A DNA stretch of 64,000 nt from Mucilaginibacter rubeus. GTDB lineage: Bacteria; Bacteroidota; Bacteroidia; Sphingobacteriales; Sphingobacteriaceae. The stretch is from the NCBI RefSeq assembly GCF_014643835.1, contig NZ_BMKD01000008.1, forward strand, positions 124,001 through 188,000, in the 5' to 3' direction. The position numbers were made by a program, and so were the translations under genes. Positions 1 through 64,000 of the stretch are shown here, piece by piece. Below the pieces are notes generated by a model. The model saw only the letters and a list, made by a program, of their open reading frames with translations, was not told the origin of the DNA and made no database searches. The first letter of the stretch is position 1, and the number at the start of each line of letters is the position of its first letter.

Positions 1-467
1 AGATGAGTGTCATGCGCAGCCGGTTCCCCGATTATAAAAGCTATGCCGATGCTACAATAGACAAGATCTTTACTGCCGAAGAAATGAAAGATGTAAAAAA
101 ACTGACAGCCAATGAACTGGCTACAGCATGTTTTATCAGTAATGCACAAGGAAAATTAAAACAGGCGGTATTACCCTTACAGGCCCAGTATTCGCCGGTT
201 TTTACCATTACTTCATTTGATTACGATCATGATGGCAAGGAGGATCTTTTGCTTTGCGGCAACATCAACAAGGCCCGCATCCGTTTCGGTAAATATGATG
301 CTAACTATGGCGTATTGCTTAAGGGGGATGGCAGGGGTAATTACCAATACATAAACCAGCAGCAATCGGGCTTTAACATCAGGGGAGATGTCAGGAGCGT
401 GCTTCCATTAAATAATGTTTTACTGTTTGCCCTTGATAAGGGCAAACTAAAGGCATACAAGCAATAA
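1..467 (+). CDS. C-terminal part of FG-GAP/VCBS repeat protein (partial)
   Basis: The reading frame is open to the left edge of the window, so this is the C-terminal end of a longer gene; the ATG at base 3 is probably internal. About 155 residues are visible. They contain the calcium-binding-like FG-GAP/VCBS signature DYDHDGKEDLLLCGN at about residues 74-88, typical of the last blade of a secreted beta-propeller. In Bacteroidota, large FG-GAP/VCBS (CRTAC/UnbV-like) proteins often follow SusC/SusD pairs and precede vanadium-haloperoxidase-like genes, which matches the next gene 10 bp downstream. The substrate cannot be inferred from this fragment. Family assignment is fairly secure; the start lies outside the window. 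Confidence 0.7.
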   Translation, partial: MSVMRSRFPDYKSYADATIDKIFTAEEMKDVKKLTANELATACFISNAQGKLKQAVLPLQAQYSPVFTITSFDYDHDGKEDLLLCGNINKARIRFGKYDANYGVLLKGDGRGNYQYINQQQSGFNIRGDVRSVLPLNNVLLFALDKGKLKAYKQ

Positions 468-477
468 TACAAAGGCA

Positions 478-1803
478 ATGAAAAAACTGTTAATGCTAAT
501 ACCTGCCTCTGGCTTATTTGCGATGATAAGCTGCAGCCCGAAAAAGCAACCCGAACTAACCAACCAGGACGTGAGCAAAGTTGTTGGCCATATGACCAGC
601 GTAATGATCCATGATGTTACTAACCCGCCATTGGCCGCCCGTTTTTTTGCTTATACCTGCCTTGCCGGGTATGAGGTAGTTGCCGAAAACGACAAACAGA
701 TCCATAGTATGCGCGGTGTATTGAATCAATATCCGGATATCAAACACCCCAAACAAAATACCAGTTATAATTATCAGCTAAGTGCGGTGCTCGCCATGTT
801 TGAAACAGCCGCCAAGCTGTTACCATCGGGTACGTTGATGCTGGGCTACGAGTCTTCCTTTATTGATTCGTGCAAAAATATTGGCTTCAGCAGCGAGGTT
901 ATCGACAGTTCAAAAAGCTATGCCAAAACAATCAGTAAACAGATCCTGGCTTATGCCAGGGCCGATGGTTACCGGAAAATAAGTAACTATCCACGCTATA
1001 AGCTTAAGCAAACACCCGGTAGCTGGGACCTGACCCCGCCTGCTTACATGTTGCCGGTTGAGCCTTATTTTAACACTATCCGGCCTATGACGCTTGATTC
1101 GGCCGCACAATTTGTGCCTGATGCGCCCATTCCATTTTCAACGGATAAAAACTCAGCTTTTTATAAATACCTGCAGATGAGCTACGCCAAAAGTGGCAAT
1201 GCTTTAAAGCAGGAAGAAAAAGATATTGCCAATTTTTGGGATTGTAACCCTTTTGCCGTTCAAAATGACGGGCACATGCTTATCGGTCTAAAAAAGATTT
1301 CGCCGGGAGCACACTGGATGGGGATAACGGCTATTGCCTGTAAGCAGGCCAAAACCGGTTTCTCTAAAACGGTGCAGATCAATACCGCTGTAGCCATAGG
1401 CCTGCTGGATGGTTTTATTTGCTGCTGGGAAGATAAATACCGCACCAACCGCATCAGGCCCGAAACGGCCATCCGCAGGTATATAGACCCGCATTGGAAA
1501 CCCTTGTTGCAAACCCCTCCGTTTCCGGAATATATCAGCGGGCATTCGGTGGTTTCAACGACTGCAGCAGTTATTCTTACGCATTATTTCGGCGATAAGT
1601 TTAAATATACCGATGATGTGGAAGTAAATTATGGTATCCCGCCAAGGCATTTCAGTTCGTTTACCCAGGCTGCTAAAGAAGCTGCTATATCCAGGTTTTG
1701 GGGTGGTATTCATTTTATGGATGCTATTGATAATGGTATTATTCAGGGAAATAAAGTGGGCAACCTGGTTGTTGCTAAAATGAGCGGGCAAAGGAAGTTG
1801 TAG
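478..1803 (+). CDS. Vanadium-dependent haloperoxidase / PAP2-superfamily lipoprotein
   Basis: The 441-residue protein starts with a lipoprotein signal (FAMISC, Cys at about residue 19), so it is probably membrane-anchored in the periplasm or on the surface. The three-part active site of vanadium haloperoxidases and PAP2 acid phosphatases is present in order: K and RP in KYRTNRIRPETAIR (about 320-333), PEYISGHS (about 350-357), and SRFWGGIHFMD (about 404-414). Both enzyme types share this fold, so halide oxidation and phosphatase activity cannot be told apart by motif; the length and lipoprotein signal favour the haloperoxidase-like group. It lies 10 bp after the FG-GAP gene and is probably co-transcribed with it. 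Confidence 0.82.
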   Translation: MKKLLMLIPASGLFAMISCSPKKQPELTNQDVSKVVGHMTSVMIHDVTNPPLAARFFAYTCLAGYEVVAENDKQIHSMRGVLNQYPDIKHPKQNTSYNYQLSAVLAMFETAAKLLPSGTLMLGYESSFIDSCKNIGFSSEVIDSSKSYAKTISKQILAYARADGYRKISNYPRYKLKQTPGSWDLTPPAYMLPVEPYFNTIRPMTLDSAAQFVPDAPIPFSTDKNSAFYKYLQMSYAKSGNALKQEEKDIANFWDCNPFAVQNDGHMLIGLKKISPGAHWMGITAIACKQAKTGFSKTVQINTAVAIGLLDGFICCWEDKYRTNRIRPETAIRRYIDPHWKPLLQTPPFPEYISGHSVVSTTAAVILTHYFGDKFKYTDDVEVNYGIPPRHFSSFTQAAKEAAISRFWGGIHFMDAIDNGIIQGNKVGNLVVAKMSGQRKL

Positions 1804-1893
1804 ATATAAGCATGGTTGTTATGAGCGGTGGCGAAAGGGTTTTTCGATAAGTGGAGTTGCTATACAGGGCGAAGATGGTGCTTTCATCTCTCT

Positions 1894-1983
1894 CATGACA
1901 CTTAAAAAGGGGTGTCATGCTGAGGCCCTCGAAGCATGGTGGGCTGGCCTCTGCGCGCGACCCTTCGACAAGCTCAGGGTGAC
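1894..1983. repeat. REP-like palindromic intergenic element
   Basis: The intergenic stretch between two unrelated genes holds two imperfect inverted arms, GTCATGCTGAGGCCCTCGAAG (first 20 bases count) at 1914-1936 and the complement of CTGAGCTTGTCGAAGGG at 1961-1983. A small hairpin, CATGACAC (1894-1901) against GTGTCATG (1912-1919), overlaps the left arm. Sequences of the CCTTCGACAAGCTCAGGG type recur as dispersed intergenic palindromes in many bacterial genomes. It may also serve as a terminator for the convergent genes on either side. No coding content was found between 1804 and 2043. Confidence 0.55.
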
Positions 1984-2043
1984 GGGCCATCTTTTGTCAT
2001 TTCTTCTTCAAAGCCCAAAGGATGTTTGCTTAAATATCATCCC

Positions 2044-3873
2044 TTACTGATATCCCGCAGCCTGCAAGCTAAATAATTCGGCATAACGGCCGTTGTTAGC
2101 CATGAGTTCCTGATGTGTGCCTGCTTCAAGGATCTTGCCTTTTTCTAACACGATGATCCTGTCAGCAAGCCTTGCTGTTGAAAACCGGTGTGAAATAAGC
2201 ACAGCCGATTTACCCTGGGTTAATGATGAAAAGCGCTGAAATACCTCATATTCCGCCCGGGCATCGAGCGCTGCAGTTGGCTCGTCAAGGATGAGCACCT
2301 GTGCATCTTTCATATAGGCTCTTGCCAGTGCAACTTTCTGCCATTCGCCGCCCGATAATTCAACACCTTCGTTAAACCGCCTGCCCAGCCATTGCTCGTA
2401 TCCCAGCGGAAGTTTGGCTGCAAGCGCGTCTGCAAGGCTTTCCTGGGCAGCTTTACGGATTAGTTCGGTATTGTCCTGCTCATCAATGTTTCCTGCCGCA
2501 ATATTCTGCGAAAAGCTCATCTGGTAACGAATATAATCCTGGAAAATAATGCCCAGGTTTAACCGGAGGTCCGTGAGGTCATAATCCCTCAAATCTGCAC
2601 CATCCAGCAGGATGCGCCCTTCTGTTGGGTCATATAAGCGGGCCAGTAGTTTTACAAGCGTAGTCTTGCCTGCTCCGTTCTCGCCTACCAGCGCAATCTT
2701 TTCGCCGGGGTGCAGGGTGAAGTTCAGGTGCCTGTTGGCCCATGATTCGGCATTGTTATATTTAAATCCCACATCCTCAAAAGTAAACCCTTGCTTTATT
2801 GGGTTTGGAAATGGTAAAGGAGAAGCAGCAACTTTGATCTTTGGTTTGATCTCAAAAAACTCATGGAAATCGTTGAGGTAGATAGCACCCTGTGAAACTG
2901 ATGTAAACCGGTTCAGCGAATTTTCCATCAGGCTGCTCAATTGCCGGAATGAGCCCGCCAGGAAAGTAAGCGTACCTACAGAAGACTTGCCCGTAACAGT
3001 TTGATAAATAATAAAACCATACGCGGCATAGTAGCCAACACTGCCTAAGACAGAAAAGAAGGTACCCCAGGCCGAACGCCGTACGGCCAGTTTGCTGTTA
3101 TCGGCATAAAATTTATCTGATAACGTTTTAAAGCGGTTAATAATAAAATCAGACAGGCCAAAGATCTTGACTTCCTTAGCTGTTTCATCGCTAGCGCCCA
3201 GGTAGCGTACATAATCCAGCTCTCGTCTTTCAGGTGTTTGGCTCCTCGTAAGTGCGTAATTCTGGCTATTAAAATAGCTTTCGCCCAGAAACGAAGGGAT
3301 GATTGATATGAGCAGCAAGAGGATCAGCCATGGGTTCAAAGTCAGTAAGCCAGTAAGCAGGAAAGCTATGGATATAAAATCCTGGATCTGGCTCATTACC
3401 TGTGATAAAAGTATGGTACGCCCAACGGTTTGCTGCCGGGCCCGCTCCAACTTATCATAAAAAACAGAATCTTCAAACTGTTCCAGGTCCAGCGTGGCCG
3501 CATGACGCATAATGCGCATGGAGGTATAGTTAGCAAAAAGATCACCCAGCAGGTTGTCCATCAGGCTGATCATCCGGTTTAGGCCGTCGGTTGCCACAGC
3601 CAGCAAAAATTCAATGATAACCAGTTTCCATAATTCATGCTGGCTTCCGCCGTGGTGGTTGAGCAATACCACCTGGTCTATGATCAGCTTACCTACGTAC
3701 AACAAGGCAACCGGCATGGCCGAACGCATAATGCGTAACAAAAAGCTTGCTGTTGTTTTACCCGGACTGCTTTGCCATACCAGCCTGAAAAAATCCGGGA
3801 GATTGCTTAATGCCGACAAGCGCTCTCTGAACGAAATCTTTTGCTCTGGTTTGATATTTCTTGTTTTAGCCAT
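2044..3873 (-). CDS. ABC transporter, fused permease and ATP-binding half-transporter
   Basis: This 609-residue protein has an N-terminal type-1 exporter membrane domain (hydrophobic helices spread over about residues 40-320) and a C-terminal nucleotide-binding domain. Visible motifs are Walker A GENGAGKT (about 396-403), the signature LSGGEWQK, Walker B VLILDEPTAALD, and the switch His in LISHRF. It would act as a homodimeric exporter of lipids, peptides or drugs in the inner membrane; the substrate is not readable. It is divergent from the acetylesterase gene, and the shared 190-bp region contains a LacI-type operator. Whether that operator also controls this gene is unknown. Confidence 0.88.
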   Translation of the reverse strand: MAKTRNIKPEQKISFRERLSALSNLPDFFRLVWQSSPGKTTASFLLRIMRSAMPVALLYVGKLIIDQVVLLNHHGGSQHELWKLVIIEFLLAVATDGLNRMISLMDNLLGDLFANYTSMRIMRHAATLDLEQFEDSVFYDKLERARQQTVGRTILLSQVMSQIQDFISIAFLLTGLLTLNPWLILLLLISIIPSFLGESYFNSQNYALTRSQTPERRELDYVRYLGASDETAKEVKIFGLSDFIINRFKTLSDKFYADNSKLAVRRSAWGTFFSVLGSVGYYAAYGFIIYQTVTGKSSVGTLTFLAGSFRQLSSLMENSLNRFTSVSQGAIYLNDFHEFFEIKPKIKVAASPLPFPNPIKQGFTFEDVGFKYNNAESWANRHLNFTLHPGEKIALVGENGAGKTTLVKLLARLYDPTEGRILLDGADLRDYDLTDLRLNLGIIFQDYIRYQMSFSQNIAAGNIDEQDNTELIRKAAQESLADALAAKLPLGYEQWLGRRFNEGVELSGGEWQKVALARAYMKDAQVLILDEPTAALDARAEYEVFQRFSSLTQGKSAVLISHRFSTARLADRIIVLEKGKILEAGTHQELMANNGRYAELFSLQAAGYQ

Positions 3874-3982
3874 CTGCCGGTTTTGATAAATGCGATTTTA
3901 AACAAAAAAATGTTCATTGCTACTGCATTGAAGGACTATGAGCACATTTATGATCATTTACTGACTAATCAGGAATTAAAAT

Positions 3983-4020
3983 AAAAAAGATTTGTGCAAT
4001 CGATTGCGCAAATCTTTTTT
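3983..4020. promoter_or_regulatory. LacI-type operator 1 (glucuronoxylan regulon)
   Basis: This is a 38-bp palindrome with one mismatched pair, centred at 4001/4002, with core GTGCAATCGATTGCGC and flanking A6/T6 tracts. The TGCAATCGATTGCA-like core also occurs at 9460-9487 and 10797-10810, beside the lacI gene and in front of co-functional genes. It lies 47 bp before the acetylesterase start. A LacI-family dimer site is inferred. The A and T tracts could also make it a terminator hairpin. Confidence 0.75.
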
Positions 4021-4066
4021 TATTTGTTACTTAGTCAAATAAACCATCAATAAATATTTCGGAGTT

Positions 4067-5995
4067 ATGGGGTCGGTGAAGCTATTACTTGTCGCGCTGT
4101 TCGCTTGTTTAATATTACCGTGTTATGGAATAGTGCGCCTGCCGCAACTGGTTGTCGATGGCATGGTATTACAGCGCGATGCCAAAGTAAAGATCTGGGG
4201 ATGGGCCGATGCAAGCGAAAAGATCACCGTTAATTTTCAGCATAAAACATACCGCACCGTTACTGACGAAAGCGGTTCCTGGAAAATTGCCCTTCAGCCA
4301 ATGAAAGCCGGGGGGCCGTATACTATGGAAATCACCGGTAATAATCGTATTACTATCCGGGACATTTTAATTGGCGATGTATGGTTTTGTTCGGGGCAAT
4401 CGAATATGGTTTTGCCTATGGAGCGGGTTAAGGAAAAATATCCTGATGAAATAGCAAAAGCCAATTATCCGCAGATCAGGAATTTTTTCGTTAAAACGGA
4501 GTCTGACGTAACCAGGCAACACTCAGATCTGTTACCTGGTAAATGGGTTAAGGCAGATTCTGTAACTGTTTTAGGTTTTGGTGCCGCATCATGGTTTTTC
4601 GCTAAACAGCTTTATCAAAAATATCATGTGCCCATAGGCATCATCAACTCAAGCGTAGGCGGTACACCTATTGAGGCCTGGGTCAGCAGCGAGGGCTTAA
4701 AAAACATTCAATCATATCATAACAGGATTGCCCGGTTCAGCAATACGGCATTTATGGACAGCGTGTTGAAAAAACACCCGGAACCAGTGGAACCGCTTAA
4801 CGCAGATAAAGGCTTAAATGAGGTTAAACCATGGCATGATACCACCTACAAGCCACATAGCTGGCACCGTTTCTGGCTGCCAGGCTACTGGGCCGATCAG
4901 GGTGTAAAAGGCCTGAACGGCGTGGTATGGTTCAGGAAAGAAATCACACTGCCCGCATCGGTACAGGGTAAAGCGTCCAAACTGTATTTAGGGAGGATAA
5001 TAGATGCCGATCAAACCTATGTTAACGGCAAACAGGTGGGGAACATTACCTATCAGTATCCGCCAAGGCGTTACACGGTACCCGCCGGTTTATTAAAGCC
5101 GGGCAAAAATATTATTGTGGTTCGCATTACCAATACATCGGGCAAAGGTGGTTTTGTGCCTGATAAACGGTACTACCTGGCAATAGCCGGTGATACCATC
5201 GACCTTCGCGGCGACTGGCAGTACAAAGTTGGGCAGGTGTTTGAACCCGTTAGGATGAAACCGGAATTTTCGGCCCAGAATGAACCTACCGGGCTTTACA
5301 ACACCATGGTAGCGCCCGCTATCAATTATACTATTAGAGGTATAGTTTGGTATCAGGGCGAAAGTAATTCCAGCCGCGCATCCGAATATGGAACCTTGTT
5401 AAAGGCTCTTATTGCCGACTGGCGGAATCGCTGGCAACAAGGTAATCTTCCCTTTATTTACGCCCAGCTTCCAAACTTTAACGAGGTACAGTATTCGCCA
5501 ACAGAAAGCGACTGGGCGCAATTACGCGCCGGTCAGCTTGAGGCCCTTGAAGTGCCCAATACTGGTATGGCGGTAACCATTGATGCCGGCGAGTGGAATG
5601 ATATCCACCCTCTTAATAAAAAAACAGTGGGTGAGAGGCTTGCCCGCGCTGCCGAAAATGTTGCTTATGGCGATGTGAATGTAGTACCATCCGGCCCGAT
5701 TTACCAATCGGCTAAAATTGAGGGGAATAAGATTGAGATTGCTTTTAAAAATACAGGTGCGGGGCTTGTCGCTATTGATGGCGAGGAACTGTCACAATTT
5801 GCCATCGCCGGGGCTGATAAAAAGTTTGTTTGGGCAAAGGCAATTATTAATGGAGGTAAGGTGTTGGTTTGGAGCGATAAAATCCCTGCACCGCTTTACG
5901 TAAGGTATGCCTGGGCCGATAACCCGGATGGCGCGAACCTTTATAATAAAGAAGGCTTGCCGGCATCACCTTTCCAAACCGGTAAACTGCAATAA
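4067..5995 (+). CDS. Sialate O-acetylesterase-like SGNH acetyl-xylan/carbohydrate esterase
   Basis: The 642-residue secreted protein has a signal peptide (about residues 1-22) and an SGNH/SASA esterase domain. The nucleophile block FCSGQSNM puts the catalytic Ser at residue 112, and a second conserved block, WYQGESN, is at 428-434. Between them (about 275-375) is a beta-sandwich insertion resembling a GH2 sugar-binding domain (VVWFRKEITLP...), usual in this family. It would remove acetyl groups from sugars. Its neighbours (CE15, GH67, GH43, UxuA) suggest acetylated glucuronoxylan rather than sialic acid. The ATG is preceded by GGAG at 4061-4064. A LacI-type operator lies just upstream, and the CE15 gene follows after 27 bp, so an operon is likely. 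Confidence 0.85.
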   Translation: MGSVKLLLVALFACLILPCYGIVRLPQLVVDGMVLQRDAKVKIWGWADASEKITVNFQHKTYRTVTDESGSWKIALQPMKAGGPYTMEITGNNRITIRDILIGDVWFCSGQSNMVLPMERVKEKYPDEIAKANYPQIRNFFVKTESDVTRQHSDLLPGKWVKADSVTVLGFGAASWFFAKQLYQKYHVPIGIINSSVGGTPIEAWVSSEGLKNIQSYHNRIARFSNTAFMDSVLKKHPEPVEPLNADKGLNEVKPWHDTTYKPHSWHRFWLPGYWADQGVKGLNGVVWFRKEITLPASVQGKASKLYLGRIIDADQTYVNGKQVGNITYQYPPRRYTVPAGLLKPGKNIIVVRITNTSGKGGFVPDKRYYLAIAGDTIDLRGDWQYKVGQVFEPVRMKPEFSAQNEPTGLYNTMVAPAINYTIRGIVWYQGESNSSRASEYGTLLKALIADWRNRWQQGNLPFIYAQLPNFNEVQYSPTESDWAQLRAGQLEALEVPNTGMAVTIDAGEWNDIHPLNKKTVGERLARAAENVAYGDVNVVPSGPIYQSAKIEGNKIEIAFKNTGAGLVAIDGEELSQFAIAGADKKFVWAKAIINGGKVLVWSDKIPAPLYVRYAWADNPDGANLYNKEGLPASPFQTGKLQ

Positions 5996-6022
5996 CCATA
6001 AACTAATTTGAAACCAGGGGCG

Positions 6023-7546
6023 ATGAAAAGTACTGCCTTCTTTTTCTTACTCACATGGGCCATTGCGGCGAAAGCGCAAACCCCGGCCCCGGTAAACTTC
6101 ACTGCTGATCAGGACCATCAGTATATGATGAAGCAGTTAGGAATTAAAACCTTGCGTAATGGACCCAGCGGCGATGAATCGGCCCCTAATCATGCTAATT
6201 ATGATGAAGCGCTGGCTAACCCTTATCCTGATTTGCCTGACGCCCTTGCCCTAAAGAACGGTAAAAAGGTAACTACAGCCGAAATGTGGTGGAAACAGCG
6301 CCGCCCCGAAATTGTGGAGGATATGGAGCGTGAGGTTTATGGCCGCATCCCTGCTAATGTACCCAAGGTAACCTGGACGGTTAAAATAACCGATAAAGAG
6401 CGGGTTGGCTTTTATCCGGTGATTGCCAAACAACTGATAGGCCATGTTGATAATACGGCTTATCCGCTTATCAACGTCAATATCGAAATGACCTTAGTGC
6501 TCCCCGCAAATACCAAAGGACCGGTACCGGTATTGATGATGTTTGGCCGAAGCGCGCTACCGGCGCCGGCGCAGCCTCCCGCTGCTGATGTGGAAAAAAT
6601 CAACGCTGCATTGAAAGAACTTCTTTTAAAAGAACATCCCGAGTTTAAAACTATTTTTGAGCAATATCCCGCTTATAATCCTATTGCCGAACAATCTCCC
6701 TTTGGTCCCGGTGGTTTTCCAGGGATGAAAGGCGACCCACCGACTGCCACGCAACTAATTGCCAATGGATGGGGGTATGTACTTATAGATCCGTCGTCTA
6801 TCCAGGCGGATAACGGGGAAGGTTTAACCAAAGGGATCATCGGTTTGGTGAACAAAGGCCAGCCCCGTAAGCCGGAGGATTGGGGAGCTTTACGTGCCTG
6901 GTCGTGGGGAGCGGCACGCGCGTTGGATTACCTGGAAACAGAACCTGCGGTTGACGCCAAATATGTAGGTATTGAAGGTGTTTCCCGCTATGGAAAGGCA
7001 GCGCTGGTAACACTTGCTTTTGAACAAAGGTTTGCCATGGGGTTGATAGGTTCGTCGGGTGAGGGAGGGGCCAAGTTGCATCGCCGGAACTTTGGGGAAG
7101 CGGTTGAAAGCCTCACCGGTGGCGAATATTATTGGATGGCCGGTAACTTTATGAAATATGGCGCATCGGATGCTGTATTCGGTGCTAAAACCGCGAAAGA
7201 CCTTCCAGTAGATGCACATGAGCTGATTGCCTTGTGTGCCCCGCGGTATACTTTTATAAGCTATGGTATCCCCGGGCAAGGAGACGCCAAATGGCTCGAT
7301 CAGCAGGGGAGCTACATGGCAACTGTGGCTGCGGGTTCTGTATTTAAACTGCTTGGTGCAAATGACCTCGGCGTTTCAAACGATTATAAAACCGAAAAAA
7401 TGCCGCCGGTTAATACAGGTTTGCTTAACGGCGAGCTCGCCTGGCGTCAGCATGATGGTGGGCATACCGATGCCCCAAACGTAAAATATTTTATCGCCTG
7501 GGCCAATAAATTGATGCATTATGGAAAAGCAGGAAGCGGGAAATGA
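6023..7546 (+). CDS. Glucuronoyl methylesterase (CE15 family)
   Basis: This secreted alpha/beta hydrolase of about 507 residues cuts the ester bond between 4-O-methyl-glucuronic acid of xylan and lignin alcohols. The CE15 nucleophile motif GVSRYGK is visible with Ser321, followed by SSGEGG and the C-terminal HDGGHTDAPN block (about 477-486) that supplies the catalytic His. A Sec signal peptide ending in AKAQ follows the start at 6023; the upstream in-frame ATG at 6008 would only add five residues before it. It follows the acetylesterase gene closely on the same strand and converges with the SDR gene. Together with the GH67 enzyme encoded nearby, it indicates glucuronoxylan breakdown. Confidence 0.88.
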   Translation: MKSTAFFFLLTWAIAAKAQTPAPVNFTADQDHQYMMKQLGIKTLRNGPSGDESAPNHANYDEALANPYPDLPDALALKNGKKVTTAEMWWKQRRPEIVEDMEREVYGRIPANVPKVTWTVKITDKERVGFYPVIAKQLIGHVDNTAYPLINVNIEMTLVLPANTKGPVPVLMMFGRSALPAPAQPPAADVEKINAALKELLLKEHPEFKTIFEQYPAYNPIAEQSPFGPGGFPGMKGDPPTATQLIANGWGYVLIDPSSIQADNGEGLTKGIIGLVNKGQPRKPEDWGALRAWSWGAARALDYLETEPAVDAKYVGIEGVSRYGKAALVTLAFEQRFAMGLIGSSGEGGAKLHRRNFGEAVESLTGGEYYWMAGNFMKYGASDAVFGAKTAKDLPVDAHELIALCAPRYTFISYGIPGQGDAKWLDQQGSYMATVAAGSVFKLLGANDLGVSNDYKTEKMPPVNTGLLNGELAWRQHDGGHTDAPNVKYFIAWANKLMHYGKAGSGK

Positions 7547-7573
7547 CGTCTCCTTCACGTCATGCCGAATTTA

Positions 7574-8320
7574 TTAAAACCCTATCGAATTACCACCATC
7601 AACCTGTAAAACAACCCCGGTTACATATTTGGCGGCATCTGTCGCTAAATAATAAACGGCTTCGGCCACATCGGCAGGTTCACCTAATTTGCCCATTGGG
7701 GTACGGCCCATCACTTTTTGCTTGCGGGCAGGATCATTATCCAGCGCCTTTGCCGACATATCTGTAGCTATAAAGCCCGGAGCAACGCAGTTAACCCTGA
7801 TGCCTTGCGGCGAAAGCTCGGTAGCCATGGCTTTTGTCATACCTTCGATGGCGGTTTTAGATGCGGTATAGGCAATAACATACGGTATGCCGTATTGTGC
7901 AGCCATCGAACTGATGTTAATTATGCTCCCACTGCCAGCTTTCAACATGATTTTTACTACCTCGCGGCTTATCGCAAATACCGAAGTAAGATTGGTTTGG
8001 ATCACTCTGGCGAACTCTTCATCGGTTACCTGGGCGAAAGCTTTTTTATGGTTAATGCCGGCATTATTAACCAAAATATCAGGTGCGCCAAATTCAGCTT
8101 CTATTTCTGCTACCAGTTGCGGTATACCGGTTGTATCACTCAGATCATATTGCCTGTAACTGCAAAGATCGCCAAGCTGTGTTACTGCCGCAATAAGTTT
8201 TGCCTCGTCTCGGCCTATGATGATGGTTTTGATGCCCTGCTCTGTGAATTTTTTGGTGGTAGCAAGGCCAAGGCCCGAGGCACCGCCGGTTACGATAGCA
8301 AGTTTGGTCTTTGAGTTCAT
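7574..8320 (-). CDS. SDR-family oxidoreductase, probable fructuronate/mannonate reductase
   Basis: This 248-residue classical short-chain dehydrogenase has the cofactor motif GGASGLG (about 12-18), NNAG, the catalytic Ser in NISSM, and YTASK with the catalytic Tyr/Lys (about 154-158). It ends in the usual VDGGNSIGF. It starts 12 bp after the lacI gene on the same strand, so the two form one transcript, and uxuA lies on the other side of the shared promoter region. In the hexuronate pathway a reductase must convert fructuronate to mannonate, the substrate of UxuA; SDR enzymes take this role in some Bacteroidota. That specific role is inferred. By family alone it could also be a gluconate 5-dehydrogenase-type enzyme. 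Confidence 0.8.
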   Translation of the reverse strand: MNSKTKLAIVTGGASGLGLATTKKFTEQGIKTIIIGRDEAKLIAAVTQLGDLCSYRQYDLSDTTGIPQLVAEIEAEFGAPDILVNNAGINHKKAFAQVTDEEFARVIQTNLTSVFAISREVVKIMLKAGSGSIINISSMAAQYGIPYVIAYTASKTAIEGMTKAMATELSPQGIRVNCVAPGFIATDMSAKALDNDPARKQKVMGRTPMGKLGEPADVAEAVYYLATDAAKYVTGVVLQVDGGNSIGF

Positions 8321-8332
8321 GGATTTTTTAAG

Positions 8333-9361
8333 TTATTTTCTTCTGGAGGATTCACGTATTATCAATTCCGATCTGAGGATGAGGCTATGCGTTTGTTGCA
8401 GATCCTGCCTGTTTGCCAAATGATTGATAAGCATATTGGCGGCAACCTCACCCATTTCATAGCCTTTATAATTTACTGTAGTGAGATTGGGCTCAATCAC
8501 ACAGGCCGCCGGGTCATTATTGAAGCCCGCAACTGCTATCTGTTCGGGAATTTTGATGCCTGCCTTTTTCAGTACTTGTATACAGCTAACGGCACTGACA
8601 TCATTAACTGTAAATATGCCATCGGGCAGCGGATCCATTTGTAAAATGGTTTCTGCCGCTACCGCAGCTTCTTTAGCGCTCAGGTCGTTGATGATCACCA
8701 ATTGCCCATCAAAATCAATTTGGTGTTCTTCAAGAGCTTTTTTATACCCGCGCAGGCGTTCGGCGTAAACATTGCGTAACTGATTTCCGGTAATATGTAC
8801 TATCCGTTTGCAGCCCTGTTCAAGCAGGTGCTTAGTTACCTCATAAGCGGCTTTGAAGTTATCGATATAGATTTGCGGATACTGCTCGTGCTCAAAAATC
8901 CTGTCGAAGAAAAGCACCGGGATATTGCGTTTGATAAAAGGTTCAAAATGCTCAATGCTGGTGGTATCATAAGCTAATGAAACCAACAGGCCGTCAACCC
9001 GGTTATTCAGCATGGCCCTGGCGTTGCTGATCTCTTTCTTCATCGTTTCTAACGACTGGCTGATGATGAGGTTGTAGTTATTGTCGTTCACCACTTTTTC
9101 GATGCCTGCAATAACATCCGACATGAAACTGCTGTTGAGCCGCGGCACAATAACGCCGATGATGTTGCTGTTTTTACGGCGTAAATTGCTGGCGAACGAA
9201 TTGGAGCGGTAACCCATTTCTTCGGCTGCTTTGATAATCTTCTTTTTGGTATTTTTATTAACCCGCGGGTGGTCTTTAAGCGCACGGCTAACCGTAGCTG
9301 CCGAAACCTTTAATTTTTCGGCAATGTCATATATGGTTATCTCTTTTCCGCTGTCCGGCAT
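8333..9361 (-). CDS. LacI/GalR-family transcriptional repressor
   Basis: The 342-residue protein has an N-terminal LacI helix-turn-helix (TIYDIAEKLKVSAATVSRAL, about residues 9-28), with the hinge helix near residue 50, followed by a periplasmic-binding-protein-like effector domain. It is divergent from uxuA, and a perfect 28-bp palindrome lies between them. The same core palindrome precedes the GH67 gene and the acetylesterase gene. It is therefore the likely local repressor of glucuronoxylan use, and the shared promoter region suggests autoregulation. The inducer is probably a uronate or a xylan-derived oligosaccharide (inference). The SDR gene follows in the same transcript. Confidence 0.9.
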   Translation of the reverse strand: MPDSGKEITIYDIAEKLKVSAATVSRALKDHPRVNKNTKKKIIKAAEEMGYRSNSFASNLRRKNSNIIGVIVPRLNSSFMSDVIAGIEKVVNDNNYNLIISQSLETMKKEISNARAMLNNRVDGLLVSLAYDTTSIEHFEPFIKRNIPVLFFDRIFEHEQYPQIYIDNFKAAYEVTKHLLEQGCKRIVHITGNQLRNVYAERLRGYKKALEEHQIDFDGQLVIINDLSAKEAAVAAETILQMDPLPDGIFTVNDVSAVSCIQVLKKAGIKIPEQIAVAGFNNDPAACVIEPNLTTVNYKGYEMGEVAANMLINHLANRQDLQQTHSLILRSELIIRESSRRK

Positions 9362-9459
9362 ATAGTTAATCTAAAATATATAAACGATGTTGCATGTTCG
9401 GTAATAACCGCAGCCAGATTGTTCAGGGATAAAAGTATAAAATTATTACACATTATTTA

Positions 9460-9487
9460 AAATTTATGCAATCGATTGCATAAATTT
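9460..9487. promoter_or_regulatory. LacI-type operator 2, lacI/uxuA divergent region
   Basis: This is a perfect 28-bp palindrome centred at 9473/9474, core ATGCAATCGATTGCAT, flanked by AAATTT arms. It lies 32 bp before the uxuA start and about 100 bp before the lacI start, so it can control both directions. It is the best-conserved of the three sites and the likely primary binding site. Confidence 0.85.
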
Positions 9488-9519
9488 ATCGCGTTGATAG
9501 CAATTCGTTTTTAAATAAT

Positions 9520-10719
9520 ATGGTACCAGATTTAAAACAAACTTTCAGGTGGTTTGGCCCCGGCGACCCGGTAATTTTAAGTGCAATAAAACAAACGGGA
9601 GCAAGCGGGATAGTTACCGCGCTTCATCATATACCTTGCGGGGATGTTTGGAACAGTGAAGCAATCAGGCAGCGGAAAGCGGTAATTGAAAGTGCGGGCT
9701 TTAACTGGGCGGTTGTAGAGAGTGTGAATATTCATGAAAGTATCAAAATTGGTAGTGCGGAACGTGACCAGTATATTGATAATTATATTCAAACACTGCA
9801 AAATTTAGCGCAGGAGGAAATCTTTACGGTGTGTTACAACTTTATGCCCGTATTGGACTGGACCCGCACGCATCTTGATTATCGGTTAGCAAACGGTGCT
9901 TCTGCATTGCTTTACAACGCTTCGGCTTTAGCAGCCTTTGACTTGTATATTTTAGAACGGGAGAATGCCTTTAACGAATTTACCACCGAACAACAGGCAG
10001 CCGCAAAGCATTACCTCGATGGGCTGAGTGACGAAGACAGAACGCTGTTAACCAATACAATATTGGCCGGCTTACCTGGTACAGACGAGGTTTTTACCAT
10101 TGCGGAGTTTAAAGAACACCTTAACAAATACAGTGAGGTAAACACGCAAGCATTAAAGGAAAACCTGTTTTATTTTTTACGGGCTATAATCCCATATGCC
10201 GAAAAACTGGGCATTAAAATGTGTATCCACCCTGATGATCCCCCGTTTCCTATCCTGGGGCTGCCCCGTGTAGCATCGTCCTTAAATGATCTTACTGATA
10301 TTGTAAATAGTTATCCTTCAGTTGCCAATGGTATCACGCTTTGCACCGGCTCGTTAGGTGCATCGGGCAAAAATGATCTTCCTGAAATTATAAGCCGCCT
10401 GGGTGATAAGATCCACTTTTTACACCTGCGCAACGTGGCCCGGCAGTCGGATGGCAGTTTTTATGAAGCCGATCATTTAACAGGCAGCGTTGATATGTAT
10501 GCCGTGATGAAAGCCATTATCAATGAACAGATAGCCCGTAAAAATGCAGGCCGGAGCGATATAGCTATCCCCATGCGGCCTGATCACGGGCATAAACTAC
10601 TTGATGATTTTAATTATAATACCTATCCCGGTTATTCGGTAATTGGCAGGTTGAAGGGCCTGGCCGAGTTACGCGGATTGGAGATGGGGATTAAACGCAT
10701 ACTGTACGACGAGCAATAG
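9520..10719 (+). CDS. uxuA: Mannonate dehydratase
   Basis: The 399-residue cytoplasmic protein is close to the usual UxuA length. It dehydrates D-mannonate to 2-keto-3-deoxygluconate in the hexuronate pathway. UxuA-type blocks include FRWFGPGDPV near the N-terminus, ALHHIPCGDVW (about 35-45), MCIHPDDPPFPILGLPR (about 231-247) with His and Asp residues expected at the metal site, HFLHLRNV, and MRPDHGH near the C-terminus. It is divergent from lacI and sits behind operator 2. Glucuronate released by the neighbouring GH67 enzyme would reach it after isomerisation and reduction. No uronate isomerase gene (uxaC) is present in this window. Confidence 0.93.
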   Translation: MVPDLKQTFRWFGPGDPVILSAIKQTGASGIVTALHHIPCGDVWNSEAIRQRKAVIESAGFNWAVVESVNIHESIKIGSAERDQYIDNYIQTLQNLAQEEIFTVCYNFMPVLDWTRTHLDYRLANGASALLYNASALAAFDLYILERENAFNEFTTEQQAAAKHYLDGLSDEDRTLLTNTILAGLPGTDEVFTIAEFKEHLNKYSEVNTQALKENLFYFLRAIIPYAEKLGIKMCIHPDDPPFPILGLPRVASSLNDLTDIVNSYPSVANGITLCTGSLGASGKNDLPEIISRLGDKIHFLHLRNVARQSDGSFYEADHLTGSVDMYAVMKAIINEQIARKNAGRSDIAIPMRPDHGHKLLDDFNYNTYPGYSVIGRLKGLAELRGLEMGIKRILYDEQ

Positions 10720-10796
10720 CTGCAATAAATAAGGTAGCTTAAATAAGGAATCAATAATTAAATTCCTATTGTTAAAAGTCATAAAAGTTTTTATCT

Positions 10797-10810
10797 TGCA
10801 ATCGATTGCA
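10797..10810. promoter_or_regulatory. LacI-type operator 3, upstream of the GH67 operon
   Basis: The 14-bp perfect palindrome TGCAATCGATTGCA is identical to the core of operator 2 and lies 130 bp before the chosen GH67 start, between uxuA and the GH67 gene. The flanks are only partly symmetrical. It suggests separate LacI control of the 10.9-16.8 kb gene run. Confidence 0.8.
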
Positions 10811-10940
10811 TAAAATTAAAACTTTATAAACCATACTAAATGAAGCGGGATTTACCCGTTTCATTCATGAATTTTTCAACAGATCAATTATGTGTTTTTA
10901 TAAACGCCTACAGGTTTATAAAGCTGGAATTAATAACGCC

Positions 10941-13121
10941 ATGGCCAAATATCCATTAAAGAACGTGTGTTTACTGGTGCTGCTTTTCATGGCGGCGATA
11001 AATAAAGTTTATGCAGATAATGGCTATAAATTATGGCTTGAATATAATAAGGTGAGCAACAAGCAACTGGCAAACATTTACAGGCAACAGTTGAAAAACA
11101 TGATCTTCCCGGCACAGTCTGACCCGCTTAAAGCTGCAAGGACCGAGCTCTTAACTGGACTTGATGGAATGCTGGCCCTAAAGCCACGAGATACTAAAAG
11201 CATAACCAATGGGCAAACTATTATAATAGGTACGCCGCGGTCACTAAAGGCTTTTTCGATAACTGCCCACGATAGCATCGGCAGCGAAGGGTATCTTATC
11301 AAAACTGCCCTTGTCAATCAAAAGAAATGTATCATCATAACGGCTAACACCGATGCAGGGGTTATGTACGGTGTTTTTAATTTTTTAAAGCTGATCCAAA
11401 CCAATCAATCTATTAATAAACTTGATCTTTCAGATCACCCGAGGATGATGTACCGGGTACTGGATCACTGGGATAACCTGAACCGTACCGTGGAGCGGGG
11501 CTACGCGGGCTCATCCATTTGGAACTGGCACAAGCTGCCAGGTGTGGTTGACCAACGTTATATTGATTATGCGCGGGCCAATGCTTCGGTAGGGATCAAT
11601 GGCTCGGTTGTCAATAATGTAAATGCCGATGCACTGATCCTTTCGCCCCAATATTTGTTAAAAGTGCAGGCGCTGGCCAAGGTATTCAGAATATACGGTA
11701 TCAGGATTTACCTGTCGGTAAAATTCAGCAGCCCGGTTGAGCTGGGGGGCCTAAAAACTGCCGATCCGCTTGATCCCGCGGTAAAAAAATGGTGGGCCGA
11801 TAAGGCTGATGAAATTTATCGCTACATCCCTGATTTCGGCGGGTTTTTAGTGAAGGCTAATTCGGAGGGACAACCCGGCCCGCAAAGCTATGGCCGTACC
11901 CATGCCGATGGAGCAAATATGCTCGCCGATGCTTTAGCTCCTCATCATGGCATAGTGATGTGGCGTGCCTTTGTTTATGATAATAAGGTACCCGACGATC
12001 GCTTTAAGCAGGCCTATAATGAATTTAAACCTTTTGATGGAAAGTTTAGGGATAATGTGATTATCCAGGTAAAAAATGGTCCGATAGATTTTCAGCCAAG
12101 AGAACCATTTCACCCATTGTTTGGTGCTATGTCCAATACCCCGCTGATGATGGAGTTCCAGTTAACACAGGAATATCTCGGTTTTTCAACGCACCTGGTT
12201 TATGAAGCGCCATTATTTGCTGAATGCCTGCAATCGGATACATATACGCCTGGAAAAGGTACAACCGTTGCGCGGGTGATCAAGGGTGATTTTAACAAAA
12301 AACTGATAACCGGCATGGCGGGCGTGGCTAATATTGGCACTGATTTAAACTGGTGCGGTCATCCATTTGCACAGGCCAACTGGTACGCCTTTGGCCGTAT
12401 GGCCTGGAACCCCAGTCAATCACCGGCAGTAATTGCCGGCGACTGGCTCAAAATGACTTTTACTAATGACGATAGCTTTGTATCGCCAGTAAAAAACTTC
12501 ATGCTGCAATCGAGGGAAAATACAGTTAATTACATGACGCCGCTCGGGTTGCACCATATTATGGGGGTATCAACTCATTATGGCCCCGGTCCCTGGGTTG
12601 ATAATGCCGGCAGGCCTGATTGGAATGCCACTTATTACCATAAAGCCGATTCGGCAGGGATAGGCTTTGACCGTACAGGCACGGGTAGCGATGCACTCTC
12701 GCAATATGCACCTGAAGTTAAGGCACACTGGGAAAACCTGCAAACCTGCCCTGATGAATACCTGCTATGGTTTCACCATTTAAACTGGACCTATAAAATG
12801 CGCTCGGGCAGGTCATTGTGGGATGAGCTGGTTAATCATTACTATATGGGGGCCGATTCTGTTAAACAAATGGGCCTTACCTGGGATAAAATGCAGGGCA
12901 GGATAGATGCCGAACGTTTTACGGAAGTAAAACAACTGATGCAGGTTCAGTTAAGCGAGGCAATAACCTGGCGCGATGCCTGTGTTTTATATTTCCAAAC
13001 ATTTTCAAAAATGCCTGTCCCGGCTATCTACCCTAAGCCGCAGCACCCGCTGGACTATTATAAAAAAATGAAGTTTTATTATGTGCCGGGCATAGGGGGC
13101 AATAATTACATGACCAATTAA
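10941..13121 (+). CDS. Alpha-glucuronidase, GH67
   Basis: This exported enzyme (726 residues from the chosen start) removes glucuronic acid or 4-O-methyl-glucuronic acid from xylo-oligosaccharide ends. Family features are clear: the N-terminal domain, the acid block KANSEGQPGP with Glu309, then IDFQPREPFHP with Asp383 and EFQLTQEYLG with Glu411. The 28-residue spacing of the last two matches the known Asp/Glu base pair of GH67. The start at 10941 places a signal peptide (ending near KVYAD) at the N-terminus; an in-frame ATG at 10890 would add 17 unlikely residues. It heads a plus-strand run with GH43, esterase and GH35-like genes, behind LacI operator 3. Confidence 0.92.
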   Translation: MAKYPLKNVCLLVLLFMAAINKVYADNGYKLWLEYNKVSNKQLANIYRQQLKNMIFPAQSDPLKAARTELLTGLDGMLALKPRDTKSITNGQTIIIGTPRSLKAFSITAHDSIGSEGYLIKTALVNQKKCIIITANTDAGVMYGVFNFLKLIQTNQSINKLDLSDHPRMMYRVLDHWDNLNRTVERGYAGSSIWNWHKLPGVVDQRYIDYARANASVGINGSVVNNVNADALILSPQYLLKVQALAKVFRIYGIRIYLSVKFSSPVELGGLKTADPLDPAVKKWWADKADEIYRYIPDFGGFLVKANSEGQPGPQSYGRTHADGANMLADALAPHHGIVMWRAFVYDNKVPDDRFKQAYNEFKPFDGKFRDNVIIQVKNGPIDFQPREPFHPLFGAMSNTPLMMEFQLTQEYLGFSTHLVYEAPLFAECLQSDTYTPGKGTTVARVIKGDFNKKLITGMAGVANIGTDLNWCGHPFAQANWYAFGRMAWNPSQSPAVIAGDWLKMTFTNDDSFVSPVKNFMLQSRENTVNYMTPLGLHHIMGVSTHYGPGPWVDNAGRPDWNATYYHKADSAGIGFDRTGTGSDALSQYAPEVKAHWENLQTCPDEYLLWFHHLNWTYKMRSGRSLWDELVNHYYMGADSVKQMGLTWDKMQGRIDAERFTEVKQLMQVQLSEAITWRDACVLYFQTFSKMPVPAIYPKPQHPLDYYKKMKFYYVPGIGGNNYMTN

Positions 13122-13138
13122 TCACCACCATAAACCAA

Positions 13139-14257
13139 ATGCCGATGAACAAGCAATTTACCACCGCAAAATTAATCCTCGCGCTTTTTGCACCACTGTG
13201 CATTTTGAGCGCATGTGATTCATCAACAAAAAAAACAGCTGATACAGCCGATAGCACAAAAGCAGATACAGGCAAAAAAGTAAAGTATCTTTCCGAGCCG
13301 CTCATCAGTTCCATTTACACGGCCGATCCATCGGCCCATGTATTTAACGGCAAAATTTATATCTATCCATCGCATGATATCGATGCGGGTATTCCCGAAA
13401 ATGATAACGGCGACCATTTTGCCATGAAAGATTATCACATCCTGTCGATGGATAGTATTGGCGGCAAGGTTACAGATAATGGTGTGGCACTTGATATCAA
13501 GGATATTCCCTGGGCTGGTCGGCAGCTGTGGGCGCCTGATGTAGCTTTTAAAAACGGTACCTATTACCTGTACTTCCCGGTAAAAGATAAAAAAGATGTG
13601 TTCCATATCGGCGTGGCGACTGCTGCAAGCCCGATTGGCCCGTTCAAAGCCGAACCTGAACCAATAGCTGGCAGCTACAGTATTGACCCCGCTGTATTTA
13701 CCGATACCGACGGCAAAACGTATATGTATTTCGGCGGCATCTGGGGCGGGCAACTTCAGCGCTGGATTACCGGGAAATATGAGGCAGACGGCTCAAAAAC
13801 CGATTCAAAACAGGAAGATGCCCCGGCGATAAGCTGTAAAGTAGCCCTGTTAAAACCCGACATGAAAACTTTTGATGGTGCAGTAAAAGACGCGGTTATT
13901 TTAGATAGCCTGGGCAAGCCGCTGTTGACCAAAGATCACGACCGTCGCTTTTTTGAAGGTTCATGGATGCATAAATACAATGGTAAATATTACTTCACTT
14001 ATTCAACCGGCGATACGCATTTGCTTTGCTATGCGATAGGTGATAGTCCGTTTGGGCCATTTACTTATAAGGGCATATTTATGAAACCGGTGGAAGGCTG
14101 GACAACGCATCACTCCATTATCGAGATAAAAGGTAAATGGTATATATTTTATCATGATACCCAACTATCGGGCAAAACACACCTGCGCAACGTGAAGGTA
14201 ACCGAACTACAGCATAATGCCGATGGTTCTATCAAGCTGATCGATCCGTTTTTGTAA
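13139..14257 (+). CDS. GH43 beta-xylosidase/arabinofuranosidase, lipoprotein
   Basis: The 372-residue protein has a lipoprotein signal (ILSACDSS, Cys at about residue 24), so it is probably anchored in the outer membrane or periplasm. The five-bladed GH43 catalytic residues are visible: base Asp in TADPSAHVF (about 62), the pKa-modulating Asp in SIDPAVF (about 182), and acid Glu in FFEGSWMHKYNGKYY (about 264). It would remove xylose or arabinose from xylan fragments made by the neighbouring enzymes. It begins 17 bp after GH67 and ends 10 bp before the esterase gene, so co-transcription is likely. ATG 13139 and ATG 13145 are both possible starts. Confidence 0.88.
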   Translation: MPMNKQFTTAKLILALFAPLCILSACDSSTKKTADTADSTKADTGKKVKYLSEPLISSIYTADPSAHVFNGKIYIYPSHDIDAGIPENDNGDHFAMKDYHILSMDSIGGKVTDNGVALDIKDIPWAGRQLWAPDVAFKNGTYYLYFPVKDKKDVFHIGVATAASPIGPFKAEPEPIAGSYSIDPAVFTDTDGKTYMYFGGIWGGQLQRWITGKYEADGSKTDSKQEDAPAISCKVALLKPDMKTFDGAVKDAVILDSLGKPLLTKDHDRRFFEGSWMHKYNGKYYFTYSTGDTHLLCYAIGDSPFGPFTYKGIFMKPVEGWTTHHSIIEIKGKWYIFYHDTQLSGKTHLRNVKVTELQHNADGSIKLIDPFL

Positions 14258-14267
14258 CCTCATCGAT

Positions 14268-15104
14268 ATGAAAATCCTTAAAGCTTTAACCCTGTTACTG
14301 CTATTGCTTGATTTGTTGGGGACGCATGGTTTTGCGCAGCAGGTTAAGCCGGTTACTATCCCCAACTCCGAACACCGGCAAATGCACTCCGAACTGGCCG
14401 GTAATGATTATGATATTTATATTCATTACCCGGCAGGCTATGATACCGCCAAACAAAAATTTCCGGTATTGTATGTGGTTGATGGTGATAACGACTTTTC
14501 ACCGTCGCTGGAGTATTTGGGACTATTGATGGCCGAATATCATATTCCTGAACCTATATTGGTGGCCATTGGCGATGGCGGCCTGATTGGTACGCCCGGC
14601 AACAAACGTAACCGTGATTTCACACCGGTTGCATTTCCCAATGTGGCCGAAAGCGGTGGTGCGCCGGCATTCCTTGCTTTTATTGAGAAGGAATTGATCC
14701 CAGCGATAGATGCCGGTTTAAAGGCAGACCCTACAAACCGTACGCTTTATGGATATTCAATGGGTGGCTTATTTGCTACTTACACCTTGTTTGAAAAGCC
14801 CACGCTGTTTAAAAATATCCTGATAGGCAGTCCTGCATTGGGTTATGGTAACGGAGCTGTATTTGAAACTGAAAAGCAATATGCAGCCAAACATAAAAGC
14901 CTGCCCGTAAATGTATTTATGGAAGTGGGCGGATTGGAAACTCCGGGACAGGTTGTGCCTAACAAACAATTGGTGGCGTTATTGGAAAGCCGTCATTATG
15001 AAAATCTTGTTTTTAAGCATATCATTATTGATGATGTTACTCATTTATCGGGTAAACCTGTTACCATGCTCAAGGCTTTGGCATGGGCGTATGCACGTAA
15101 GTAA
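14268..15104 (+). CDS. CE1-like esterase (esterase D / feruloyl esterase fold)
   Basis: The 278-residue secreted alpha/beta hydrolase has a signal peptide ending in GFAQQ. The nucleophile elbow GYSMGG is at about residues 162-167, and a C-terminal DDVTHLSG supplies the catalytic His. This PF00756-type fold includes feruloyl esterases, acetylxylan esterases and siderophore esterases. The position between GH43 and the GH35-like gene in a glucuronoxylan operon favours removal of feruloyl or acetyl groups from xylan (inference). No iron-uptake gene is nearby. Confidence 0.78.
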   Translation: MKILKALTLLLLLLDLLGTHGFAQQVKPVTIPNSEHRQMHSELAGNDYDIYIHYPAGYDTAKQKFPVLYVVDGDNDFSPSLEYLGLLMAEYHIPEPILVAIGDGGLIGTPGNKRNRDFTPVAFPNVAESGGAPAFLAFIEKELIPAIDAGLKADPTNRTLYGYSMGGLFATYTLFEKPTLFKNILIGSPALGYGNGAVFETEKQYAAKHKSLPVNVFMEVGGLETPGQVVPNKQLVALLESRHYENLVFKHIIIDDVTHLSGKPVTMLKALAWAYARK

Positions 15105-15146
15105 CAGATAAGATTGTTTTTTATATCCGCGTATTCAAAAAGAGTT

Positions 15147-16775
15147 ATGAAGGCTCGCATATTGATATTTGTTTTGTGCTGTTTGGTAGCCTTTAAACCT
15201 AAGGCACAAAATACCGTAAAAGCAATACCACATTTACAATATTATGGCGGTAATGCTGAATTATTGGTAGATGGAGCGCCGTACTTAATGACAGGCGGTG
15301 AACTTGGAAACTCGAGCGCCTCAAGCGCGGCCTACATGACCCCAATTTGGCCCAAACTGCAAAAAATGCACCTTAACACAGTGATAGCGCCGGTTTATTG
15401 GGAACTATTGGAGCCACAAGAGGGCAAATTTAATTTTACACTGGTTGATGATTTGATTAAAAGTGCCCGGCAGTACCACATGAAACTGGTGCTGCTTTGG
15501 TTTGGCACCTGGAAAAACAGCATGAGCTGTTATGCGCCAGGTTGGGTTAAAACCAATGAAAACCGTTTTCCGCGCGTTGCCAACAGTGTGGGTGGTGCTG
15601 AAGAGATTATTACGCCGTTCTCCAAAGATGCTTTGCAGGCAGATATTAAAGCTTTTAGTGTGTTAATGCGGCATATTAAGCAAACCGATAGTAAGCTTCG
15701 CACTGTACTGATGGTGCAGGTTGAAAATGAGATAGGTATGCTGCCGGATGCCCGCGATCATTCGAAACTGGCCGATGAAGCTTTTAACCGGCAAGTCCCG
15801 ACAAAGCTAATTTCCTGGTTAAATTCGCACAAAGACAAGCTTGTACCCGAAATGCAAAAAATATGGCAGGCCGGAGGGAGTAAAACTTCTGGTAACTGGG
15901 AATCGGTTTTTGGCAAAAGCCCGGCTACCGACGAGCTGTTTATGGCCTGTTACTTTGCCGAATACGCTAACGCTGTAGCTAAAGCAGGCAAGGCCGTTTA
16001 CCCGCTGCCAATGTATGTGAACGCAGCCCTTAACGCTCCGGGTAAAAAGCCGGGACAGTACCCTTCTGCAGGCCCCTTGCCGCATTTGATTGACGTATGG
16101 AAAGCAGCAGCACCGGATATTGACTTGCTGTCGCCCGATTTTTATAACCCTAACTTTAAGTACTGGAATGACCGTTATACCCGGCCTGATAATGCCCTGT
16201 TTATCCCCGAGCATCGTTTTGAGGATGGAATGGATGCCAAAGCTTTTTATGCCATTGGCCATTACAAAGCGCTGGGCTTTTCTCCTTTTTCTATCGAAAC
16301 CGATAGCATAACGGCAGGAGAGCCACTTTCCCAATCGTATAATATCATTCATCAGTTATCAGGTGAGATTAGTAAGGCTAAACGCAAGGGAACTATGGAT
16401 GGTGTATTGTTAAGTAAGGATGCGGATACCATACGGCTGCAAATGGGCGATTACATGCTCACGGTTTCGCATGATTTAGCCCTGGGCTGGTCGCCCAAAG
16501 CAAAGGATGCAAACTGGCCGTTAACCGGAGGTATTATAACAGCTTTGGCTAATGATGAGTTTTATGTAGCCGGCACAGGTTTGGTCATCAGTTTTAAGCC
16601 GGTAAAAGATGGACTACGTGCAGGTATTTTACAGGTAGACGAAGGGATATTTGTTAACGGAAAGTGGCAGCCGGGACGCCGTTTAAATGGCGATGAAGAT
16701 CACCAGGGAAGGCACTTAAGGATCCCGTTGGGCGAATATGGGATCCAGCGGATTAAGCTTTATAATTATAAGTGA
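15147..16775 (+). CDS. GH35-like glycoside hydrolase with DUF5597-type C-terminus
   Basis: The protein has about 542 residues and a signal peptide. Its N-terminal GH35/GH42-like TIM barrel starts with the substrate loop DGAPYLMTGGELGNSS, continues with VYWELLEPQEGKFNF, and has the acid/base block VQVENEIG (Glu at about residue 190). A second carboxylate candidate is in PEHRFEDG. The C-terminal 170 residues match the arrangement of DUF5597 domains. Activity is probably on beta-galactoside or xylo-side branches; the sugar cannot be fixed from motifs. The start at 15147 was chosen because MKARILIFVLCC begins a signal peptide; the frame also contains an upstream ATG at 15114. It is the last gene of the plus-strand run. 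Confidence 0.78.
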   Translation: MKARILIFVLCCLVAFKPKAQNTVKAIPHLQYYGGNAELLVDGAPYLMTGGELGNSSASSAAYMTPIWPKLQKMHLNTVIAPVYWELLEPQEGKFNFTLVDDLIKSARQYHMKLVLLWFGTWKNSMSCYAPGWVKTNENRFPRVANSVGGAEEIITPFSKDALQADIKAFSVLMRHIKQTDSKLRTVLMVQVENEIGMLPDARDHSKLADEAFNRQVPTKLISWLNSHKDKLVPEMQKIWQAGGSKTSGNWESVFGKSPATDELFMACYFAEYANAVAKAGKAVYPLPMYVNAALNAPGKKPGQYPSAGPLPHLIDVWKAAAPDIDLLSPDFYNPNFKYWNDRYTRPDNALFIPEHRFEDGMDAKAFYAIGHYKALGFSPFSIETDSITAGEPLSQSYNIIHQLSGEISKAKRKGTMDGVLLSKDADTIRLQMGDYMLTVSHDLALGWSPKAKDANWPLTGGIITALANDEFYVAGTGLVISFKPVKDGLRAGILQVDEGIFVNGKWQPGRRLNGDEDHQGRHLRIPLGEYGIQRIKLYNYK

Positions 16776-16883
16776 TCCATACAAAAACAGACCGGGTTAA
16801 TTTCGGCATGTCGGGAATAATTTCAGTTATATATTTTGCGGATGCTCCTCACCGTTAATGCAGAAGTCAATCTGTATAAAGCA

Positions 16884-16928
16884 AAAAAAGCCGCTCCGTT
16901 AAATGAGGTCAGTCATAAACGGAGCGGC
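16884..16928 (-). terminator. Rho-independent terminator of the lyase gene
   Basis: Perfect 11-bp arms GCCGCTCCGTT (16890-16900) and AACGGAGCGGC (16918-16928) are followed on the minus strand by a run of seven T. It lies 33 bp after the minus-strand lyase stop and also separates it from the convergent GH35-like gene. Confidence 0.85.
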
Positions 16929-16960
16929 CGGGATAAAATTTTTATTAAGCGAATGCTTTA

Positions 16961-18145
16961 TTAAAATGTGGTTGGCACATTGTTATGGGTGTAGTTTGTC
17001 CAGGATAGGAAACCGATATCTCCATTAGGCAGGCCGTTACTGTCGCATACATAATTGCTGGCGATGTAACTGGTTTCGGTAGTGCCGTAATGACGATTAG
17101 CCACTTCAATTCCCGGCCAGATGGGGTTGTTTACATTACCGTTAGGTGAGCATGGCGGCGATACTGTCCCGTGCATCAGCTTGTATTGGTAATTAAACCC
17201 GGTTAACAGGCGACTGCTGCTGGCCGAGTAAATAGACAAATCCCCCTGGATGCCTGCTATGTTTGCGGCATAGCTCAATCCGGTAAGTGAGTACTGATAA
17301 TGCACATAATCATTGTGCGATCCGCAGATCTCGCCGTTCATCGAGCCATCTGAGGCAATTACATTGGGTAATACAGTTTTTACAGCGGTAATGCCGTTTT
17401 GGTATACAGTTTGGCTATCTTCAAACACACCGATAGCCATTTTTGCATATCCGGCAGATACGTTCCAGTTGTTGTTAAAGTTGGGCACGTTATTGATGTA
17501 ATTATCTTTCATGTTGTTCAGAAAGTTTACAAACTGGGTATTTTCGGCTGTAGTCCAGCCGCCGCCAACGCCACTGGCCGGGATATAATATTTGATGATT
17601 TCGGCTGCTGCTGCAAAGGTAGGCGCTGCCCATGAAGCTTCAAGCGAAGCCTGGTTAGGCTGTGAGCCGGTTACACTGAAGTTTTGAAAGCTATTGGCCC
17701 AGCCATCGAGTATTTGTTTTACGGTAGTTGCATATGAAGCGTTACCGGTTTTAGCCCAGCGTAGTGCCAGGGCATAGCTTAACAAGGCATCGCCTTTAAA
17801 AGCAATTTCATCGGGCGTGGTAACGCCGCCGGCAACCTGTACAGTGGCTTTGTAGGCGCCGCTGGGGCTGTGGTTGTTGCAATAGTTGAGTACAAACTGG
17901 TAAGCCGCAAGCCGGTTCGCATCATTTGAATTGGCTTGCTGCCCCACATAATCAAGCGTTTGCTGCGTGTTGAGAATGCCGGGATGGATAAAGCCGGTAG
18001 CCTGGGTTTTTAATGCCGGTGAGGTAGCATCGTTGCTTGCCGCCGCCGGCGAGACTTGTTTTTTAGTGCAATAAGAAAAAAATAACGCCACAAAAAAGGC
18101 CAGGCCCAGCAGGGTTGCAAAGGTAGTTTTTGGTTTGCTGTTCAT
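16961..18145 (-). CDS. Alginate-lyase-superfamily polysaccharide lyase
   Basis: The 394-residue secreted protein has an N-terminal hydrophobic segment ending at a Cys (FFSYCTKK), possibly a lipoprotein signal, then a Ser/Ala-rich linker. The alpha/alpha-toroid repeats of PF05426-type lyases follow. Visible are LSYALALRWAKTGN (about 122-135), SWAAPTFAAAAEIIKYY (about 170-186), the NNWNVSAGY block (about 223-231) and GSHNDYVHYQYSLTG (about 275-289) with His and Tyr residues fit for beta-elimination. This fold includes PL5 alginate lyases and PL38 glucuronan lyases. A glucuronan- or alginate-like uronate polymer is likely; the exact family is not assigned. It is a single-gene unit with its own terminator. 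Confidence 0.78.
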   Translation of the reverse strand: MNSKPKTTFATLLGLAFFVALFFSYCTKKQVSPAAASNDATSPALKTQATGFIHPGILNTQQTLDYVGQQANSNDANRLAAYQFVLNYCNNHSPSGAYKATVQVAGGVTTPDEIAFKGDALLSYALALRWAKTGNASYATTVKQILDGWANSFQNFSVTGSQPNQASLEASWAAPTFAAAAEIIKYYIPASGVGGGWTTAENTQFVNFLNNMKDNYINNVPNFNNNWNVSAGYAKMAIGVFEDSQTVYQNGITAVKTVLPNVIASDGSMNGEICGSHNDYVHYQYSLTGLSYAANIAGIQGDLSIYSASSSRLLTGFNYQYKLMHGTVSPPCSPNGNVNNPIWPGIEVANRHYGTTETSYIASNYVCDSNGLPNGDIGFLSWTNYTHNNVPTTF

Positions 18146-18575
18146 AAATTGGTTTTTAATTTACAATTGGTTTCACCGGCATAACTTATAAAACAAAAAG
18201 CTTAAGGTTACGAGGCGTGTTATTGCCTTGCATTAGGTTTTACCGTTGTTTTAAGAAGGTGCCGGATAATTGGTTTGATGAAACAAAATTATTGTAAAGT
18301 ATTGATTAAAAGCAAGATGTGATGATGTCGATACGCTTTGTCCGCAATGGCACTTCGCGATTGGGGGAGCTGTTTTAATGGAAAAAAAAATTTAATTTTT
18401 TTTTCCTGATACGGTTTATCCGCATAATGAATGGTGGGTTGGGGCCCGATTGAGAGTAGATTAAAAAACAAAAGCCTGCAATTGATTACAGGCTTTTGAT
18501 AAATTGATATCAGGATCAGTAAAGAACTGGCGTACGAATATTTAAGCTTTAGGCTTTCTGCCTTTCGCTTTCCTG
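18146..18575. other. 430-bp intergenic region with one terminator, no gene seen
   Basis: This stretch lies between the start of the lyase gene and the end of the fucosidase gene. It is AT-rich, with homopolymers near 18380-18410. The only structure seen is the terminator at 18464-18498. No ORF with a plausible start, RBS or family match was found. Confidence 0.5.
18464..18498 (-). terminator. Terminator downstream of the GH29 gene
   Basis: Arms CAAAAGCCTG (18469-18478) and CAGGCTTTTG (18489-18498) are followed on the minus strand by TTTTTTAATC. It is 78 bp after the minus-strand fucosidase stop. Stem and flanks closely resemble the terminator after tRNA-Ser near 59929-59961. Confidence 0.75.
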
Positions 18576-19931
18576 TTACTCATTGGTGAGAAATCCTCCT
18601 TTGCCATGATAAAGGTCAAGCTTGCCGTTAAGCTCAATTTTTATTACCGACATGTATTTATCCTGCTGGCTTTCGGGAATTGGGATGTACAATAAGCCCG
18701 GTACCGCACTCCATGAAATTTTGCCGACGATTTTATACGTTAGCGGCGTATCGCTCCCAAGAACCGTTATTTTTTTGATGTTGTTTTTTAAGCCTTTCAC
18801 CAATACCGGCGCACTTGTTTTAGCCGGAACAAACAAGTATACAGTGGTCGAATCTTTTGAAAGGGTACTTGCACCATAGTAATGCCCTTGTGGCATGCCT
18901 GCTATGGTATTAAAAACACCTTCGCCGTTTTTCTTGTTCCATGCACCCAGTTCTTTAAGCATGTTCACTTCCTGCGGAGGGATACTGCCATCGCCCTTAG
19001 GGCCAATATCCAGTAGTAAATTTCCACCGCAGCTTACGGCATCAGTAAAAATGCTGATGATCTCATAAGGGGTTTTAAAATTCGTGTCCTGTGGTTGATA
19101 GCCCCAGTTGTCATTGATAGTCATGCAAAGTTCCCACCATTTGTAATTAGGCCTTGATACCGGGAAGTTTTGCTCAGGGGTATCATAATCGCCAAAACCC
19201 TGCAAGCGTCCGTTTATGATCGCGTTGGGATTGTAGCTTAACAGTTTTTGTCGCACTGCTGGTGCGTTCCATTCTTGGGCACTATGTTCCCAATCGCCAT
19301 CAAACCACCAAAGGTCGGGGTTATATTGTTTGGCCAGTTCATCCAGCTGTCCGTTCATAAAGGTTAAATATTTTGCCCATTTCACCGGCTGCGCATTAAC
19401 CTGGTACCTGCTGCTATCTTTCAAAAAGCCCGGATAATCGGCGTGGCTCCAATCTATCAGCGAAAAGTAAGCTCCTGCTTTTACACCACGCGCACGCAAG
19501 GCATCGTACAACGGTTTTAACAGGTCTTTTTTGGCGGGAGTCTTTTTTACTACATTCAGCGGACCGTATTTGCTGTTCCATAAAGCTACACCATCATGAT
19601 GTTTGGTGGTCATTACTGCGTAGCGCGCACCGCTTTCTTTAATCAGTTCCGCCAGCTCATCTGGATGATATTGATTTGCCGTAAAGCCTTTTAGCTGGTT
19701 CATATAATCAGGATAGCTGATCTTTTTGTTATGAAAACTCCAGCTTTCATCTATCCCTTTTACAGAATAAATGCCGTAATGAATAAATATGCCCAGCTTA
19801 CCATCGGCGAACCATTGCATTTTTTCTTTGATCTCATCAGGATTTACACGGTGTTGCGCCTGCGCGTAACCACTGTATAACATGGTAAAAAATACCATAA
19901 AAAGGCGTGATAGATTTCTTCTCATTTTCAA
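18576..19931 (-). CDS. Alpha-L-fucosidase, GH29
   Basis: This 451-residue secreted enzyme (signal peptide ending in YAQAQ) has the GH29 barrel blocks in order: WFADGKLGIFIHYGIYS (about 40-56), the TTKHHDGVALW block (about 113-123) and LWWFDGDWEH with the nucleophile Asp (about 210). It ends in a beta-sandwich domain. It would release L-fucose from glycans or plant polymers. It is divergent from the ROK regulator, separated by 111 bp of AT-rich DNA, so the regulator may control it and the following SusC/SusD pair (inference). Length is normal for the family. Confidence 0.9.
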   Translation of the reverse strand: MKMRRNLSRLFMVFFTMLYSGYAQAQHRVNPDEIKEKMQWFADGKLGIFIHYGIYSVKGIDESWSFHNKKISYPDYMNQLKGFTANQYHPDELAELIKESGARYAVMTTKHHDGVALWNSKYGPLNVVKKTPAKKDLLKPLYDALRARGVKAGAYFSLIDWSHADYPGFLKDSSRYQVNAQPVKWAKYLTFMNGQLDELAKQYNPDLWWFDGDWEHSAQEWNAPAVRQKLLSYNPNAIINGRLQGFGDYDTPEQNFPVSRPNYKWWELCMTINDNWGYQPQDTNFKTPYEIISIFTDAVSCGGNLLLDIGPKGDGSIPPQEVNMLKELGAWNKKNGEGVFNTIAGMPQGHYYGASTLSKDSTTVYLFVPAKTSAPVLVKGLKNNIKKITVLGSDTPLTYKIVGKISWSAVPGLLYIPIPESQQDKYMSVIKIELNGKLDLYHGKGGFLTNE

Positions 19932-20042
19932 AAGTAATTATTGCTTTTATAAATCTATTAAGATACTTTTTAAAAAAAATAAAAAGTTTTCTTTCTTTAT
20001 TAAATTAATTTATTTAAATATGCAGATATAAACCCCTGCCGC

Positions 20043-21224
20043 ATGTTTCTTAAGCATATTGACCTCATCAAAGGGCTGTATTACAGTAAAACAGCTTCCC
20101 TTAACGACCTGAGTATTTATACTGGCCGAAGCATTCCTTATGTGACCAAAGGGATAGCCGATTTGATGAAGTTGGATATTGTAAAGGAAGTAGGTATAAG
20201 GGCGTCAAGCGGGGGCAGAAAGCCCGCAACTTATTCATTGATAGCTGATACCGGTTTTATCCTTTCGGTAGCTATGAACCAGTTTTTGACAAGAATTGTA
20301 ATTGTCAATATGAATAATGAGTTTGTGGGAGAGGTGCAGGAGTTTGAATTAAAACTGGGCGATAACAAGGATGCTATCCATTCATTGATAGCCTGTATCA
20401 AAGCTGTAGTTGTTAATTCAGGATTGCCACAAGATAAATTTTTGGCTATAGGGATTACCATGCCTGGGTTTATTGACGCGTTTTTGGGTAATAACCTGAG
20501 CTTTCTTAAAGCTCCGGAAGAAACATTGGTAACCTACATTGCCAAACAAGCCGGACTACCTGTGTTTATTGAAAACGACTCGACGGCCATAGCCCTGGCC
20601 GAGCAAAAATTTGGGCTCCCTATTGCCCGTAATAATTCCATGATCATCAACCTGGGCTGGGGCGTTGGTTTGGGGATGATCATCAATAAAGAGATATTTA
20701 AAGGGCACAGTGGTTTTGCGGGAGAGTTTAGCCATTTGCCGCTTCATAAAAACGGAAAGCTATGCTCATGCGGTAAGCAGGGCTGCCTGGAAACAGAAGC
20801 TTCTTTGCTGGCTATTGAAGCTAAAGCTGCTGAAGGCCTGAAACACGGGCAGGTTAGCAGCCTCCTAAAATATGATACCGTATCGGCAGATAATATCATT
20901 GATGAAGCACTTAAAGGTGATGCCTTTGCAATAAAAATCATTGCCGAGGCAGCTTATTTTATTGGTCAGGGCTTGGCCATATTGCTGCATTTAATGAATC
21001 CCGAAAGTATTATTTTAAGCGGAAAGGGGAGCGTTATCGGTAAATTATGGCTCAGCCCCATTCAGCAGGCCATGAACGAGCACTGCATTCCCCACTTAAC
21101 CACCTACACCCAATTAGCGGTTTCAAACCTGGGCAACAACGCGCAACTGTTAGGAGGCGTAACCACGGTGATTGAAAATCTGTATAAACTTAATCCGCAG
21201 GCCAATATTTCTGAGCCTACATAA
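20043..21224 (+). CDS. ROK-family transcriptional regulator
   Basis: The 393-residue protein has an N-terminal winged helix (LNDLSIYTGRSIPYVTKGIADL, about 21-42, longest quoted part LNDLSIYTGRSIPYVT) and a C-terminal ROK sugar-kinase-like domain. The domain has ENDSTAIALAEQKFG (about 179-193) and the ROK zinc motif CSCGKQGCLE (about 242-251). ROK regulators of the NagC/XylR type usually repress sugar uptake and catabolism and respond to a sugar or sugar phosphate. It is divergent from the GH29 fucosidase and lies 41 bp before susC on the same strand, so it probably governs this glycan locus. Confidence 0.87.
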   Translation: MFLKHIDLIKGLYYSKTASLNDLSIYTGRSIPYVTKGIADLMKLDIVKEVGIRASSGGRKPATYSLIADTGFILSVAMNQFLTRIVIVNMNNEFVGEVQEFELKLGDNKDAIHSLIACIKAVVVNSGLPQDKFLAIGITMPGFIDAFLGNNLSFLKAPEETLVTYIAKQAGLPVFIENDSTAIALAEQKFGLPIARNNSMIINLGWGVGLGMIINKEIFKGHSGFAGEFSHLPLHKNGKLCSCGKQGCLETEASLLAIEAKAAEGLKHGQVSSLLKYDTVSADNIIDEALKGDAFAIKIIAEAAYFIGQGLAILLHLMNPESIILSGKGSVIGKLWLSPIQQAMNEHCIPHLTTYTQLAVSNLGNNAQLLGGVTTVIENLYKLNPQANISEPT

Positions 21225-21265
21225 ACATATTCAAGGTCTTTTTTTAACTCAATTAATCAATTTTC

Positions 21266-24200
21266 ATGCAACAATTTTATCTAAACTTGAAAAGGTGGGT
21301 GGTCCTGCTACTGCCCCTTTTTATCTCGGCAAATTTATTTGCCCAAACCAATGTTACGGGAGTGGTGCGCGATGACGCAGGGCCTTTACCGGGTGTAACA
21401 GTGTTAGTTGTGGGCACAACAACCGGTGTGCAAACCAACATAAACGGTGCATACAGCATTAAAGTGGCGAAAGGCGCAGTGCTTAAATTTTCATCTGTAG
21501 GCTATACACCAAAAGAAGTTACCGTGGGCGACAATGCTGTGATCAACGTAACACTGGCTGCAGGTAAAGGCGAATTAAATGAAGTGGTAGTTACCTCATT
21601 TGGTATCAAACGCCAGGAAAAATCCCTGGGTTATGCTACTACCACCATTACAGCGAAGCAGTTAACTGAGGCCGGTAATACTAACTTTGCTTCGGCATTG
21701 TACGGTAAAGCTCCTGGTGTTAAGATCACTACGGCCCCGGGTGGTTCAAGCAGCGCGGTAAACGTACAGATCCGCGGTATCAACTCACTTAACTATAACA
21801 CGCAACCACTGTATGTTGTAGATGGTGTTATTATCCGTAACAACAGCGAAGCAGGTGCCGGTGGTTCAAATAATGGTGGATACTGGTCTGATCAGCGGAT
21901 CAGGGGTAACGGTATCCTCGATATCAACCCACAGGATATCGAAACCCTTACCGTGTTAAAAGGCGCGAGTGCTACAGCGCTTTACGGATCTGATGCTATG
22001 AGCGGCGCTATCGTGATCACTACCAAAAAAGGTTCAAGATCAAGAGGCCTTGGTGTTGATTTCAACTATGTAGGTACTGCCGAGCAGGTAGCCTTTACAC
22101 CAAAATTTCAAAACGTTTATGGCCCTGGCTATGACCGTGCTACCAATCTTGCAGGTGGTTTTACTGAAGATGGTTGGTTAGCTGATCCTAATTCGCCAAG
22201 CGGTTACAGGCCGCGTTTTAGCTCATATGCGCAGTTCGGCCCTAAAATGGAAGGTCAGAAAATCAGATGGTGGGATGGCGAGATCAGGGATTACAGCCCA
22301 CAGCCTAATAACTACAAAGATCTGTTCCAAACAGGCTATAGCTCAAACGCCAACATCGCTATCTCAAACCAAACAGATAATATTAACTACCGTTTATCTG
22401 CAACCCGTTTGGATTATACAGGCATACAGCGCGGTCAAAAACAACAAAAAAACTCGTTTAACTTAAATACCACTGTTAAGTTAAGTAATAAGATCAGCGC
22501 AGATATCGTTGCGAGCTACGTAAATACTTTAACTCATAACCGCCCGTACCAGTTGGGCCGCGTTTTAGCCAACTTTGGTGGCTTCTTAAACCGTTCGGAA
22601 AAAGCAGATGTATTGCTGGATAACTACCAAACATCTGAAGGTTATAAATACGTAACCCTTGCCAACGCAGCGAGGAACCCGGCCGAGGCTTTCAAATACA
22701 ATATGAGTGGTGCGGATATTATGGACTTTTTCTGGACACAGTTAAAGAACAGCGAGGATGAAACTGAAAACCGTTTAATCACCAGCGCTACTTTAAACTG
22801 GGATGTGCTGAAAAACGTAAAGTTCCGTGGACGTATAGGTAGTGATTATACCGGTCGCAACACCGACTCGCAACAATATAACGAGTATCCAACTGCATTT
22901 AATGGTGCTTCAAGCACGGGCTATTATGGTGTTTCCAAAGCTCAGTATTCAATTACTTACGGCGACTTATTATTAACCTATTCGCCAAAATTGACTAAAG
23001 ACCTGAGTATGTCTGTTAGCGGTGGTTATACCTCGCGCAGCGAAACTTACCGTGATCAGTCATCAGGGACCAATGGCGGTTTAGTAACCGAAAACTTCTT
23101 TTCTTTATCAAACTCATACGGCGTGCAAAATACAAGCGCAACCCGTGGGGCTTTAAAAAGTCAGGCTTTCTTTGGTGTCTTAAACTTTAATTATAAAAAT
23201 TATTTGTTTTTAGAGGGTACTGCGCGTAATGAGTCGGCTTCAACACTTCCAACAAAGAACAACACCTATTTTTATCCATCAGTAAACGCGGGCTTTGTAT
23301 TTTCGGATGCGTTTAAAATGCCTGAATTTATGAGCTACGGAAAATTAAGGGCATCGTATGGTGTGGTTGGCAACAGGGCGCCAAGGTATGTGGCAAACGT
23401 GTTGTACAATCAATCATCATTGCAAACGCAACTCGGTTCTGTTACACAACTAACCTATGCGTCTTCCTATGGTAACCTGCAATTAAAGCCTGAGATGAAA
23501 TATGAGCAGGAATATGGCGTGGAAACCCGTTTCCTGAGAGACCGTTTGGGTTTTGATTTCACTTACTACAGTAATCAGGTTAAAGACGTAATTATGGCGT
23601 TAAATGTTGCGCCATCTACTGGGGCTGCCAACTTACTGGCAAATGCTGCTACTTTACATAGCAATGGTTTTGAGGTTGCTTTAAACGGTAAGCCTGTTAC
23701 TGGTAAGTTTAACTGGGATGTTCGTTTGAACTTTGCTATAAACCGTTCTAAAACAAACAACCTGGCTCCTGGATTTGACAAGCTTACCTTCTACTACGGT
23801 GATCAGTCTGCATTAGCAGTAGTAGCCGAGGCCAACCAACTTATAGGTAATATCCTGGTTTACCCGGTTGCTAAAGATGCTAACGGCAACAAGATTGTAA
23901 ACGGCGATGGTTTGTATACTATTGACAAATCAAAATATGTAAATGTAGGTAATATCCAACCTAAAATTGTAGGTGGTATTGCCAACACATTCAACTACAA
24001 AGGCTTCTCTCTTGATGTGTTGGTTGATTATCGTTGGGGCGGTAAAATGGTATCAAACCCATTAAAATACGGTACAGCTGCAGGTATGTACGAAAGTACC
24101 TTACAGTATCGTGATGCAGCCCATGGTGGTTTGGCGTATTACATTGATGGCAGTGGCAATAAACATTTAGGCACTGCGCCAGGCGGCAGTAAAACCTATA

Positions 24201-24577
24201 ATGATGGTGTTATACTGCCAGGCGTAAATGAAAACGGACAAAAAAACACCACTATTGTTGATGCCGCTTCATATTATCTGAATACTTATGATTGGGGCGA
24301 AAACTCTGTAAACGAAAACGCGGTGTTTAAAAACAACTACGTAAAATTGCGTGAACTTGTATTTGGATATAGGTTGCCTGTAAGTGTAAGCAAGGCGCTG
24401 CATCTGAACAATTTAAGAATCTCTTTAGTAGGAAGAAACTTACTGTACGTATACCGCACGCTTAAAAACCTTGATCCCGAAGCCCCTATTGGCGACACAT
24501 GGTATAGGCAAGGTGTTGATGAAGGTTCATCACCTGCTACCAGGAGTTTTGGATTCTCATTAAACGCGAATTTTTAA
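21266..24577 (+). CDS. SusC-like TonB-dependent outer-membrane transporter
   Basis: The 1103-residue protein has a signal peptide (ISANLFAQ), a carboxypeptidase-regulatory-like domain (VTGVVRDDAGPLPGVTV, about 29-45), a TonB plug with VVTSFGIKRQEKSLG (about 108-122) and VVDGVIIRN, and a long C-terminal beta-barrel ending in FSLNANF. It has no STN domain, unlike the two SusC proteins in the mobile element, so it is not expected to signal to a sigma factor. It forms the lid-gated import pore with the SusD protein encoded 12 bp downstream. Regulation by the adjacent ROK protein is likely. Confidence 0.93.
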   Translation: MQQFYLNLKRWVVLLLPLFISANLFAQTNVTGVVRDDAGPLPGVTVLVVGTTTGVQTNINGAYSIKVAKGAVLKFSSVGYTPKEVTVGDNAVINVTLAAGKGELNEVVVTSFGIKRQEKSLGYATTTITAKQLTEAGNTNFASALYGKAPGVKITTAPGGSSSAVNVQIRGINSLNYNTQPLYVVDGVIIRNNSEAGAGGSNNGGYWSDQRIRGNGILDINPQDIETLTVLKGASATALYGSDAMSGAIVITTKKGSRSRGLGVDFNYVGTAEQVAFTPKFQNVYGPGYDRATNLAGGFTEDGWLADPNSPSGYRPRFSSYAQFGPKMEGQKIRWWDGEIRDYSPQPNNYKDLFQTGYSSNANIAISNQTDNINYRLSATRLDYTGIQRGQKQQKNSFNLNTTVKLSNKISADIVASYVNTLTHNRPYQLGRVLANFGGFLNRSEKADVLLDNYQTSEGYKYVTLANAARNPAEAFKYNMSGADIMDFFWTQLKNSEDETENRLITSATLNWDVLKNVKFRGRIGSDYTGRNTDSQQYNEYPTAFNGASSTGYYGVSKAQYSITYGDLLLTYSPKLTKDLSMSVSGGYTSRSETYRDQSSGTNGGLVTENFFSLSNSYGVQNTSATRGALKSQAFFGVLNFNYKNYLFLEGTARNESASTLPTKNNTYFYPSVNAGFVFSDAFKMPEFMSYGKLRASYGVVGNRAPRYVANVLYNQSSLQTQLGSVTQLTYASSYGNLQLKPEMKYEQEYGVETRFLRDRLGFDFTYYSNQVKDVIMALNVAPSTGAANLLANAATLHSNGFEVALNGKPVTGKFNWDVRLNFAINRSKTNNLAPGFDKLTFYYGDQSALAVVAEANQLIGNILVYPVAKDANGNKIVNGDGLYTIDKSKYVNVGNIQPKIVGGIANTFNYKGFSLDVLVDYRWGGKMVSNPLKYGTAAGMYESTLQYRDAAHGGLAYYIDGSGNKHLGTAPGGSKTYNDGVILPGVNENGQKNTTIVDAASYYLNTYDWGENSVNENAVFKNNYVKLRELVFGYRLPVSVSKALHLNNLRISLVGRNLLYVYRTLKNLDPEAPIGDTWYRQGVDEGSSPATRSFGFSLNANF

Positions 24578-24595
24578 TAGTATAAGTCATTGATT

Positions 24596-26164
24596 ATGAA
24601 AAAGAATTTTAAAAATATAGGATACGCGTTTTTGCTTGCATTATCATTGGGTAGCTGCAAAAAAAGCATCGACGAAAAATTTAACAACCCCGAACAAACA
24701 GCCCGTGTGACTATTCCTTATATGTTTACTGGCATGTTGAACAACACCAGGGTAAGGGCTGAATACTGGCATTACAGAACATTTGTATTAACTGCAACAG
24801 CGGATTTTTCACAAACCTGTTTCCTGCCTAATACAAATACGGTGTATCAGCCTAATGATGGCTATATGGGTAACCGATGGGAGGATTTTTATCATCCAAA
24901 TGGCTCGGCCAACGGCGTTATGGCTTTATATCGAACCATGGAAGTCAATTATAACCAGATGGCGGCTGCTGAAAAGGCTGCTAATGACGTGTTCATGAAT
25001 GCTTCCCGGGTGGTTTTATTTGATCAGGCATCAGAAATGGTTGATTGCTGGGGGGATATCCCATTCAGCGAGGCAGGAAGCCTTGAGACAAGCGCTGCTG
25101 TGAAAAATCCTAAATTTGATGACCAGATAGCGCTTTACAAAAGTTTCATTGCAGGTTTGGATGCTGCATCAACCTATTTTAAAACAGCTACATTATCTGG
25201 CCAGTCGAGCAAGGCATTTACACAACAGGATATCTTGTTAGGCGGAAGTGTTGATAAATGGAGAAGGTATGCTAACTCTATCCGTTTACGTATGCTGATG
25301 CGTATGTCTTTTTATGATGAAGCTGGTTCAAAAGCCGAAGTAGCCAAAATGCTTGCTGATCCAACATCGTATCCATTGATTGATGGCGGTAACATTGCAG
25401 CTTACAGCCCGGCGGCTACTGACGTTTTACTAACACCATTAACTACTTACACCGGGTCGTTACAAAACGCGCTTACCGAAGGTGGCAGTAACTATGCGCC
25501 GGACTACCTGTTAAATACCGTATTGTTACCGGCTAATGATCCAAGAATCCCGGTATTGTACGATAAAAACGGCAACAAAACATACCAGGCAATGCCTGTA
25601 ACTTTTACAAGCGAACAGGCATCAACCGAAGCTGCAAAATATTCAGTAGTTGATTCAACCACTTTCTTAACCAATAACAAACTTCCGGGTATCGTAATAA
25701 CTGCGCCTGAAGTTAACTTCCTGAAAGCTGAGGCTTTTGAGCGTTGGGGCGGTGGTGATGCTAAAGCAGCATACGAAACCGCGATTAGCCAGTCTGTTTA
25801 CTATTATTTTTATCTGAACAGCTTAGGTACCGGTAGTAAACCAACTTTAAACGCAGCTGATATTGCGACTTTACTAAGTTCGGCCCCAGTTGCTTATACC
25901 GGTACGCAAGCCCAAAAGCTGGCCAAAATATGGACACAGAAATGGGCGCATTTTGGCTTTATGCAAGGCACCCAGGCCTGGAGCGAATACAGGCGTACAA
26001 AATATCCTGTATTGAATTTCCCAAGCACCGGTAAGTTGGCCAATTACACTACGCCACCAACCCGTTTAGTATATCCAAGTGTCGAAACTGGCCTTAACAG
26101 TCATTATAATGATGTAAAAGCAAAAGATACACGTACAACAAAGATCTTCTGGGATGTAAAATGA
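24596..26164 (+). CDS. SusD/RagB-like nutrient-binding lipoprotein (SusD_2 type)
   Basis: The protein has about 522 residues. The lipoprotein signal ALSLGSCKKS puts the lipid Cys near residue 21. It matches the second SusD subtype (PF12771-like), with the FDQASEMVDCWGDIPFSEA block and the late EVNFLKAEAFERWG block. It caps the partner SusC barrel at the cell surface and binds glycan. The start at 24596 was preferred over 24590, which only adds two residues. Confidence 0.88.
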   Translation: MKKNFKNIGYAFLLALSLGSCKKSIDEKFNNPEQTARVTIPYMFTGMLNNTRVRAEYWHYRTFVLTATADFSQTCFLPNTNTVYQPNDGYMGNRWEDFYHPNGSANGVMALYRTMEVNYNQMAAAEKAANDVFMNASRVVLFDQASEMVDCWGDIPFSEAGSLETSAAVKNPKFDDQIALYKSFIAGLDAASTYFKTATLSGQSSKAFTQQDILLGGSVDKWRRYANSIRLRMLMRMSFYDEAGSKAEVAKMLADPTSYPLIDGGNIAAYSPAATDVLLTPLTTYTGSLQNALTEGGSNYAPDYLLNTVLLPANDPRIPVLYDKNGNKTYQAMPVTFTSEQASTEAAKYSVVDSTTFLTNNKLPGIVITAPEVNFLKAEAFERWGGGDAKAAYETAISQSVYYYFYLNSLGTGSKPTLNAADIATLLSSAPVAYTGTQAQKLAKIWTQKWAHFGFMQGTQAWSEYRRTKYPVLNFPSTGKLANYTTPPTRLVYPSVETGLNSHYNDVKAKDTRTTKIFWDVK

Positions 26165-26186
26165 GATACCAGATAATAGTTGATTG

Positions 26187-26220
26187 AGGAGCTGCCCACG
26201 CTTGTGGGCGGCTTTTTTTG
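26187..26220 (+). terminator. Terminator of the susC-susD operon
   Basis: The stem GCTGCCCAC / GTGGGCGGC with loop GCTT is followed by seven T on the plus strand, about 25 bp after the susD stop. Confidence 0.85.
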
Positions 26221-26386
26221 TGCTTGTATCTCTCCGCCTGATGCGATGGTATAGCTTGCAGTTTAGTTGTCTCTTTAATCGCAAAATATTTATGACTTAA
26301 AACCCAACACATGTTGATATAAACTTATCCGGAAAGTTGAGCAGAACGGTAACGTTTTGAAAAATGAAACGTCTTTAATTCACCAT

Positions 26387-27766
26387 ATGAAGAGATTAAT
26401 TATCCTGCTCCTTATCGGCACGAACGCTGTTTTAAGCGAAGCCCAGTCTTTAACACAACGTATAGATTCTGTAATGCAGCTGGCCTATCAACGAGGCATT
26501 TATAATGGCAACATCCTGGTTGCAAAGGGCGGCAATATCATTTACCGCCATTCATTGGGTTTTGCTAACGGCAACAAAACTACCCCGCTGCATGATTCCC
26601 TGCGGTTTGATATCGGTTCGGTTAGCAAAGAGTTTAACGGTGCGGGTATCATGATACTAAAAGAAAAGGGCAAGCTTTCGCTGGATGATCCCTTATCCCT
26701 CTATTTTCCCGAATTTCCGAGCTGGGCCAGGCAGGTAAAGATCAGGCATCTTATTAATTATACCAGCGGCATTCCGCTGCCGCAGTCAACAGTAGGCGAT
26801 ACAGATTCGGCCTTATATAACTATCTCCGGTCTGTAAAAGAACTTGCGCTTGCTCCGGGCACCGGTTACATCTACAATCACGCCAATGTTTACCTGCAAA
26901 TGCGCATTATTGAAAAGGTTAGCAAAAATAGCTATGCCCAATTCCTGGCAAAAAACATTTTTGAACCGGCAGGTATGAGCCATACAGTGGTAGATTATCC
27001 TGTAGGTTCGCCGGGGATGGCGCAGGCTTTTGACAACAACGGACAAAATACACCTTACGGCCAGGTAATGAGCGGTTGGGTGCGTCTGCCTATAGACGAT
27101 TTGTACAAATGGACACAAGCGCTGGAGCATTACAGGATTTTGTCAGAGAAATCTTTAGCCGAACTGGCAGTTAATTTTCCGGGCGGAGAAAGCAGTCTGG
27201 GTTCAACCGGTTTTGAGAATGGCAAACTCATCTGGCATCAGCATCAGGGCTCCAACAGCAACTATGAGGCTACTATTTACAGCTGGCTGCCCGATAGCAT
27301 CACCATTGTGATGATGACAAATAACCAGCAGATGAAAGTGCTCCCACTTAAAACCGCACTGATGAATGTTCTGCAAAACAAACCGGTAATCGTGCCTAAG
27401 AAATCTTTTTACCTGGAGATCAGGGAGAAGATGCTGACCAGCGCTGACAGCGGTTTAGCTTACTATCATGAACTGAAAGCATATCATCAGGACAAATATG
27501 ATTTTAGCTTCGAGATAGGCGATCTCATTAGCACCGGAAAATATGTAGGCCGCCGTGCGCACTATGATGATGCCATCCGCATCTACCGCCTGGCAGCCGA
27601 ATTACCTGCAAGGGCTGGAGATAAATCTTATGCATATGAACTTATCGGGCAAGCTTTTCAAAGCAAGAATGATAAAGAACAGGCTTTGCTTAACTATAAA
27701 AAAGCACTGGAAATCGATCCTGAAAATAAGAACGCAGCAGGGATGATTGAGGCGCTCAGGCGTTGA
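26387..27766 (+). CDS. Class C beta-lactamase-fold serine hydrolase with C-terminal TPR
   Basis: The protein has about 459 residues and a signal peptide ending in SEAQS. The serine-beta-lactamase/DD-peptidase domain shows SVSK (Ser78-Lys81). A YNHAN block stands in place of the usual Y-S/N-N motif. The C-terminal 80 residues look like TPR helices (ALLNYKKALEIDPENKNA). Such proteins act as esterases, peptidases or beta-lactamase-like enzymes in the periplasm; the substrate is unknown. The start at 26387 (MKRLIILLLIG) gives a good signal peptide; an earlier ATG at 26357 exists in frame. Confidence 0.78.
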   Translation: MKRLIILLLIGTNAVLSEAQSLTQRIDSVMQLAYQRGIYNGNILVAKGGNIIYRHSLGFANGNKTTPLHDSLRFDIGSVSKEFNGAGIMILKEKGKLSLDDPLSLYFPEFPSWARQVKIRHLINYTSGIPLPQSTVGDTDSALYNYLRSVKELALAPGTGYIYNHANVYLQMRIIEKVSKNSYAQFLAKNIFEPAGMSHTVVDYPVGSPGMAQAFDNNGQNTPYGQVMSGWVRLPIDDLYKWTQALEHYRILSEKSLAELAVNFPGGESSLGSTGFENGKLIWHQHQGSNSNYEATIYSWLPDSITIVMMTNNQQMKVLPLKTALMNVLQNKPVIVPKKSFYLEIREKMLTSADSGLAYYHELKAYHQDKYDFSFEIGDLISTGKYVGRRAHYDDAIRIYRLAAELPARAGDKSYAYELIGQAFQSKNDKEQALLNYKKALEIDPENKNAAGMIEALRR

Positions 27767-27785
27767 GGAGCAATCGCTTAAATGT

Positions 27786-28400
27786 CTATTTTTGGTGTTT
27801 CCAAAACCTGCCTTTTCCTTCAGCAATCCATTCTAACGCTTCATTGATTCTTTTTTGTCGTGTTTCGTCGGTTTTTGCATCGGTAATCCAAACAATATAC
27901 TCCTTGCGGAAAGAGTTAGATTTACTTTCAAAAATCTCTTTTGCTTCGGGCTTAGATGCTAACGCGGCAAGCAGGTAATCGGGTATTTCCAAAACCCTTG
28001 GTTTATCAGATCCCGGCTTCTCTCTCTTTATTTTAATACCTTTTTGGTTTATCTGTATGGCTTCTTTAAGCATAGCTATAAGTTCATCATCAGGCGGCAG
28101 ATCCGATAGCTTTGTTATCTTACCCAAAAATCTTTGGACCGGCTTTAAGTGTTTATTCGCCTTTAGGCGCGGATCAGTCATCAGTTCCGCCTTCAGGAAT
28201 GTGAAAGAGCAATGATTTTTATAGGAAGCCGCTACACACATATTGTCACCATTGTAATCAAAATGAGGCAAGCTCCATTTTATTGTTTCTTTAACACCCG
28301 GGCAATTTTCATGAATAAGCCTTCGTAAATGCTCAAGGATCGGTTTTGCAAAATCTTCTGAGTTAGCTATGTAAACATCCACAGCCGAATTATGGTCCAT
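27786..28400 (-). CDS. YdeI/OmdA-like protein with DUF1801 domain
   Basis: The 204-residue cytoplasmic protein has an N-terminal DUF1801-like domain (about residues 5-110, with ETIKWSLPHFDYNG) and a C-terminal YdeI/OmpD-associated helical region ending in RQKRINEALEWIAEGKGRFW. The molecular role is not established; relatives are often encoded as single genes near regulators. It converges with the serine-hydrolase gene, their stops about 20 bp apart, and lies downstream of an AraC regulator gene on the same strand. Confidence 0.75.
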   Translation of the reverse strand: MDHNSAVDVYIANSEDFAKPILEHLRRLIHENCPGVKETIKWSLPHFDYNGDNMCVAASYKNHCSFTFLKAELMTDPRLKANKHLKPVQRFLGKITKLSDLPPDDELIAMLKEAIQINQKGIKIKREKPGSDKPRVLEIPDYLLAALASKPEAKEIFESKSNSFRKEYIVWITDAKTDETRQKRINEALEWIAEGKGRFWKHQK

Positions 28401-28492
28401 AAAGTTAAATTTTTAATGTTAACGATTGCGAGAACAAAAAAACTAAAACTGATGCAGACGATTTAGTCGAAAACTTGGATAAACTGGTCAAT

Positions 28493-29404
28493 TTAATTCC
28501 TGCGTCGTTTCCGGAATTCTGAAGCCGACACACCTGCCTGCTTTTTGAAGAATTTGCCAAAATTAGTTGGGTCTGAAAAGTTGAGTTGATAGGCAATTTC
28601 AGCGACCGAAAAGTCGGTGTATTGAATAAGCGATCTGGCTTCGCCGGCCAGGCGTTCGGCAATAAAAGTAAGCGCATTTTTGCCAGAAACATGCTTTACA
28701 GATCGGGAGAGATGGTTAGCGGTGACAGAGAGCAGATCTGCGTATTCCTGCACGGTGCGCTTATGGATGTAGTGGTTATCAATCAACTGAGTAAATTTAC
28801 GCAACAATACTTGCTGCGCTGTAGCCCGGGGAATATCCTTTTTGTTTTCTAACGCAAAGTCTTCCAGGTAATAGAGCAGGCCAAGTAACTTTATCTTTGC
28901 TTCAATATGTTGTTCCCTGGCCGATTTTTCATAAGAAGTAAATACAGCTTCAAAATGTGGTGCGAGGTGGTCAAATACAGCGTGGTCAAACTTGAACAGG
29001 TTAGTATGCAGCGGGTCGAATAAAGAGAACTGTTGATGGAAGTCAGGTTTGAAGAATGAGAAACACTCCTGCGTAAAATAGATTATATACCCCTTCAAGG
29101 CATTGTTATGAGCAAAACTATATACAAGGTTGGGAGAATGAAAAACGAGATAGGAATCCGGGTTATGAACCGTCTGATCGCCATAGTTAACCTCAACCTT
29201 GCCGGAATTGGATAGCAGCGCGAAAAAGTAAAATGAACGTTTAAAAGGCGGGCGGTATACCTGCAGATCCTGATCGAGGGGTTTTAGCCTCAAACAGTAA
29301 AAGTCTGGATCGGTTGTTCGTGCGGGCCATGGAATAGAAGCCAGAAAATCGTTGATTTCTGTGTAATAAGAAAGGGCATTTTTTATTTTCGCCATAACAT
29401 GCAC
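28493..29404 (-). CDS. AraC-family transcriptional regulator
   Basis: The 303-residue protein has an N-terminal cupin-like sensor region (about 20-180). Its C-terminal double helix-turn-helix runs from VQEYADLLSVTANHLSRSVK (about 218-237) to FSVAEIAYQLNFSDPTNFGK (about 267-286) and ends FKKQAGVSASEFRKRRRN. The target is unknown; the YdeI-like gene downstream on the same strand is a candidate. A shorter start at 29395 (MAKIKN) is possible. This is the last chromosomal gene before the mobile element. Confidence 0.88.
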   Translation of the reverse strand: MHVMAKIKNALSYYTEINDFLASIPWPARTTDPDFYCLRLKPLDQDLQVYRPPFKRSFYFFALLSNSGKVEVNYGDQTVHNPDSYLVFHSPNLVYSFAHNNALKGYIIYFTQECFSFFKPDFHQQFSLFDPLHTNLFKFDHAVFDHLAPHFEAVFTSYEKSAREQHIEAKIKLLGLLYYLEDFALENKKDIPRATAQQVLLRKFTQLIDNHYIHKRTVQEYADLLSVTANHLSRSVKHVSGKNALTFIAERLAGEARSLIQYTDFSVAEIAYQLNFSDPTNFGKFFKKQAGVSASEFRKRRRN

Positions 29405-29594
29405 TAAAATAAGCGCTGCTGCTAAAGTAGGAAAAGAAAATGTTTTTCATTTACCGGTGTAACATAAAGCTCACCGACTGCAACCGCTAATATTAAATGA
29501 TTTTCACGTCTATATGTGCTGTTGTCAACGTGTTTTGAAATGGGCGAAGAGATTTAGAACATATCCGGATTTTTTGTCGAGGTTATAAAACACC

Positions 29595-29618
29595 AAAGCC
29601 CAGCTATTGCCGGGCCTT
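29595..29618 (-). terminator. Probable original terminator of tRNA-Ser, now 30 kb from the tRNA
   Basis: On the minus strand, the stem AAGGCCCGGC / GCTGGGCTTT (two G-U pairs) with loop AATA is followed by GGTGTTTT. It lies just outside the 18-bp copy of the tRNA-Ser 3' end, where the terminator of the uninterrupted tRNA gene would be expected. Assignment to the tRNA is inferred. Confidence 0.6.
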
Positions 29619-29627
29619 AATTGGTTA

Positions 29628-29645
29628 AGCGGAGAGGGAGGGATT
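29628..29645. other. attL: 18-bp copy of the tRNA-Ser 3' end
   Basis: AGCGGAGAGGGAGGGATT is identical, in the same orientation, to 59983-60000, where it forms the last 16 bases of tRNA-Ser plus two downstream bases. The match stops at both sides. This is the pattern left by site-specific integration into a tRNA 3' end. Confidence 0.88.
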
Positions 29646-30110
29646 TGTTTTAACCCTAATTTTCTGCGCTAATTTGATATCTTGAATTGTTTTCAATTTC
29701 GTACTCACCGAATTACTCACCACATTTTATTTATAAGTATATAGCTGCAAATGCTATATGCAAATATACGAAAAAAGGGAAAAACAATTCTTTTTAATTA
29801 TGAAAATGTCTGTTCGAATTGAATGGATTACTCAAAGCCCCCTATAGTCGGAGGCAACCAATGATAGATTGACTCCCGTCCTTAAATCAGTAAATCGTCT
29901 TTTAAAAACCATTAAAGTCACTAACACCGGAGGAATGCAATAACAGATATTAAACCCATTCCATATTCTTTGAATTGAAATAAATTTCTCGAGAAGTTTA
30001 TTTGGCAGAGTTTTATAAAGGAGTTCAGTAATTCACTAAATATCAACTGTGTAACGTGTATCAGTGTCCCTATATTAAAGCTGATACGATAAGCATAAAC
30101 ATAACGATCG
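29646..30110. other. Left-end noncoding region of the element (candidate integrase arm sites)
   Basis: This 465-bp region has no supported gene. ACTCACCGAATTA occurs at 29703-29715 and a second ACTCACC at 29715-29721. The same 13-mer occurs inverted at 59834-59846 near the other end, and ACTCACCTAATTA at 59865-59877. Repeated short motifs just inside both ends fit arm-type binding sites of a tyrosine integrase. Confidence 0.5.
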
Positions 30111-31901
30111 TCATAAAACCTTTCTTAAACTGTCAACCAGCTCTCCAATACTTCCGTTTTGCTGATTTCTAAAAGCCAAATCGGTATAAAGAGTAGCGCA
30201 ATATTTACTGGATGATTTTAGAGCCTTCCATTCCGACCATAAATGGTCGTAACGGTTAATGGCCTGCTTAATTATCCCTATATTGAAACTGCCGCTCCGT
30301 TTTGCGATGCCGTTTTCTATCATCAATATCCACATCTGCTCGATCAGTTCATATTTTATCCGGCCATAAGTACAGGACACTTCAACAGCTTCCTGATCAG
30401 CTGCATTGTTTACATGGATTTGTTTCGATAACGCTTCAATCTGCCTCCATATGGCTGAAGCCTCTGCTTTTTCAGCCAACATTTCTCTCTCTCTCTTTTT
30501 ATTAATGATTTCATCGACTATATTTTTGTTTTCTGCCGCTGAAAAATATTGATCACGACTCCACCAAACGGCATTAGACGTATAACTGTTCAATTGTCCT
30601 TTCCGCACCCCTTCTATGGTCAATAGATTTAACTGTCTGAACAGATCGGCTTCATAACCAGTTAACCCAAGCCTTTTAGCGAACTCATAAAAGATGGCTT
30701 CTTCGGACTTTTCGGGATGCTGCGCCCATTGCGAAAGCACGTATGTATTCAAATCTGCCCATAACTCATTAGTGATATACGGACCGTCCCATCCGCCTCC
30801 ATTTGACCATGTCATTACTCCTTTTAATAGTCCTTTACCCAAAATATCTTTTATTCCCCGCGGTTTGTCTGGATCGTTAAGCTTTCCATTGAATTCGTGT
30901 CGCCCAAAAACGATTTCATATTTCGTCTCCGGCCAGCCGTCTATTACGCCTTTGGCCGTATAATACGGATGCGCACCTTTCCCATAAGCTTCCATCCTTG
31001 ATTGCGCCTCCACTATTTGTGCATGGTTGCCGATGGCGAGTGTAGGATTAAATGGTGTCATGCGGTGAAAATCGTCCTGCTGATATTTAATGACAAAAAT
31101 TAAATTAGGATGCGGTTTTATTAGATCGGTAACTGCCAGATAATAATCGGGGTTATTATGGAAATTATATCCAAAATCCCAAGTACGATAAAACAGCTTC
31201 TTATTGCGCTTTACACAAATCTCATCCCGTAAAATGTTTATCAAGGTCACCTGGTCTTCTATACCACTCTTGCCATCACGTATAGGCCCGCCTCCCATAT
31301 GGTAAGGGGCATCCTGTAAATATGTTTCGCCAAAGCGAAGTGTCAAACCGTCCAGTTGAGGAAACCGTTCAAAAATGCCGGCGATCTGTGCACGGAGCAT
31401 ATCCTGGGTTCTTTTGCTTTGCATATCGGGCTTTCTCGACCGTTCGTCCATGCCGCCAGTCCCGGCTACCTTACCTTGTCCCGTTATTTCGCTGCCATAT
31501 CTTGTCCACAAAGATTTTGGAAAAACAATGAAGTCGGTAAATGGATAAACACACATACCGGCCTTTTTACAGGCATTCAACTTTTTATCGATTTCCGCAG
31601 CTTTCGCCATTATCCATTCCCGCTCTTTACTATTTTCAGGAACAATGCCTTTTTCGTAATTATCATAAGTAATGGCGCAATTGACAAACCAATGGGTTAC
31701 CATTCCATTAAAACCCTGCGATTTCATGTAAACCGGATCATTATACTTTGTTACATAAGGTACTTCCCCGGGGTTATTATGCACCATGTCCAGAATGTAT
31801 GGAAGTGGCTGAACAGCTGACTGCGCAAATGCCTGTCCAATCATTATGGACAGGCATGCAATTAGTGTCAGATACTTAATTTTTATCTTAAAATTATCCA
31901 T
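30111..31901 (-). CDS. Secreted GH67-like putative glycoside hydrolase
   Basis: The 596-residue protein has a signal peptide (GQAFAQ, about residue 27) and no obvious standard annotation. Its middle resembles the GH67 enzyme at 10,941. A Glu in LTLRFGE (Glu192) is followed 85 residues later by DDFHRMTPFNP (Asp277) and 27 residues after that by EAQSRMEAYGKG (Glu304). In GH67 the equivalent acid, Asp and Glu lie in KANSEG, IDFQPREPFHP and EFQLTQEYLG with spacings of 74 and 28. This suggests the same barrel and catalytic residues with a different N-terminal region and a short C-terminus. Activity on a uronic-acid-bearing glycan is inferred. It is the last gene of the sigma/FecR/SusC/SusD unit. 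Confidence 0.6.
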   Translation of the reverse strand: MDNFKIKIKYLTLIACLSIMIGQAFAQSAVQPLPYILDMVHNNPGEVPYVTKYNDPVYMKSQGFNGMVTHWFVNCAITYDNYEKGIVPENSKEREWIMAKAAEIDKKLNACKKAGMCVYPFTDFIVFPKSLWTRYGSEITGQGKVAGTGGMDERSRKPDMQSKRTQDMLRAQIAGIFERFPQLDGLTLRFGETYLQDAPYHMGGGPIRDGKSGIEDQVTLINILRDEICVKRNKKLFYRTWDFGYNFHNNPDYYLAVTDLIKPHPNLIFVIKYQQDDFHRMTPFNPTLAIGNHAQIVEAQSRMEAYGKGAHPYYTAKGVIDGWPETKYEIVFGRHEFNGKLNDPDKPRGIKDILGKGLLKGVMTWSNGGGWDGPYITNELWADLNTYVLSQWAQHPEKSEEAIFYEFAKRLGLTGYEADLFRQLNLLTIEGVRKGQLNSYTSNAVWWSRDQYFSAAENKNIVDEIINKKREREMLAEKAEASAIWRQIEALSKQIHVNNAADQEAVEVSCTYGRIKYELIEQMWILMIENGIAKRSGSFNIGIIKQAINRYDHLWSEWKALKSSSKYCATLYTDLAFRNQQNGSIGELVDSLRKVL

Positions 31902-31933
31902 TTAAAATAAGCTTTGTTTTATTTAGTATTACA

Positions 31934-33604
31934 CTAATAGCCAGGATTTTGAATTAATTTGGCGTCTTTGTTTCTTTCTATTTCACTTTGAGGTATCGGC
32001 CAAAGATTGTTGGTTGGTTTGATATTGGCAGCAACCGGATTGTGCGCTACATTTACGGTCCTATCGTAAACCAGATTAAGCCGGGCCAGAGTAAGCCGTC
32101 GCTTTTCTTCAACACCTAATTCGCGCATCCGCTCATCTAATATGTAATTAATATTGACCGCAGAAGATAATACGGGTGAGGCATTTGCCCTCGCTCTGAC
32201 AACATTTATATCTTTTGCAGCGTTTTCCAACGATCCGGCACCGAGGTATGCTTCGGCACGTATTAAATAGGTCTCGGCCAGACGAAACATATATTGATTA
32301 CAATATGTACCGCCTGCTGCAGAACTCAGTAAAAACGTGGACTTATTGATGAATAATCCATCCGGGTGTTTTCCCGGAGTTGTGCATTTGGACTGATAGG
32401 CGTAAAATGCCCTGCTTGGGACGGTAACTCCCGCTGGCGGATTTTCTGTCGAAACGTTCTGGCCAAAATACGCGGGTTTAGCCGGGTCGTTGTAGGTGAA
32501 AGTCCGGACAAAGTTATAATTTGAGTTTCTCATGTCATTACTAAAATCACTGGTCCAGATGGAATTGGTAAAATATCTTGTAGAAATGGCCCAGCCGATG
32601 CCCCTTCCACCGGTATAATCGGATACCGGCCATAAAAACGGTTTTGCGCCACCGCTTAATGTAAGATCCCTGATTAAAGGTGCGTGCTGTCTTTCCAAAC
32701 GGTAGCTACCGTTAATAGACGTAGCGGATGAAGAGCCTCCCGGCACATCGTTTTCAAATTGAATTACCCAGATAGCCTCTTTATTACCCGAACTACGATT
32801 TTGGTTCTTCGGCCTGAATAAATCCCAATAAACATCTCCCGGGTCTGCGCTTTGCGACCCAAATCTTGTTTTCATTAAAGCCATATTTCCATCATCGATT
32901 ACAAGACTGGCCGTTGTAACCGCATTATTAAACTGCCCTGCGGCTAAATAAACTTCAGCTAACAAATGCTGAGCTGCCGTTTTGGATATTTGGCCATCTT
33001 GCACTGCCGAAATTGCCGGCAGGTTGGCAGCGGCAAACATCAGGTCGTCAATCACTTGTTTATAAACATCAGCCTGACTCGCCCTTACGAAATCCGTCTT
33101 AGGCGAAGTCACTTCCTTCAACACTAACGGAACCCCACCGTATAAATAGGCCAGTGTCCGATAGGCAAAACCTCGAAAAAACCTGGCATTCGCCTGAACA
33201 ATATTAGCATCCGCACCAGTTACTGATGAGGATGGCAACCTGTTTAAAATGGTGTTCGCTTCTGAAATGATTTTATAGAGGTTAGTCCAATGGATTGTTA
33301 AATAACCATTACTCGGATTGGTTGAAACCGCGTAATCACTAAACCGCTGAGGGCCGCTTGGCTGGCCGTCGTATACCAGGTCCAATCCGTAGATGTAATC
33401 AAATGGACTTTGTTCATCGTAAGTATAAAACTCGGTACGAACTAAATTATATAAGTTATAAACAGAAGCGTTAAAGTCCTTTAAAGTGCTAAATGAATTG
33501 ACCGTACTTGCAAAATCGAGTGGTTTTTCATCGAGGAATGTCTTCTTACATGATATTGTACTCAGTAACACAGTACACATCAAAATTTTATATAGATTTT
33601 TCAT
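31934..33604 (-). CDS. SusD/RagB-like nutrient-binding lipoprotein
   Basis: The 556-residue protein has the lipoprotein signal LLSTISCKKT (Cys at about 19). Classic RagB/SusD features include ARFFRGFAYRTLAYLYGGVPLV (about 142-163; core RGFAYRTLAYLYGGVP) and the C-terminal LWPIPQSEIERN block near the end. It binds glycan at the surface with the SusC protein encoded immediately upstream in the same unit. A 32-bp gap separates it from the GH67-like gene downstream. Confidence 0.92.
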   Translation of the reverse strand: MKNLYKILMCTVLLSTISCKKTFLDEKPLDFASTVNSFSTLKDFNASVYNLYNLVRTEFYTYDEQSPFDYIYGLDLVYDGQPSGPQRFSDYAVSTNPSNGYLTIHWTNLYKIISEANTILNRLPSSSVTGADANIVQANARFFRGFAYRTLAYLYGGVPLVLKEVTSPKTDFVRASQADVYKQVIDDLMFAAANLPAISAVQDGQISKTAAQHLLAEVYLAAGQFNNAVTTASLVIDDGNMALMKTRFGSQSADPGDVYWDLFRPKNQNRSSGNKEAIWVIQFENDVPGGSSSATSINGSYRLERQHAPLIRDLTLSGGAKPFLWPVSDYTGGRGIGWAISTRYFTNSIWTSDFSNDMRNSNYNFVRTFTYNDPAKPAYFGQNVSTENPPAGVTVPSRAFYAYQSKCTTPGKHPDGLFINKSTFLLSSAAGGTYCNQYMFRLAETYLIRAEAYLGAGSLENAAKDINVVRARANASPVLSSAVNINYILDERMRELGVEEKRRLTLARLNLVYDRTVNVAHNPVAANIKPTNNLWPIPQSEIERNKDAKLIQNPGY

Positions 33605-33614
33605 GTTTTAATAA

Positions 33615-36600
33615 TTAAAAGGTAACATTTAATCCTGCGGAATACGCTTTAATAACCGGGGATGCTCCATAAGCAAAGCCCTGGATGGTTTCAGGGTCCC
33701 ATCCTTTCCACTTCGTCCAAGTTGCAAGGTTCTTACCGCTCAGAAAAACACGCAGATTTTTTATTCCCACTTTGTTGATCAGTGCGCTACTGAAATTATA
33801 GCTGAGTGAAACCTCTTGGAGCCTTACGAAGCTTCTATTCTGATAGATGCCTGGATCGATAGCAGGCACACTGCCCGTGATGCGGTAAGTTGCATTTGGA
33901 TTTGAAGGTGTCCAGTAATTGACTTCTTTAAACCAGTTATTTCTTATGGCATTATCTCCCTGCTGAATACCACCATCGCTCCATGGATTATTGTAGCCCA
34001 AATAGCCATTTTTTCCACCCTGTACAGAGTTGATAAATACAAATAACGAAAACTGTTGATAAGAAAACGTATTGCCTATACTAAACCTGTAAGCGGGTTC
34101 GGTATGCCCTAAAATTACCCGGTCATCTGATGTTATTTTACCATCGCCATTGACATCCACCAGCTTATTGCCGCCTGTGTAATAACCGCCCGGGGGCGTT
34201 TCTCCAATTTGCCATAAACCATCGGTTTTATAGTTGTAGATAGCACCCAAAGGTTGTCCGATAAACAGGTTGCTGGATACAAGGTCACCGGAGCCCAGTA
34301 ATTTTTTGATCTTGTTTTTATTGGTTGCATAATTTAGTACAGTGCTCCATTGAAAATCCTTTACTTTAACGTTTATTGTATTTAATGTAAATTCAGCACC
34401 GGAATTATTTATTTCCCCAACATTGGTATTGATAGACGAGAATCCTGTAATTGTAGGGATGTTAACACTAAAAAGCAAATTATTGGTATTGGTATTGTAG
34501 TAATCCACAGCCCCACTTATCCGTCCATTGAATAACGAAAAATCTACACCAATGTTAATACCGGTTGTCGTTTCCCATGATAGGTTGTTGTTGGCTAATG
34601 TAGCTACCTGTTGGCCAAATAAGGTACTGCCGGCATCGCCGAAAACATAAGCAGCGCCCTGAGATACAGTAGCCAAAGAAGCATAACGGTTGGTTAAATT
34701 GCCATTGGAGCCATAACCCACCCGTAACTTTAAATTATCAAGCCAGTTGATTTTAAGAAAGGACTCATTACTGGCTACCCATGCAGCTGCCACTGATGGG
34801 AAAACACCAAATTTCTTATTACTGGCAAAGCCGGAAAATCCATCCCTCCTGATCGTAGATGTTAACAGGTATTTGCTTTTATAGCCATAACTCAGCCTGG
34901 CAGTTTGATAATTATAAGTCTCGCTATAAGCATTGGATGATATTTGCTGGATAAGTCCTTGTTGTAAACTATTATAACCCAACGATATATTGTTGTATCC
35001 CGCGCCTGAAGCAGATGTGGTTTCATACTTACGCTCTCTTGCGCCATAAACCATGGTTAAGTCAATTGAATGATCAGTACCAAAAGTTCGTTTATAATTT
35101 AGAATGTTGTCCAAAGTATAATCGTAAGTGGCATCATTAACTTTTGAAACCGCCCCTGTAAAATTAGCGGAGTATTGGTTAGCCATGTAATGTTGATTCC
35201 AATAATATCCGTTACCATAGTTCAAACGATAGGTAAGTCCTTTAACCTGAGGAATATTGAAAATCCCGTAAAAATTACCTGACAGTGTATTTCTGTGGTT
35301 ATAATCACTTCCATAGGTACTTAAAAAGGGATTATTAATGGATGCATTGGGTGTCAAATTGATGGCTCCGGCAGGGCTGTATGGAGTGTTCAAAGGACTG
35401 TAAAGCATGATGCTTCGTAAATCTGGTGGGTTACCGGAATAATCAGCTAGTGAAGTAAATGCCTGCGCTCCGACAGTAAGCCAATCGAAAACTTTCGTTT
35501 CCAGATTGATTCTTACCGATTTCCTGTTGAACTGATCATTAATAACAAAGCCTTTTTGTTTGGTATAGCCGCCGGAAATGAAAAAATTGGTTTTTTCGGT
35601 AGCGTTACTCACACTTAGCTGCTGGTCATACAACAGGCCCGGATTAGTGGCTGCTTTGTACCAATTGTAATCGGTTCCATTGTCATAACCCGATACCTGC
35701 GTAGCATCTAATTTTGACCGGAGATCGAAGGCCGGATTTGGTGTAAGGTAATCAGGCGCTAAATAAGCTTGTCGCCAATTGATATCTTTTACTTTTTGTA
35801 TAAACTCATTCCTGTCTAAAGGATGTAACTGGCTAGCTGGGTTCTGTGTAGCATAGGAAGATGAAAAGTTAATAACCGGCTTGCTGCCTGCTTTCCCTTT
35901 TTTTGTGCTGATCAACAATACGCCGTTTGCTGCTGATGCACCGTAAATGGCTTTACTGCTTGCATCCTTTAAGATATCGATGGAAGCGATGTCATTTGGA
36001 TTAATGCTTGATATATCGCCACTATAAACAATTCCGTCCAGAACAATCAAAACATTTTGGGATCCGGAAATTGTAGATTGTCCTCTGATTTGAATCGTAG
36101 GCGACTGGCCCGCAGATGATACCTGTCCGATATTTAAACCGGGCACCGTTCCTTGCAACAACTGTACTAAATTAGTATTGGGCGATTGTCTGAATGACTC
36201 CAAATCGGCACGTGCAACTGAGCCGGTAATGTCCGATTTCTTTTGAGCGCCATAGCCAATCACGATAACCTGATCGAGGGATTTAAGGGAAGGCGTAAGT
36301 TTGACAGTCAAGTTTAGTTCTCCGTTTAACGCAATTTCCTGCGACTCATACCCGATAAAGGATACAACAATGGTAGCATGTTCCGGAACCGTGAACGTAA
36401 ATAAACCCTCTGAATCGGTGACGACCCCAGTATTCGATCCCTTGACTTTAATTGTGACGCCTGGCAAGGTTTTTCCGTTTTCATCGAGGACTTTACCTTT
36501 TATTGTTACAGGCGGAATACCGATGTCTTTTGTAGCATCAGTTCCTTCCTTTCTTTTTAAAACCACAGTCTTATTGACAATAGAATAGGTGAGCGGCTGG

Positions 36601-36905
36601 TCCTTTAAAATCGCGTTTAGGGCTTGTTCAATATTTACATCCTGTAATTCAACAGATACCCTTATATTTTTGACAAACTTGTATTTGTAAAAAAAACTGT
36701 AACCGGTTTGCTTATGCAGCTTGGTAAACACTTCAGCTATTTGGATGTTCTTTTCTGAGAGCGTAACCATTTGCGCGTATCCTTTGGCGGATACTTGCAC
36801 ACAGGCAATAATTAAAAGGAGTGTAGTGAGTTTCATCACCAGAATGATTTTAGATGGAAAAATCCACCCAATGGCAGCTAATTTGCCACATAGTTTAAAT
36901 TTCAT
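33615..36905 (-). CDS. SusC-like TonB-dependent transporter with STN signalling domain
   Basis: The 1096-residue protein has a long N-terminus before the signal peptide (MKLTTLLLIIACVQVSAKG, from about residue 24). An STN/secretin domain follows (about 46-118; VFTKLHKQTGYSFFYKYKF), then a carboxypeptidase-regulatory-like domain (about 134-210), a plug starting VIVIGYGAQKKSDITGSVA, and the barrel. The STN domain signals ligand binding to a periplasmic FecR anti-sigma factor; matching fecR and ECF genes lie directly upstream. The protein imports a glycan with its SusD partner. Confidence 0.93.
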   Translation of the reverse strand: MKFKLCGKLAAIGWIFPSKIILVMKLTTLLLIIACVQVSAKGYAQMVTLSEKNIQIAEVFTKLHKQTGYSFFYKYKFVKNIRVSVELQDVNIEQALNAILKDQPLTYSIVNKTVVLKRKEGTDATKDIGIPPVTIKGKVLDENGKTLPGVTIKVKGSNTGVVTDSEGLFTFTVPEHATIVVSFIGYESQEIALNGELNLTVKLTPSLKSLDQVIVIGYGAQKKSDITGSVARADLESFRQSPNTNLVQLLQGTVPGLNIGQVSSAGQSPTIQIRGQSTISGSQNVLIVLDGIVYSGDISSINPNDIASIDILKDASSKAIYGASAANGVLLISTKKGKAGSKPVINFSSSYATQNPASQLHPLDRNEFIQKVKDINWRQAYLAPDYLTPNPAFDLRSKLDATQVSGYDNGTDYNWYKAATNPGLLYDQQLSVSNATEKTNFFISGGYTKQKGFVINDQFNRKSVRINLETKVFDWLTVGAQAFTSLADYSGNPPDLRSIMLYSPLNTPYSPAGAINLTPNASINNPFLSTYGSDYNHRNTLSGNFYGIFNIPQVKGLTYRLNYGNGYYWNQHYMANQYSANFTGAVSKVNDATYDYTLDNILNYKRTFGTDHSIDLTMVYGARERKYETTSASGAGYNNISLGYNSLQQGLIQQISSNAYSETYNYQTARLSYGYKSKYLLTSTIRRDGFSGFASNKKFGVFPSVAAAWVASNESFLKINWLDNLKLRVGYGSNGNLTNRYASLATVSQGAAYVFGDAGSTLFGQQVATLANNNLSWETTTGINIGVDFSLFNGRISGAVDYYNTNTNNLLFSVNIPTITGFSSINTNVGEINNSGAEFTLNTINVKVKDFQWSTVLNYATNKNKIKKLLGSGDLVSSNLFIGQPLGAIYNYKTDGLWQIGETPPGGYYTGGNKLVDVNGDGKITSDDRVILGHTEPAYRFSIGNTFSYQQFSLFVFINSVQGGKNGYLGYNNPWSDGGIQQGDNAIRNNWFKEVNYWTPSNPNATYRITGSVPAIDPGIYQNRSFVRLQEVSLSYNFSSALINKVGIKNLRVFLSGKNLATWTKWKGWDPETIQGFAYGASPVIKAYSAGLNVTF

Positions 36906-36962
36906 ACTTTTGTTAAGCTTGGGTTAGTAATGGATTCGTTTTTTGACTGGCCCGACGTAATT

Positions 36963-36991
36963 AGCCGAAAGTGTTGGAAGCACTTTCGGCT
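36963..36991. terminator. Hairpin between fecR and susC (locus A)
   Basis: Perfect 11-bp arms AGCCGAAAGTG / CACTTTCGGCT with a 7-nt loop lie between the fecR stop and the susC start. On the coding (minus) strand no T-run follows; a T-run is present only on the opposite strand. It may limit read-through from fecR or protect the susC mRNA 5' end. Confidence 0.5.
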
Positions 36992-37076
36992 CTTTTTAGG
37001 CATGTGGGTAATTGTATAGCTATTTCTTCATATCATTGAGCTTTTGGTTTAACAATTGTTTGATTAAAAAGGTCAT

Positions 37077-38246
37077 TTAAGGCAGCACTATTAATTTTTT
37101 GTCTTTTATTTTAAAGTGGACATCTCCCAATTCCAATATTTTTAATGCTTCAGATAATTTGGAGCTTCGCGGTATCTGCCCTTCAAAAAAATCATCACTT
37201 ATTGCGCCCTCATAACTTACATCAACATCATACCATCTGGAAAACTGCCGCATCAATGATTGCAGGTCAGCATGTTCAAAGCGGAAATAACCATTCTTCC
37301 AGGCAACAGCAATTTCAGTATCTACTTGTTGTATATTAATAGCCGCTTTACCGGGTTGAATAGTTGATTGTTGCCCGGGTTTAAGAAACTTGGCGCCGGA
37401 CTGGTTAAGTTGAGATATCTTTACCGATCCTTCGAGTAAGGTTGTTGTTACAACCGATTCATCTACATAGGCGTTAATGTTGAAATGTGTACCAAGTACT
37501 TCTACTATTTGGTTGTTGCTGATTACACGGAACGGTAAATGTTTATTTTTTTTAACTTCGAAATAAGCCTCTCCCGTTATTTTTACTTGCCGCTCATTTT
37601 CCCCAAAAGCAAGCGGAAAACTAATGGACGAGCAGGCATTAAGCCAAACATCCGATCCGTCTGGCAGTGTAATTTGATATTGTCCCGCCCTTGGCGTAGT
37701 TACCGTATTATATAACATTTTGCCATTGTTTAGGCCAGCTCCTAAAGCTGTATTGTTATAGGCTAACCGCCCATCTTTTGTCTTCTTGACAATAGCGCTT
37801 TTTTCTCTGGCCAATATTCCGCTTTGCGCTTGATCAAGGTCGAGTTTTTCGCCGTTTGATAAAGTAAGTATTGCTTTATTACGCCCGGGACTGGCATCGG
37901 TTTTTATAAAAGCAATCTTGTGAGCGCTGTATTTTATTGACGGCCTTAAAAATAAATATGCACCGACAGATAAGCAAAGAAGGACAATTGCTGCGGCAGC
38001 AACGCGATAAGAAAAAAACGTCGTTTGTGCAGCTGCCCCGTCAGAATTGCTTTTCATTTTCATAACAGACCGAAGCATTCGTTCCTTTAATGCCTCGGGG
38101 CTATCACCCAGGAGATCGGGCATACCGGTGTCATCAAAGGATTTATACCAATCATTGAATTCCTTACGTTCGTCTTCTGTAATGCTATCATCCTGCCATT
38201 TCCTGGCAAGTTCCCATATGCGTTCCTGGTTTTCCTTTGCAGCCAT
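37077..38246 (-). CDS. FecR-family anti-sigma factor
   Basis: The protein has about 389 residues from the start at 38246 (MAAKENQ); the in-frame ATG at 38273 adds nine residues. Layout is the usual one: a cytoplasmic anti-sigma region with the ELARKWQDDSITEDERKEF segment, one membrane helix (VAAAAIVLLCLSVGAYLFL, about 83-101), the periplasmic FecR domain (TPRAGQYQITLPDGSDVWLN, about 183-202) and a C-terminal DUF4974-type domain that contacts STN. It holds the neighbouring ECF sigma factor until the STN-type SusC senses glycan. Confidence 0.92.
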   Translation of the reverse strand: MAAKENQERIWELARKWQDDSITEDERKEFNDWYKSFDDTGMPDLLGDSPEALKERMLRSVMKMKSNSDGAAAQTTFFSYRVAAAAIVLLCLSVGAYLFLRPSIKYSAHKIAFIKTDASPGRNKAILTLSNGEKLDLDQAQSGILAREKSAIVKKTKDGRLAYNNTALGAGLNNGKMLYNTVTTPRAGQYQITLPDGSDVWLNACSSISFPLAFGENERQVKITGEAYFEVKKNKHLPFRVISNNQIVEVLGTHFNINAYVDESVVTTTLLEGSVKISQLNQSGAKFLKPGQQSTIQPGKAAINIQQVDTEIAVAWKNGYFRFEHADLQSLMRQFSRWYDVDVSYEGAISDDFFEGQIPRSSKLSEALKILELGDVHFKIKDKKLIVLP

Positions 38247-38335
38247 TAAAGATGTCGTTTTATATATAGACAAAGCAAAGGCACAAATCCCTATGCAGCA
38301 AAAAAAAATTGCTGCCTACATGCAGGTATTGAATA

Positions 38336-38932
38336 TTACTGTTGCGAGAACAAAAGAAAAATTGAGATAAGGAATAATGAGATATGAAAAAATGTCCCCT
38401 TGAGCTTTTTACGGGCCCTTGATAAATGAGCTTCTACTGTTTTTTCGGAAATTGTCAGTTCCTCGGCAATTTGTCGTTGTGAATATCCCTGAACGTACTT
38501 TAAGTTGAAAATTTCCCTGCATTTGTCAGGTAAACTGCTTAAAGATACTTGTATGTGTTGTTGAAGGTCAAGTAAGTCCAGCTGGTGAGTTGTACTTTCA
38601 TCAATTTCTGATGCCCTTTCAGCAATCTCCTGAGAATAAGTCACTCGCCGGGCCTTTTTTGATAACCGGTTAATTACGCCAAACTTTACTGCTGATAAAA
38701 AATAATTATCAAATCCCTTTATCAATTCGAACGACCTTCGATTCCGCCAAAGGCTGTAAAATATATCTTGAACGACTTCTTCTGCTTCGCAGGAGTCATT
38801 TAATCTGTTTCGTGCCACTATATAAAGCTTACTCCAATAGCGTTCATAAATTTCAACGAATGCAGCCTCATCATCTGACGTTAAAAGATCAGCAAGTTGA
38901 TGATCATCAAAAGCTCCGTAAATGGACGCCAT
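38336..38932 (-). CDS. ECF-type RNA polymerase sigma factor (SusCD locus A)
   Basis: The 198-residue protein has sigma region 2 (EIYERYWSKLYIVARNRLND, then EVVQDIFYSLWRNR) and region 4 (LNLKYVQGYSQRQIAEELTI-type helix-turn-helix, then EAHLSRARKKL). It ends in a hydrophobic C-terminal tail, as often seen in the Bacteroidota ECF sigma factors paired with FecR. It precedes fecR by about 90 bp and should activate the susC-susD-GH67-like unit downstream. Confidence 0.93.
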   Translation of the reverse strand: MASIYGAFDDHQLADLLTSDDEAAFVEIYERYWSKLYIVARNRLNDSCEAEEVVQDIFYSLWRNRRSFELIKGFDNYFLSAVKFGVINRLSKKARRVTYSQEIAERASEIDESTTHQLDLLDLQQHIQVSLSSLPDKCREIFNLKYVQGYSQRQIAEELTISEKTVEAHLSRARKKLKGTFFHISLFLISIFLLFSQQ

Positions 38933-39575
38933 GGCTTATAAAGTTTTAAACATAAAGTGAATAAAAGAGGTCGCCTTTTATTTCCGGTTTGGCAATAATT
39001 ACTACGATCTTAATTGCGTTCAATACATCACAAGTGTACTGAAACGAATCATTAAAATCGCCAAAATGAAATTTACTGGTTTCGTTTACAATTGACTCGA
39101 CGAAAATAGTTATTTATAATTGTTTGCAAAATATATGTTTTGGTTTAACTATAACTGACATCCTCTTTGAGCTTCGTGGATTTCTGTAGTTCTCTGATAA
39201 GGTCTGCTCCCGTCGCCAACAAACACATTCGGCGTGTATACTCCACAAGATTCACCTAAAATAGAATTTGAATTTGACACCGTTTTTTCATTCCGGATCC
39301 GGGCACTTCCGTAACTTACAGACCTGCCTTGTATATAGAAAAGCCAAACGTAGTTTTAGTGCCTAAATATCATTACGCCGTTTAAAAACCAGTCAGCCGT
39401 GTCGAGTCTTAGTTTCAAAGTAATTGTCGCGTTCAGTTTGCGTGATTTAGTTAAAATTATATCGGGGAACCAACTGTACCCGCTGTGTTTCTCATGTAAA
39501 TTTACATCGGCAAAGTTAAATAAGAAGAGATTTGCGGAGCGATGAAATTGATATATAGCTATTAAAAATTAAATA
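38933..39575. other. 640-bp region without a supported gene
   Basis: This stretch separates the ECF gene from the hxlR gene. It is AT-rich. One ATG-less frame on the minus strand is open for 68 codons (39152-39355) but shows no recognisable family or start. No hairpin with a T-run was seen. It may contain promoters for the ECF gene or decayed sequence. Confidence 0.4.
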
Positions 39576-39908
39576 TCAGAAAAGGTTATGCAGTCCGAAA
39601 GCTGCAAGTTGATCTACGATTGGCAAAGTATTCAACCCTTTGTCGGTCAGTCGGTATTCAACTCTTGGGGGAACTTCCGCGTACGACTTCTTAGCAACAA
39701 ATTCATTTGCCACCAAGACGTTCAATTCGTGAATTAGCACCTTCTCACTGATTCCAGGAATACATCTTTTTAACTCGCCGTACCTGATAGTCCTTTCATT
39801 TATCTGGAACAGTATTAACAACGTCCATTTGCCACCCAACAATACTAAAGATTTTCTAACCGGGCAGTTTATATCCGACTGCATGATTATTTTTGGAGTT
39901 TCTTCCAT
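39576..39908 (-). CDS. HxlR-family transcriptional regulator
   Basis: The 110-residue winged-helix protein has the HxlR core: NCPVRKSLVLLGGKWTLLIL (about 14-33), then RYGELKRCIPGISEKVLIHE (about 42-61). Family members sense small molecules or redox state and repress adjacent genes. It is divergent from a SnoaL-like gene, and a 32-bp operator-like sequence lies between them. A near-identical operator occurs at 52151-52182 next to another SnoaL-like gene and a decayed hxlR. Confidence 0.9.
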   Translation of the reverse strand: MEETPKIIMQSDINCPVRKSLVLLGGKWTLLILFQINERTIRYGELKRCIPGISEKVLIHELNVLVANEFVAKKSYAEVPPRVEYRLTDKGLNTLPIVDQLAAFGLHNLF

Positions 39909-39935
39909 TTGATTATCAATATATCTAACCTATAG

Positions 39936-39967
39936 GTAAGTACCTTACCGGTAAGTAAGTACTTGTG
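39936..39967. promoter_or_regulatory. HxlR operator, copy 1
   Basis: GTAAGTACCTTACC and GTAAGTACTTGTG are separated by five bases. The inverted copy at 52151-52182 is identical except for those five. The sequence holds overlapping GTAAGTAC repeats and the palindrome GGTAAGGTACTTACC in related form. Binding by the adjacent HxlR protein is inferred. Confidence 0.75.
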
Positions 39968-39993
39968 CAAAAGTAAGATATCACATTACTTTG
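39963..39993 (+). promoter_or_regulatory. Promoter of the SnoaL-like gene
   Basis: A TTG at 39963-39965 and TACTTTG at 39987-39993, 21 bp apart, resemble the Bacteroidota -33/-7 pattern (TTG, TAnnTTTG). The -33 element overlaps the end of the HxlR operator, which fits repression. The second copy of this module keeps the same geometry. Confidence 0.55.
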
Positions 39994-40023
39994 CAAAGTA
40001 AACATTAAAAAAAATCAAATATT

Positions 40024-40413
40024 ATGATGCCAAAGGAAATAATTTCAGCTTATTTGGAGGCCTTAGGAAAAGGCGATGTAGGCCTTGCCTTTTCATTCTT
40101 TAGTCCCAACGCACAATGGCATCAACCAGGATCCCACAAATTTTCAGGAGTAAAATCAGGAATCGAGGCGATCGGAAAAATGCTCGGTGGTATGATGGAA
40201 GCAACCCAGGGAACTTTTGAATTGAAGCCATACGGCAATTTAATGGTCAACGGCAATATGGCCGCACTGCCAGTTCGCTTCAGCGGTACAATTGAGGACC
40301 GGAACATCGATATGACAGGAATAGACCTTTTTGAAGTAAATAAAGGGAAGATAACAGGTGTATGGTTGTTTTCTGATGACCAGGAGCTGGAAGATAACTT
40401 TTGGGGGAAATAA
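40024..40413 (+). CDS. SnoaL-like / NTF2-fold protein
   Basis: This 129-residue single-domain protein shows the SnoaL-type start (EIISAYLEALGKGDVGLAFS, about 5-24), the PNAQWHQPGSHKFSG segment and the C-terminal WLFSDDQELEDNFWGK. Members bind or transform small hydrophobic molecules; many are uncharacterised. It is divergent from hxlR and probably repressed by it. It has no signal peptide, so it acts in the cytoplasm. Confidence 0.82.
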   Translation: MMPKEIISAYLEALGKGDVGLAFSFFSPNAQWHQPGSHKFSGVKSGIEAIGKMLGGMMEATQGTFELKPYGNLMVNGNMAALPVRFSGTIEDRNIDMTGIDLFEVNKGKITGVWLFSDDQELEDNFWGK

Positions 40414-40697
40414 TTTTTTCCATGTATTCAATAATGATGGATTTTTAAGATAAAGAACATTCAAAAGGATGCTCTTTATCTTTGAAAAAAACTACGCAGG
40501 TATTTCATTGCAGGCTGAGTACCATTCTTTCCAGTCCACGAGACACTTTCTCCTATTTGAATAATTACGGTACTTACAATTATCGATACCTACACTCAGG
40601 ATTAAATTATCTCAATTCAATAGTATAAGTGTAGCCTTAAACTTCTTCGCCTAACTAGCAAAAAACACACATTAAATCTCTTTTAGTACCTATTTAA

Positions 40698-41477
40698 ATG
40701 AAAAAATTACTACTTGTAATCATTGCATTGTTTACGCTGCATTATTTTGCAGATGCACAGAACGTACAATCATCAGCCGTCATCAAAAAGCATGATCAAT
40801 CAGCTCCCGGCTCCTTAAAATGGCGGGCGGATCACTATATTGTAAATAGAGATTCGGCATTTACTGAACCAAGAGTAGCTATAAAAAAGCTGATGGGAGG
40901 CAATAGAAGGTTTGTCGAAAACAAATCCATCCGCCCGAGGCAGGATGCTGAAACCATTAAAAAATTAGGCTTTGGTCAAAAACCTTTTGCAACCATTGTA
41001 AGCTGTTCTGATTCACGCGTGCCAAATGAAATTGTATTTGACCAGGGTGTAGGTGATTTATTTATTATCAGAACGGCGGGGCAAGTATCATCGGCAGCCT
41101 CTTATGGAAGTATGGAGTATGCGGTAATAAAATTATACACCAGGTTAATTGTTGTTTTAGGACATACTGAGTGTGGAGCTGTGGCGGCTGCAGTGCAAAG
41201 ACCAGAAGATGTTCCCGGCCACATAGTTACTTTAATAAATGAAATTAAACCTGCTGTAGCCAAGATTGCACACATGCCAGGTGATCCAGTGAATAATGCC
41301 GTAAGACAAAATGTAATTGATCAGGTAAATACCCTCAGGAATTTAGATCCTATTTTGCATAAAAAATATTCAAAAGGCGAGATACTGATCGTAGGCGCCG
41401 TTTATGATATTCACACCGGAAAAGTAGAATTCTTAAAAGAAACCCTGCACGATCTTCCGGAAAAGAAATCTAAATAA
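40698..41477 (+). CDS. Exported beta-carbonic anhydrase
   Basis: The 259-residue protein has a signal peptide ending in FADAQ, so it acts in the periplasm. The beta-class zinc ligands are present: CSDSR (Cys, Asp, Arg; about 98-102) and HTECGA (His and Cys; about 155-160). It interconverts CO2 and bicarbonate. Length and motif spacing are normal for the family, apart from the export signal and an N-terminal extension. The frameshifted DUF2490 gene follows 12 bp downstream. Confidence 0.92.
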   Translation: MKKLLLVIIALFTLHYFADAQNVQSSAVIKKHDQSAPGSLKWRADHYIVNRDSAFTEPRVAIKKLMGGNRRFVENKSIRPRQDAETIKKLGFGQKPFATIVSCSDSRVPNEIVFDQGVGDLFIIRTAGQVSSAASYGSMEYAVIKLYTRLIVVLGHTECGAVAAAVQRPEDVPGHIVTLINEIKPAVAKIAHMPGDPVNNAVRQNVIDQVNTLRNLDPILHKKYSKGEILIVGAVYDIHTGKVEFLKETLHDLPEKKSK

Positions 41478-41489
41478 GCCTTACCGACG

Positions 41490-42159
41490 ATGAAAATGAA
41501 GTTTAGATTCTTTTTATTGCTAAGTTTTCTTTGGGTGCCTTGTAAACTATCAGCGCAGGAGAGCCATGTCTCGGGCTGGGGGGCATTATTTCAACCCAGC
41601 GTTTCTCCGAACGCTGGGAGCATCATTTGATGCTCAATTCAGGTCAGCCGATCAATACGACTATTTGCGTAACATCCTTCTGCGACCATCTGTTAACTAT
41701 TACTTTGCAAACAATAAAATAGCAGCTTTGGGATATGCCTACGCTGCTAACAATGGCAGAAATGCGGACGGAGCGCCTACTTTTCGGCCAGAGAGCAGGA
41801 TCTGGGAGCAATTTATTGTTAATCAAAAACTGGGTAAAGCAACCATATTACAACACCGTTTGAGGCTGGAACAGCGTTTTGTTGGTAATACTACCTTGCG
41901 AAACGATCAATATTTTGCGCAGCGTTTCCGGTATTTTGCACGTGCGGTTATCTCCCTCAGGCACGATACCCTTTTTACCCAAGGGCCTTTTATCAGCCTC
42001 CAAAATGAGGTTTTTATTAATGCTCGGAATAAAAGCAAAGTTAACGGCCGAATTTTTGATCAAAACAGGGCATATGTAGCCATTGGCTACCGGTTAAGCA
42101 AAAAAATGGGCATAGAAAAAGGTTATCTCAATCAATACATAAGACATCGAGATTCTTAG
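41490..42159 (+). pseudogene. DUF2490 outer-membrane protein gene, frameshifted
   Basis: An ATG at 41490 opens a frame with a clear signal peptide (MKMKFRFFLLLSFLWV...LSAQ) and the start of a DUF2490 domain (SGWGALFQ), but it stops at 41628-41630. The rest of the domain, FDAQFRSADQYDYLRN onward to the final beta-strands, continues in the frame that includes the ATG at 41566. The switch needs one extra base between about 41575 and 41625, which includes a run of six G at 41578-41583. A true inactivating mutation, a sequencing error or phase variation at the G-run are all possible. DUF2490 proteins are predicted beta-barrels of unknown function. Confidence 0.75.
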
Positions 42160-42319
42160 GCGATAAATAATGTTTCGCAGTTAGCTTTGTATACTCAATT
42201 TTAGCTAACAACACCTATATCGCAGTAATTAGATAATAATGGTACAGTCATTTACCCCACAATCTTCCAGCATGAACTCATTAGCAAACAAGAGCTTACA
42301 ATGCATCATCAAATAATTT

Positions 42320-42946
42320 CTAAGATGCAAAGATAAATTTAAACCCTTCAAATATTGCTGATGATAGCAATACAAATAAGACCATAAAAGCAGTTTTTGA
42401 ATGACTTTTATAACAGGTTTTTAAATGTTTTACTGCTAAAGAAAGCTGATTATCTACAGTTCGTTTAGATACACCCAGGATAGTTGCGATTTCGTCATTG
42501 GTTAAATGTTTATTCCTGCTCATCTGAAAAATGAGATTACACCGCTTGGGTAGTTGCTCCAGATATTGATTTAAATCTTGCTCCAATTCTTGTTGCTGGA
42601 TACGCTCATCACCAGAATTCTGATCAAACAAACAGTCCGCATTTGCGTAGTCAGGAGTGTAAATGACCTGCAATTTTGCAGACCTCATACGATTGTATAT
42701 TTCATACCTGATAGCTGTAAGCAGGAAGTTACGGAATGAGTGGATCTCCAGGTCTTCCTTTCTATTCCAAATGCTTATAAAAACATCGTGGACAATTTCT
42801 TTGCTAACCTCCGGATCCTTCAGATAGCTGTAAGCTAATTTGTACATACTTATCCAATAGCGTTTAAACAGCACGTCAAAAGCCGATTCGCTACCTGTAC
42901 GAATGAACTCCCATAATTCAAAATCCTCAAGATGCTTTTTAGACAT
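42320..42946 (-). CDS. ECF-type RNA polymerase sigma factor (SusCD locus B)
   Basis: The 208-residue protein has sigma region 2 (DVLFKRYWISMYKLAYSYLK, then EIVHDVFISIWNRKEDLE) and region 4 (LTNDEIATILGVSKRTVDNQ, then LSLAVKHLK). It ends in a hydrophobic tail (FMVLFVLLSSAIF). It is divergent from the fecR gene 277 bp away, unlike locus A where sigma and fecR are collinear. It should drive the fecR-susC-susD-GH29 unit. Confidence 0.92.
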   Translation of the reverse strand: MSKKHLEDFELWEFIRTGSESAFDVLFKRYWISMYKLAYSYLKDPEVSKEIVHDVFISIWNRKEDLEIHSFRNFLLTAIRYEIYNRMRSAKLQVIYTPDYANADCLFDQNSGDERIQQQELEQDLNQYLEQLPKRCNLIFQMSRNKHLTNDEIATILGVSKRTVDNQLSLAVKHLKTCYKSHSKTAFMVLFVLLSSAIFEGFKFIFAS

Positions 42947-43223
42947 ATAATTGGTTGGATAAAATTAATAAAAACTTTACATTTCTTATCTCCTCTTGAA
43001 CTTTTTAAGCCGGATAAATGCATTAAAAGGGAATTGCTATTTGAAAGTCGTCACTCATATTTTTAGTTACCTTAATGGTACGGGACGTTGTAAGAATATA
43101 GCATAATGCGATCAATTATAACCGCAGCATTCACCTCTAAAAAAATAAAATTAAAAGTGTGTGAAATTGGTTGTTAAATCTACACTTAATGATTGTAAGC
43201 CACCCAACAATTATCATTTCACG

Positions 43224-44384
43224 ATGACCAAAGAGGAATACCTGTCTTTATACGAAAAGTATTTATCCGGAGCGTGTTCAGCAGAAGAAAAAGCATTGCT
43301 GGATAACTACCAGGACAATATGATACTTCCGGATGACCAATGGGATCCAGATCTCGGTAATGAGAAAGCTATATATGCTGATGTTTACAGCAAGTTTAAA
43401 CGGAGTCAATCAAAAACAAAGATTGGAAGGGCTCCGGTCTTTTTCTGGTTGAAAATCGCCGCGGTTCTCTTTGTCTGTGTTTCTTCGGCATTGTTAATAT
43501 GGAAATTGCAATACCATTCAAAAAATAATCCGCCTTTAATTGCCAGGCATAACCAGTCAATAATACGCCCCGGCGGCAATAAAGCCTATCTAACTATGGC
43601 CGGCGGATCTGTTGTTGTGCTTAACGATATAAAAAATGGGGAAATCGCCACGCAAGCAGGTGTTCAGGTCAGTAAAACCAAAGAAGGATTGCTGGTGTAC
43701 AAAGACAATAGAACTGCCGGCAATAAAAAACCCGACATTAATGAACCGGATCAAAATACAGTTACTACACCTCGCGGAGGGCAATACCAAATCGTGTTAT
43801 CCGACGGAACAAAGGTATGGCTGAATGCTGCTACTGCGCTGAAATATCCAACTAGCTTTTCCGGAAAGGATCGAAAAGTTGAGTTATCAGGAGAAGCGTA
43901 CTTCGAAGTCGCAAAAAATGCAACTAAACCTTTTAAGGTAGTTGTAAATGGCTTAGAAGTGCAGGTACTGGGGACACATTTTAATGTAATGGCTTACGAT
44001 AACGAAAAAGTGGTCAAAACCACCCTGCTGGAAGGAAAGGTAAGATTATTCAAGAATGGGCACGAGGCAGTTTTAAAACCAGGCGAACAGGGAGTCTTAA
44101 ATAACCAAAGCTCATTGTTTGAGGTTAAGGATGTAAAAGTAGATGATGAAACAGCCTGGAAAAACGGCTTCTTTGCGTTTAACAATGAGAGTATTGAAAC
44201 CATCATGAGGCAAATATCCAGATGGTATGATGTAGATGTTGCTTTTAGCGAAAAGATGATGAGGAGAAATTTTGGCGGTTCCGTATCCCGTTACGAAAAT
44301 GTAGGAACCGTGCTGAAAGCACTTGAATTAACAGGATCTGTTCACTTTAATGTTGAAGGAAGGAGGATTACCGTAATGCCATAA
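43224..44384 (+). CDS. FecR-family anti-sigma factor
   Basis: The protein has about 386 residues from the ATG at 43224 (MTKEEYLSLYEKYLSGACS), preferred because the usual N-terminal anti-sigma region starts here; the in-frame ATG at 43161 adds 21 residues. It has one membrane helix (FFWLKIAAVLFVCVSSALLIW, core IAAVLFVCVSSALLIW), a FecR domain with TPRGGQYQIVLSDGTKVWLN, and a C-terminal DUF4974-type domain. It controls the divergent ECF factor and responds to the STN-type SusC encoded next. Confidence 0.92.
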   Translation: MTKEEYLSLYEKYLSGACSAEEKALLDNYQDNMILPDDQWDPDLGNEKAIYADVYSKFKRSQSKTKIGRAPVFFWLKIAAVLFVCVSSALLIWKLQYHSKNNPPLIARHNQSIIRPGGNKAYLTMAGGSVVVLNDIKNGEIATQAGVQVSKTKEGLLVYKDNRTAGNKKPDINEPDQNTVTTPRGGQYQIVLSDGTKVWLNAATALKYPTSFSGKDRKVELSGEAYFEVAKNATKPFKVVVNGLEVQVLGTHFNVMAYDNEKVVKTTLLEGKVRLFKNGHEAVLKPGEQGVLNNQSSLFEVKDVKVDDETAWKNGFFAFNNESIETIMRQISRWYDVDVAFSEKMMRRNFGGSVSRYENVGTVLKALELTGSVHFNVEGRRITVMP

Positions 44385-44430
44385 CTGTACTTTTATCTCC
44401 AATTAAAATCATTATATCTTCTAAATAAAA

Positions 44431-44456
44431 ACCGGAAGCGTTGTAGCGCTCCCGGT
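44431..44456. terminator. Hairpin between fecR and susC (locus B)
   Basis: The stem ACCGGAAGCG / CGCTCCCGGT (one A-C mismatch) has a 6-nt loop and lies 46 bp after the fecR stop. No T-run follows. A hairpin sits at the same place in locus A, so an attenuation or mRNA-processing role is possible. Confidence 0.5.
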
Positions 44457-44532
44457 CAGCATGCCTTTGCGGGCAATTTAAAGGATATATCATGAATTGA
44501 TCGACTAACCAATTTTAATAAACCCTATTCAA

Positions 44533-47500
44533 ATGTATAAAGATTCTATTGAATTTCCATACAGGTGGAATTCCTGTGCGGTAAATAAATTCCTGTGTGT
44601 CATGAAACTTACCATCATCGTATTGATAGCCACCTGTCTGCATGTAAGCGCATCATCGTACGCACAACAAATCAGTATAAATGTAAAAAACACCTCATTA
44701 CAAAACGTTTTTAAGGACCTGCGCAAGCAGAGCGGGTATAATTTTTTGTATGACAGCGACATGCTGAATGAAACTAAGCCCGTTTCACTTTCTGTTAAGG
44801 ACATGCCTTTAAAAGATGTTTTAGATGCTTGTTTTAAGGATCAGCCTGTGACTTATGTATTTCTCGATAAGAATACGATAATCATTAAAGAAAGGCAGCC
44901 CTCGCCGGCAACAACTAAAAATGAAATTGTCATAACGGGCAGGGTAACAGATAAAAAAGGGCAGCCGGTACCGGGAGTTACCGTCAAACTGAAAGGAACG
45001 TCTACTGGTGCTGTAACCAATTCCAACGGTGCCTATTCCATTAAGGTTTTGGGAAATAGCGGCATACTGGTATTTACATCAGTAGGCTATGCTACTAAAG
45101 AAGTTCCTATAAATGATCAAAAGAATATTGACGTGGTGCTTGAAGAGATGAATCAGTCTTTAAACGACGTTGTTGTTGTGGGCTATGGTACACAAAAGAA
45201 GGTAAACGTCACCGGTTCCGTAGCAACCGCAAGCTCCGCAGATATCGAAAACAGGCCATTCACATCAGGATCGCAGGTGCTCAGCGGCCTGGTTACCGGT
45301 GTTCAGATACAACAGGGTGGTGGCCGTCCGGGTGGCGATGCTGCCGGTATTACCATTCGCGGTATCGGTACATTTGGTGCCGGAAGTGCGCCACTTATCC
45401 TACAGGATGGTTTAGCTGTTAGCTCGTTAGATGATATTGACCCTGATAATATCAAAAGCGTTTCCATTTTAAAAGATGCCTCTGCCGCTGCTATTTATGG
45501 TAGCCGTGCATCTAACGGCGTTGTTTTGGTAGAAACCAAACGTGGGCAGAGTGGAAAAATGGCTATTAATTACAATAATTATTTTGGATGGCAAAACGCT
45601 ACCGACCTGCCAACATTTGTTAGTTCTGCAACTTATGCGAAATTAACCGGCCAGTCAGACGCAACGGTTGCAAAATACCAGGGTGGAGCAGACCCCGACA
45701 ATTTTCCAAATGTGTATCACTTAAAGAATCTTTTGAATTCTGGCAACGGATTTCAAACAGATCACAATTTGAGTTTTTCAGGCGGCGATGCGAAAAGCAC
45801 CTATTTGTTCTCCACAACCTACCGTAACCAGAACGGTATCACGGCAGAAACTAATGCCAAAACCTACAATTTTTTGCTGAATATTGATAGTAAACTGAAA
45901 GATAACCTGCTTTTAAAGGTTAATTTATCAGGCTTCTCTAAAAATAATACACAGCCAATTGGTGCCGGTGGCGGCATAAACGGTATTATTGGTTATGCTG
46001 CCCGTGAACCAAATACCTACGCTGGTTTAAAATCTGACGGTACGTTTGGTCACCAGGACGCTTTTAGCCCCGAAGGTTGGTTGGCAAGCCCGTCTTTCTC
46101 TAAATTTGCAAGCAAAAACTTTTTAGGAAGCGTTAGTTTATCCTGGACAATTGTTCCAGGATTATCCTTGAGTGGCCAGGCCGGTTATCGATACTATAAC
46201 AATCAATCTCAATCTTTCTATCCAACAGTTCAGTTTGATGCAAATACCTATATCGGGCCTAATAACCTTAACCAGAGTAACGCTGACGGATCTATTGTTA
46301 CCCTGAACTCCATATTAAAATATGCCCGGTCTTATAAAAAGCACAATTTTTCTATTCTTGCCGGCTATCAGCAGGAAAATGAGGCTAACCAGGGCTTCTC
46401 TGCCTCACGGGATAACTTCCCGAATAATTTACTGTACCAACTGGATGTGGGTGCTTCCACAAATCAGCAAAATGGCGGTTCGGGGTCTCAAAATGCCTTG
46501 CAATCCTATTTTGGAAGGTTTAATTATGATTTTGCAGGCAAATACCTTGTGGAAGCCAGTTTTAGAAATGACGGATCATCGCGGTTTCCGACATCTAACC
46601 GGTTCGCGTTTTTTCCATCGGTTTCAGTAGGTTGGAGAGTATCTGAAGAATCATTTATTAAAGACAATTTCACCTGGATAGATCAGCTTAAATTCCGTGC
46701 TTCAACAGGTAGTTTAGGTAACCAGGCAGTACCAAATTATCCTTACCAAAACTTAATATCACTTGGCCAAAACTATACTTTTGGTGGTGTTAGTGCTCCA
46801 GGGGCTGCGCTAACAAATCTTTCTAATATAAATATCAAATGGGAAACGACTACTACCAGCGATATTGGTTTGGATTTTGATTTATTTAAAGGCAAACTTA
46901 GCGGAACAATAGAACTTTACAATAAGGTAACAACCGGGATCCTATATGTGGTACCGGCTTCCGCTACGCTGGGCTTAAATCCTCCGACAAGTAACGCGGG
47001 CTCTATGCGCAATACCGGTTTTGAAGCCAATCTGAAATACAGCGACCATATTGGCCAGGTTAATTTTAGCATAGCGCCTAATTTCTCCTATGCTAAAAGC
47101 ATTGTAACTAAAATAGCCGGCGATTTACAGCAAAATATAGGAGCCCGCTTATTTGTTGGCCAACCGCTTAATACCATTTACGGCTATGTGGCTGATGGTA
47201 TCTTTACCAATGCAGCCGACGTTGCCAGCTATCCAACCCAGCCAATTGCCGGCAAACCTGGAGTAATCCGCTTTAAAGACCTCGATGGCGATGGTAAAGT
47301 AGATGCCACCAACGATCGCAAAATCATTGCAAATACTAATCCCAAATACTCATTCGGCCTTACATTAAATGCTTCTTACAAAGGGTTTGATGCATCGGCG
47401 CTGTTTCAGGGCTTAGCCGGTTTCTCAAGGCAAATAAGCTATTATAATACTTTTGCTTATTACAATGGTGGTAATATACAGCAATGGCAGGTTGATAATG

Positions 47501-47835
47501 CATGGACTCCTGCCAATCCAAATTCAAATGCCAAATATCCGCAAATTACCAATTTAAGCCAGGGAAGCGAAAACGTACAGTCTTCTACTTTCTTTATCAG
47601 GGACGCCAGCTTTGTAAGACTTAAGAATGCACAAATAGGTTACTCATTCAGCAATGGCGTTTTACAAAAGTTACATGTTGCACGCTTAAGACTATTTGTA
47701 GGCGGGCAAAACCTGTATACATGGAAAAAATTCTTCCCTGGATTTGATCCGGAAGTGCCACAAGGATATAATGACGGGCCTTCCTACTACCCGCTTACCA
47801 AATTATACACCTTTGGTTTAAACCTTAAATTTTAA
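44533..47835 (+). CDS. SusC-like TonB-dependent transporter with STN signalling domain
   Basis: The 1100-residue protein has a signal region (MKLTIIVLIATCLHVSASSY from about 24), an STN domain (about 46-118; VFKDLRKQSGYNFLYDSDM), a carboxypeptidase-regulatory-like domain (VITGRVTDKKGQPVPGVTV, about 133-151), a plug starting VVVVGYGTQKKVNVTGSVA, and a barrel ending in LYTFGLNLKF. It pairs with the SusD protein encoded 31 bp downstream and should signal through the adjacent FecR. The glycan is unknown; the GH29 gene in the locus points to fucose-containing material. Confidence 0.93.
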   Translation: MYKDSIEFPYRWNSCAVNKFLCVMKLTIIVLIATCLHVSASSYAQQISINVKNTSLQNVFKDLRKQSGYNFLYDSDMLNETKPVSLSVKDMPLKDVLDACFKDQPVTYVFLDKNTIIIKERQPSPATTKNEIVITGRVTDKKGQPVPGVTVKLKGTSTGAVTNSNGAYSIKVLGNSGILVFTSVGYATKEVPINDQKNIDVVLEEMNQSLNDVVVVGYGTQKKVNVTGSVATASSADIENRPFTSGSQVLSGLVTGVQIQQGGGRPGGDAAGITIRGIGTFGAGSAPLILQDGLAVSSLDDIDPDNIKSVSILKDASAAAIYGSRASNGVVLVETKRGQSGKMAINYNNYFGWQNATDLPTFVSSATYAKLTGQSDATVAKYQGGADPDNFPNVYHLKNLLNSGNGFQTDHNLSFSGGDAKSTYLFSTTYRNQNGITAETNAKTYNFLLNIDSKLKDNLLLKVNLSGFSKNNTQPIGAGGGINGIIGYAAREPNTYAGLKSDGTFGHQDAFSPEGWLASPSFSKFASKNFLGSVSLSWTIVPGLSLSGQAGYRYYNNQSQSFYPTVQFDANTYIGPNNLNQSNADGSIVTLNSILKYARSYKKHNFSILAGYQQENEANQGFSASRDNFPNNLLYQLDVGASTNQQNGGSGSQNALQSYFGRFNYDFAGKYLVEASFRNDGSSRFPTSNRFAFFPSVSVGWRVSEESFIKDNFTWIDQLKFRASTGSLGNQAVPNYPYQNLISLGQNYTFGGVSAPGAALTNLSNINIKWETTTTSDIGLDFDLFKGKLSGTIELYNKVTTGILYVVPASATLGLNPPTSNAGSMRNTGFEANLKYSDHIGQVNFSIAPNFSYAKSIVTKIAGDLQQNIGARLFVGQPLNTIYGYVADGIFTNAADVASYPTQPIAGKPGVIRFKDLDGDGKVDATNDRKIIANTNPKYSFGLTLNASYKGFDASALFQGLAGFSRQISYYNTFAYYNGGNIQQWQVDNAWTPANPNSNAKYPQITNLSQGSENVQSSTFFIRDASFVRLKNAQIGYSFSNGVLQKLHVARLRLFVGGQNLYTWKKFFPGFDPEVPQGYNDGPSYYPLTKLYTFGLNLKF

Positions 47836-47866
47836 GCTGTTTTATTAAATCATTAATTCAACACAA

Positions 47867-49507
47867 ATGAAAAATATTAAATTCTGCTTCGGCAGAAGCA
47901 AAACATGGTTAATTATAGCAGCAGTTATTGCATGCTCATTTTCAAGCTGTCAGAAAAATCTTTTAGATAAACAGCCCTTATCCGCATTATCAGATGCTTC
48001 TTTTTGGAAATCAGCATCAGATGCAAAGCTGGCCCTTGCAGGTGTATATAATTCAGGAGCCGGATATACCGGTTACAATTTCTGGGCAGGTACTTCAATG
48101 GTAAACCTCGATCTGATGGCAGGTGATGGCTCGGAAAAAGAATCGATCCCAGACCATTTTACTGACGGCACCCTGAATGCTTCATATGGTTTTGTCGGTT
48201 CCTACTATTCTGGGGCCTATAATCAAATTACCAAGTGTAATAATTTTCTGGATCACATAGACGGTGTGACTATGGACGCTACCGCAAAAAACGTAATGAT
48301 TGGTGAAGTGCGTACGATCAGGGCTTATAATTATTTCAACCTCGCGCTCTATTTCGGCAACATACCGTTGATACAGCATGTACAAACAGTTGAGCAGTCC
48401 AACAGCAATACGCAAACTAACCAGGCAGGCGTATATGCCTTTTGCGAGACCGAGTTAAAGGCTGCCGCTGTGCTTATGCCACCCAGTGTTTCAGATTCGC
48501 AGCAGGGACACATGACTGCTGCCTCGGCTTTGGCCATACTTGGCCGTTTACAAATGGCAGAGAAAAAATGGACGGACGCTGCTCAAAGTTACCAAACCAT
48601 CATTAATTTTGGTTACTATGTTATAGATCCAAGATACCGTGAATTATTTTTGAATGCAGGTGAGTTAAGCCATGAAGTCATTATGTCTATGCAGTATATT
48701 CAAAACACTTATAGTCATTCCTTACTTCAATATCTAACACCTGAGACTTGGGGAGGATGGCACCAATACTCTCCTTTCAATGAGCTTGTACAGGATTATG
48801 AATGTATGGATGGCTCGACGATTGACAAATCTCCATTATATGACAAAAATAACCCTTACAATAATCGCGACCCAAGGTTAGATTTTACTGTCATGATCAA
48901 CAATCGTACTAAATTCAGGGGTGCTTCTTACTCATCGGATCCGGGGACCAATAAGCCCGATAGGCTTGACGAATACCCGGGTGTGTGGAGCGGATATGCA
49001 ATTTATAAGTTCCTTGAGGATGATCCCACCCTTGGTAACGTAAGTAACGATGGCAATAACTTCCCTATCATCAGATATGCTGAAGTGCTTTTAGGCTATT
49101 TGGAATCGCAATTGGAGTCAGGTGCCCCAATCACGCAGTCGTTATTAGATCAAACTATTAATAAAGTGCGTGGAAGAGCCGCTGTAAAAATGCCGGCCGT
49201 AACCACTACAGATAAAGATGCATTGCGTACGATTATAAGAAGAGAGCGCCATATAGAATTTGCGTTTGAAGGCCTTAGATATTATGATTGCTTACGCTGG
49301 GGGATAATCGGGTCAGAAAACAACCGTCAATTTACAGGTATGAAACTGACTAATTCACCATCAACTTACACGCAATTCCCGGTAGATGCTAATGGCTTTT
49401 ATCTGTACAAAAAACGGGCCTTTATTATCGGGAAAAATGAGTTATGGCCAATTCCTCAATCAGAAATTCAGATTAACCCTAATTTAAAGCAGAATCCGGG
49501 TTATTAG
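47867..49507 (+). CDS. SusD/RagB-like nutrient-binding lipoprotein
   Basis: The 546-residue protein has the lipoprotein signal IACSFSSCQKN (Cys at about 28). SusD features are EVRTIRAYNYFNLALYFGNIP (core VRTIRAYNYFNLALYFG, about 146-162), the RRERHIEFAFEGLRYYDCLR block and the C-terminal ELWPIPQSEIQINPN. It is the surface binding partner of the preceding SusC. Confidence 0.92.
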   Translation: MKNIKFCFGRSKTWLIIAAVIACSFSSCQKNLLDKQPLSALSDASFWKSASDAKLALAGVYNSGAGYTGYNFWAGTSMVNLDLMAGDGSEKESIPDHFTDGTLNASYGFVGSYYSGAYNQITKCNNFLDHIDGVTMDATAKNVMIGEVRTIRAYNYFNLALYFGNIPLIQHVQTVEQSNSNTQTNQAGVYAFCETELKAAAVLMPPSVSDSQQGHMTAASALAILGRLQMAEKKWTDAAQSYQTIINFGYYVIDPRYRELFLNAGELSHEVIMSMQYIQNTYSHSLLQYLTPETWGGWHQYSPFNELVQDYECMDGSTIDKSPLYDKNNPYNNRDPRLDFTVMINNRTKFRGASYSSDPGTNKPDRLDEYPGVWSGYAIYKFLEDDPTLGNVSNDGNNFPIIRYAEVLLGYLESQLESGAPITQSLLDQTINKVRGRAAVKMPAVTTTDKDALRTIIRRERHIEFAFEGLRYYDCLRWGIIGSENNRQFTGMKLTNSPSTYTQFPVDANGFYLYKKRAFIIGKNELWPIPQSEIQINPNLKQNPGY

Positions 49508-49608
49508 GTAATAAATTTGGTTTAATTGGTAGCCCTGAGGGCGGCAGCGGATGGAAGTGTGGCCTTTTCAGGGCCACCTTCCTGATGTTGCTTTTTAGGA
49601 AAAATCGT

Positions 49609-49698
49609 ATGAAAAGAAGAACTTTAATAAAAGGATTAGCCACGGGATTGTTGTCCGGGTATTGTCTAAATTTCAAGAAAATCATTTTTTCAGATTAA
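49609..49698 (+). pseudogene. Remnant: twin-arginine signal peptide of a lost gene
   Basis: A 29-codon frame encodes MKRRTLIKGLATGLLSGYCL and then nine residues before TAA. The N-terminus is a convincing Tat signal (KRRTLIKG plus hydrophobic stretch), normally followed by a whole folded enzyme. It sits between susD and the GH29 gene, where PULs carry enzyme genes. A deletion that removed the rest of a Tat-exported enzyme is the simplest reading; a real small peptide cannot be excluded. Confidence 0.5.
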
Positions 49699-49769
49699 AG
49701 AATTTAAATGAATAGCTTTTGTATTTCGTGGAAAATCCACTTTTAAATAACAATAATCAGTAATTAATT

Positions 49770-51542
49770 ATGAGCAGAATTTTAGGAGTTGTTTTATTTA
49801 TCGTGGTAGCGTCATTTAAACTAAGCGCCCAAAACGTTAAGTGGGAAACAAAAACTACATCAAAAACACAGCTCCCCCCATTTCCGGCCATTCCGGCGCG
49901 ATTGCCAATTGATAGTGTACCCATGGGAGATTGGAAATCGTTTCCTGAATTTAAATTGGATATTCCTATTGCTGAAGGGCCGTTTGAGCCAAACTGGGAA
50001 TCGATTGAAAAGAATTATCCAGGCGAACCCGATTGGCTTCGTGAGGCGAAGTTTGGTATATGGGTTCACTTTGGACCGCAAGCGGCAGGTGAAAGCGGCG
50101 ATTGGTACGCGCGCAGGCTTTATACGCCGGGGACGAAAGCCTATAATAATCACCTCAAGAAATATGGTCACCCTTCCGAAGCTGGATACAAAGAAGTGCT
50201 TCGTGATTGGAACCCTATCAAACTTGACCCTGCTAAATTGACTAAGATATATAAAGATGCTGGGGCCCGGTTCCTGGTGATTCAGGGCGTACATCATGAC
50301 AATTATGATATGTGGAATTCGCGTTATCAGCCATGGAATTCTGTTAATATTGGCCCCAAGCGCGATATAATTGGCGAATGGGCTAAAGCTTGCCGGGCAA
50401 ATGGTATGCGTTATGGAGTAACTTTCCATCACGAATATACCTGGTGGTGGTGGCAAACAGCGTTTGGGAGCGACAAAGTTGGCGAAAAAAAAGGCATTCC
50501 TTACGATGGTAACCTCACCTTAGCCGATGGTAAAGGCAAATGGTGGCAAGGATATGATCCGCGTTTACTTTACGGAATTGACCTGCGCGAATACAAAGGC
50601 GTTGAAAAGGAAGCGGCTTCTCCATGGAACCCACCGCCAGCCGGCATTTTCAATAATCATTTGGACTATGCCAAATGGTATGCCACTCGATGGGCATTAA
50701 GGATGATGGATGTGGTAGAACATTACGACCCGGATTTTATTTACACCGACGGCACGGTTCAAGGGCCATTTACAGGTAATGGAACAGGCACCGGGTTAAA
50801 AGCCGATGCCATGCAAACGGTTATTGCTGATTATTATAACCGTACGCTTAAAAAGCGCGGGGCGGTAAACACATTTAGCATCGTAAAATTCCGCGATAAA
50901 ACAAATGGCACAGTAAATACCGAGGAATTCGGAATTCCGGCGAATATAAAAACAGATCAACCCTGGATAGCAGAAGCGCCGGTAGGCGACTGGTTTTACG
51001 AACCTGGATTTACATATGACTCGGGCATGGTAATCCGTTATATTATAGAGGCCATAGCCCGCGACGGAAACGCGGCAGTATGTATCTCGATTTTGCCCGA
51101 TGGATCACTGAATAAGGGCAGCCAGCAGCTATTAAAGGAAGTGGGTGTTTGGATGCGCCGTAACGGCGAGGCCGTTTATGGAAGCTATGCGTGGGCCATC
51201 CCTGGTGAAGGAGAACAAGTGAATGGCAAGTTGAAGATGCTGCCCCCAGGGGCATTGACACACAGGCAGGCTGAATTTAAATTCGGTCCTCAGGACTTTC
51301 GTTTTACCAGGGGTAAAAATGGAGCGTTGTATGCTTTTTGCATGACAGTACCTTTACCCGGAACACGCTTGATGATAAGATCATTAGGAACAGATTCAAA
51401 GCATCTTACCAAGGAAATTAAATCTGTGACCCTGTTGGGTTATAACGGTAAACTGCAATGGAAACAGGAAGCTGAAGGGCTGTCTGTCACCTGCCCATCG
51501 AACATGGCGTTCTCGACATCCGTTGTGTTCAGGATTGATTAA
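49770..51542 (+). CDS. Alpha-L-fucosidase, GH29 (large form)
   Basis: The 590-residue secreted enzyme (signal peptide ending in KLSAQ) has GH29 blocks: LREAKFGIWVHFGPQ (about 89-103), VIQGVHHDNYDMWNSRY, and the nucleophile region PDFIYTDGTV (Asp at about 329). It has an N-terminal extension of some 65 residues and an insertion (about 225-300) compared with the 451-residue GH29 enzyme at 18,576, so the two are distant subfamily members. It is the only intact hydrolase gene of locus B and suggests a fucose-containing glycan. Confidence 0.88.
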   Translation: MSRILGVVLFIVVASFKLSAQNVKWETKTTSKTQLPPFPAIPARLPIDSVPMGDWKSFPEFKLDIPIAEGPFEPNWESIEKNYPGEPDWLREAKFGIWVHFGPQAAGESGDWYARRLYTPGTKAYNNHLKKYGHPSEAGYKEVLRDWNPIKLDPAKLTKIYKDAGARFLVIQGVHHDNYDMWNSRYQPWNSVNIGPKRDIIGEWAKACRANGMRYGVTFHHEYTWWWWQTAFGSDKVGEKKGIPYDGNLTLADGKGKWWQGYDPRLLYGIDLREYKGVEKEAASPWNPPPAGIFNNHLDYAKWYATRWALRMMDVVEHYDPDFIYTDGTVQGPFTGNGTGTGLKADAMQTVIADYYNRTLKKRGAVNTFSIVKFRDKTNGTVNTEEFGIPANIKTDQPWIAEAPVGDWFYEPGFTYDSGMVIRYIIEAIARDGNAAVCISILPDGSLNKGSQQLLKEVGVWMRRNGEAVYGSYAWAIPGEGEQVNGKLKMLPPGALTHRQAEFKFGPQDFRFTRGKNGALYAFCMTVPLPGTRLMIRSLGTDSKHLTKEIKSVTLLGYNGKLQWKQEAEGLSVTCPSNMAFSTSVVFRID

Positions 51543-51558
51543 GCAGTTAATCTTATTA

Positions 51559-51596
51559 ACGACAATAAGGGGACCTTTTTATCCCCTTATTGTCGT
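51559..51596. terminator. Bidirectional hairpin terminator between GH29 and SnoaL genes
   Basis: Perfect 15-bp arms ACGACAATAAGGGGA (51559-51573) and TCCCCTTATTGTCGT (51582-51596) enclose an 8-nt T-rich loop. It sits between convergent stops at 51542 and 51621. Confidence 0.8.
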
Positions 51597-51620
51597 AAGT
51601 TACAGAAATTCGAATTTAAT

Positions 51621-52100
51621 TTAGAACATCGGATTGTTATTGGCACGCCTGTCTGGCATCTGCATCATAGCATCCCAATGCTCGGCTAATTTTCCATTTT
51701 CTAAACGATAAATATCAATAAACCTTGATTCTTTCCCTGCCATTTCATACCGTGAATGAAGGATAACAATATCGCCATCTGCAACAATATGTTTAAACTC
51801 AATTTTCTGGTGGGATATGCCTTTAGAGATAAGCATTTTTACAAGAGCCTTTACTCCTTCCGGGCCGTCAGCTATTGTTGGGTTATGTTGTAAGAAATTC
51901 TTACTCATATACTCATCAACCGCAGAAGTATCCAGATCCCCAAAAATTCTTTGGTAAGCTGTGCTAGCTATTTTCTTGTTGTCTTCTTCTTGTTTCATAA
52001 CACTATTTTTATTTTTTAGAGAATGATTTACTTTTTGTGCCTGTACACAAGTTAGATTTACCGCAAAAAACAGTATTGCTGCTATTAGTTTTACTTTCAT
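51621..52100 (-). CDS. Exported SnoaL-like / NTF2-fold protein
   Basis: The 159-residue protein has a signal peptide (VNLTCVQAQ) and a SnoaL-like domain with FLQHNPTIADGPEGVKALVK (about 69-88) and FIDIYRLENGKLAEHWDAMM (about 126-145). It is probably periplasmic, unlike the cytoplasmic SnoaL-like protein encoded at 40,024. Its upstream region carries an HxlR operator nearly identical to that at 39,936 and, divergent from it, the decayed start of an hxlR gene. The intact HxlR protein may now control both genes (inference). Confidence 0.82.
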   Translation of the reverse strand: MKVKLIAAILFFAVNLTCVQAQKVNHSLKNKNSVMKQEEDNKKIASTAYQRIFGDLDTSAVDEYMSKNFLQHNPTIADGPEGVKALVKMLISKGISHQKIEFKHIVADGDIVILHSRYEMAGKESRFIDIYRLENGKLAEHWDAMMQMPDRRANNNPMF

Positions 52101-52129
52101 TTTCTCTTTTCTTAAGTGGTTGTGTAAAT

Positions 52130-52160
52130 GTATGCTGTGAGTTACGTTTACACAAGTACT
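52130..52160 (-). promoter_or_regulatory. Promoter of the exported SnoaL-like gene
   Basis: On the minus strand, TTG at the edge of the HxlR operator is followed after 20 bp by TACATTTA, resembling the Bacteroidota -33/-7 pattern. The arrangement relative to the operator matches copy 1 at 39963-39993. Confidence 0.5.
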
Positions 52161-52182
52161 TACCTGATGGTAAGGTACTTAC
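52151..52182. promoter_or_regulatory. HxlR operator, copy 2 (inverted)
   Basis: The reverse complement of this site is GTAAGTACCTTACC, five bases, then GTAAGTACTTGTG. It matches copy 1 (39936-39967) at all 27 positions outside the five central bases. It faces the SnoaL gene and the hxlR remnant in the same order as copy 1. Confidence 0.78.
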
Positions 52183-52213
52183 TGAAACGTTAGAAATATT
52201 GAATATCAATGAG

Positions 52214-52315
52214 ATGAAATCTAAAAATGATTTACAAGCATTCGAAAACTGTCCGGTAGGGAAGTATGTTTGGTGGCGGAGAACAAGTCTATATCGATTA
52301 TCCCTTTTTAAATGA
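52214..52315 (+). pseudogene. Decayed 5' end of an hxlR gene
   Basis: An ATG at 52214 opens a 33-codon frame whose residues ENCPVGKYV match the start of the HxlR core (NCPVRK in the intact copy). It then loses the family pattern at WWRR and stops. A GGGE-like continuation is visible in another frame, so a frameshift and deletion are likely. Its distance to the operator and divergence from a SnoaL gene copy the intact module at 39.6-40.4 kb. Confidence 0.65.
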
Positions 52316-52862
52316 TTAAATGGCGACCAATTATCTGAAAAATGATTATGCCTTCTTACCCTATTAAGCGAAGAACACATCAAAAAGTTCTGAAAAATCG
52401 AAAAGTATCTACTTTATAAAAAGCTATTTTGAGACAGTCTAAAAAATAGCTTTCAAAGTGCTTTAAACAACGATTATTGTTAAATTTTTATAGAAAAAAC
52501 CACCCCGTTCGGCCATACTCAAACATTTCGCGATCTGCCAAAATATCCCCCTTACCGATAGCCAATTGATAACGATGCATTGCCGTATAAATTAAGGCCA
52601 AGTCTTGGCTTTAATATTTACATTATAGAAACCACGATTGCGTAATGAATGAAATCAAATTTTGACATTCGTCAATACTTCTACAAAGTTTTGTCGACGT
52701 ATTTCTGTCTGTTAATCATACCCTCTCGACAGAACCAAAATCCGGAAAACAACTATTGTCTTAACGCAAAGGGGATCGAACCCTTTCGATAATTAATATT
52801 TGCTATGAAATCTGATAAACCAAATTATAATATATTGTTTATTAAAAACGTATAATAATCTT
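52316..52862. other. 550-bp region without a gene, junction between cargo and mobilization module
   Basis: This is AT-rich sequence between the hxlR remnant and the first gene of the mobilization region. No ORF with family signal was found, and no clear terminator or repeat was seen. It probably holds the promoter for the 52,863 gene. Confidence 0.4.
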
Positions 52863-53609
52863 ATGATATCGGATACCTATTTCAAGTTTCGCGGTCGCTT
52901 TGAGTTAAATCCTCACCGGTATGATATCGGTTGGCTAATATTTACAGACAGGATTTTCGGTTTAAATTTCCTTGTCAATAAGATTTATAAGATCAAAAAA
53001 GATGAGTACGCTACGTTTTACAATTACCAGTTAAATCACTACCTTGAGGGAAACGCCGGACAGGAAGAGGCTTTTTTCGATCATGTTTATGATATTGTAA
53101 ATACCAGGATTAAATTCTACAAAGGGCTTAAGCCGTCCGCCCAGGGATTGAAATTTACCGCCAAACTGGAAGCGTTTCTGGCATACCTGGAAAGTATTGA
53201 TCAGTGGCACAAAACACAGCCCTTGGAATCAGTTATCGCTGATAAAAATAAACAGATTGACCAGTTAGAAGCAAAAATCAAAGAACTGGAGAACCAGATT
53301 AAAGATTACATTAAATATGAAGCCGGTGAAAAGATAGTCATCAGCAAGGACGGCCTGCCGGTGTTCATTGACCTGATTGATCAAATAAGGGATTTGAAGT
53401 TGCCGAACGATAATAAATTGGTAAACAGCCAAACGGCAAGCCCCTGGTATAAATTGATCGCCAAGAATTTTTTAAACGGAGATAAACCTATTGCTATAGG
53501 CACCGCTCAGAATTATTTCCCGGCCGATAAGGAAAACCCACCTCCGAAATACACGATCATCGCCGAAAAAGACAAACTCTTCAAAATTATACAAAAGCCT
53601 AAAAAATAG
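52863..53609 (+). CDS. Hypothetical protein with central coiled coil
   Basis: The family of this 248-residue cytoplasmic protein was not recognised. It has an N-terminal region rich in aromatic residues, an alpha-helical middle with a likely coiled coil (DKNKQIDQLEAKIKELENQI, about 127-146), and a C-terminal domain starting near VFIDLIDQIRDLKLPND. Its position before the DNA-binding and mobilization genes suggests a role in control or maintenance of the element, perhaps like RteC-type regulators, but no motif proves this. The stop codon lies inside a terminator hairpin. Confidence 0.7.
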   Translation: MISDTYFKFRGRFELNPHRYDIGWLIFTDRIFGLNFLVNKIYKIKKDEYATFYNYQLNHYLEGNAGQEEAFFDHVYDIVNTRIKFYKGLKPSAQGLKFTAKLEAFLAYLESIDQWHKTQPLESVIADKNKQIDQLEAKIKELENQIKDYIKYEAGEKIVISKDGLPVFIDLIDQIRDLKLPNDNKLVNSQTASPWYKLIAKNFLNGDKPIAIGTAQNYFPADKENPPPKYTIIAEKDKLFKIIQKPKK

Positions 53610-53616
53610 GCTTTTG
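53592..53616 (+). terminator. Terminator overlapping the end of the coiled-coil gene
   Basis: Arms CAAAAGCCTA / TAGGCTTTTG (10 bp, loop AAAAA) are followed by TCTTTTC. The TAG of the right arm is the stop codon of the preceding gene. Confidence 0.8.
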
Positions 53617-53874
53617 TCTTTTCATTCGTGACCAAACGCCTCCAATGGTCATTCATTTTGCTGTTTTAGCCCTCATTTTTGAACCATTGTATTTAGTGGC
53701 TGGTATTTTATTGTTCCGCTGAACGGGTTTAATAAAGAAAGGAGGTTATCACGGTGCGAAACTAAACAAGATTTAATATACAAACATTTGGGGTCACCCT
53801 ATTAAAGTCCCCAATTAATAAAATAGCGCTTGCCCAAATTTGGACAAGAATTATTCACGAAAAAAATATCAACT

Positions 53875-54141
53875 ATGACAGCAATTGAATTGATCACTAA
53901 GGAGGATTTAAGGGAGTTTAAAGGAGAGTTATTGAAGGAGATCAAACAGCTGATGCAGCCCGGACAAGGGCAATCTAAGAAATGGCTGAGGAGCGTCGAA
54001 GTGCGGAAGCTGTTGGGCATCTCGCCCGGCACACTTCAGAACCTACGAATTAATGGAACACTGCGTTTTACCAAAGTAGGTAGTATTATGTATTACAAAC
54101 TGGAAGACATCAACGAGATCCTGGAGGGTGAAGGCAAATGA
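53875..54141 (+). CDS. Helix-turn-helix (MerR/excisionase-type) DNA-binding protein
   Basis: The protein has about 88 residues from the ATG at 53875 (MTAIELITKEDL); the frame also offers 53830. It shows the HTH_17-type pattern WLRSVEVRKLLGISPGTLQN (about 37-56), followed by the wing LRFTKVGSIMYYKLEDINEIL. Such small proteins act as excisionase-like or regulatory factors in Bacteroidota mobile elements. It overlaps the next gene by four bases (ATGA), so translation is coupled. Confidence 0.85.
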   Translation: MTAIELITKEDLREFKGELLKEIKQLMQPGQGQSKKWLRSVEVRKLLGISPGTLQNLRINGTLRFTKVGSIMYYKLEDINEILEGEGK

Positions 54142-54455
54142 AGTTGCAGAAGGAAATTGTTAAAGAATTGGCCGGTTATGCCAGCCTGGTCAGGCGCATG
54201 GAAAAAGACGACCGGCTGCTGCCAACGCATCTTAGCCTGTTTACAGGTTTGTTTGTCTGTTGGCAGCGGAACGGTTTTACAAGCCCGTTCAGTGTGACCC
54301 GGAAAACGCTTATGGCGTTTTCCAAGGTCGCGTCAATTGCAACGTATCACAAGTGTATCAAAGAACTCGATGAATATGGTTACATCCGCTATGAGCCATC
54401 ATACCACCCCAAACTCGGCAGCCAGGTATACTGGCCAGCCGGTTGGGAAGTGTAG
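54138..54455 (+). CDS. Small winged-helix-like protein of the mobile element
   Basis: The 105-residue protein is translationally coupled to the upstream HTH protein. The central part (FSVTRKTLMAFSKVASIATY, about 56-75, and CIKELDEYGYIRYEPSYHPK, about 78-97) looks like a winged helix with a beta-hairpin wing. This is a pattern seen in plasmid replication or partition regulators and in conserved small proteins of Bacteroidota elements. The function is not established. Confidence 0.7.
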   Translation: MKLQKEIVKELAGYASLVRRMEKDDRLLPTHLSLFTGLFVCWQRNGFTSPFSVTRKTLMAFSKVASIATYHKCIKELDEYGYIRYEPSYHPKLGSQVYWPAGWEV

Positions 54456-54844
54456 CCCGATACTTTGTATCGGTATATCTGTATACCGGGCTATACAAAT
54501 AGCTGCATATCGGAATAACTGGTTATTCCGATATATGGATAGACAGATATCCAGCTATATCAATCCGGTGCAGCCCTTGGCTGCACCGGTAATGATTTGC
54601 TTCGCAAATGAGGAAGGGAAAGCGGCGGTCGCTTTGCGAAAGCGAAGGGAGCAAGCGGAAGTTGGGCAGAGCCCTACTTTGCTTGCCCTACGCTTCGCTA
54701 CGGGGGTTTTACGTATCCTCCGGGGATACTTTAGGGCGTTTCCGCCTGTGAAATAAAAGAAAACAGGATACTCGGCGGTATCCTGTATATAGGAATAAAG
54801 GCATGACTGTATAAACAGCTATGCCGTCAATATGAAAGGATAGC
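54456..54844. other. Palindrome-rich region before the mobilization genes, candidate oriT
   Basis: This 389-bp region has no supported gene. It holds a series of strong inverted repeats: CCGATAC/GTATCGG (54457-54473), a 13-bp stem around TATCGGAATAAC/GTTATTCCGATA (54507-54534), CCGGTGCAGCC/GGCTGCACCGG (54565-54589) and ATTTGC/GCAAAT (54595-54609). Dense inverted repeats directly upstream of BtgA/BtgB-like genes are what an oriT would look like. No nick sequence could be identified. Confidence 0.5.
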
Positions 54845-55396
54845 ATGGAAGATATCAATGTAAGATCAGTGAGATACCCGGTTACGGTAGATCAGAAGTT
54901 TGAAAAGATCGCCCTTAAACTGGGCAGGACAAAGCGGCAGGTGTTTATCCAGATGGTCGATTACTTTTATAAAAGCAAGAAAGACCCGCTGGACCTGAAT
55001 GATGAGTTATTAAAAAATGCGCTGATGAAGAATCACCAGCAGTATATCGGTTTTATCAAAAGCCAGGAGAATATGTTGCTCATTCCGATCAAAACAGAAA
55101 TGGATCGGGTATCTGTATCACAAGCCAAGATCATCGAACGTTTTAATACGCAAATCCTCAAGGCGAATACGGATTTGCTAAATAATCAGCACGTGATGGC
55201 GCAAAAGTTAACCGGAATGGATGCGCTGATGGAAACGATTTCGAAAAATCAAAAAAGTAAGGAACACCTGAAAAAACAATTCCTGTTCATCTTTGATGGT
55301 TACATCAAATCACGGGAGGCTTTCGGGATGATGACATCGGCCAGGGAAAAAGATGAGTTGATCGCTGTTACCAGATCGCAGGTAAGTTTACTTTAA
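54845..55396 (+). CDS. BfmA/BtgA-like mobilization accessory protein
   Basis: The 183-residue protein has an N-terminal DNA-binding region VRYPVTVDQKFEKIALKLGR (about 8-27) with ribbon-helix-helix-like character, then a long helical part with coiled-coil potential. BtgA/BfmA proteins help the relaxase bind oriT in mobilizable Bacteroidota elements. It lies upstream of the relaxase-like gene; between them is a C/G-tract repeat (CCCCCTTTAGGGGGTTAGG, about 55408-55430). Confidence 0.82.
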   Translation: MEDINVRSVRYPVTVDQKFEKIALKLGRTKRQVFIQMVDYFYKSKKDPLDLNDELLKNALMKNHQQYIGFIKSQENMLLIPIKTEMDRVSVSQAKIIERFNTQILKANTDLLNNQHVMAQKLTGMDALMETISKNQKSKEHLKKQFLFIFDGYIKSREAFGMMTSAREKDELIAVTRSQVSLL

Positions 55397-55437
55397 TCAT
55401 ATATTTTAATTCCCCCTTTAGGGGGTTAGGGGGCTTT

Positions 55438-56412
55438 ATGTTTATCAATATCACGGACAGCAAAGAAGCAGCGAACAAAGGCAGCAGCGCGGGACTAGTA
55501 AATTACCTGGAAAAAGAAAACAGGATTGATCATAAGCAGGAACCTGAATACTGGTTCAATGGTAGGCAGATCAGAATCGAGCCTTATGAGGTCATGCGCA
55601 CCATAGATGGTAATGTCGCCAAGCTGGGTAAAGACGATGCTAAGTTTTTCTTAATCAATATCAGCCCGAGCCAGAAAGAGATCAGGTTTCTGAAAGAACA
55701 GTATGGCGAAGAAAGTGCTAAAGAACATATGAAAGGCTTTGCGGTCAGGGTGATGGATGCCTACGCAAAAAACTTTAACCGGGATGGTGTGAACAGTAAC
55801 CAAGACTTGTTATGGTTCGCCAAGTTGGAAAACTACCGTTACTACAGCCATACTGATCCGGAAGTAAAACAAGGTTTAAAACAACGGGGCGAACGTAAAG
55901 AGGGTGAGCAGATGCATGTGCAGGTTATTGTCAGCCGTAAGGATATAACCAATAAGATCAAGCTTAGCCCAATGAACACCTCAAGAGGAAAAAATGGAGA
56001 GCATTCTAAAAAGATGGGGCAGTTTGACCGGGTAGCATTCAAACAGAGCGGAGAATCTCTTTTCGACAGCCTGTTTGGATTTGACAGGCAGTTAAAAGAT
56101 ACGATGGCATATGCCAATGTTCAAAAGAACGGGGAGCTATCACAGCGGGAACAATTAGGTGTGTTGGCCGAAGGAGCTTCGCAAAATTACAAAAGCAGGT
56201 CGGTGGCTAATGAACTCGCTCAGGGAGTTGCGGAAGGCTTATTTACGACAACAGCGAATATGCTATCGGCAGCGGGTAAGACAGCCGCAAGCTTCCTAGA
56301 AGTGATGCTGGAACCGATGTATACAGGAGGTGCTAATATTGTCCCTGAAAGCGAGGCCGAGGCAAAGAAAAAACGAAAGAAAAAATACCAGGGCCAGCAG
56401 ATCTCGCATTGA
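55438..56412 (+). CDS. BtgB/MobB-like mobilization protein (DUF5712), probable relaxase
   Basis: The 324-residue protein resembles DUF5712/BtgB-type mobilization proteins. A conserved N-terminal block runs from MFINITDSKEAANKGSSAGL (1-20) to LVNYLEKEN. The central LLWFAKLENYRYYSHTDPEV region and a histidine in GEQMHVQVIVSRKD (about 158-171) fit a relaxase-type metal site. The C-terminus ends in a basic run (KKKRKKKY). It would nick and lead the element DNA during transfer driven by a helper conjugative system. Relaxase activity is inferred. Confidence 0.82.
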   Translation: MFINITDSKEAANKGSSAGLVNYLEKENRIDHKQEPEYWFNGRQIRIEPYEVMRTIDGNVAKLGKDDAKFFLINISPSQKEIRFLKEQYGEESAKEHMKGFAVRVMDAYAKNFNRDGVNSNQDLLWFAKLENYRYYSHTDPEVKQGLKQRGERKEGEQMHVQVIVSRKDITNKIKLSPMNTSRGKNGEHSKKMGQFDRVAFKQSGESLFDSLFGFDRQLKDTMAYANVQKNGELSQREQLGVLAEGASQNYKSRSVANELAQGVAEGLFTTTANMLSAAGKTAASFLEVMLEPMYTGGANIVPESEAEAKKKRKKKYQGQQISH

Positions 56413-56786
56413 AGCAGTGAGTTATTATAGAAAAGATATTTGTCCTTTTGATATATAAAAGTGGCCATGCAGCTGCGGCAGGCGGCTTCATTACACCACG
56501 CGCTGCGCTCCGGGTTTCATTACGCCGCCAGTCTCGCCGCCGCACGTGCAGGAGTGTATTCGTTCCTCATACACACCTGCCTTTCCCGCCCGCGGGTTAT
56601 CGGTTAGTCACAGCACCGCGGTCACAAAATTAGCTCACGCATGAAAAGTGTCAAGGGTATATAAACCGGCTATCGCCGGCCCTTGACACTTTTCATGCTT
56701 TAAGCTCCCGGTTGTTTAAGCGGTGATATGACTGAGTGCGTGCAGTTGAAGAAGAGGTGCACGGCACATATAATTACCCTCGCAAA
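56413..56786. other. GC-rich noncoding region with long inverted repeat
   Basis: This 374-bp region lies between the mobilization genes and the zeta-kinase operon. It is more GC-rich than its neighbours at 56460-56620 (several CGCC/GGCG runs) and contains the long inverted repeat at 56639-56698. No supported gene was found; frames here lack family signal. Confidence 0.45.
56639..56698. repeat. Perfect 19-bp inverted repeat with nested inner stem
   Basis: The outer arms are GCATGAAAAGTGTCAAGGG (56639-56657) and its exact complement (56680-56698). Between them is a second stem, CCGGC/GCCGG (56666-56679, loop TATC). No T-run follows, so it is not a typical terminator. A cruciform of this size beside mobilization genes could be an oriT, a single-strand origin or a protein-binding site. 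Confidence 0.7.
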
Positions 56787-57482
56787 TTAACGTTTGATGC
56801 CGCCGCTACCTAATGAACGCCCAGGACTCTGATCCTGTTCGGGTTTTACTATACGTTGTTGCTCTTGCGTTTTCTCCATGGATGTTCCCATGTCTTGAAC
56901 GATGCGGTTAACCCATTGCGGTAAATTAGGAGCCTGTTCGACAAGTTTACCATCAGCATATTTCAGATATACCGAAATATTTTGTCCCTTTTCCTTAGAT
57001 GCGGCTTTCATTAAGATAACTTGATCAAAAGTATGGTAATATTTTTGCAGGTTAATTAATGACTGCTCATAATTAGCTTTGATGTTATCTGCCGATACAT
57101 CGTGCCCTCCTTTAGCTACCCTTAAACGTACGCGCTCAAAAGACATAGCAATTTCATCCAAGCCAAAGAAAAATAATCGGGTACTATAGCCCTTAAGCTT
57201 AAATTCATTGACTGATTTCATGATATCTTCTGTTCGAAAGTTCGTCTCGAAAGCACAGGTTGCATTTTTGGCTTGCATGGTTTCTTTCCAGCCCGAAAAT
57301 ACATGCCCGTTAACTGCGTCATATAAATTACCGCTGTCTAAACCTGGAAATTGCTTTTTTAGAAGTATAAATTCTTTATCGCCATCAAAAATAGGAGTAC
57401 CAGGTGGTACCATGGAGGACGACAGCGTGCTTTTACCAGCGCCATTTGGCCCGGCAAAAACAAATAGTTCCGGCTGTTCCAT
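56787..57482 (-). CDS. Zeta-toxin-family P-loop kinase
   Basis: The 231-residue protein has Walker A GPNGAGKS (11-18), the FDGDKEF segment (32-38), ETNFRTED (79-86) and the conserved RVAKGGHDV block (121-129). It matches zeta-toxin/COG4185 kinases, which phosphorylate UDP-N-acetylglucosamine or other nucleotide substrates. The C-terminal 35 residues are Gln/Pro-rich and probably disordered. The start codon overlaps the stop of the preceding 127-residue gene, so they are translated together. A toxin role inside the element is inferred; the antitoxin is not recognised. Confidence 0.82.
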   Translation of the reverse strand: MEQPELFVFAGPNGAGKSTLSSSMVPPGTPIFDGDKEFILLKKQFPGLDSGNLYDAVNGHVFSGWKETMQAKNATCAFETNFRTEDIMKSVNEFKLKGYSTRLFFFGLDEIAMSFERVRLRVAKGGHDVSADNIKANYEQSLINLQKYYHTFDQVILMKAASKEKGQNISVYLKYADGKLVEQAPNLPQWVNRIVQDMGTSMEKTQEQQRIVKPEQDQSPGRSLGSGGIKR

Positions 57483-57865
57483 TAAAATCTCCTGCTGACT
57501 ATCTGGCTGTCACCTGTGGTGGTATTTACTTTAACCAACTCTCGATGATCGGCATATTCACGAATAACGTGATTATTATACTCTTGATTTCCCGCTGCCT
57601 CATAAACGTTATAGAGACCCAAATGAGTGTTTTCGGCTTCTACATTTTGGATTTCAGGACACAACCGTTCTTCCAGCTCTTTTAAAGAACATTCAAAAAC
57701 TGGTATGTAAGTTAGTTGCTCCATTAGAATTTGTAGTTCCGCCGCCTTTGCTGGGTGCCAATGGCTCACAGGAATAAGAACAGCGGTTGCCTTTTGTTGT
57801 TCGTCGTAAACAATATTAAATGTATCCTGACCGATGAACTCTTTCAAATTTAGTGTTTTATACAT
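57482..57865 (-). CDS. Hypothetical protein coupled to the zeta kinase, candidate antitoxin
   Basis: This 127-residue acidic protein has no recognised family. The segment KATAVLIPVSHW (about 25-36) faintly resembles the AVLVP patch of Phd-type antitoxins, which is weak evidence. It ends exactly where the zeta gene begins and starts 11 bp after the membrane-protein gene. Position and overlap make it the best antitoxin or partner candidate for the zeta kinase. Confidence 0.65.
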   Translation of the reverse strand: MYKTLNLKEFIGQDTFNIVYDEQQKATAVLIPVSHWHPAKAAELQILMEQLTYIPVFECSLKELEERLCPEIQNVEAENTHLGLYNVYEAAGNQEYNNHVIREYADHRELVKVNTTTGDSQIVSRRF

Positions 57866-57876
57866 GATTTTACAAA

Positions 57877-58389
57877 TTATTGTTTAACAATAGCGTGATG
57901 CTGAAGCGCTTTTTTGTGCTGAATTGCCCCATGGGGAAACCTCATATTATTGGATTGAGATTGGACAGGCGTTGGCTTACTTATGTTGCCTTGTTGTTCT
58001 TGTAGTAACCCTGCCAACGCATTGATCTGTATTTTTAAAGCCAATGCAAATCCGAAAGAAATTGCGGCTGTGATAACCAAGCCGAAATAAACAAGTAGCA
58101 TTTTCAGTTTTATTTGTTCAGGAGAGGATTTAAGCACTTTATCAAGTTTTTTCTCCAAATTGTCTATAGCAATTTCTAATTTGTTATCCGGTTGACGGTT
58201 AACCAGCTTATCCAGTTTCACGCTGATCTGTTCAAATTGGGAAGTATAATCCGGCAAATAAACTTTTGGATAGTTATTAATGTTCTTCTCCATGTTGGCT
58301 ATGCGGTCATTATACGTTTTGCTATGTTCGGTTGACCTGTCGGTAACTTCCTCCAGCGAATCGATTATATCATTGTTTTGATTGCTCAT
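57877..58389 (-). CDS. Membrane protein with N-terminal coiled coil
   Basis: The protein has about 170 residues from the ATG at 58389 (MSNQNNDIIDSLEEV); an earlier in-frame ATG at 58434 adds 15 residues unlike the rest. An N-terminal helical region of heptad character (DNLEKKLDKVLKSS and before) leads to one membrane helix (LLVYFGLVITAAISFGFALA, about 98-117) and a Gln/His-rich tail. It is the first gene of the three-gene zeta operon. Its role is unknown; it may place the system at the membrane. Confidence 0.65.
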   Translation of the reverse strand: MSNQNNDIIDSLEEVTDRSTEHSKTYNDRIANMEKNINNYPKVYLPDYTSQFEQISVKLDKLVNRQPDNKLEIAIDNLEKKLDKVLKSSPEQIKLKMLLVYFGLVITAAISFGFALALKIQINALAGLLQEQQGNISKPTPVQSQSNNMRFPHGAIQHKKALQHHAIVKQ

Positions 58390-58478
58390 TTTCGTTAAGT
58401 GTTTAATTCTGTAAGCTATCGGCCAAGGGAACACGATTGATCTCGTTTTTCCCTTTTGTGTTGGTTAAGAATATAATG

Positions 58479-58514
58479 AATACCCATGAAGCCGCTTGAG
58501 CCTTCATGGGTATT
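58479..58514. terminator. Strong hairpin between integrase and zeta operon
   Basis: Perfect 13-bp arms AATACCCATGAAG / CTTCATGGGTATT with a 10-nt loop lie 14 bp past the integrase stop. It probably ends the integrase transcript before the zeta operon. Confidence 0.72.
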
Positions 58515-58527
58515 GGGTAGGGGGCTA

Positions 58528-59736
58528 TTAATAAAGTTGTCTTAATTTAGACATATCCTGACCGACTTTAAGGTCAAGGATCTTTGCATAATGCTGGGTC
58601 GTTTTGATGTTGGTGTGACCCAGCATCTTACTTACACTTTCAATAGGTACACCATTGGAAAGTGTAACCGTCGTAGCAAAGGTGTGCCGTGCAATATGGA
58701 AGGTTAACTTTTTAGTAATGGCACAGATGTCGGCAATTTCTTTTAAGTAAGCGTTCATCTTTTGGTTGGTGGATACTGGAAGTGCTTTCCCTGAATTTTC
58801 GCAAATCGGAGAATCACTATATTTATTCAGGATAGCAATTGCCGATGGTAAAAGGGGAATACGTGTGGGTGTAGCTGTTTTCTGCCGTTTGGTATTGATC
58901 CATTTCTCACAGTCAGGACCTGTGACGACCTCAAACGCTTTAAGCTTAAATACATCAGCGTAAGATAGTCCAGTGTAGCAGCTGAAAAGAAAAATATCCC
59001 TGATCTGCCCTAAACGTTCGGTTGCGAATTGCTTAACAACCATTCGCTGCAATTCTTCATTATTTAAAAATACCCTGTCCACTACTTTAACTTTCGCTTT
59101 GTAATTGACAAAAGGATCACTGTTTAACCAACCGCTTGCAATACAGATCCGAACAATCTTTTTAAAGTTTTTAAGGTATTTAACTGCTGAATTATTCCCG
59201 CATTTTCTTACAGAGCGAAGGTAGAAATCATAGCTTGTAATAAAATCATGATCAATGTCACGGATATCGATGTCAGCGGTATTATATTTCCATTTGATGA
59301 ATTCGGAAGTATGCTTTAAAGAGGTTTGATAACGCTCTAATGTCCCTTTTGCAAAATCGGCACCGACCAAAGCTGCCACCTGTGCATTGTGGTCCTTAAA
59401 TATATCAAGGATCATCCTGACGGATTCCGTTTTACCGGTGAGTTTACTTTTTAGCCGTTCGGCTGTAATGGCTGCTTTTTGCTCCGTAAGGCTTTGATGC
59501 GCGTCATACACCATAGCTTGTAACTGGTCAAGGTATGCGTTAAAGGTTCTGGAAGCTTCCTTGGTTCCTTTTAACCGCCCTGCTTTGCTATTCCATTGTA
59601 AAGGATCGCAGCTTCGTGCTGTTGTAGTTTCAGACCGTTTACCGGCAACGGTAATACGAAGATAGATCGGCACGGGGCCGTCTGTGTAGTTTTTTGGTTT
59701 CTTCAAATAGAAGAGTAAGCTGAAATTAGTTTTCAT
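58528..59736 (-). CDS. Tyrosine recombinase / integrase of the element
   Basis: The protein has about 402 residues from MKTNFSLLFYLKKPKNY (59736), the usual Bacteroidota integrase N-terminus; the frame runs 18 residues further upstream. It has an arm-binding/SAM-like region and the catalytic domain with HIARHTF (His347, Arg350), LGHTNIKTTQHY (His374, Tyr383 as nucleophile). The first catalytic Arg position reads CYTGLSYADV, with Ser where an Arg is usual, as reported for IntDOT-like integrases. It lies next to attR and should catalyse integration into tRNA-Ser and, with a partner, excision. Confidence 0.92.
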   Translation of the reverse strand: MKTNFSLLFYLKKPKNYTDGPVPIYLRITVAGKRSETTTARSCDPLQWNSKAGRLKGTKEASRTFNAYLDQLQAMVYDAHQSLTEQKAAITAERLKSKLTGKTESVRMILDIFKDHNAQVAALVGADFAKGTLERYQTSLKHTSEFIKWKYNTADIDIRDIDHDFITSYDFYLRSVRKCGNNSAVKYLKNFKKIVRICIASGWLNSDPFVNYKAKVKVVDRVFLNNEELQRMVVKQFATERLGQIRDIFLFSCYTGLSYADVFKLKAFEVVTGPDCEKWINTKRQKTATPTRIPLLPSAIAILNKYSDSPICENSGKALPVSTNQKMNAYLKEIADICAITKKLTFHIARHTFATTVTLSNGVPIESVSKMLGHTNIKTTQHYAKILDLKVGQDMSKLRQLY

Positions 59737-59833
59737 GTTAAATAACATTAAAAGTGAAACAAAACTAAGCTTGCAGCTAATCATAATCAAGATGTTTAAG
59801 TATTGAACATCTTGATAATCAAAAAGATATGAC

Positions 59834-59877
59834 TAATTCGGTGAGTTTAAATATCTCAAAATTTACTCACCTAATTA
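59834..59877. promoter_or_regulatory. Candidate integrase arm sites at the right end
   Basis: ACTCACCGAATTA in inverted orientation (59834-59846) and ACTCACCTAATTA direct (59865-59877) face each other across 18 bp. The first is an exact 13-base match to 29703-29715 at the left end. They lie between the integrase start and attR. Confidence 0.5.
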
Positions 59878-59923
59878 CGCACTGTTTATATGCGATTCGG
59901 TGGATATTTTGAGTATTGATAAA

Positions 59924-59961
59924 AAAACAAAAGCCTGCAATCATATGATTTGCAGGCTTTT
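59924..59961 (-). terminator. Terminator of tRNA-Ser supplied by the element
   Basis: Perfect 12-bp arms AAAAGCCTGCAA / TTGCAGGCTTTT are followed on the minus strand by G and seven T. It lies 24 bp after the tRNA 3' end, inside the element, and replaces the terminator left beyond attL. Confidence 0.85.
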
Positions 59962-59982
59962 ACATAATTTGATATCAAAATC

Positions 59983-60000
59983 AGCGGAGAGGGAGGGATT
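59983..60000. other. attR: 18-bp repeat inside the tRNA-Ser 3' end
   Basis: AGCGGAGAGGGAGGGATT matches 29628-29645 exactly and covers the last 16 bases of the tRNA (T-arm and acceptor) plus two bases. Because the element carries the same bases, the tRNA stays functional. Confidence 0.88.
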
Positions 60001-60072
60001 CGAACCCTCGATACCCTTTTGGAGTATACACACTTTCCAGGCGTGCTCTTTCGACCACTCAGACACCTCTCC
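59985..60072 (-). tRNA. tRNA-Ser (anticodon GGA)
   Basis: This 88-nt gene has the 7-bp acceptor stem GGAGAGG/CCTCTCC, a discriminator G, the anticodon loop CTGGAAA, a long serine-type variable arm (around GTATACTCCAAAAGGGTATC, partly) and the T-loop GGTTCGAATCC. CCA is not encoded. It reads serine UCC/UCU codons. The 3' end is the integration site of the mobile element. Confidence 0.95.
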
Positions 60073-60088
60073 GTGTAAATGCGGATTG

Positions 60089-60118
60089 CAAAGGTAAAAT
60101 ATTTGCCCTTACTATCAA
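60089..60118 (-). promoter_or_regulatory. Promoter of tRNA-Ser, Bacteroidota type
   Basis: On the minus strand, TTG (60116-60118) and TACCTTTG (60089-60096) are 19 bp apart, an exact match to the TAnnTTTG -7 pattern with a -33 TTG. The -7 element ends 17 bp before the tRNA. Confidence 0.8.
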
Positions 60119-60122
60119 TAAA

Positions 60123-60154
60123 AAAGCGAAGCCCGTTTTAACCGGCTTCGCTTT
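60123..60154 (-). terminator. Hairpin upstream of tRNA-Ser
   Basis: Arms AAAGCGAAGCC / GGCTTCGCTTT are followed on the minus strand by a T-run that touches the tRNA promoter. It probably blocks antisense transcription coming from the polyprenyl synthase region. Confidence 0.6.
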
Positions 60155-60332
60155 CACAAAAACTTAACTCTACTTATAAAAATTGCACTCGCACAAGTTT
60201 GACAGTTATGGCGTGCTTTGGTTTAATTTGAGTAAAAAATATTAGGCTGCAATGCAGATACATAATTTTAGCTTATGTTTGCTCCGCACTGTCACATGGC
60301 GGTGGTTAACATAAAATACTGTTTTGGTTGCA

Positions 60333-61304
60333 ATGCTGAGCATCAACGACATTAAAAAACCTATTGCTGCTGATATTGATGCGTTTGAGGAGAAATTCAG
60401 GAACTCAATGAAAAGTTCCGTTCCGCTGCTTGACCGCATCACACATTACATTGTAAAGCGTAAAGGCAAGCAGATCCGCCCAATGTTCGTGTTCTTTTCG
60501 GCCAGCATTTGCGGGGGCATCAATGAGGCAACGCACCGCGGGGCGGCATTGGTTGAGCTGTTGCATACGGCATCACTTGTGCATGACGATGTGGTTGATA
60601 ACTCCTACCAACGCCGCGGCTTTTTCTCTATCAATGCTTTATGGAAAAATAAGATAGCTGTTTTGGTGGGTGATTACCTGCTTTCAAAAGGCTTGCTGCT
60701 TTCTATTGATAACAACGATTTTCAATTACTGCGTATTGTTTCGGATGCTGTTAAGCAAATGAGCGAGGGTGAACTGATGCAAATTGAAAAGGTGCGCCGC
60801 ATGGATATTGGTGAACCTGTTTATTATGAAGTGATTAGGCAGAAAACCGCTTCGCTTATTGCATCCTGCTGTGCCTGCGGTGCTGCGTCGGCAGGGGCCA
60901 GTGACGAGGTGATTGAAAAAATGCGCCTCTTTGGCGAGAAAATAGGCATTGCGTTCCAGATCAAGGATGATATGTTTGATTTTGGCACTGATGATGTGGG
61001 TAAGCCGTTAGGTATCGATATCAAAGAAAAAAAAGTAACCCTGCCGCTTATTTACGCCCTGGCCAATTGCAGCAGTTCAGAAAAAAAGAGGGTGATCAAC
61101 CTGGTGAAGAACCATAATGAAGATCCTAAAAAGATTGCTGAGATCATCAAATTTGTGAAGGATACCGGTGGCCTACAATACGCCGAAACCCAGATGAAAA
61201 AGTACCAGGAGGAGGCTTTCGAAATCCTGAACACTTTTCCCGACAGTGATTCGCACCGCGGGCTGGAGCAACTGGTTAGGTTTACTACCGAACGGGACAA
61301 ATAA
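60333..61304 (+). CDS. Polyprenyl (hepta/octaprenyl) diphosphate synthase
   Basis: The protein has about 323 residues. It extends farnesyl or geranylgeranyl diphosphate to the long side chain of menaquinone. The first Asp-rich motif is DDVVD (85-89) with RRG following, and the second is KDDMFDFG (about 214-221). The GKQIRP segment (45-50) is the usual substrate-binding start. The start at 60333 (MLSINDIKKP) is preferred to 60324. Family and role are secure; chain length is inferred. Confidence 0.92.
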   Translation: MLSINDIKKPIAADIDAFEEKFRNSMKSSVPLLDRITHYIVKRKGKQIRPMFVFFSASICGGINEATHRGAALVELLHTASLVHDDVVDNSYQRRGFFSINALWKNKIAVLVGDYLLSKGLLLSIDNNDFQLLRIVSDAVKQMSEGELMQIEKVRRMDIGEPVYYEVIRQKTASLIASCCACGAASAGASDEVIEKMRLFGEKIGIAFQIKDDMFDFGTDDVGKPLGIDIKEKKVTLPLIYALANCSSSEKKRVINLVKNHNEDPKKIAEIIKFVKDTGGLQYAETQMKKYQEEAFEILNTFPDSDSHRGLEQLVRFTTERDK

Positions 61305-61383
61305 TCAATTTTATTGCTGCGTATAAATAACTGGTTTTTTAAAGATGCACTCCCTATCTTTATCACAACCGGTTTTTACACTT

Positions 61384-61854
61384 ATGACAGCTACAATCCC
61401 TACATTGTTTGAATGGGCGGGTGGTACACCTGCTTTTGAACTACTTTTCAATAAATTTTATGGTAAGGTTTTGGCCGATGAGCTGCTGGAACCCGTATTT
61501 AAGCATATGTCGCCCCAGCACCGGATTCATGTGGCGCATTTTGTAAGTGAAGTTTTTGGCGGCCCAAAAACCTATAGCGAAACTGAAGGCAGTCATTATA
61601 CCATGATTAATAAACATTTGCAAAAGCATTTAACCGAAGCGCACCGCAAGCGCTGGATTGAACTGTTGCTGCAAACTGCCGATGAACTGTCACTGCCCGA
61701 TGATCCGGAATTTCGCTCAGCTTTTATGGCTTACCTGGAGTGGGGTACGCGGATAGCAGTGCTGAACTCCCAAACAGATAATACTACAGAAAGCCCGGAT
61801 ACGCCTATGCCGAAATGGGACTGGGGCGTGCCGGGCGGACCATACATCCCCTGA
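61384..61854 (+). CDS. Group II truncated-hemoglobin-like protein
   Basis: The protein has about 156 residues from the ATG at 61384. It matches group 2 globins: FYGKVLADELLEPVFKHMSP (about 22-41), then FVSEVFGGPKTYSE (about 52-65), and a proximal-His candidate in KHLQKHLTEAHRKRW (about 78-92). The C-terminus is a Trp/Pro-rich tail (KWDWGVPGGPYIP), common in this globin subgroup. It would bind O2 or NO in the cytoplasm. An upstream in-frame ATG at 61345 would add 13 residues. Confidence 0.85.
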   Translation: MTATIPTLFEWAGGTPAFELLFNKFYGKVLADELLEPVFKHMSPQHRIHVAHFVSEVFGGPKTYSETEGSHYTMINKHLQKHLTEAHRKRWIELLLQTADELSLPDDPEFRSAFMAYLEWGTRIAVLNSQTDNTTESPDTPMPKWDWGVPGGPYIP

Positions 61855-61956
61855 AATAATAACACAGGTATGTAAAATGACCGGTGTTCAAAGGCAGCAC
61901 ATCATAATTACTGCTCTTCCGGCGTTTATGTTCGGGTAAACTTATTAACTTCGTAA

Positions 61957-62748
61957 ATGCAGTCCATACAATCCCTCTTCCCTAAAATAGGTTTCTTTTC
62001 TATTCTTGATGTATTGCTGGTGGCTTTGATCATTTACCAGTTGTATAACCTTATCAGGGGAACCATTGCAGCTAATATCTTCATTGGGTTTGCAGTGATC
62101 TTTGCTCTCAATTTTGTGGTGAAGGCTTTGGATATGAAGCTGCTTACCATTATTCTGGGCAAATTTGTTGATGTGGGGATCATTGCCATTATCGTGGTTT
62201 TTCAACAGGAAGTAAGGCGATTTTTATTATTGGTAGGTAAAAATGCTTCACTCCAACGCAATAAAGCCTGGTGGCAATATTTCTTCGGAAAATCGGAAGT
62301 TGAGAAAAATAATTACGCCAGGATCAAGCCAATAATTGATGCCTGCAAAAGCCTGAAGCAAACCCGCACAGGGGCGCTCATTGTTTTCGCCAAGTATTAT
62401 GACGAACAGTTTTATCAAAACAGTTGCGAGGTGGTGGAGGCCAAAATTTCAAAGCGATTGTTGGAAAGTATTTTTCAGAAAACCAGTCCGCTGCATGATG
62501 GTGCGGTGGTGATTTCGGAGAATAAGATAAAATCGGCAAGTTGTATTTTGCCGCTTACCGAAAAAACGGATCTGCCGGCACAGTTCGGCCTGCGCCACAG
62601 GGCAGGTATTGGTGTAACAGAAGCCAATGAGGCCACGGCGATCATTGTATCTGAAGAAACCGGTGAGATCTCGTATGCCAAACAAGGCCGGATTAAAATG
62701 AATATCAGTTTTGCAGAGCTGGAAAAAGTTTTAAATAAGGATTTTTAA
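61957..62748 (+). CDS. cdaA: Diadenylate cyclase (c-di-AMP synthase), CdaA type
   Basis: The 263-residue protein has N-terminal membrane helices (about 12-75) and a cytoplasmic DAC domain. The catalytic DGA motif is at 181-183 (LHDGAVVI) and RHR at 213-215 (LRHRAG), both essential for joining two ATP to c-di-AMP. The second messenger controls potassium and osmotic balance. It appears to be a single gene here, with no adjacent ybbR-like gene in view. Confidence 0.93.
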   Translation: MQSIQSLFPKIGFFSILDVLLVALIIYQLYNLIRGTIAANIFIGFAVIFALNFVVKALDMKLLTIILGKFVDVGIIAIIVVFQQEVRRFLLLVGKNASLQRNKAWWQYFFGKSEVEKNNYARIKPIIDACKSLKQTRTGALIVFAKYYDEQFYQNSCEVVEAKISKRLLESIFQKTSPLHDGAVVISENKIKSASCILPLTEKTDLPAQFGLRHRAGIGVTEANEATAIIVSEETGEISYAKQGRIKMNISFAELEKVLNKDF

Positions 62749-62885
62749 TCGGATAAAAATAAGACAGGATGCGCCTTTAACTGGCGCAAGTATCGTGTGG
62801 TTGCAAGAGCGGGGCGTACTTGTGCCCTCTAAGCTAATAAAGGATTGCTATATTGTGAATCAAAATAATCAGTGTTAAATTAACA

Positions 62886-63716
62886 ATGCCACTGCAACCC
62901 TCCATCGATAAAATAACAGAAATCTCCCGGGTCCTGCTTTCGATAGCAGGGCGTTACCTGGTATTTGCCGGGGCATTATACTTCTTTTTTTACGTGTGGA
63001 GAAGACGAACATATTGGTATTCAAAAATTCAGCAACGCTATCCCGAAAGCAAGCATATCCGTCGCGAAATCGTTTATTCGTTTTTTACTATACTGATATT
63101 TGGTGCGGTGATCCTGTTGGTGATCTACGCCAGTAAGCAGCATTTAACAAGGATCTATCCAAACATCAGCGATAAAGGATATGTTTATTATTTTTTGAGT
63201 ATAGGGCTGATGATCCTGATGCACGACACCTACTTTTACTGGACACACAGGGCTATGCACTGGAAGCCTTTGTTTAAGCTGATGCACAAAACGCATCATT
63301 TGTCAACTAATCCGACACCATTTGCCGCTTATGCTTTCCATCCGCTGGAAGCCGTAGTGGAGATTGGGATTGTACCGCTTATCGCCTTTACTATTCCCTA
63401 TCACGGCACAGCGCTTACTATATTTTCTTTGTATTCGTTGCTATTAAACGTGACCGGTCATCTGGGCTATGAGCTTTTTCCCCAGGGGTTTACTACGCAT
63501 AAACTGTTTAAATGGCACAATACTTCAACGCATCATAATATGCACCACCGATTAGTTAAATGCAATTATGGTTTATATTTCAATATATGGGACAGGCTGA
63601 TGGGCACTAATCACCCCGATTATGAAAAGAGCTTTGAACAGGTGGTTGAAAAGCGCGAAAAAGTGAAGTGTAAAGGAGACCAGGGACTATTGTCAGACGA
63701 ACTGGCTACGGAGTAA
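62886..63716 (+). CDS. Sterol desaturase / fatty-acid hydroxylase family membrane protein
   Basis: The 276-residue integral membrane protein has four or more helices and the three histidine boxes of the diiron family: HDTYFYWTHRAMH (about 117-129), HKTHH (about 137-141) and HNTSTHHNMHH (about 214-224). It would hydroxylate or desaturate a lipid chain in the inner membrane. The substrate is unknown. It converges with the partial gene at the window end, overlapping it by 11 bp. Confidence 0.88.
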   Translation: MPLQPSIDKITEISRVLLSIAGRYLVFAGALYFFFYVWRRRTYWYSKIQQRYPESKHIRREIVYSFFTILIFGAVILLVIYASKQHLTRIYPNISDKGYVYYFLSIGLMILMHDTYFYWTHRAMHWKPLFKLMHKTHHLSTNPTPFAAYAFHPLEAVVEIGIVPLIAFTIPYHGTALTIFSLYSLLLNVTGHLGYELFPQGFTTHKLFKWHNTSTHHNMHHRLVKCNYGLYFNIWDRLMGTNHPDYEKSFEQVVEKREKVKCKGDQGLLSDELATE

Positions 63717-64000
63717 CTTTTTCCTTTTTTACCCCGGCAGTATCCGGATTAACAACATCTATTCTTTTAATGAGCATATGGTATTTTATCCCGGGTTCGT
63801 CAGTTTTAACAATCGGCATGTTGTCGTTTGGGTAAGTTTTAACAATCGGCATCCGGCTGTAAACGGGCTCATCTGCAATAAGTTCGTGGGTGTTCAGTAG
63901 TGTATTGTTATGATTAAAAAAAACGTTTGGGGGAAGCGTTGGGATAAGTTTAGACAGATTAGTATCAGCCTTTAATAGTTTCAAGTTAAATAGCTTATCG
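63706..64000 (-). CDS. Hypothetical protein, C-terminal part (partial)
   Basis: The frame is open to the right edge (DKLFNLKLLKADTNLS...), so the N-terminus is outside the window. About 97 residues are visible, with a repeated MPIVKT segment (two copies about ten residues apart) and a Pro/Lys-rich end. No family was recognised. The gene overlaps the end of the sterol-desaturase gene on the opposite strand. Confidence 0.55.
   Translation of the reverse strand, partial: DKLFNLKLLKADTNLSKLIPTLPPNVFFNHNNTLLNTHELIADEPVYSRMPIVKTYPNDNMPIVKTDEPGIKYHMLIKRIDVVNPDTAGVKKEKVTP

Follow-up and report, generated by a model that had tools for sequence, protein, structure and literature searches.

The question raised by this locus is whether a block of about 30 kb, in which two complete SusCD loci lie next to a tRNA-Ser gene, is a mobile element, and of which class. 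Throughout, the window denotes the whole stretch of DNA that was analysed (64 kb from Mucilaginibacter rubeus), and all coordinates refer to it unless stated otherwise. Judged from its sequence, the segment 29628-60000 is very probably an integrative mobilizable element (IME) of Mucilaginibacter with tRNA-Ser(GGA) as the target; the IME class is already known, and the cargo is the unusual part. The segment is bounded by an exact 18-bp direct repeat (left att copy, 29628-29645; right copy, 59983-60000), as the initial annotation had stated, and the unit between the repeats measures 30.36 kb. The repeat consists of the last 17 nt of the tRNA-Ser(GGA) gene (59984-60072, minus strand; tRNA call) plus 1 nt; the right copy forms the 3' end of this target gene, which is left intact. 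When up to two mismatches were allowed, the repeat was found at just two places in the 64-kb window, and the expected number of occurrences had a mean of 0.00 (100 shuffles). Its commonness elsewhere, which the initial annotation had named as a point to be checked, was examined in seven relatives: the exact 18-mer was found once in five of them and was absent from the other two, and because the exact copy occurs at most once per genome, the 18-mer is not a common repeat in these relatives. With one mismatch it was found at 17 places in total across the seven genomes, and the places at G001:C10 adjoin two tRNA-Ser(GCT) genes. A putative pair of integrase arm sites (ACTCACC-N5-ACTCACC; 29703-29721, plus strand) lies in exact form 57 bp inside the left repeat, and a second putative pair lies near the right end (59865-59883, plus strand) with two mismatches; none of 100 shuffles reached two such pairs, for a pattern that was picked after the sequence was read. 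Arm-like pairs are present also at both ends of the insert of SMC90 (see below).

Equivalent element ends were found in the genome G126 around a tRNA-Ser(TGA). Their identity with the window is 91% over 968 bp at the right end and 82% over 426 bp at the left. The two copies of the 18-bp repeat in G126 are 39,341 bp apart, and both, including the one at the place equivalent to the left repeat of the window, read AGCGGAGAGCTAGGGATT, which is the spelling of G126's own tRNA. The core thus follows the host tRNA and the element-side sequence stays constant, as site-specific recombination predicts. The reading of the 18-bp repeat as a chance match or a common genomic repeat, with the block as ordinary chromosome, is already contradicted by this spelling and, with the shuffle mean and the copy number in the relatives given above, is hardly credible. 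What speaks against a sharp edge is that the left ends of the window and G126 remain weakly similar, with gaps, for about 48 bp outside the repeat (29580-29627), although their tRNAs differ. The G126 element contains a SusC-like gene, FecR and a weak ECF match; SusD was not detected in it with tblastn. In the left flank of G126 (L209, about 4.69-4.77 kb), a degenerate full-length tRNA-Ser-like sequence, read by eye, adjoins the left repeat; ARAGORN makes no tRNA call on it.

In SMC90, the region corresponding to 1-18428 of the window is syntenic at 84-86% identity with some insertions, the right flank is syntenic too, and the same tRNA carries a different insert of 203 kb, which has its own tRNA-Ser repeat (21 nt) and contains TraG, TraJ, TraK and TraM. 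The syntenic part includes a chromosomal glycan locus (9520-18145; UxuA, GH67, GH43, an esterase, a DUF5597 protein and an alginate-lyase-family protein). The following stretch of about 11 kb (18429-29627), without a counterpart in the 240-kb SMC90 region, encodes GH29, ROK, SusC/SusD, a beta-lactamase-TPR protein, DUF1801/OmdA and AraC, and is possibly an older island in tandem. Because the synteny with SMC90 ends at 18428, not at 29628, and because the AraC/DUF1801 pair to the left of the element is also found beside tRNA-Ser genes in G001 (and near such genes in G007), the left flank may be an older island; the mobile or acquired piece would then extend over about 18.4-60 kb and consist of that island (with GH29, ROK, SusCD and the AraC pair) and the 30-kb element. 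We regard this composite as unlikely, and it is compatible with the IME reading, so that the odds of the two overlap. A second att copy left of 29628 was not found (for a 25-nt query, the best value was 14 on the plus strand and 16 on the minus strand, versus 15-16 in five shuffles), and both G126 and the arm-site pair set the end of the element at 29628.

For the IME reading, the initial annotation had proposed a search for an empty tRNA-Ser site. In FT3.2, the element is absent and the left-flank genes at 27786 and 28493 are about 1.5 kb away from the same tRNA, but the gap holds a different gene (352 codons, about 1.06 kb); among the relatives compared, none showed a perfect empty site in which the two immediate flanks adjoin. 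The ends in G126, the insert in SMC90 and the site in FT3.2 agree, and they support the original reading of a mobilizable element integrated at tRNA-Ser. When 80 loci were retrieved through the neighbouring gene, tRNA-Ser(GGA) was present in 68, and in 61 of these the sequence continued for more than 2 kb past it; a related integrase was found within 600 bp of the tRNA in 9 of the 61 (in two pieces in L024). tRNA-Ser(GGA) is a recurrent insertion site. The protein encoded beside the tRNA is 98% identical to its counterparts in M. gossypiicola and SMC90.

The element can be divided into three modules, namely integration/maintenance (about 56.6-60.0 kb), mobilization (about 52.8-56.7 kb) and cargo (30.07-51.6 kb). 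The site-specific integrase lies at one end, beside the tRNA, where it had been noted before; it is a tyrosine integrase (58528-59790, minus strand) in which the domains Arm-DNA-bind_5, Phage_int_SAM_5 and Phage_integrase were found. The same module encodes two proteins to which profile searches and comparison with relatives assigned no family (57877-58434, minus strand; 57482-57865, minus strand, the companion of the kinase gene) and a zeta-toxin/AAA_33-like kinase (Pfam; 56787-57482, minus strand), which recurs in relatives and is a possible maintenance gene. The mobilization module was compared with seven relatives fetched by their relaxase, called siblings here. It starts with a protein without a usable family (52863-53609, plus strand; 26-89% identity in siblings), followed by an HTH_17 excisionase-like protein (Pfam, the excisionase model being below its cut-off; 53830-54141, plus strand), a protein without an assigned family that is also seen in siblings (54138-54455, plus strand), a non-coding, stem-loop-rich stretch (54456-54844), a mobilization protein of the BfmA/BtgA family (NCBIfam NF041200; 54845-55396, plus strand), which agrees with the BtgA-like gene of the initial annotation, and a MobB-family relaxase (Pfam and NCBIfam, NF041495/DUF5712; 55438-56412, plus strand). 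The relaxase scored 264.3 bits against NF041495 (cut-off, 200), and the element has, by this match, a relaxase of its own. The non-coding region 54440-54860 is 85-91% conserved in all seven siblings (one match starts at 54622) and is rich in inverted repeats; it is therefore a candidate oriT. The BfmA/BtgA accessory protein, which we take to be associated with mobilization of the Tn4399/Tn5520 type, makes the element similar to that type, whereas its relaxase belongs to the NF041495 MobB family.

Transfer genes were absent from the Pfam matches of the 26 element ORFs scanned (the scan left out five ORFs of at least 100 aa that overlap scanned genes), and TraG, TraJ, TraK and TraM from OK268 gave zero tblastn matches in the element. 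The same queries do match the SMC90 insert, which serves as a positive control, and the earlier observation that Tra genes are missing was thus borne out by both searches. Integration at the 3' end of a tRNA, the modular make-up and the lack of a detected conjugation pore are, at the sequence level, supported by comparison. The element may alternatively be a decayed island, which arrived as a mobilizable element and has since lost its mobility; such decay is seen in the family, as in the G126 copy the mob module is almost entirely gone and some of the integrase gene is missing, and the integrase match in G004 comprises just 94 residues. For the element in the window, in which the open frames of the integrase (420 aa) and the relaxase (324 aa) are full-length and both copies of the repeat are exact, we consider this quite improbable.

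In the cargo of the IME so defined, the two complete sets of ECF, FecR, SusC and SusD that had been described were recovered with Pfam, all eight genes being found. Locus 1 is encoded on the minus strand and comprises SusD (31934-33604), SusC with an STN signalling domain (33615-36905), a FecR anti-sigma factor (37077-38273) and an ECF sigma factor (38336-38932), next to an enzyme-like protein (30111-31901, minus strand). Between the loci, Pfam assigned an HxlR regulator (39576-39908, minus strand), a SnoaL-like protein (40024-40413, plus strand), a protein of the carbonic anhydrase family (Pro_CA; 40698-41477, plus strand) and DUF2490 (41566-42159, plus strand). Locus 2 comprises an ECF sigma factor (42320-42946, minus strand), FecR (43161-44384, plus strand), SusC with an STN domain (44533-47835, plus strand) and SusD (47867-49507, plus strand), and is followed by a GH29 alpha-L-fucosidase (49770-51542, plus strand) and another SnoaL-like protein (51621-52100, minus strand), all by Pfam. 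With respect to the definition of a polysaccharide utilization locus (PUL), SusC is adjacent to SusD in both pairs, ECF/FecR regulators are present in both loci, and a carbohydrate-active enzyme is given by GH29 in locus 2 and by the enzyme-like protein in locus 1, the latter judged so by its predicted fold alone. As to the two enzymes of the initial annotation, the fucosidase was found as described, and the GH67-like protein was retained by fold and not by sequence: a TIM barrel with a helical C-part like GH67/GH138 was predicted for the protein at 30111-31901, and zero matches were obtained in Pfam (E 0.001), NCBIfam and PDB sequences. Its assignment to GH67 by sequence was rejected, as no Pfam match was obtained at E 0.001. 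A true GH67, which matches all three GH67 models, is encoded outside the element at 10890-13121.

These components suggest the following course. The tyrosine integrase very probably recombined the 18-bp core with the tRNA-Ser(GGA) 3' end in such a way that the tRNA stayed intact and a repeat came to lie at the far end, which is the step supported by comparison. The integrase would carry out excision, helped by the HTH_17 protein, the MobB/BfmA relaxosome would then nick the oriT at the conserved stretch, and a co-resident conjugative element of the CTnDOT type may provide the pore. The kinase may have a role in maintenance. The cargo would add two TonB-dependent SusCD transporters; since both come with an STN domain and with a FecR/ECF pair of their own, each is probably induced by a separate ligand via trans-envelope signalling. 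The GH29 fucosidase and the GH67/GH138-like enzyme would trim a putative fucose-containing glycan, the uptake of which would be under the control of ECF/FecR.

The history of the cargo was approached by comparison with OK268 (G008), in which the block 30065-51619 is largely colinear. The nucleotide identity is 96.0% over 10,387 bp for locus 1 with the enzyme-like protein, HxlR and SnoaL, 92.6% over 1,888 bp for GH29 and 89.6% for the carbonic anhydrase region, versus 77.5-79.8% for the core DNA beside the tRNA; this comparison of 96% with 78-80% supports horizontal movement of the cargo. The protein identity is 59% for SusC2 and 67% for SusD2; for the ECF and FecR of locus 2 the similarity drops to about 30% and 23%, respectively, and DUF2490 of the window had no match in the OK268 block, and part of locus 2 has therefore been replaced, either in the window or in OK268. 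In OK268, TraM, TraK, TraJ and TraG of the CTnDOT type (the TraM match being just below the cut-off of the model) start about 2.8 kb past the block and end about 11 kb from it. The genome G149 contains both SusCD pairs and the protein at 30111 in a rearranged order (56-79% protein identity). Of 149 genomes, 8 contain a match to the protein at 30111, and the close matches (77-97%) are confined to OK268 and G149. Glycan-use loci set what Bacteroidota can eat. A 30-kb hitch-hiker of this kind would deliver two sensor-controlled transporter systems at once, and, with most of its cargo also lying close to conjugation genes in a second species, it offers a concrete, culture-testable route by which soil- and plant-associated bacteria could exchange such loci.

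Among known systems, the Bacteroides IMEs NBU1 and NBU2 are similar to the element in the window in their tyrosine integrase, their insertion at a tRNA 3' end and their own relaxase; according to passages of PMC5704250, NBU2 targets tRNA-Ser and NBU1 tRNA-Leu, both are mobilized by ICEs with a Bacteroidetes-type pore, their relaxases are classed as MobP, and most IMEs are 5-15 kb long, the longest hardly exceeding 50 kb. The element in the window differs from both in its host genus and in its SusCD cargo of 21.5 kb. In the ImmeDB survey of gut genomes, as excerpted from PMC6907783, 47 SusC/SusD loci were found on chromosomal mobile elements, with IMEs limited to 30 kb; the likeness is SusC and SusD on mobile elements, and the difference is the gut origin. 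A vehicle with two PULs is less surprising because such loci on gut mobile elements have already been published there. Porphyran, agarose and carrageenan loci of the gut are likewise credited to ICEs or mobilizable plasmids in a passage of PMC8845570. CTnDOT-like ICEs with heavy-metal cargo are known in Mucilaginibacter itself (excerpt of PMC6316836); these share with the element the genus and a tyrosine recombinase, and represent the likely type of helper, but are predicted to be self-transmissible. The matches listed from the open-licence literature included neither an IME carrying two SusCD loci nor any Mucilaginibacter IME that bears a PUL, which is weak evidence of absence.

The MobB relaxase was found in 61 of the 149 Mucilaginibacter genomes searched. 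The siblings represent seven of these relaxase places (left out among the closest were G003:C12, near a contig start, G112 and both places in G056); G126 was excluded, having lost almost every one of its mob genes, and region L231 and most small loci lay outside the analysis. In all seven, between 2.1 and 4.0 kb of the mob module around the relaxase shows 84-91% nucleotide identity with the window. An integrase-like match adjoins a tRNA in six of the seven (Ser-GCT in two, Glu in one and Leu in three), one of these matches being the 94-residue one of G004, and a direct repeat delimits five (41.7, 27.4, 40.6, 15.6 and 53.4 kb, the 15.6-kb one by a 15-nt match). One SusC/SusD pair was detected in three of these five siblings and none in two, versus two pairs in the element of the window, as counted with tblastn (the three SusC and three SusD of the window as queries, E 1e-6), which gives lower bounds. 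TraG, TraJ, TraK and TraM had no tblastn match in the window element or in any of the five repeat-delimited siblings, in contrast to the SMC90 insert; OK268 is also positive, being the source of the queries. We tentatively suggest, as one possibility, that these elements form a family of Mucilaginibacter IMEs with glycan-use loci as standard cargo, in which recombination would have joined a fixed mobilization core to various integrases at various tRNAs, and SusCD blocks would have been swapped in their entirety with self-transmissible elements of the CTnDOT type; since some of the latter use the same tRNA-Ser site, they could serve as both helper and cargo partner. The element family deserves a proper census. 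The integrase/kinase module (56603-60006) recurs as a unit elsewhere in SMC90 (84.7%). A window-like integrase/kinase module in G002:C1 near 3,630,760 (L204) ends at att-like repeats outside any recognised tRNA. At 1894-2023 of the window lies a terminator-like repeat with dozens of matches in the six related genomes searched.
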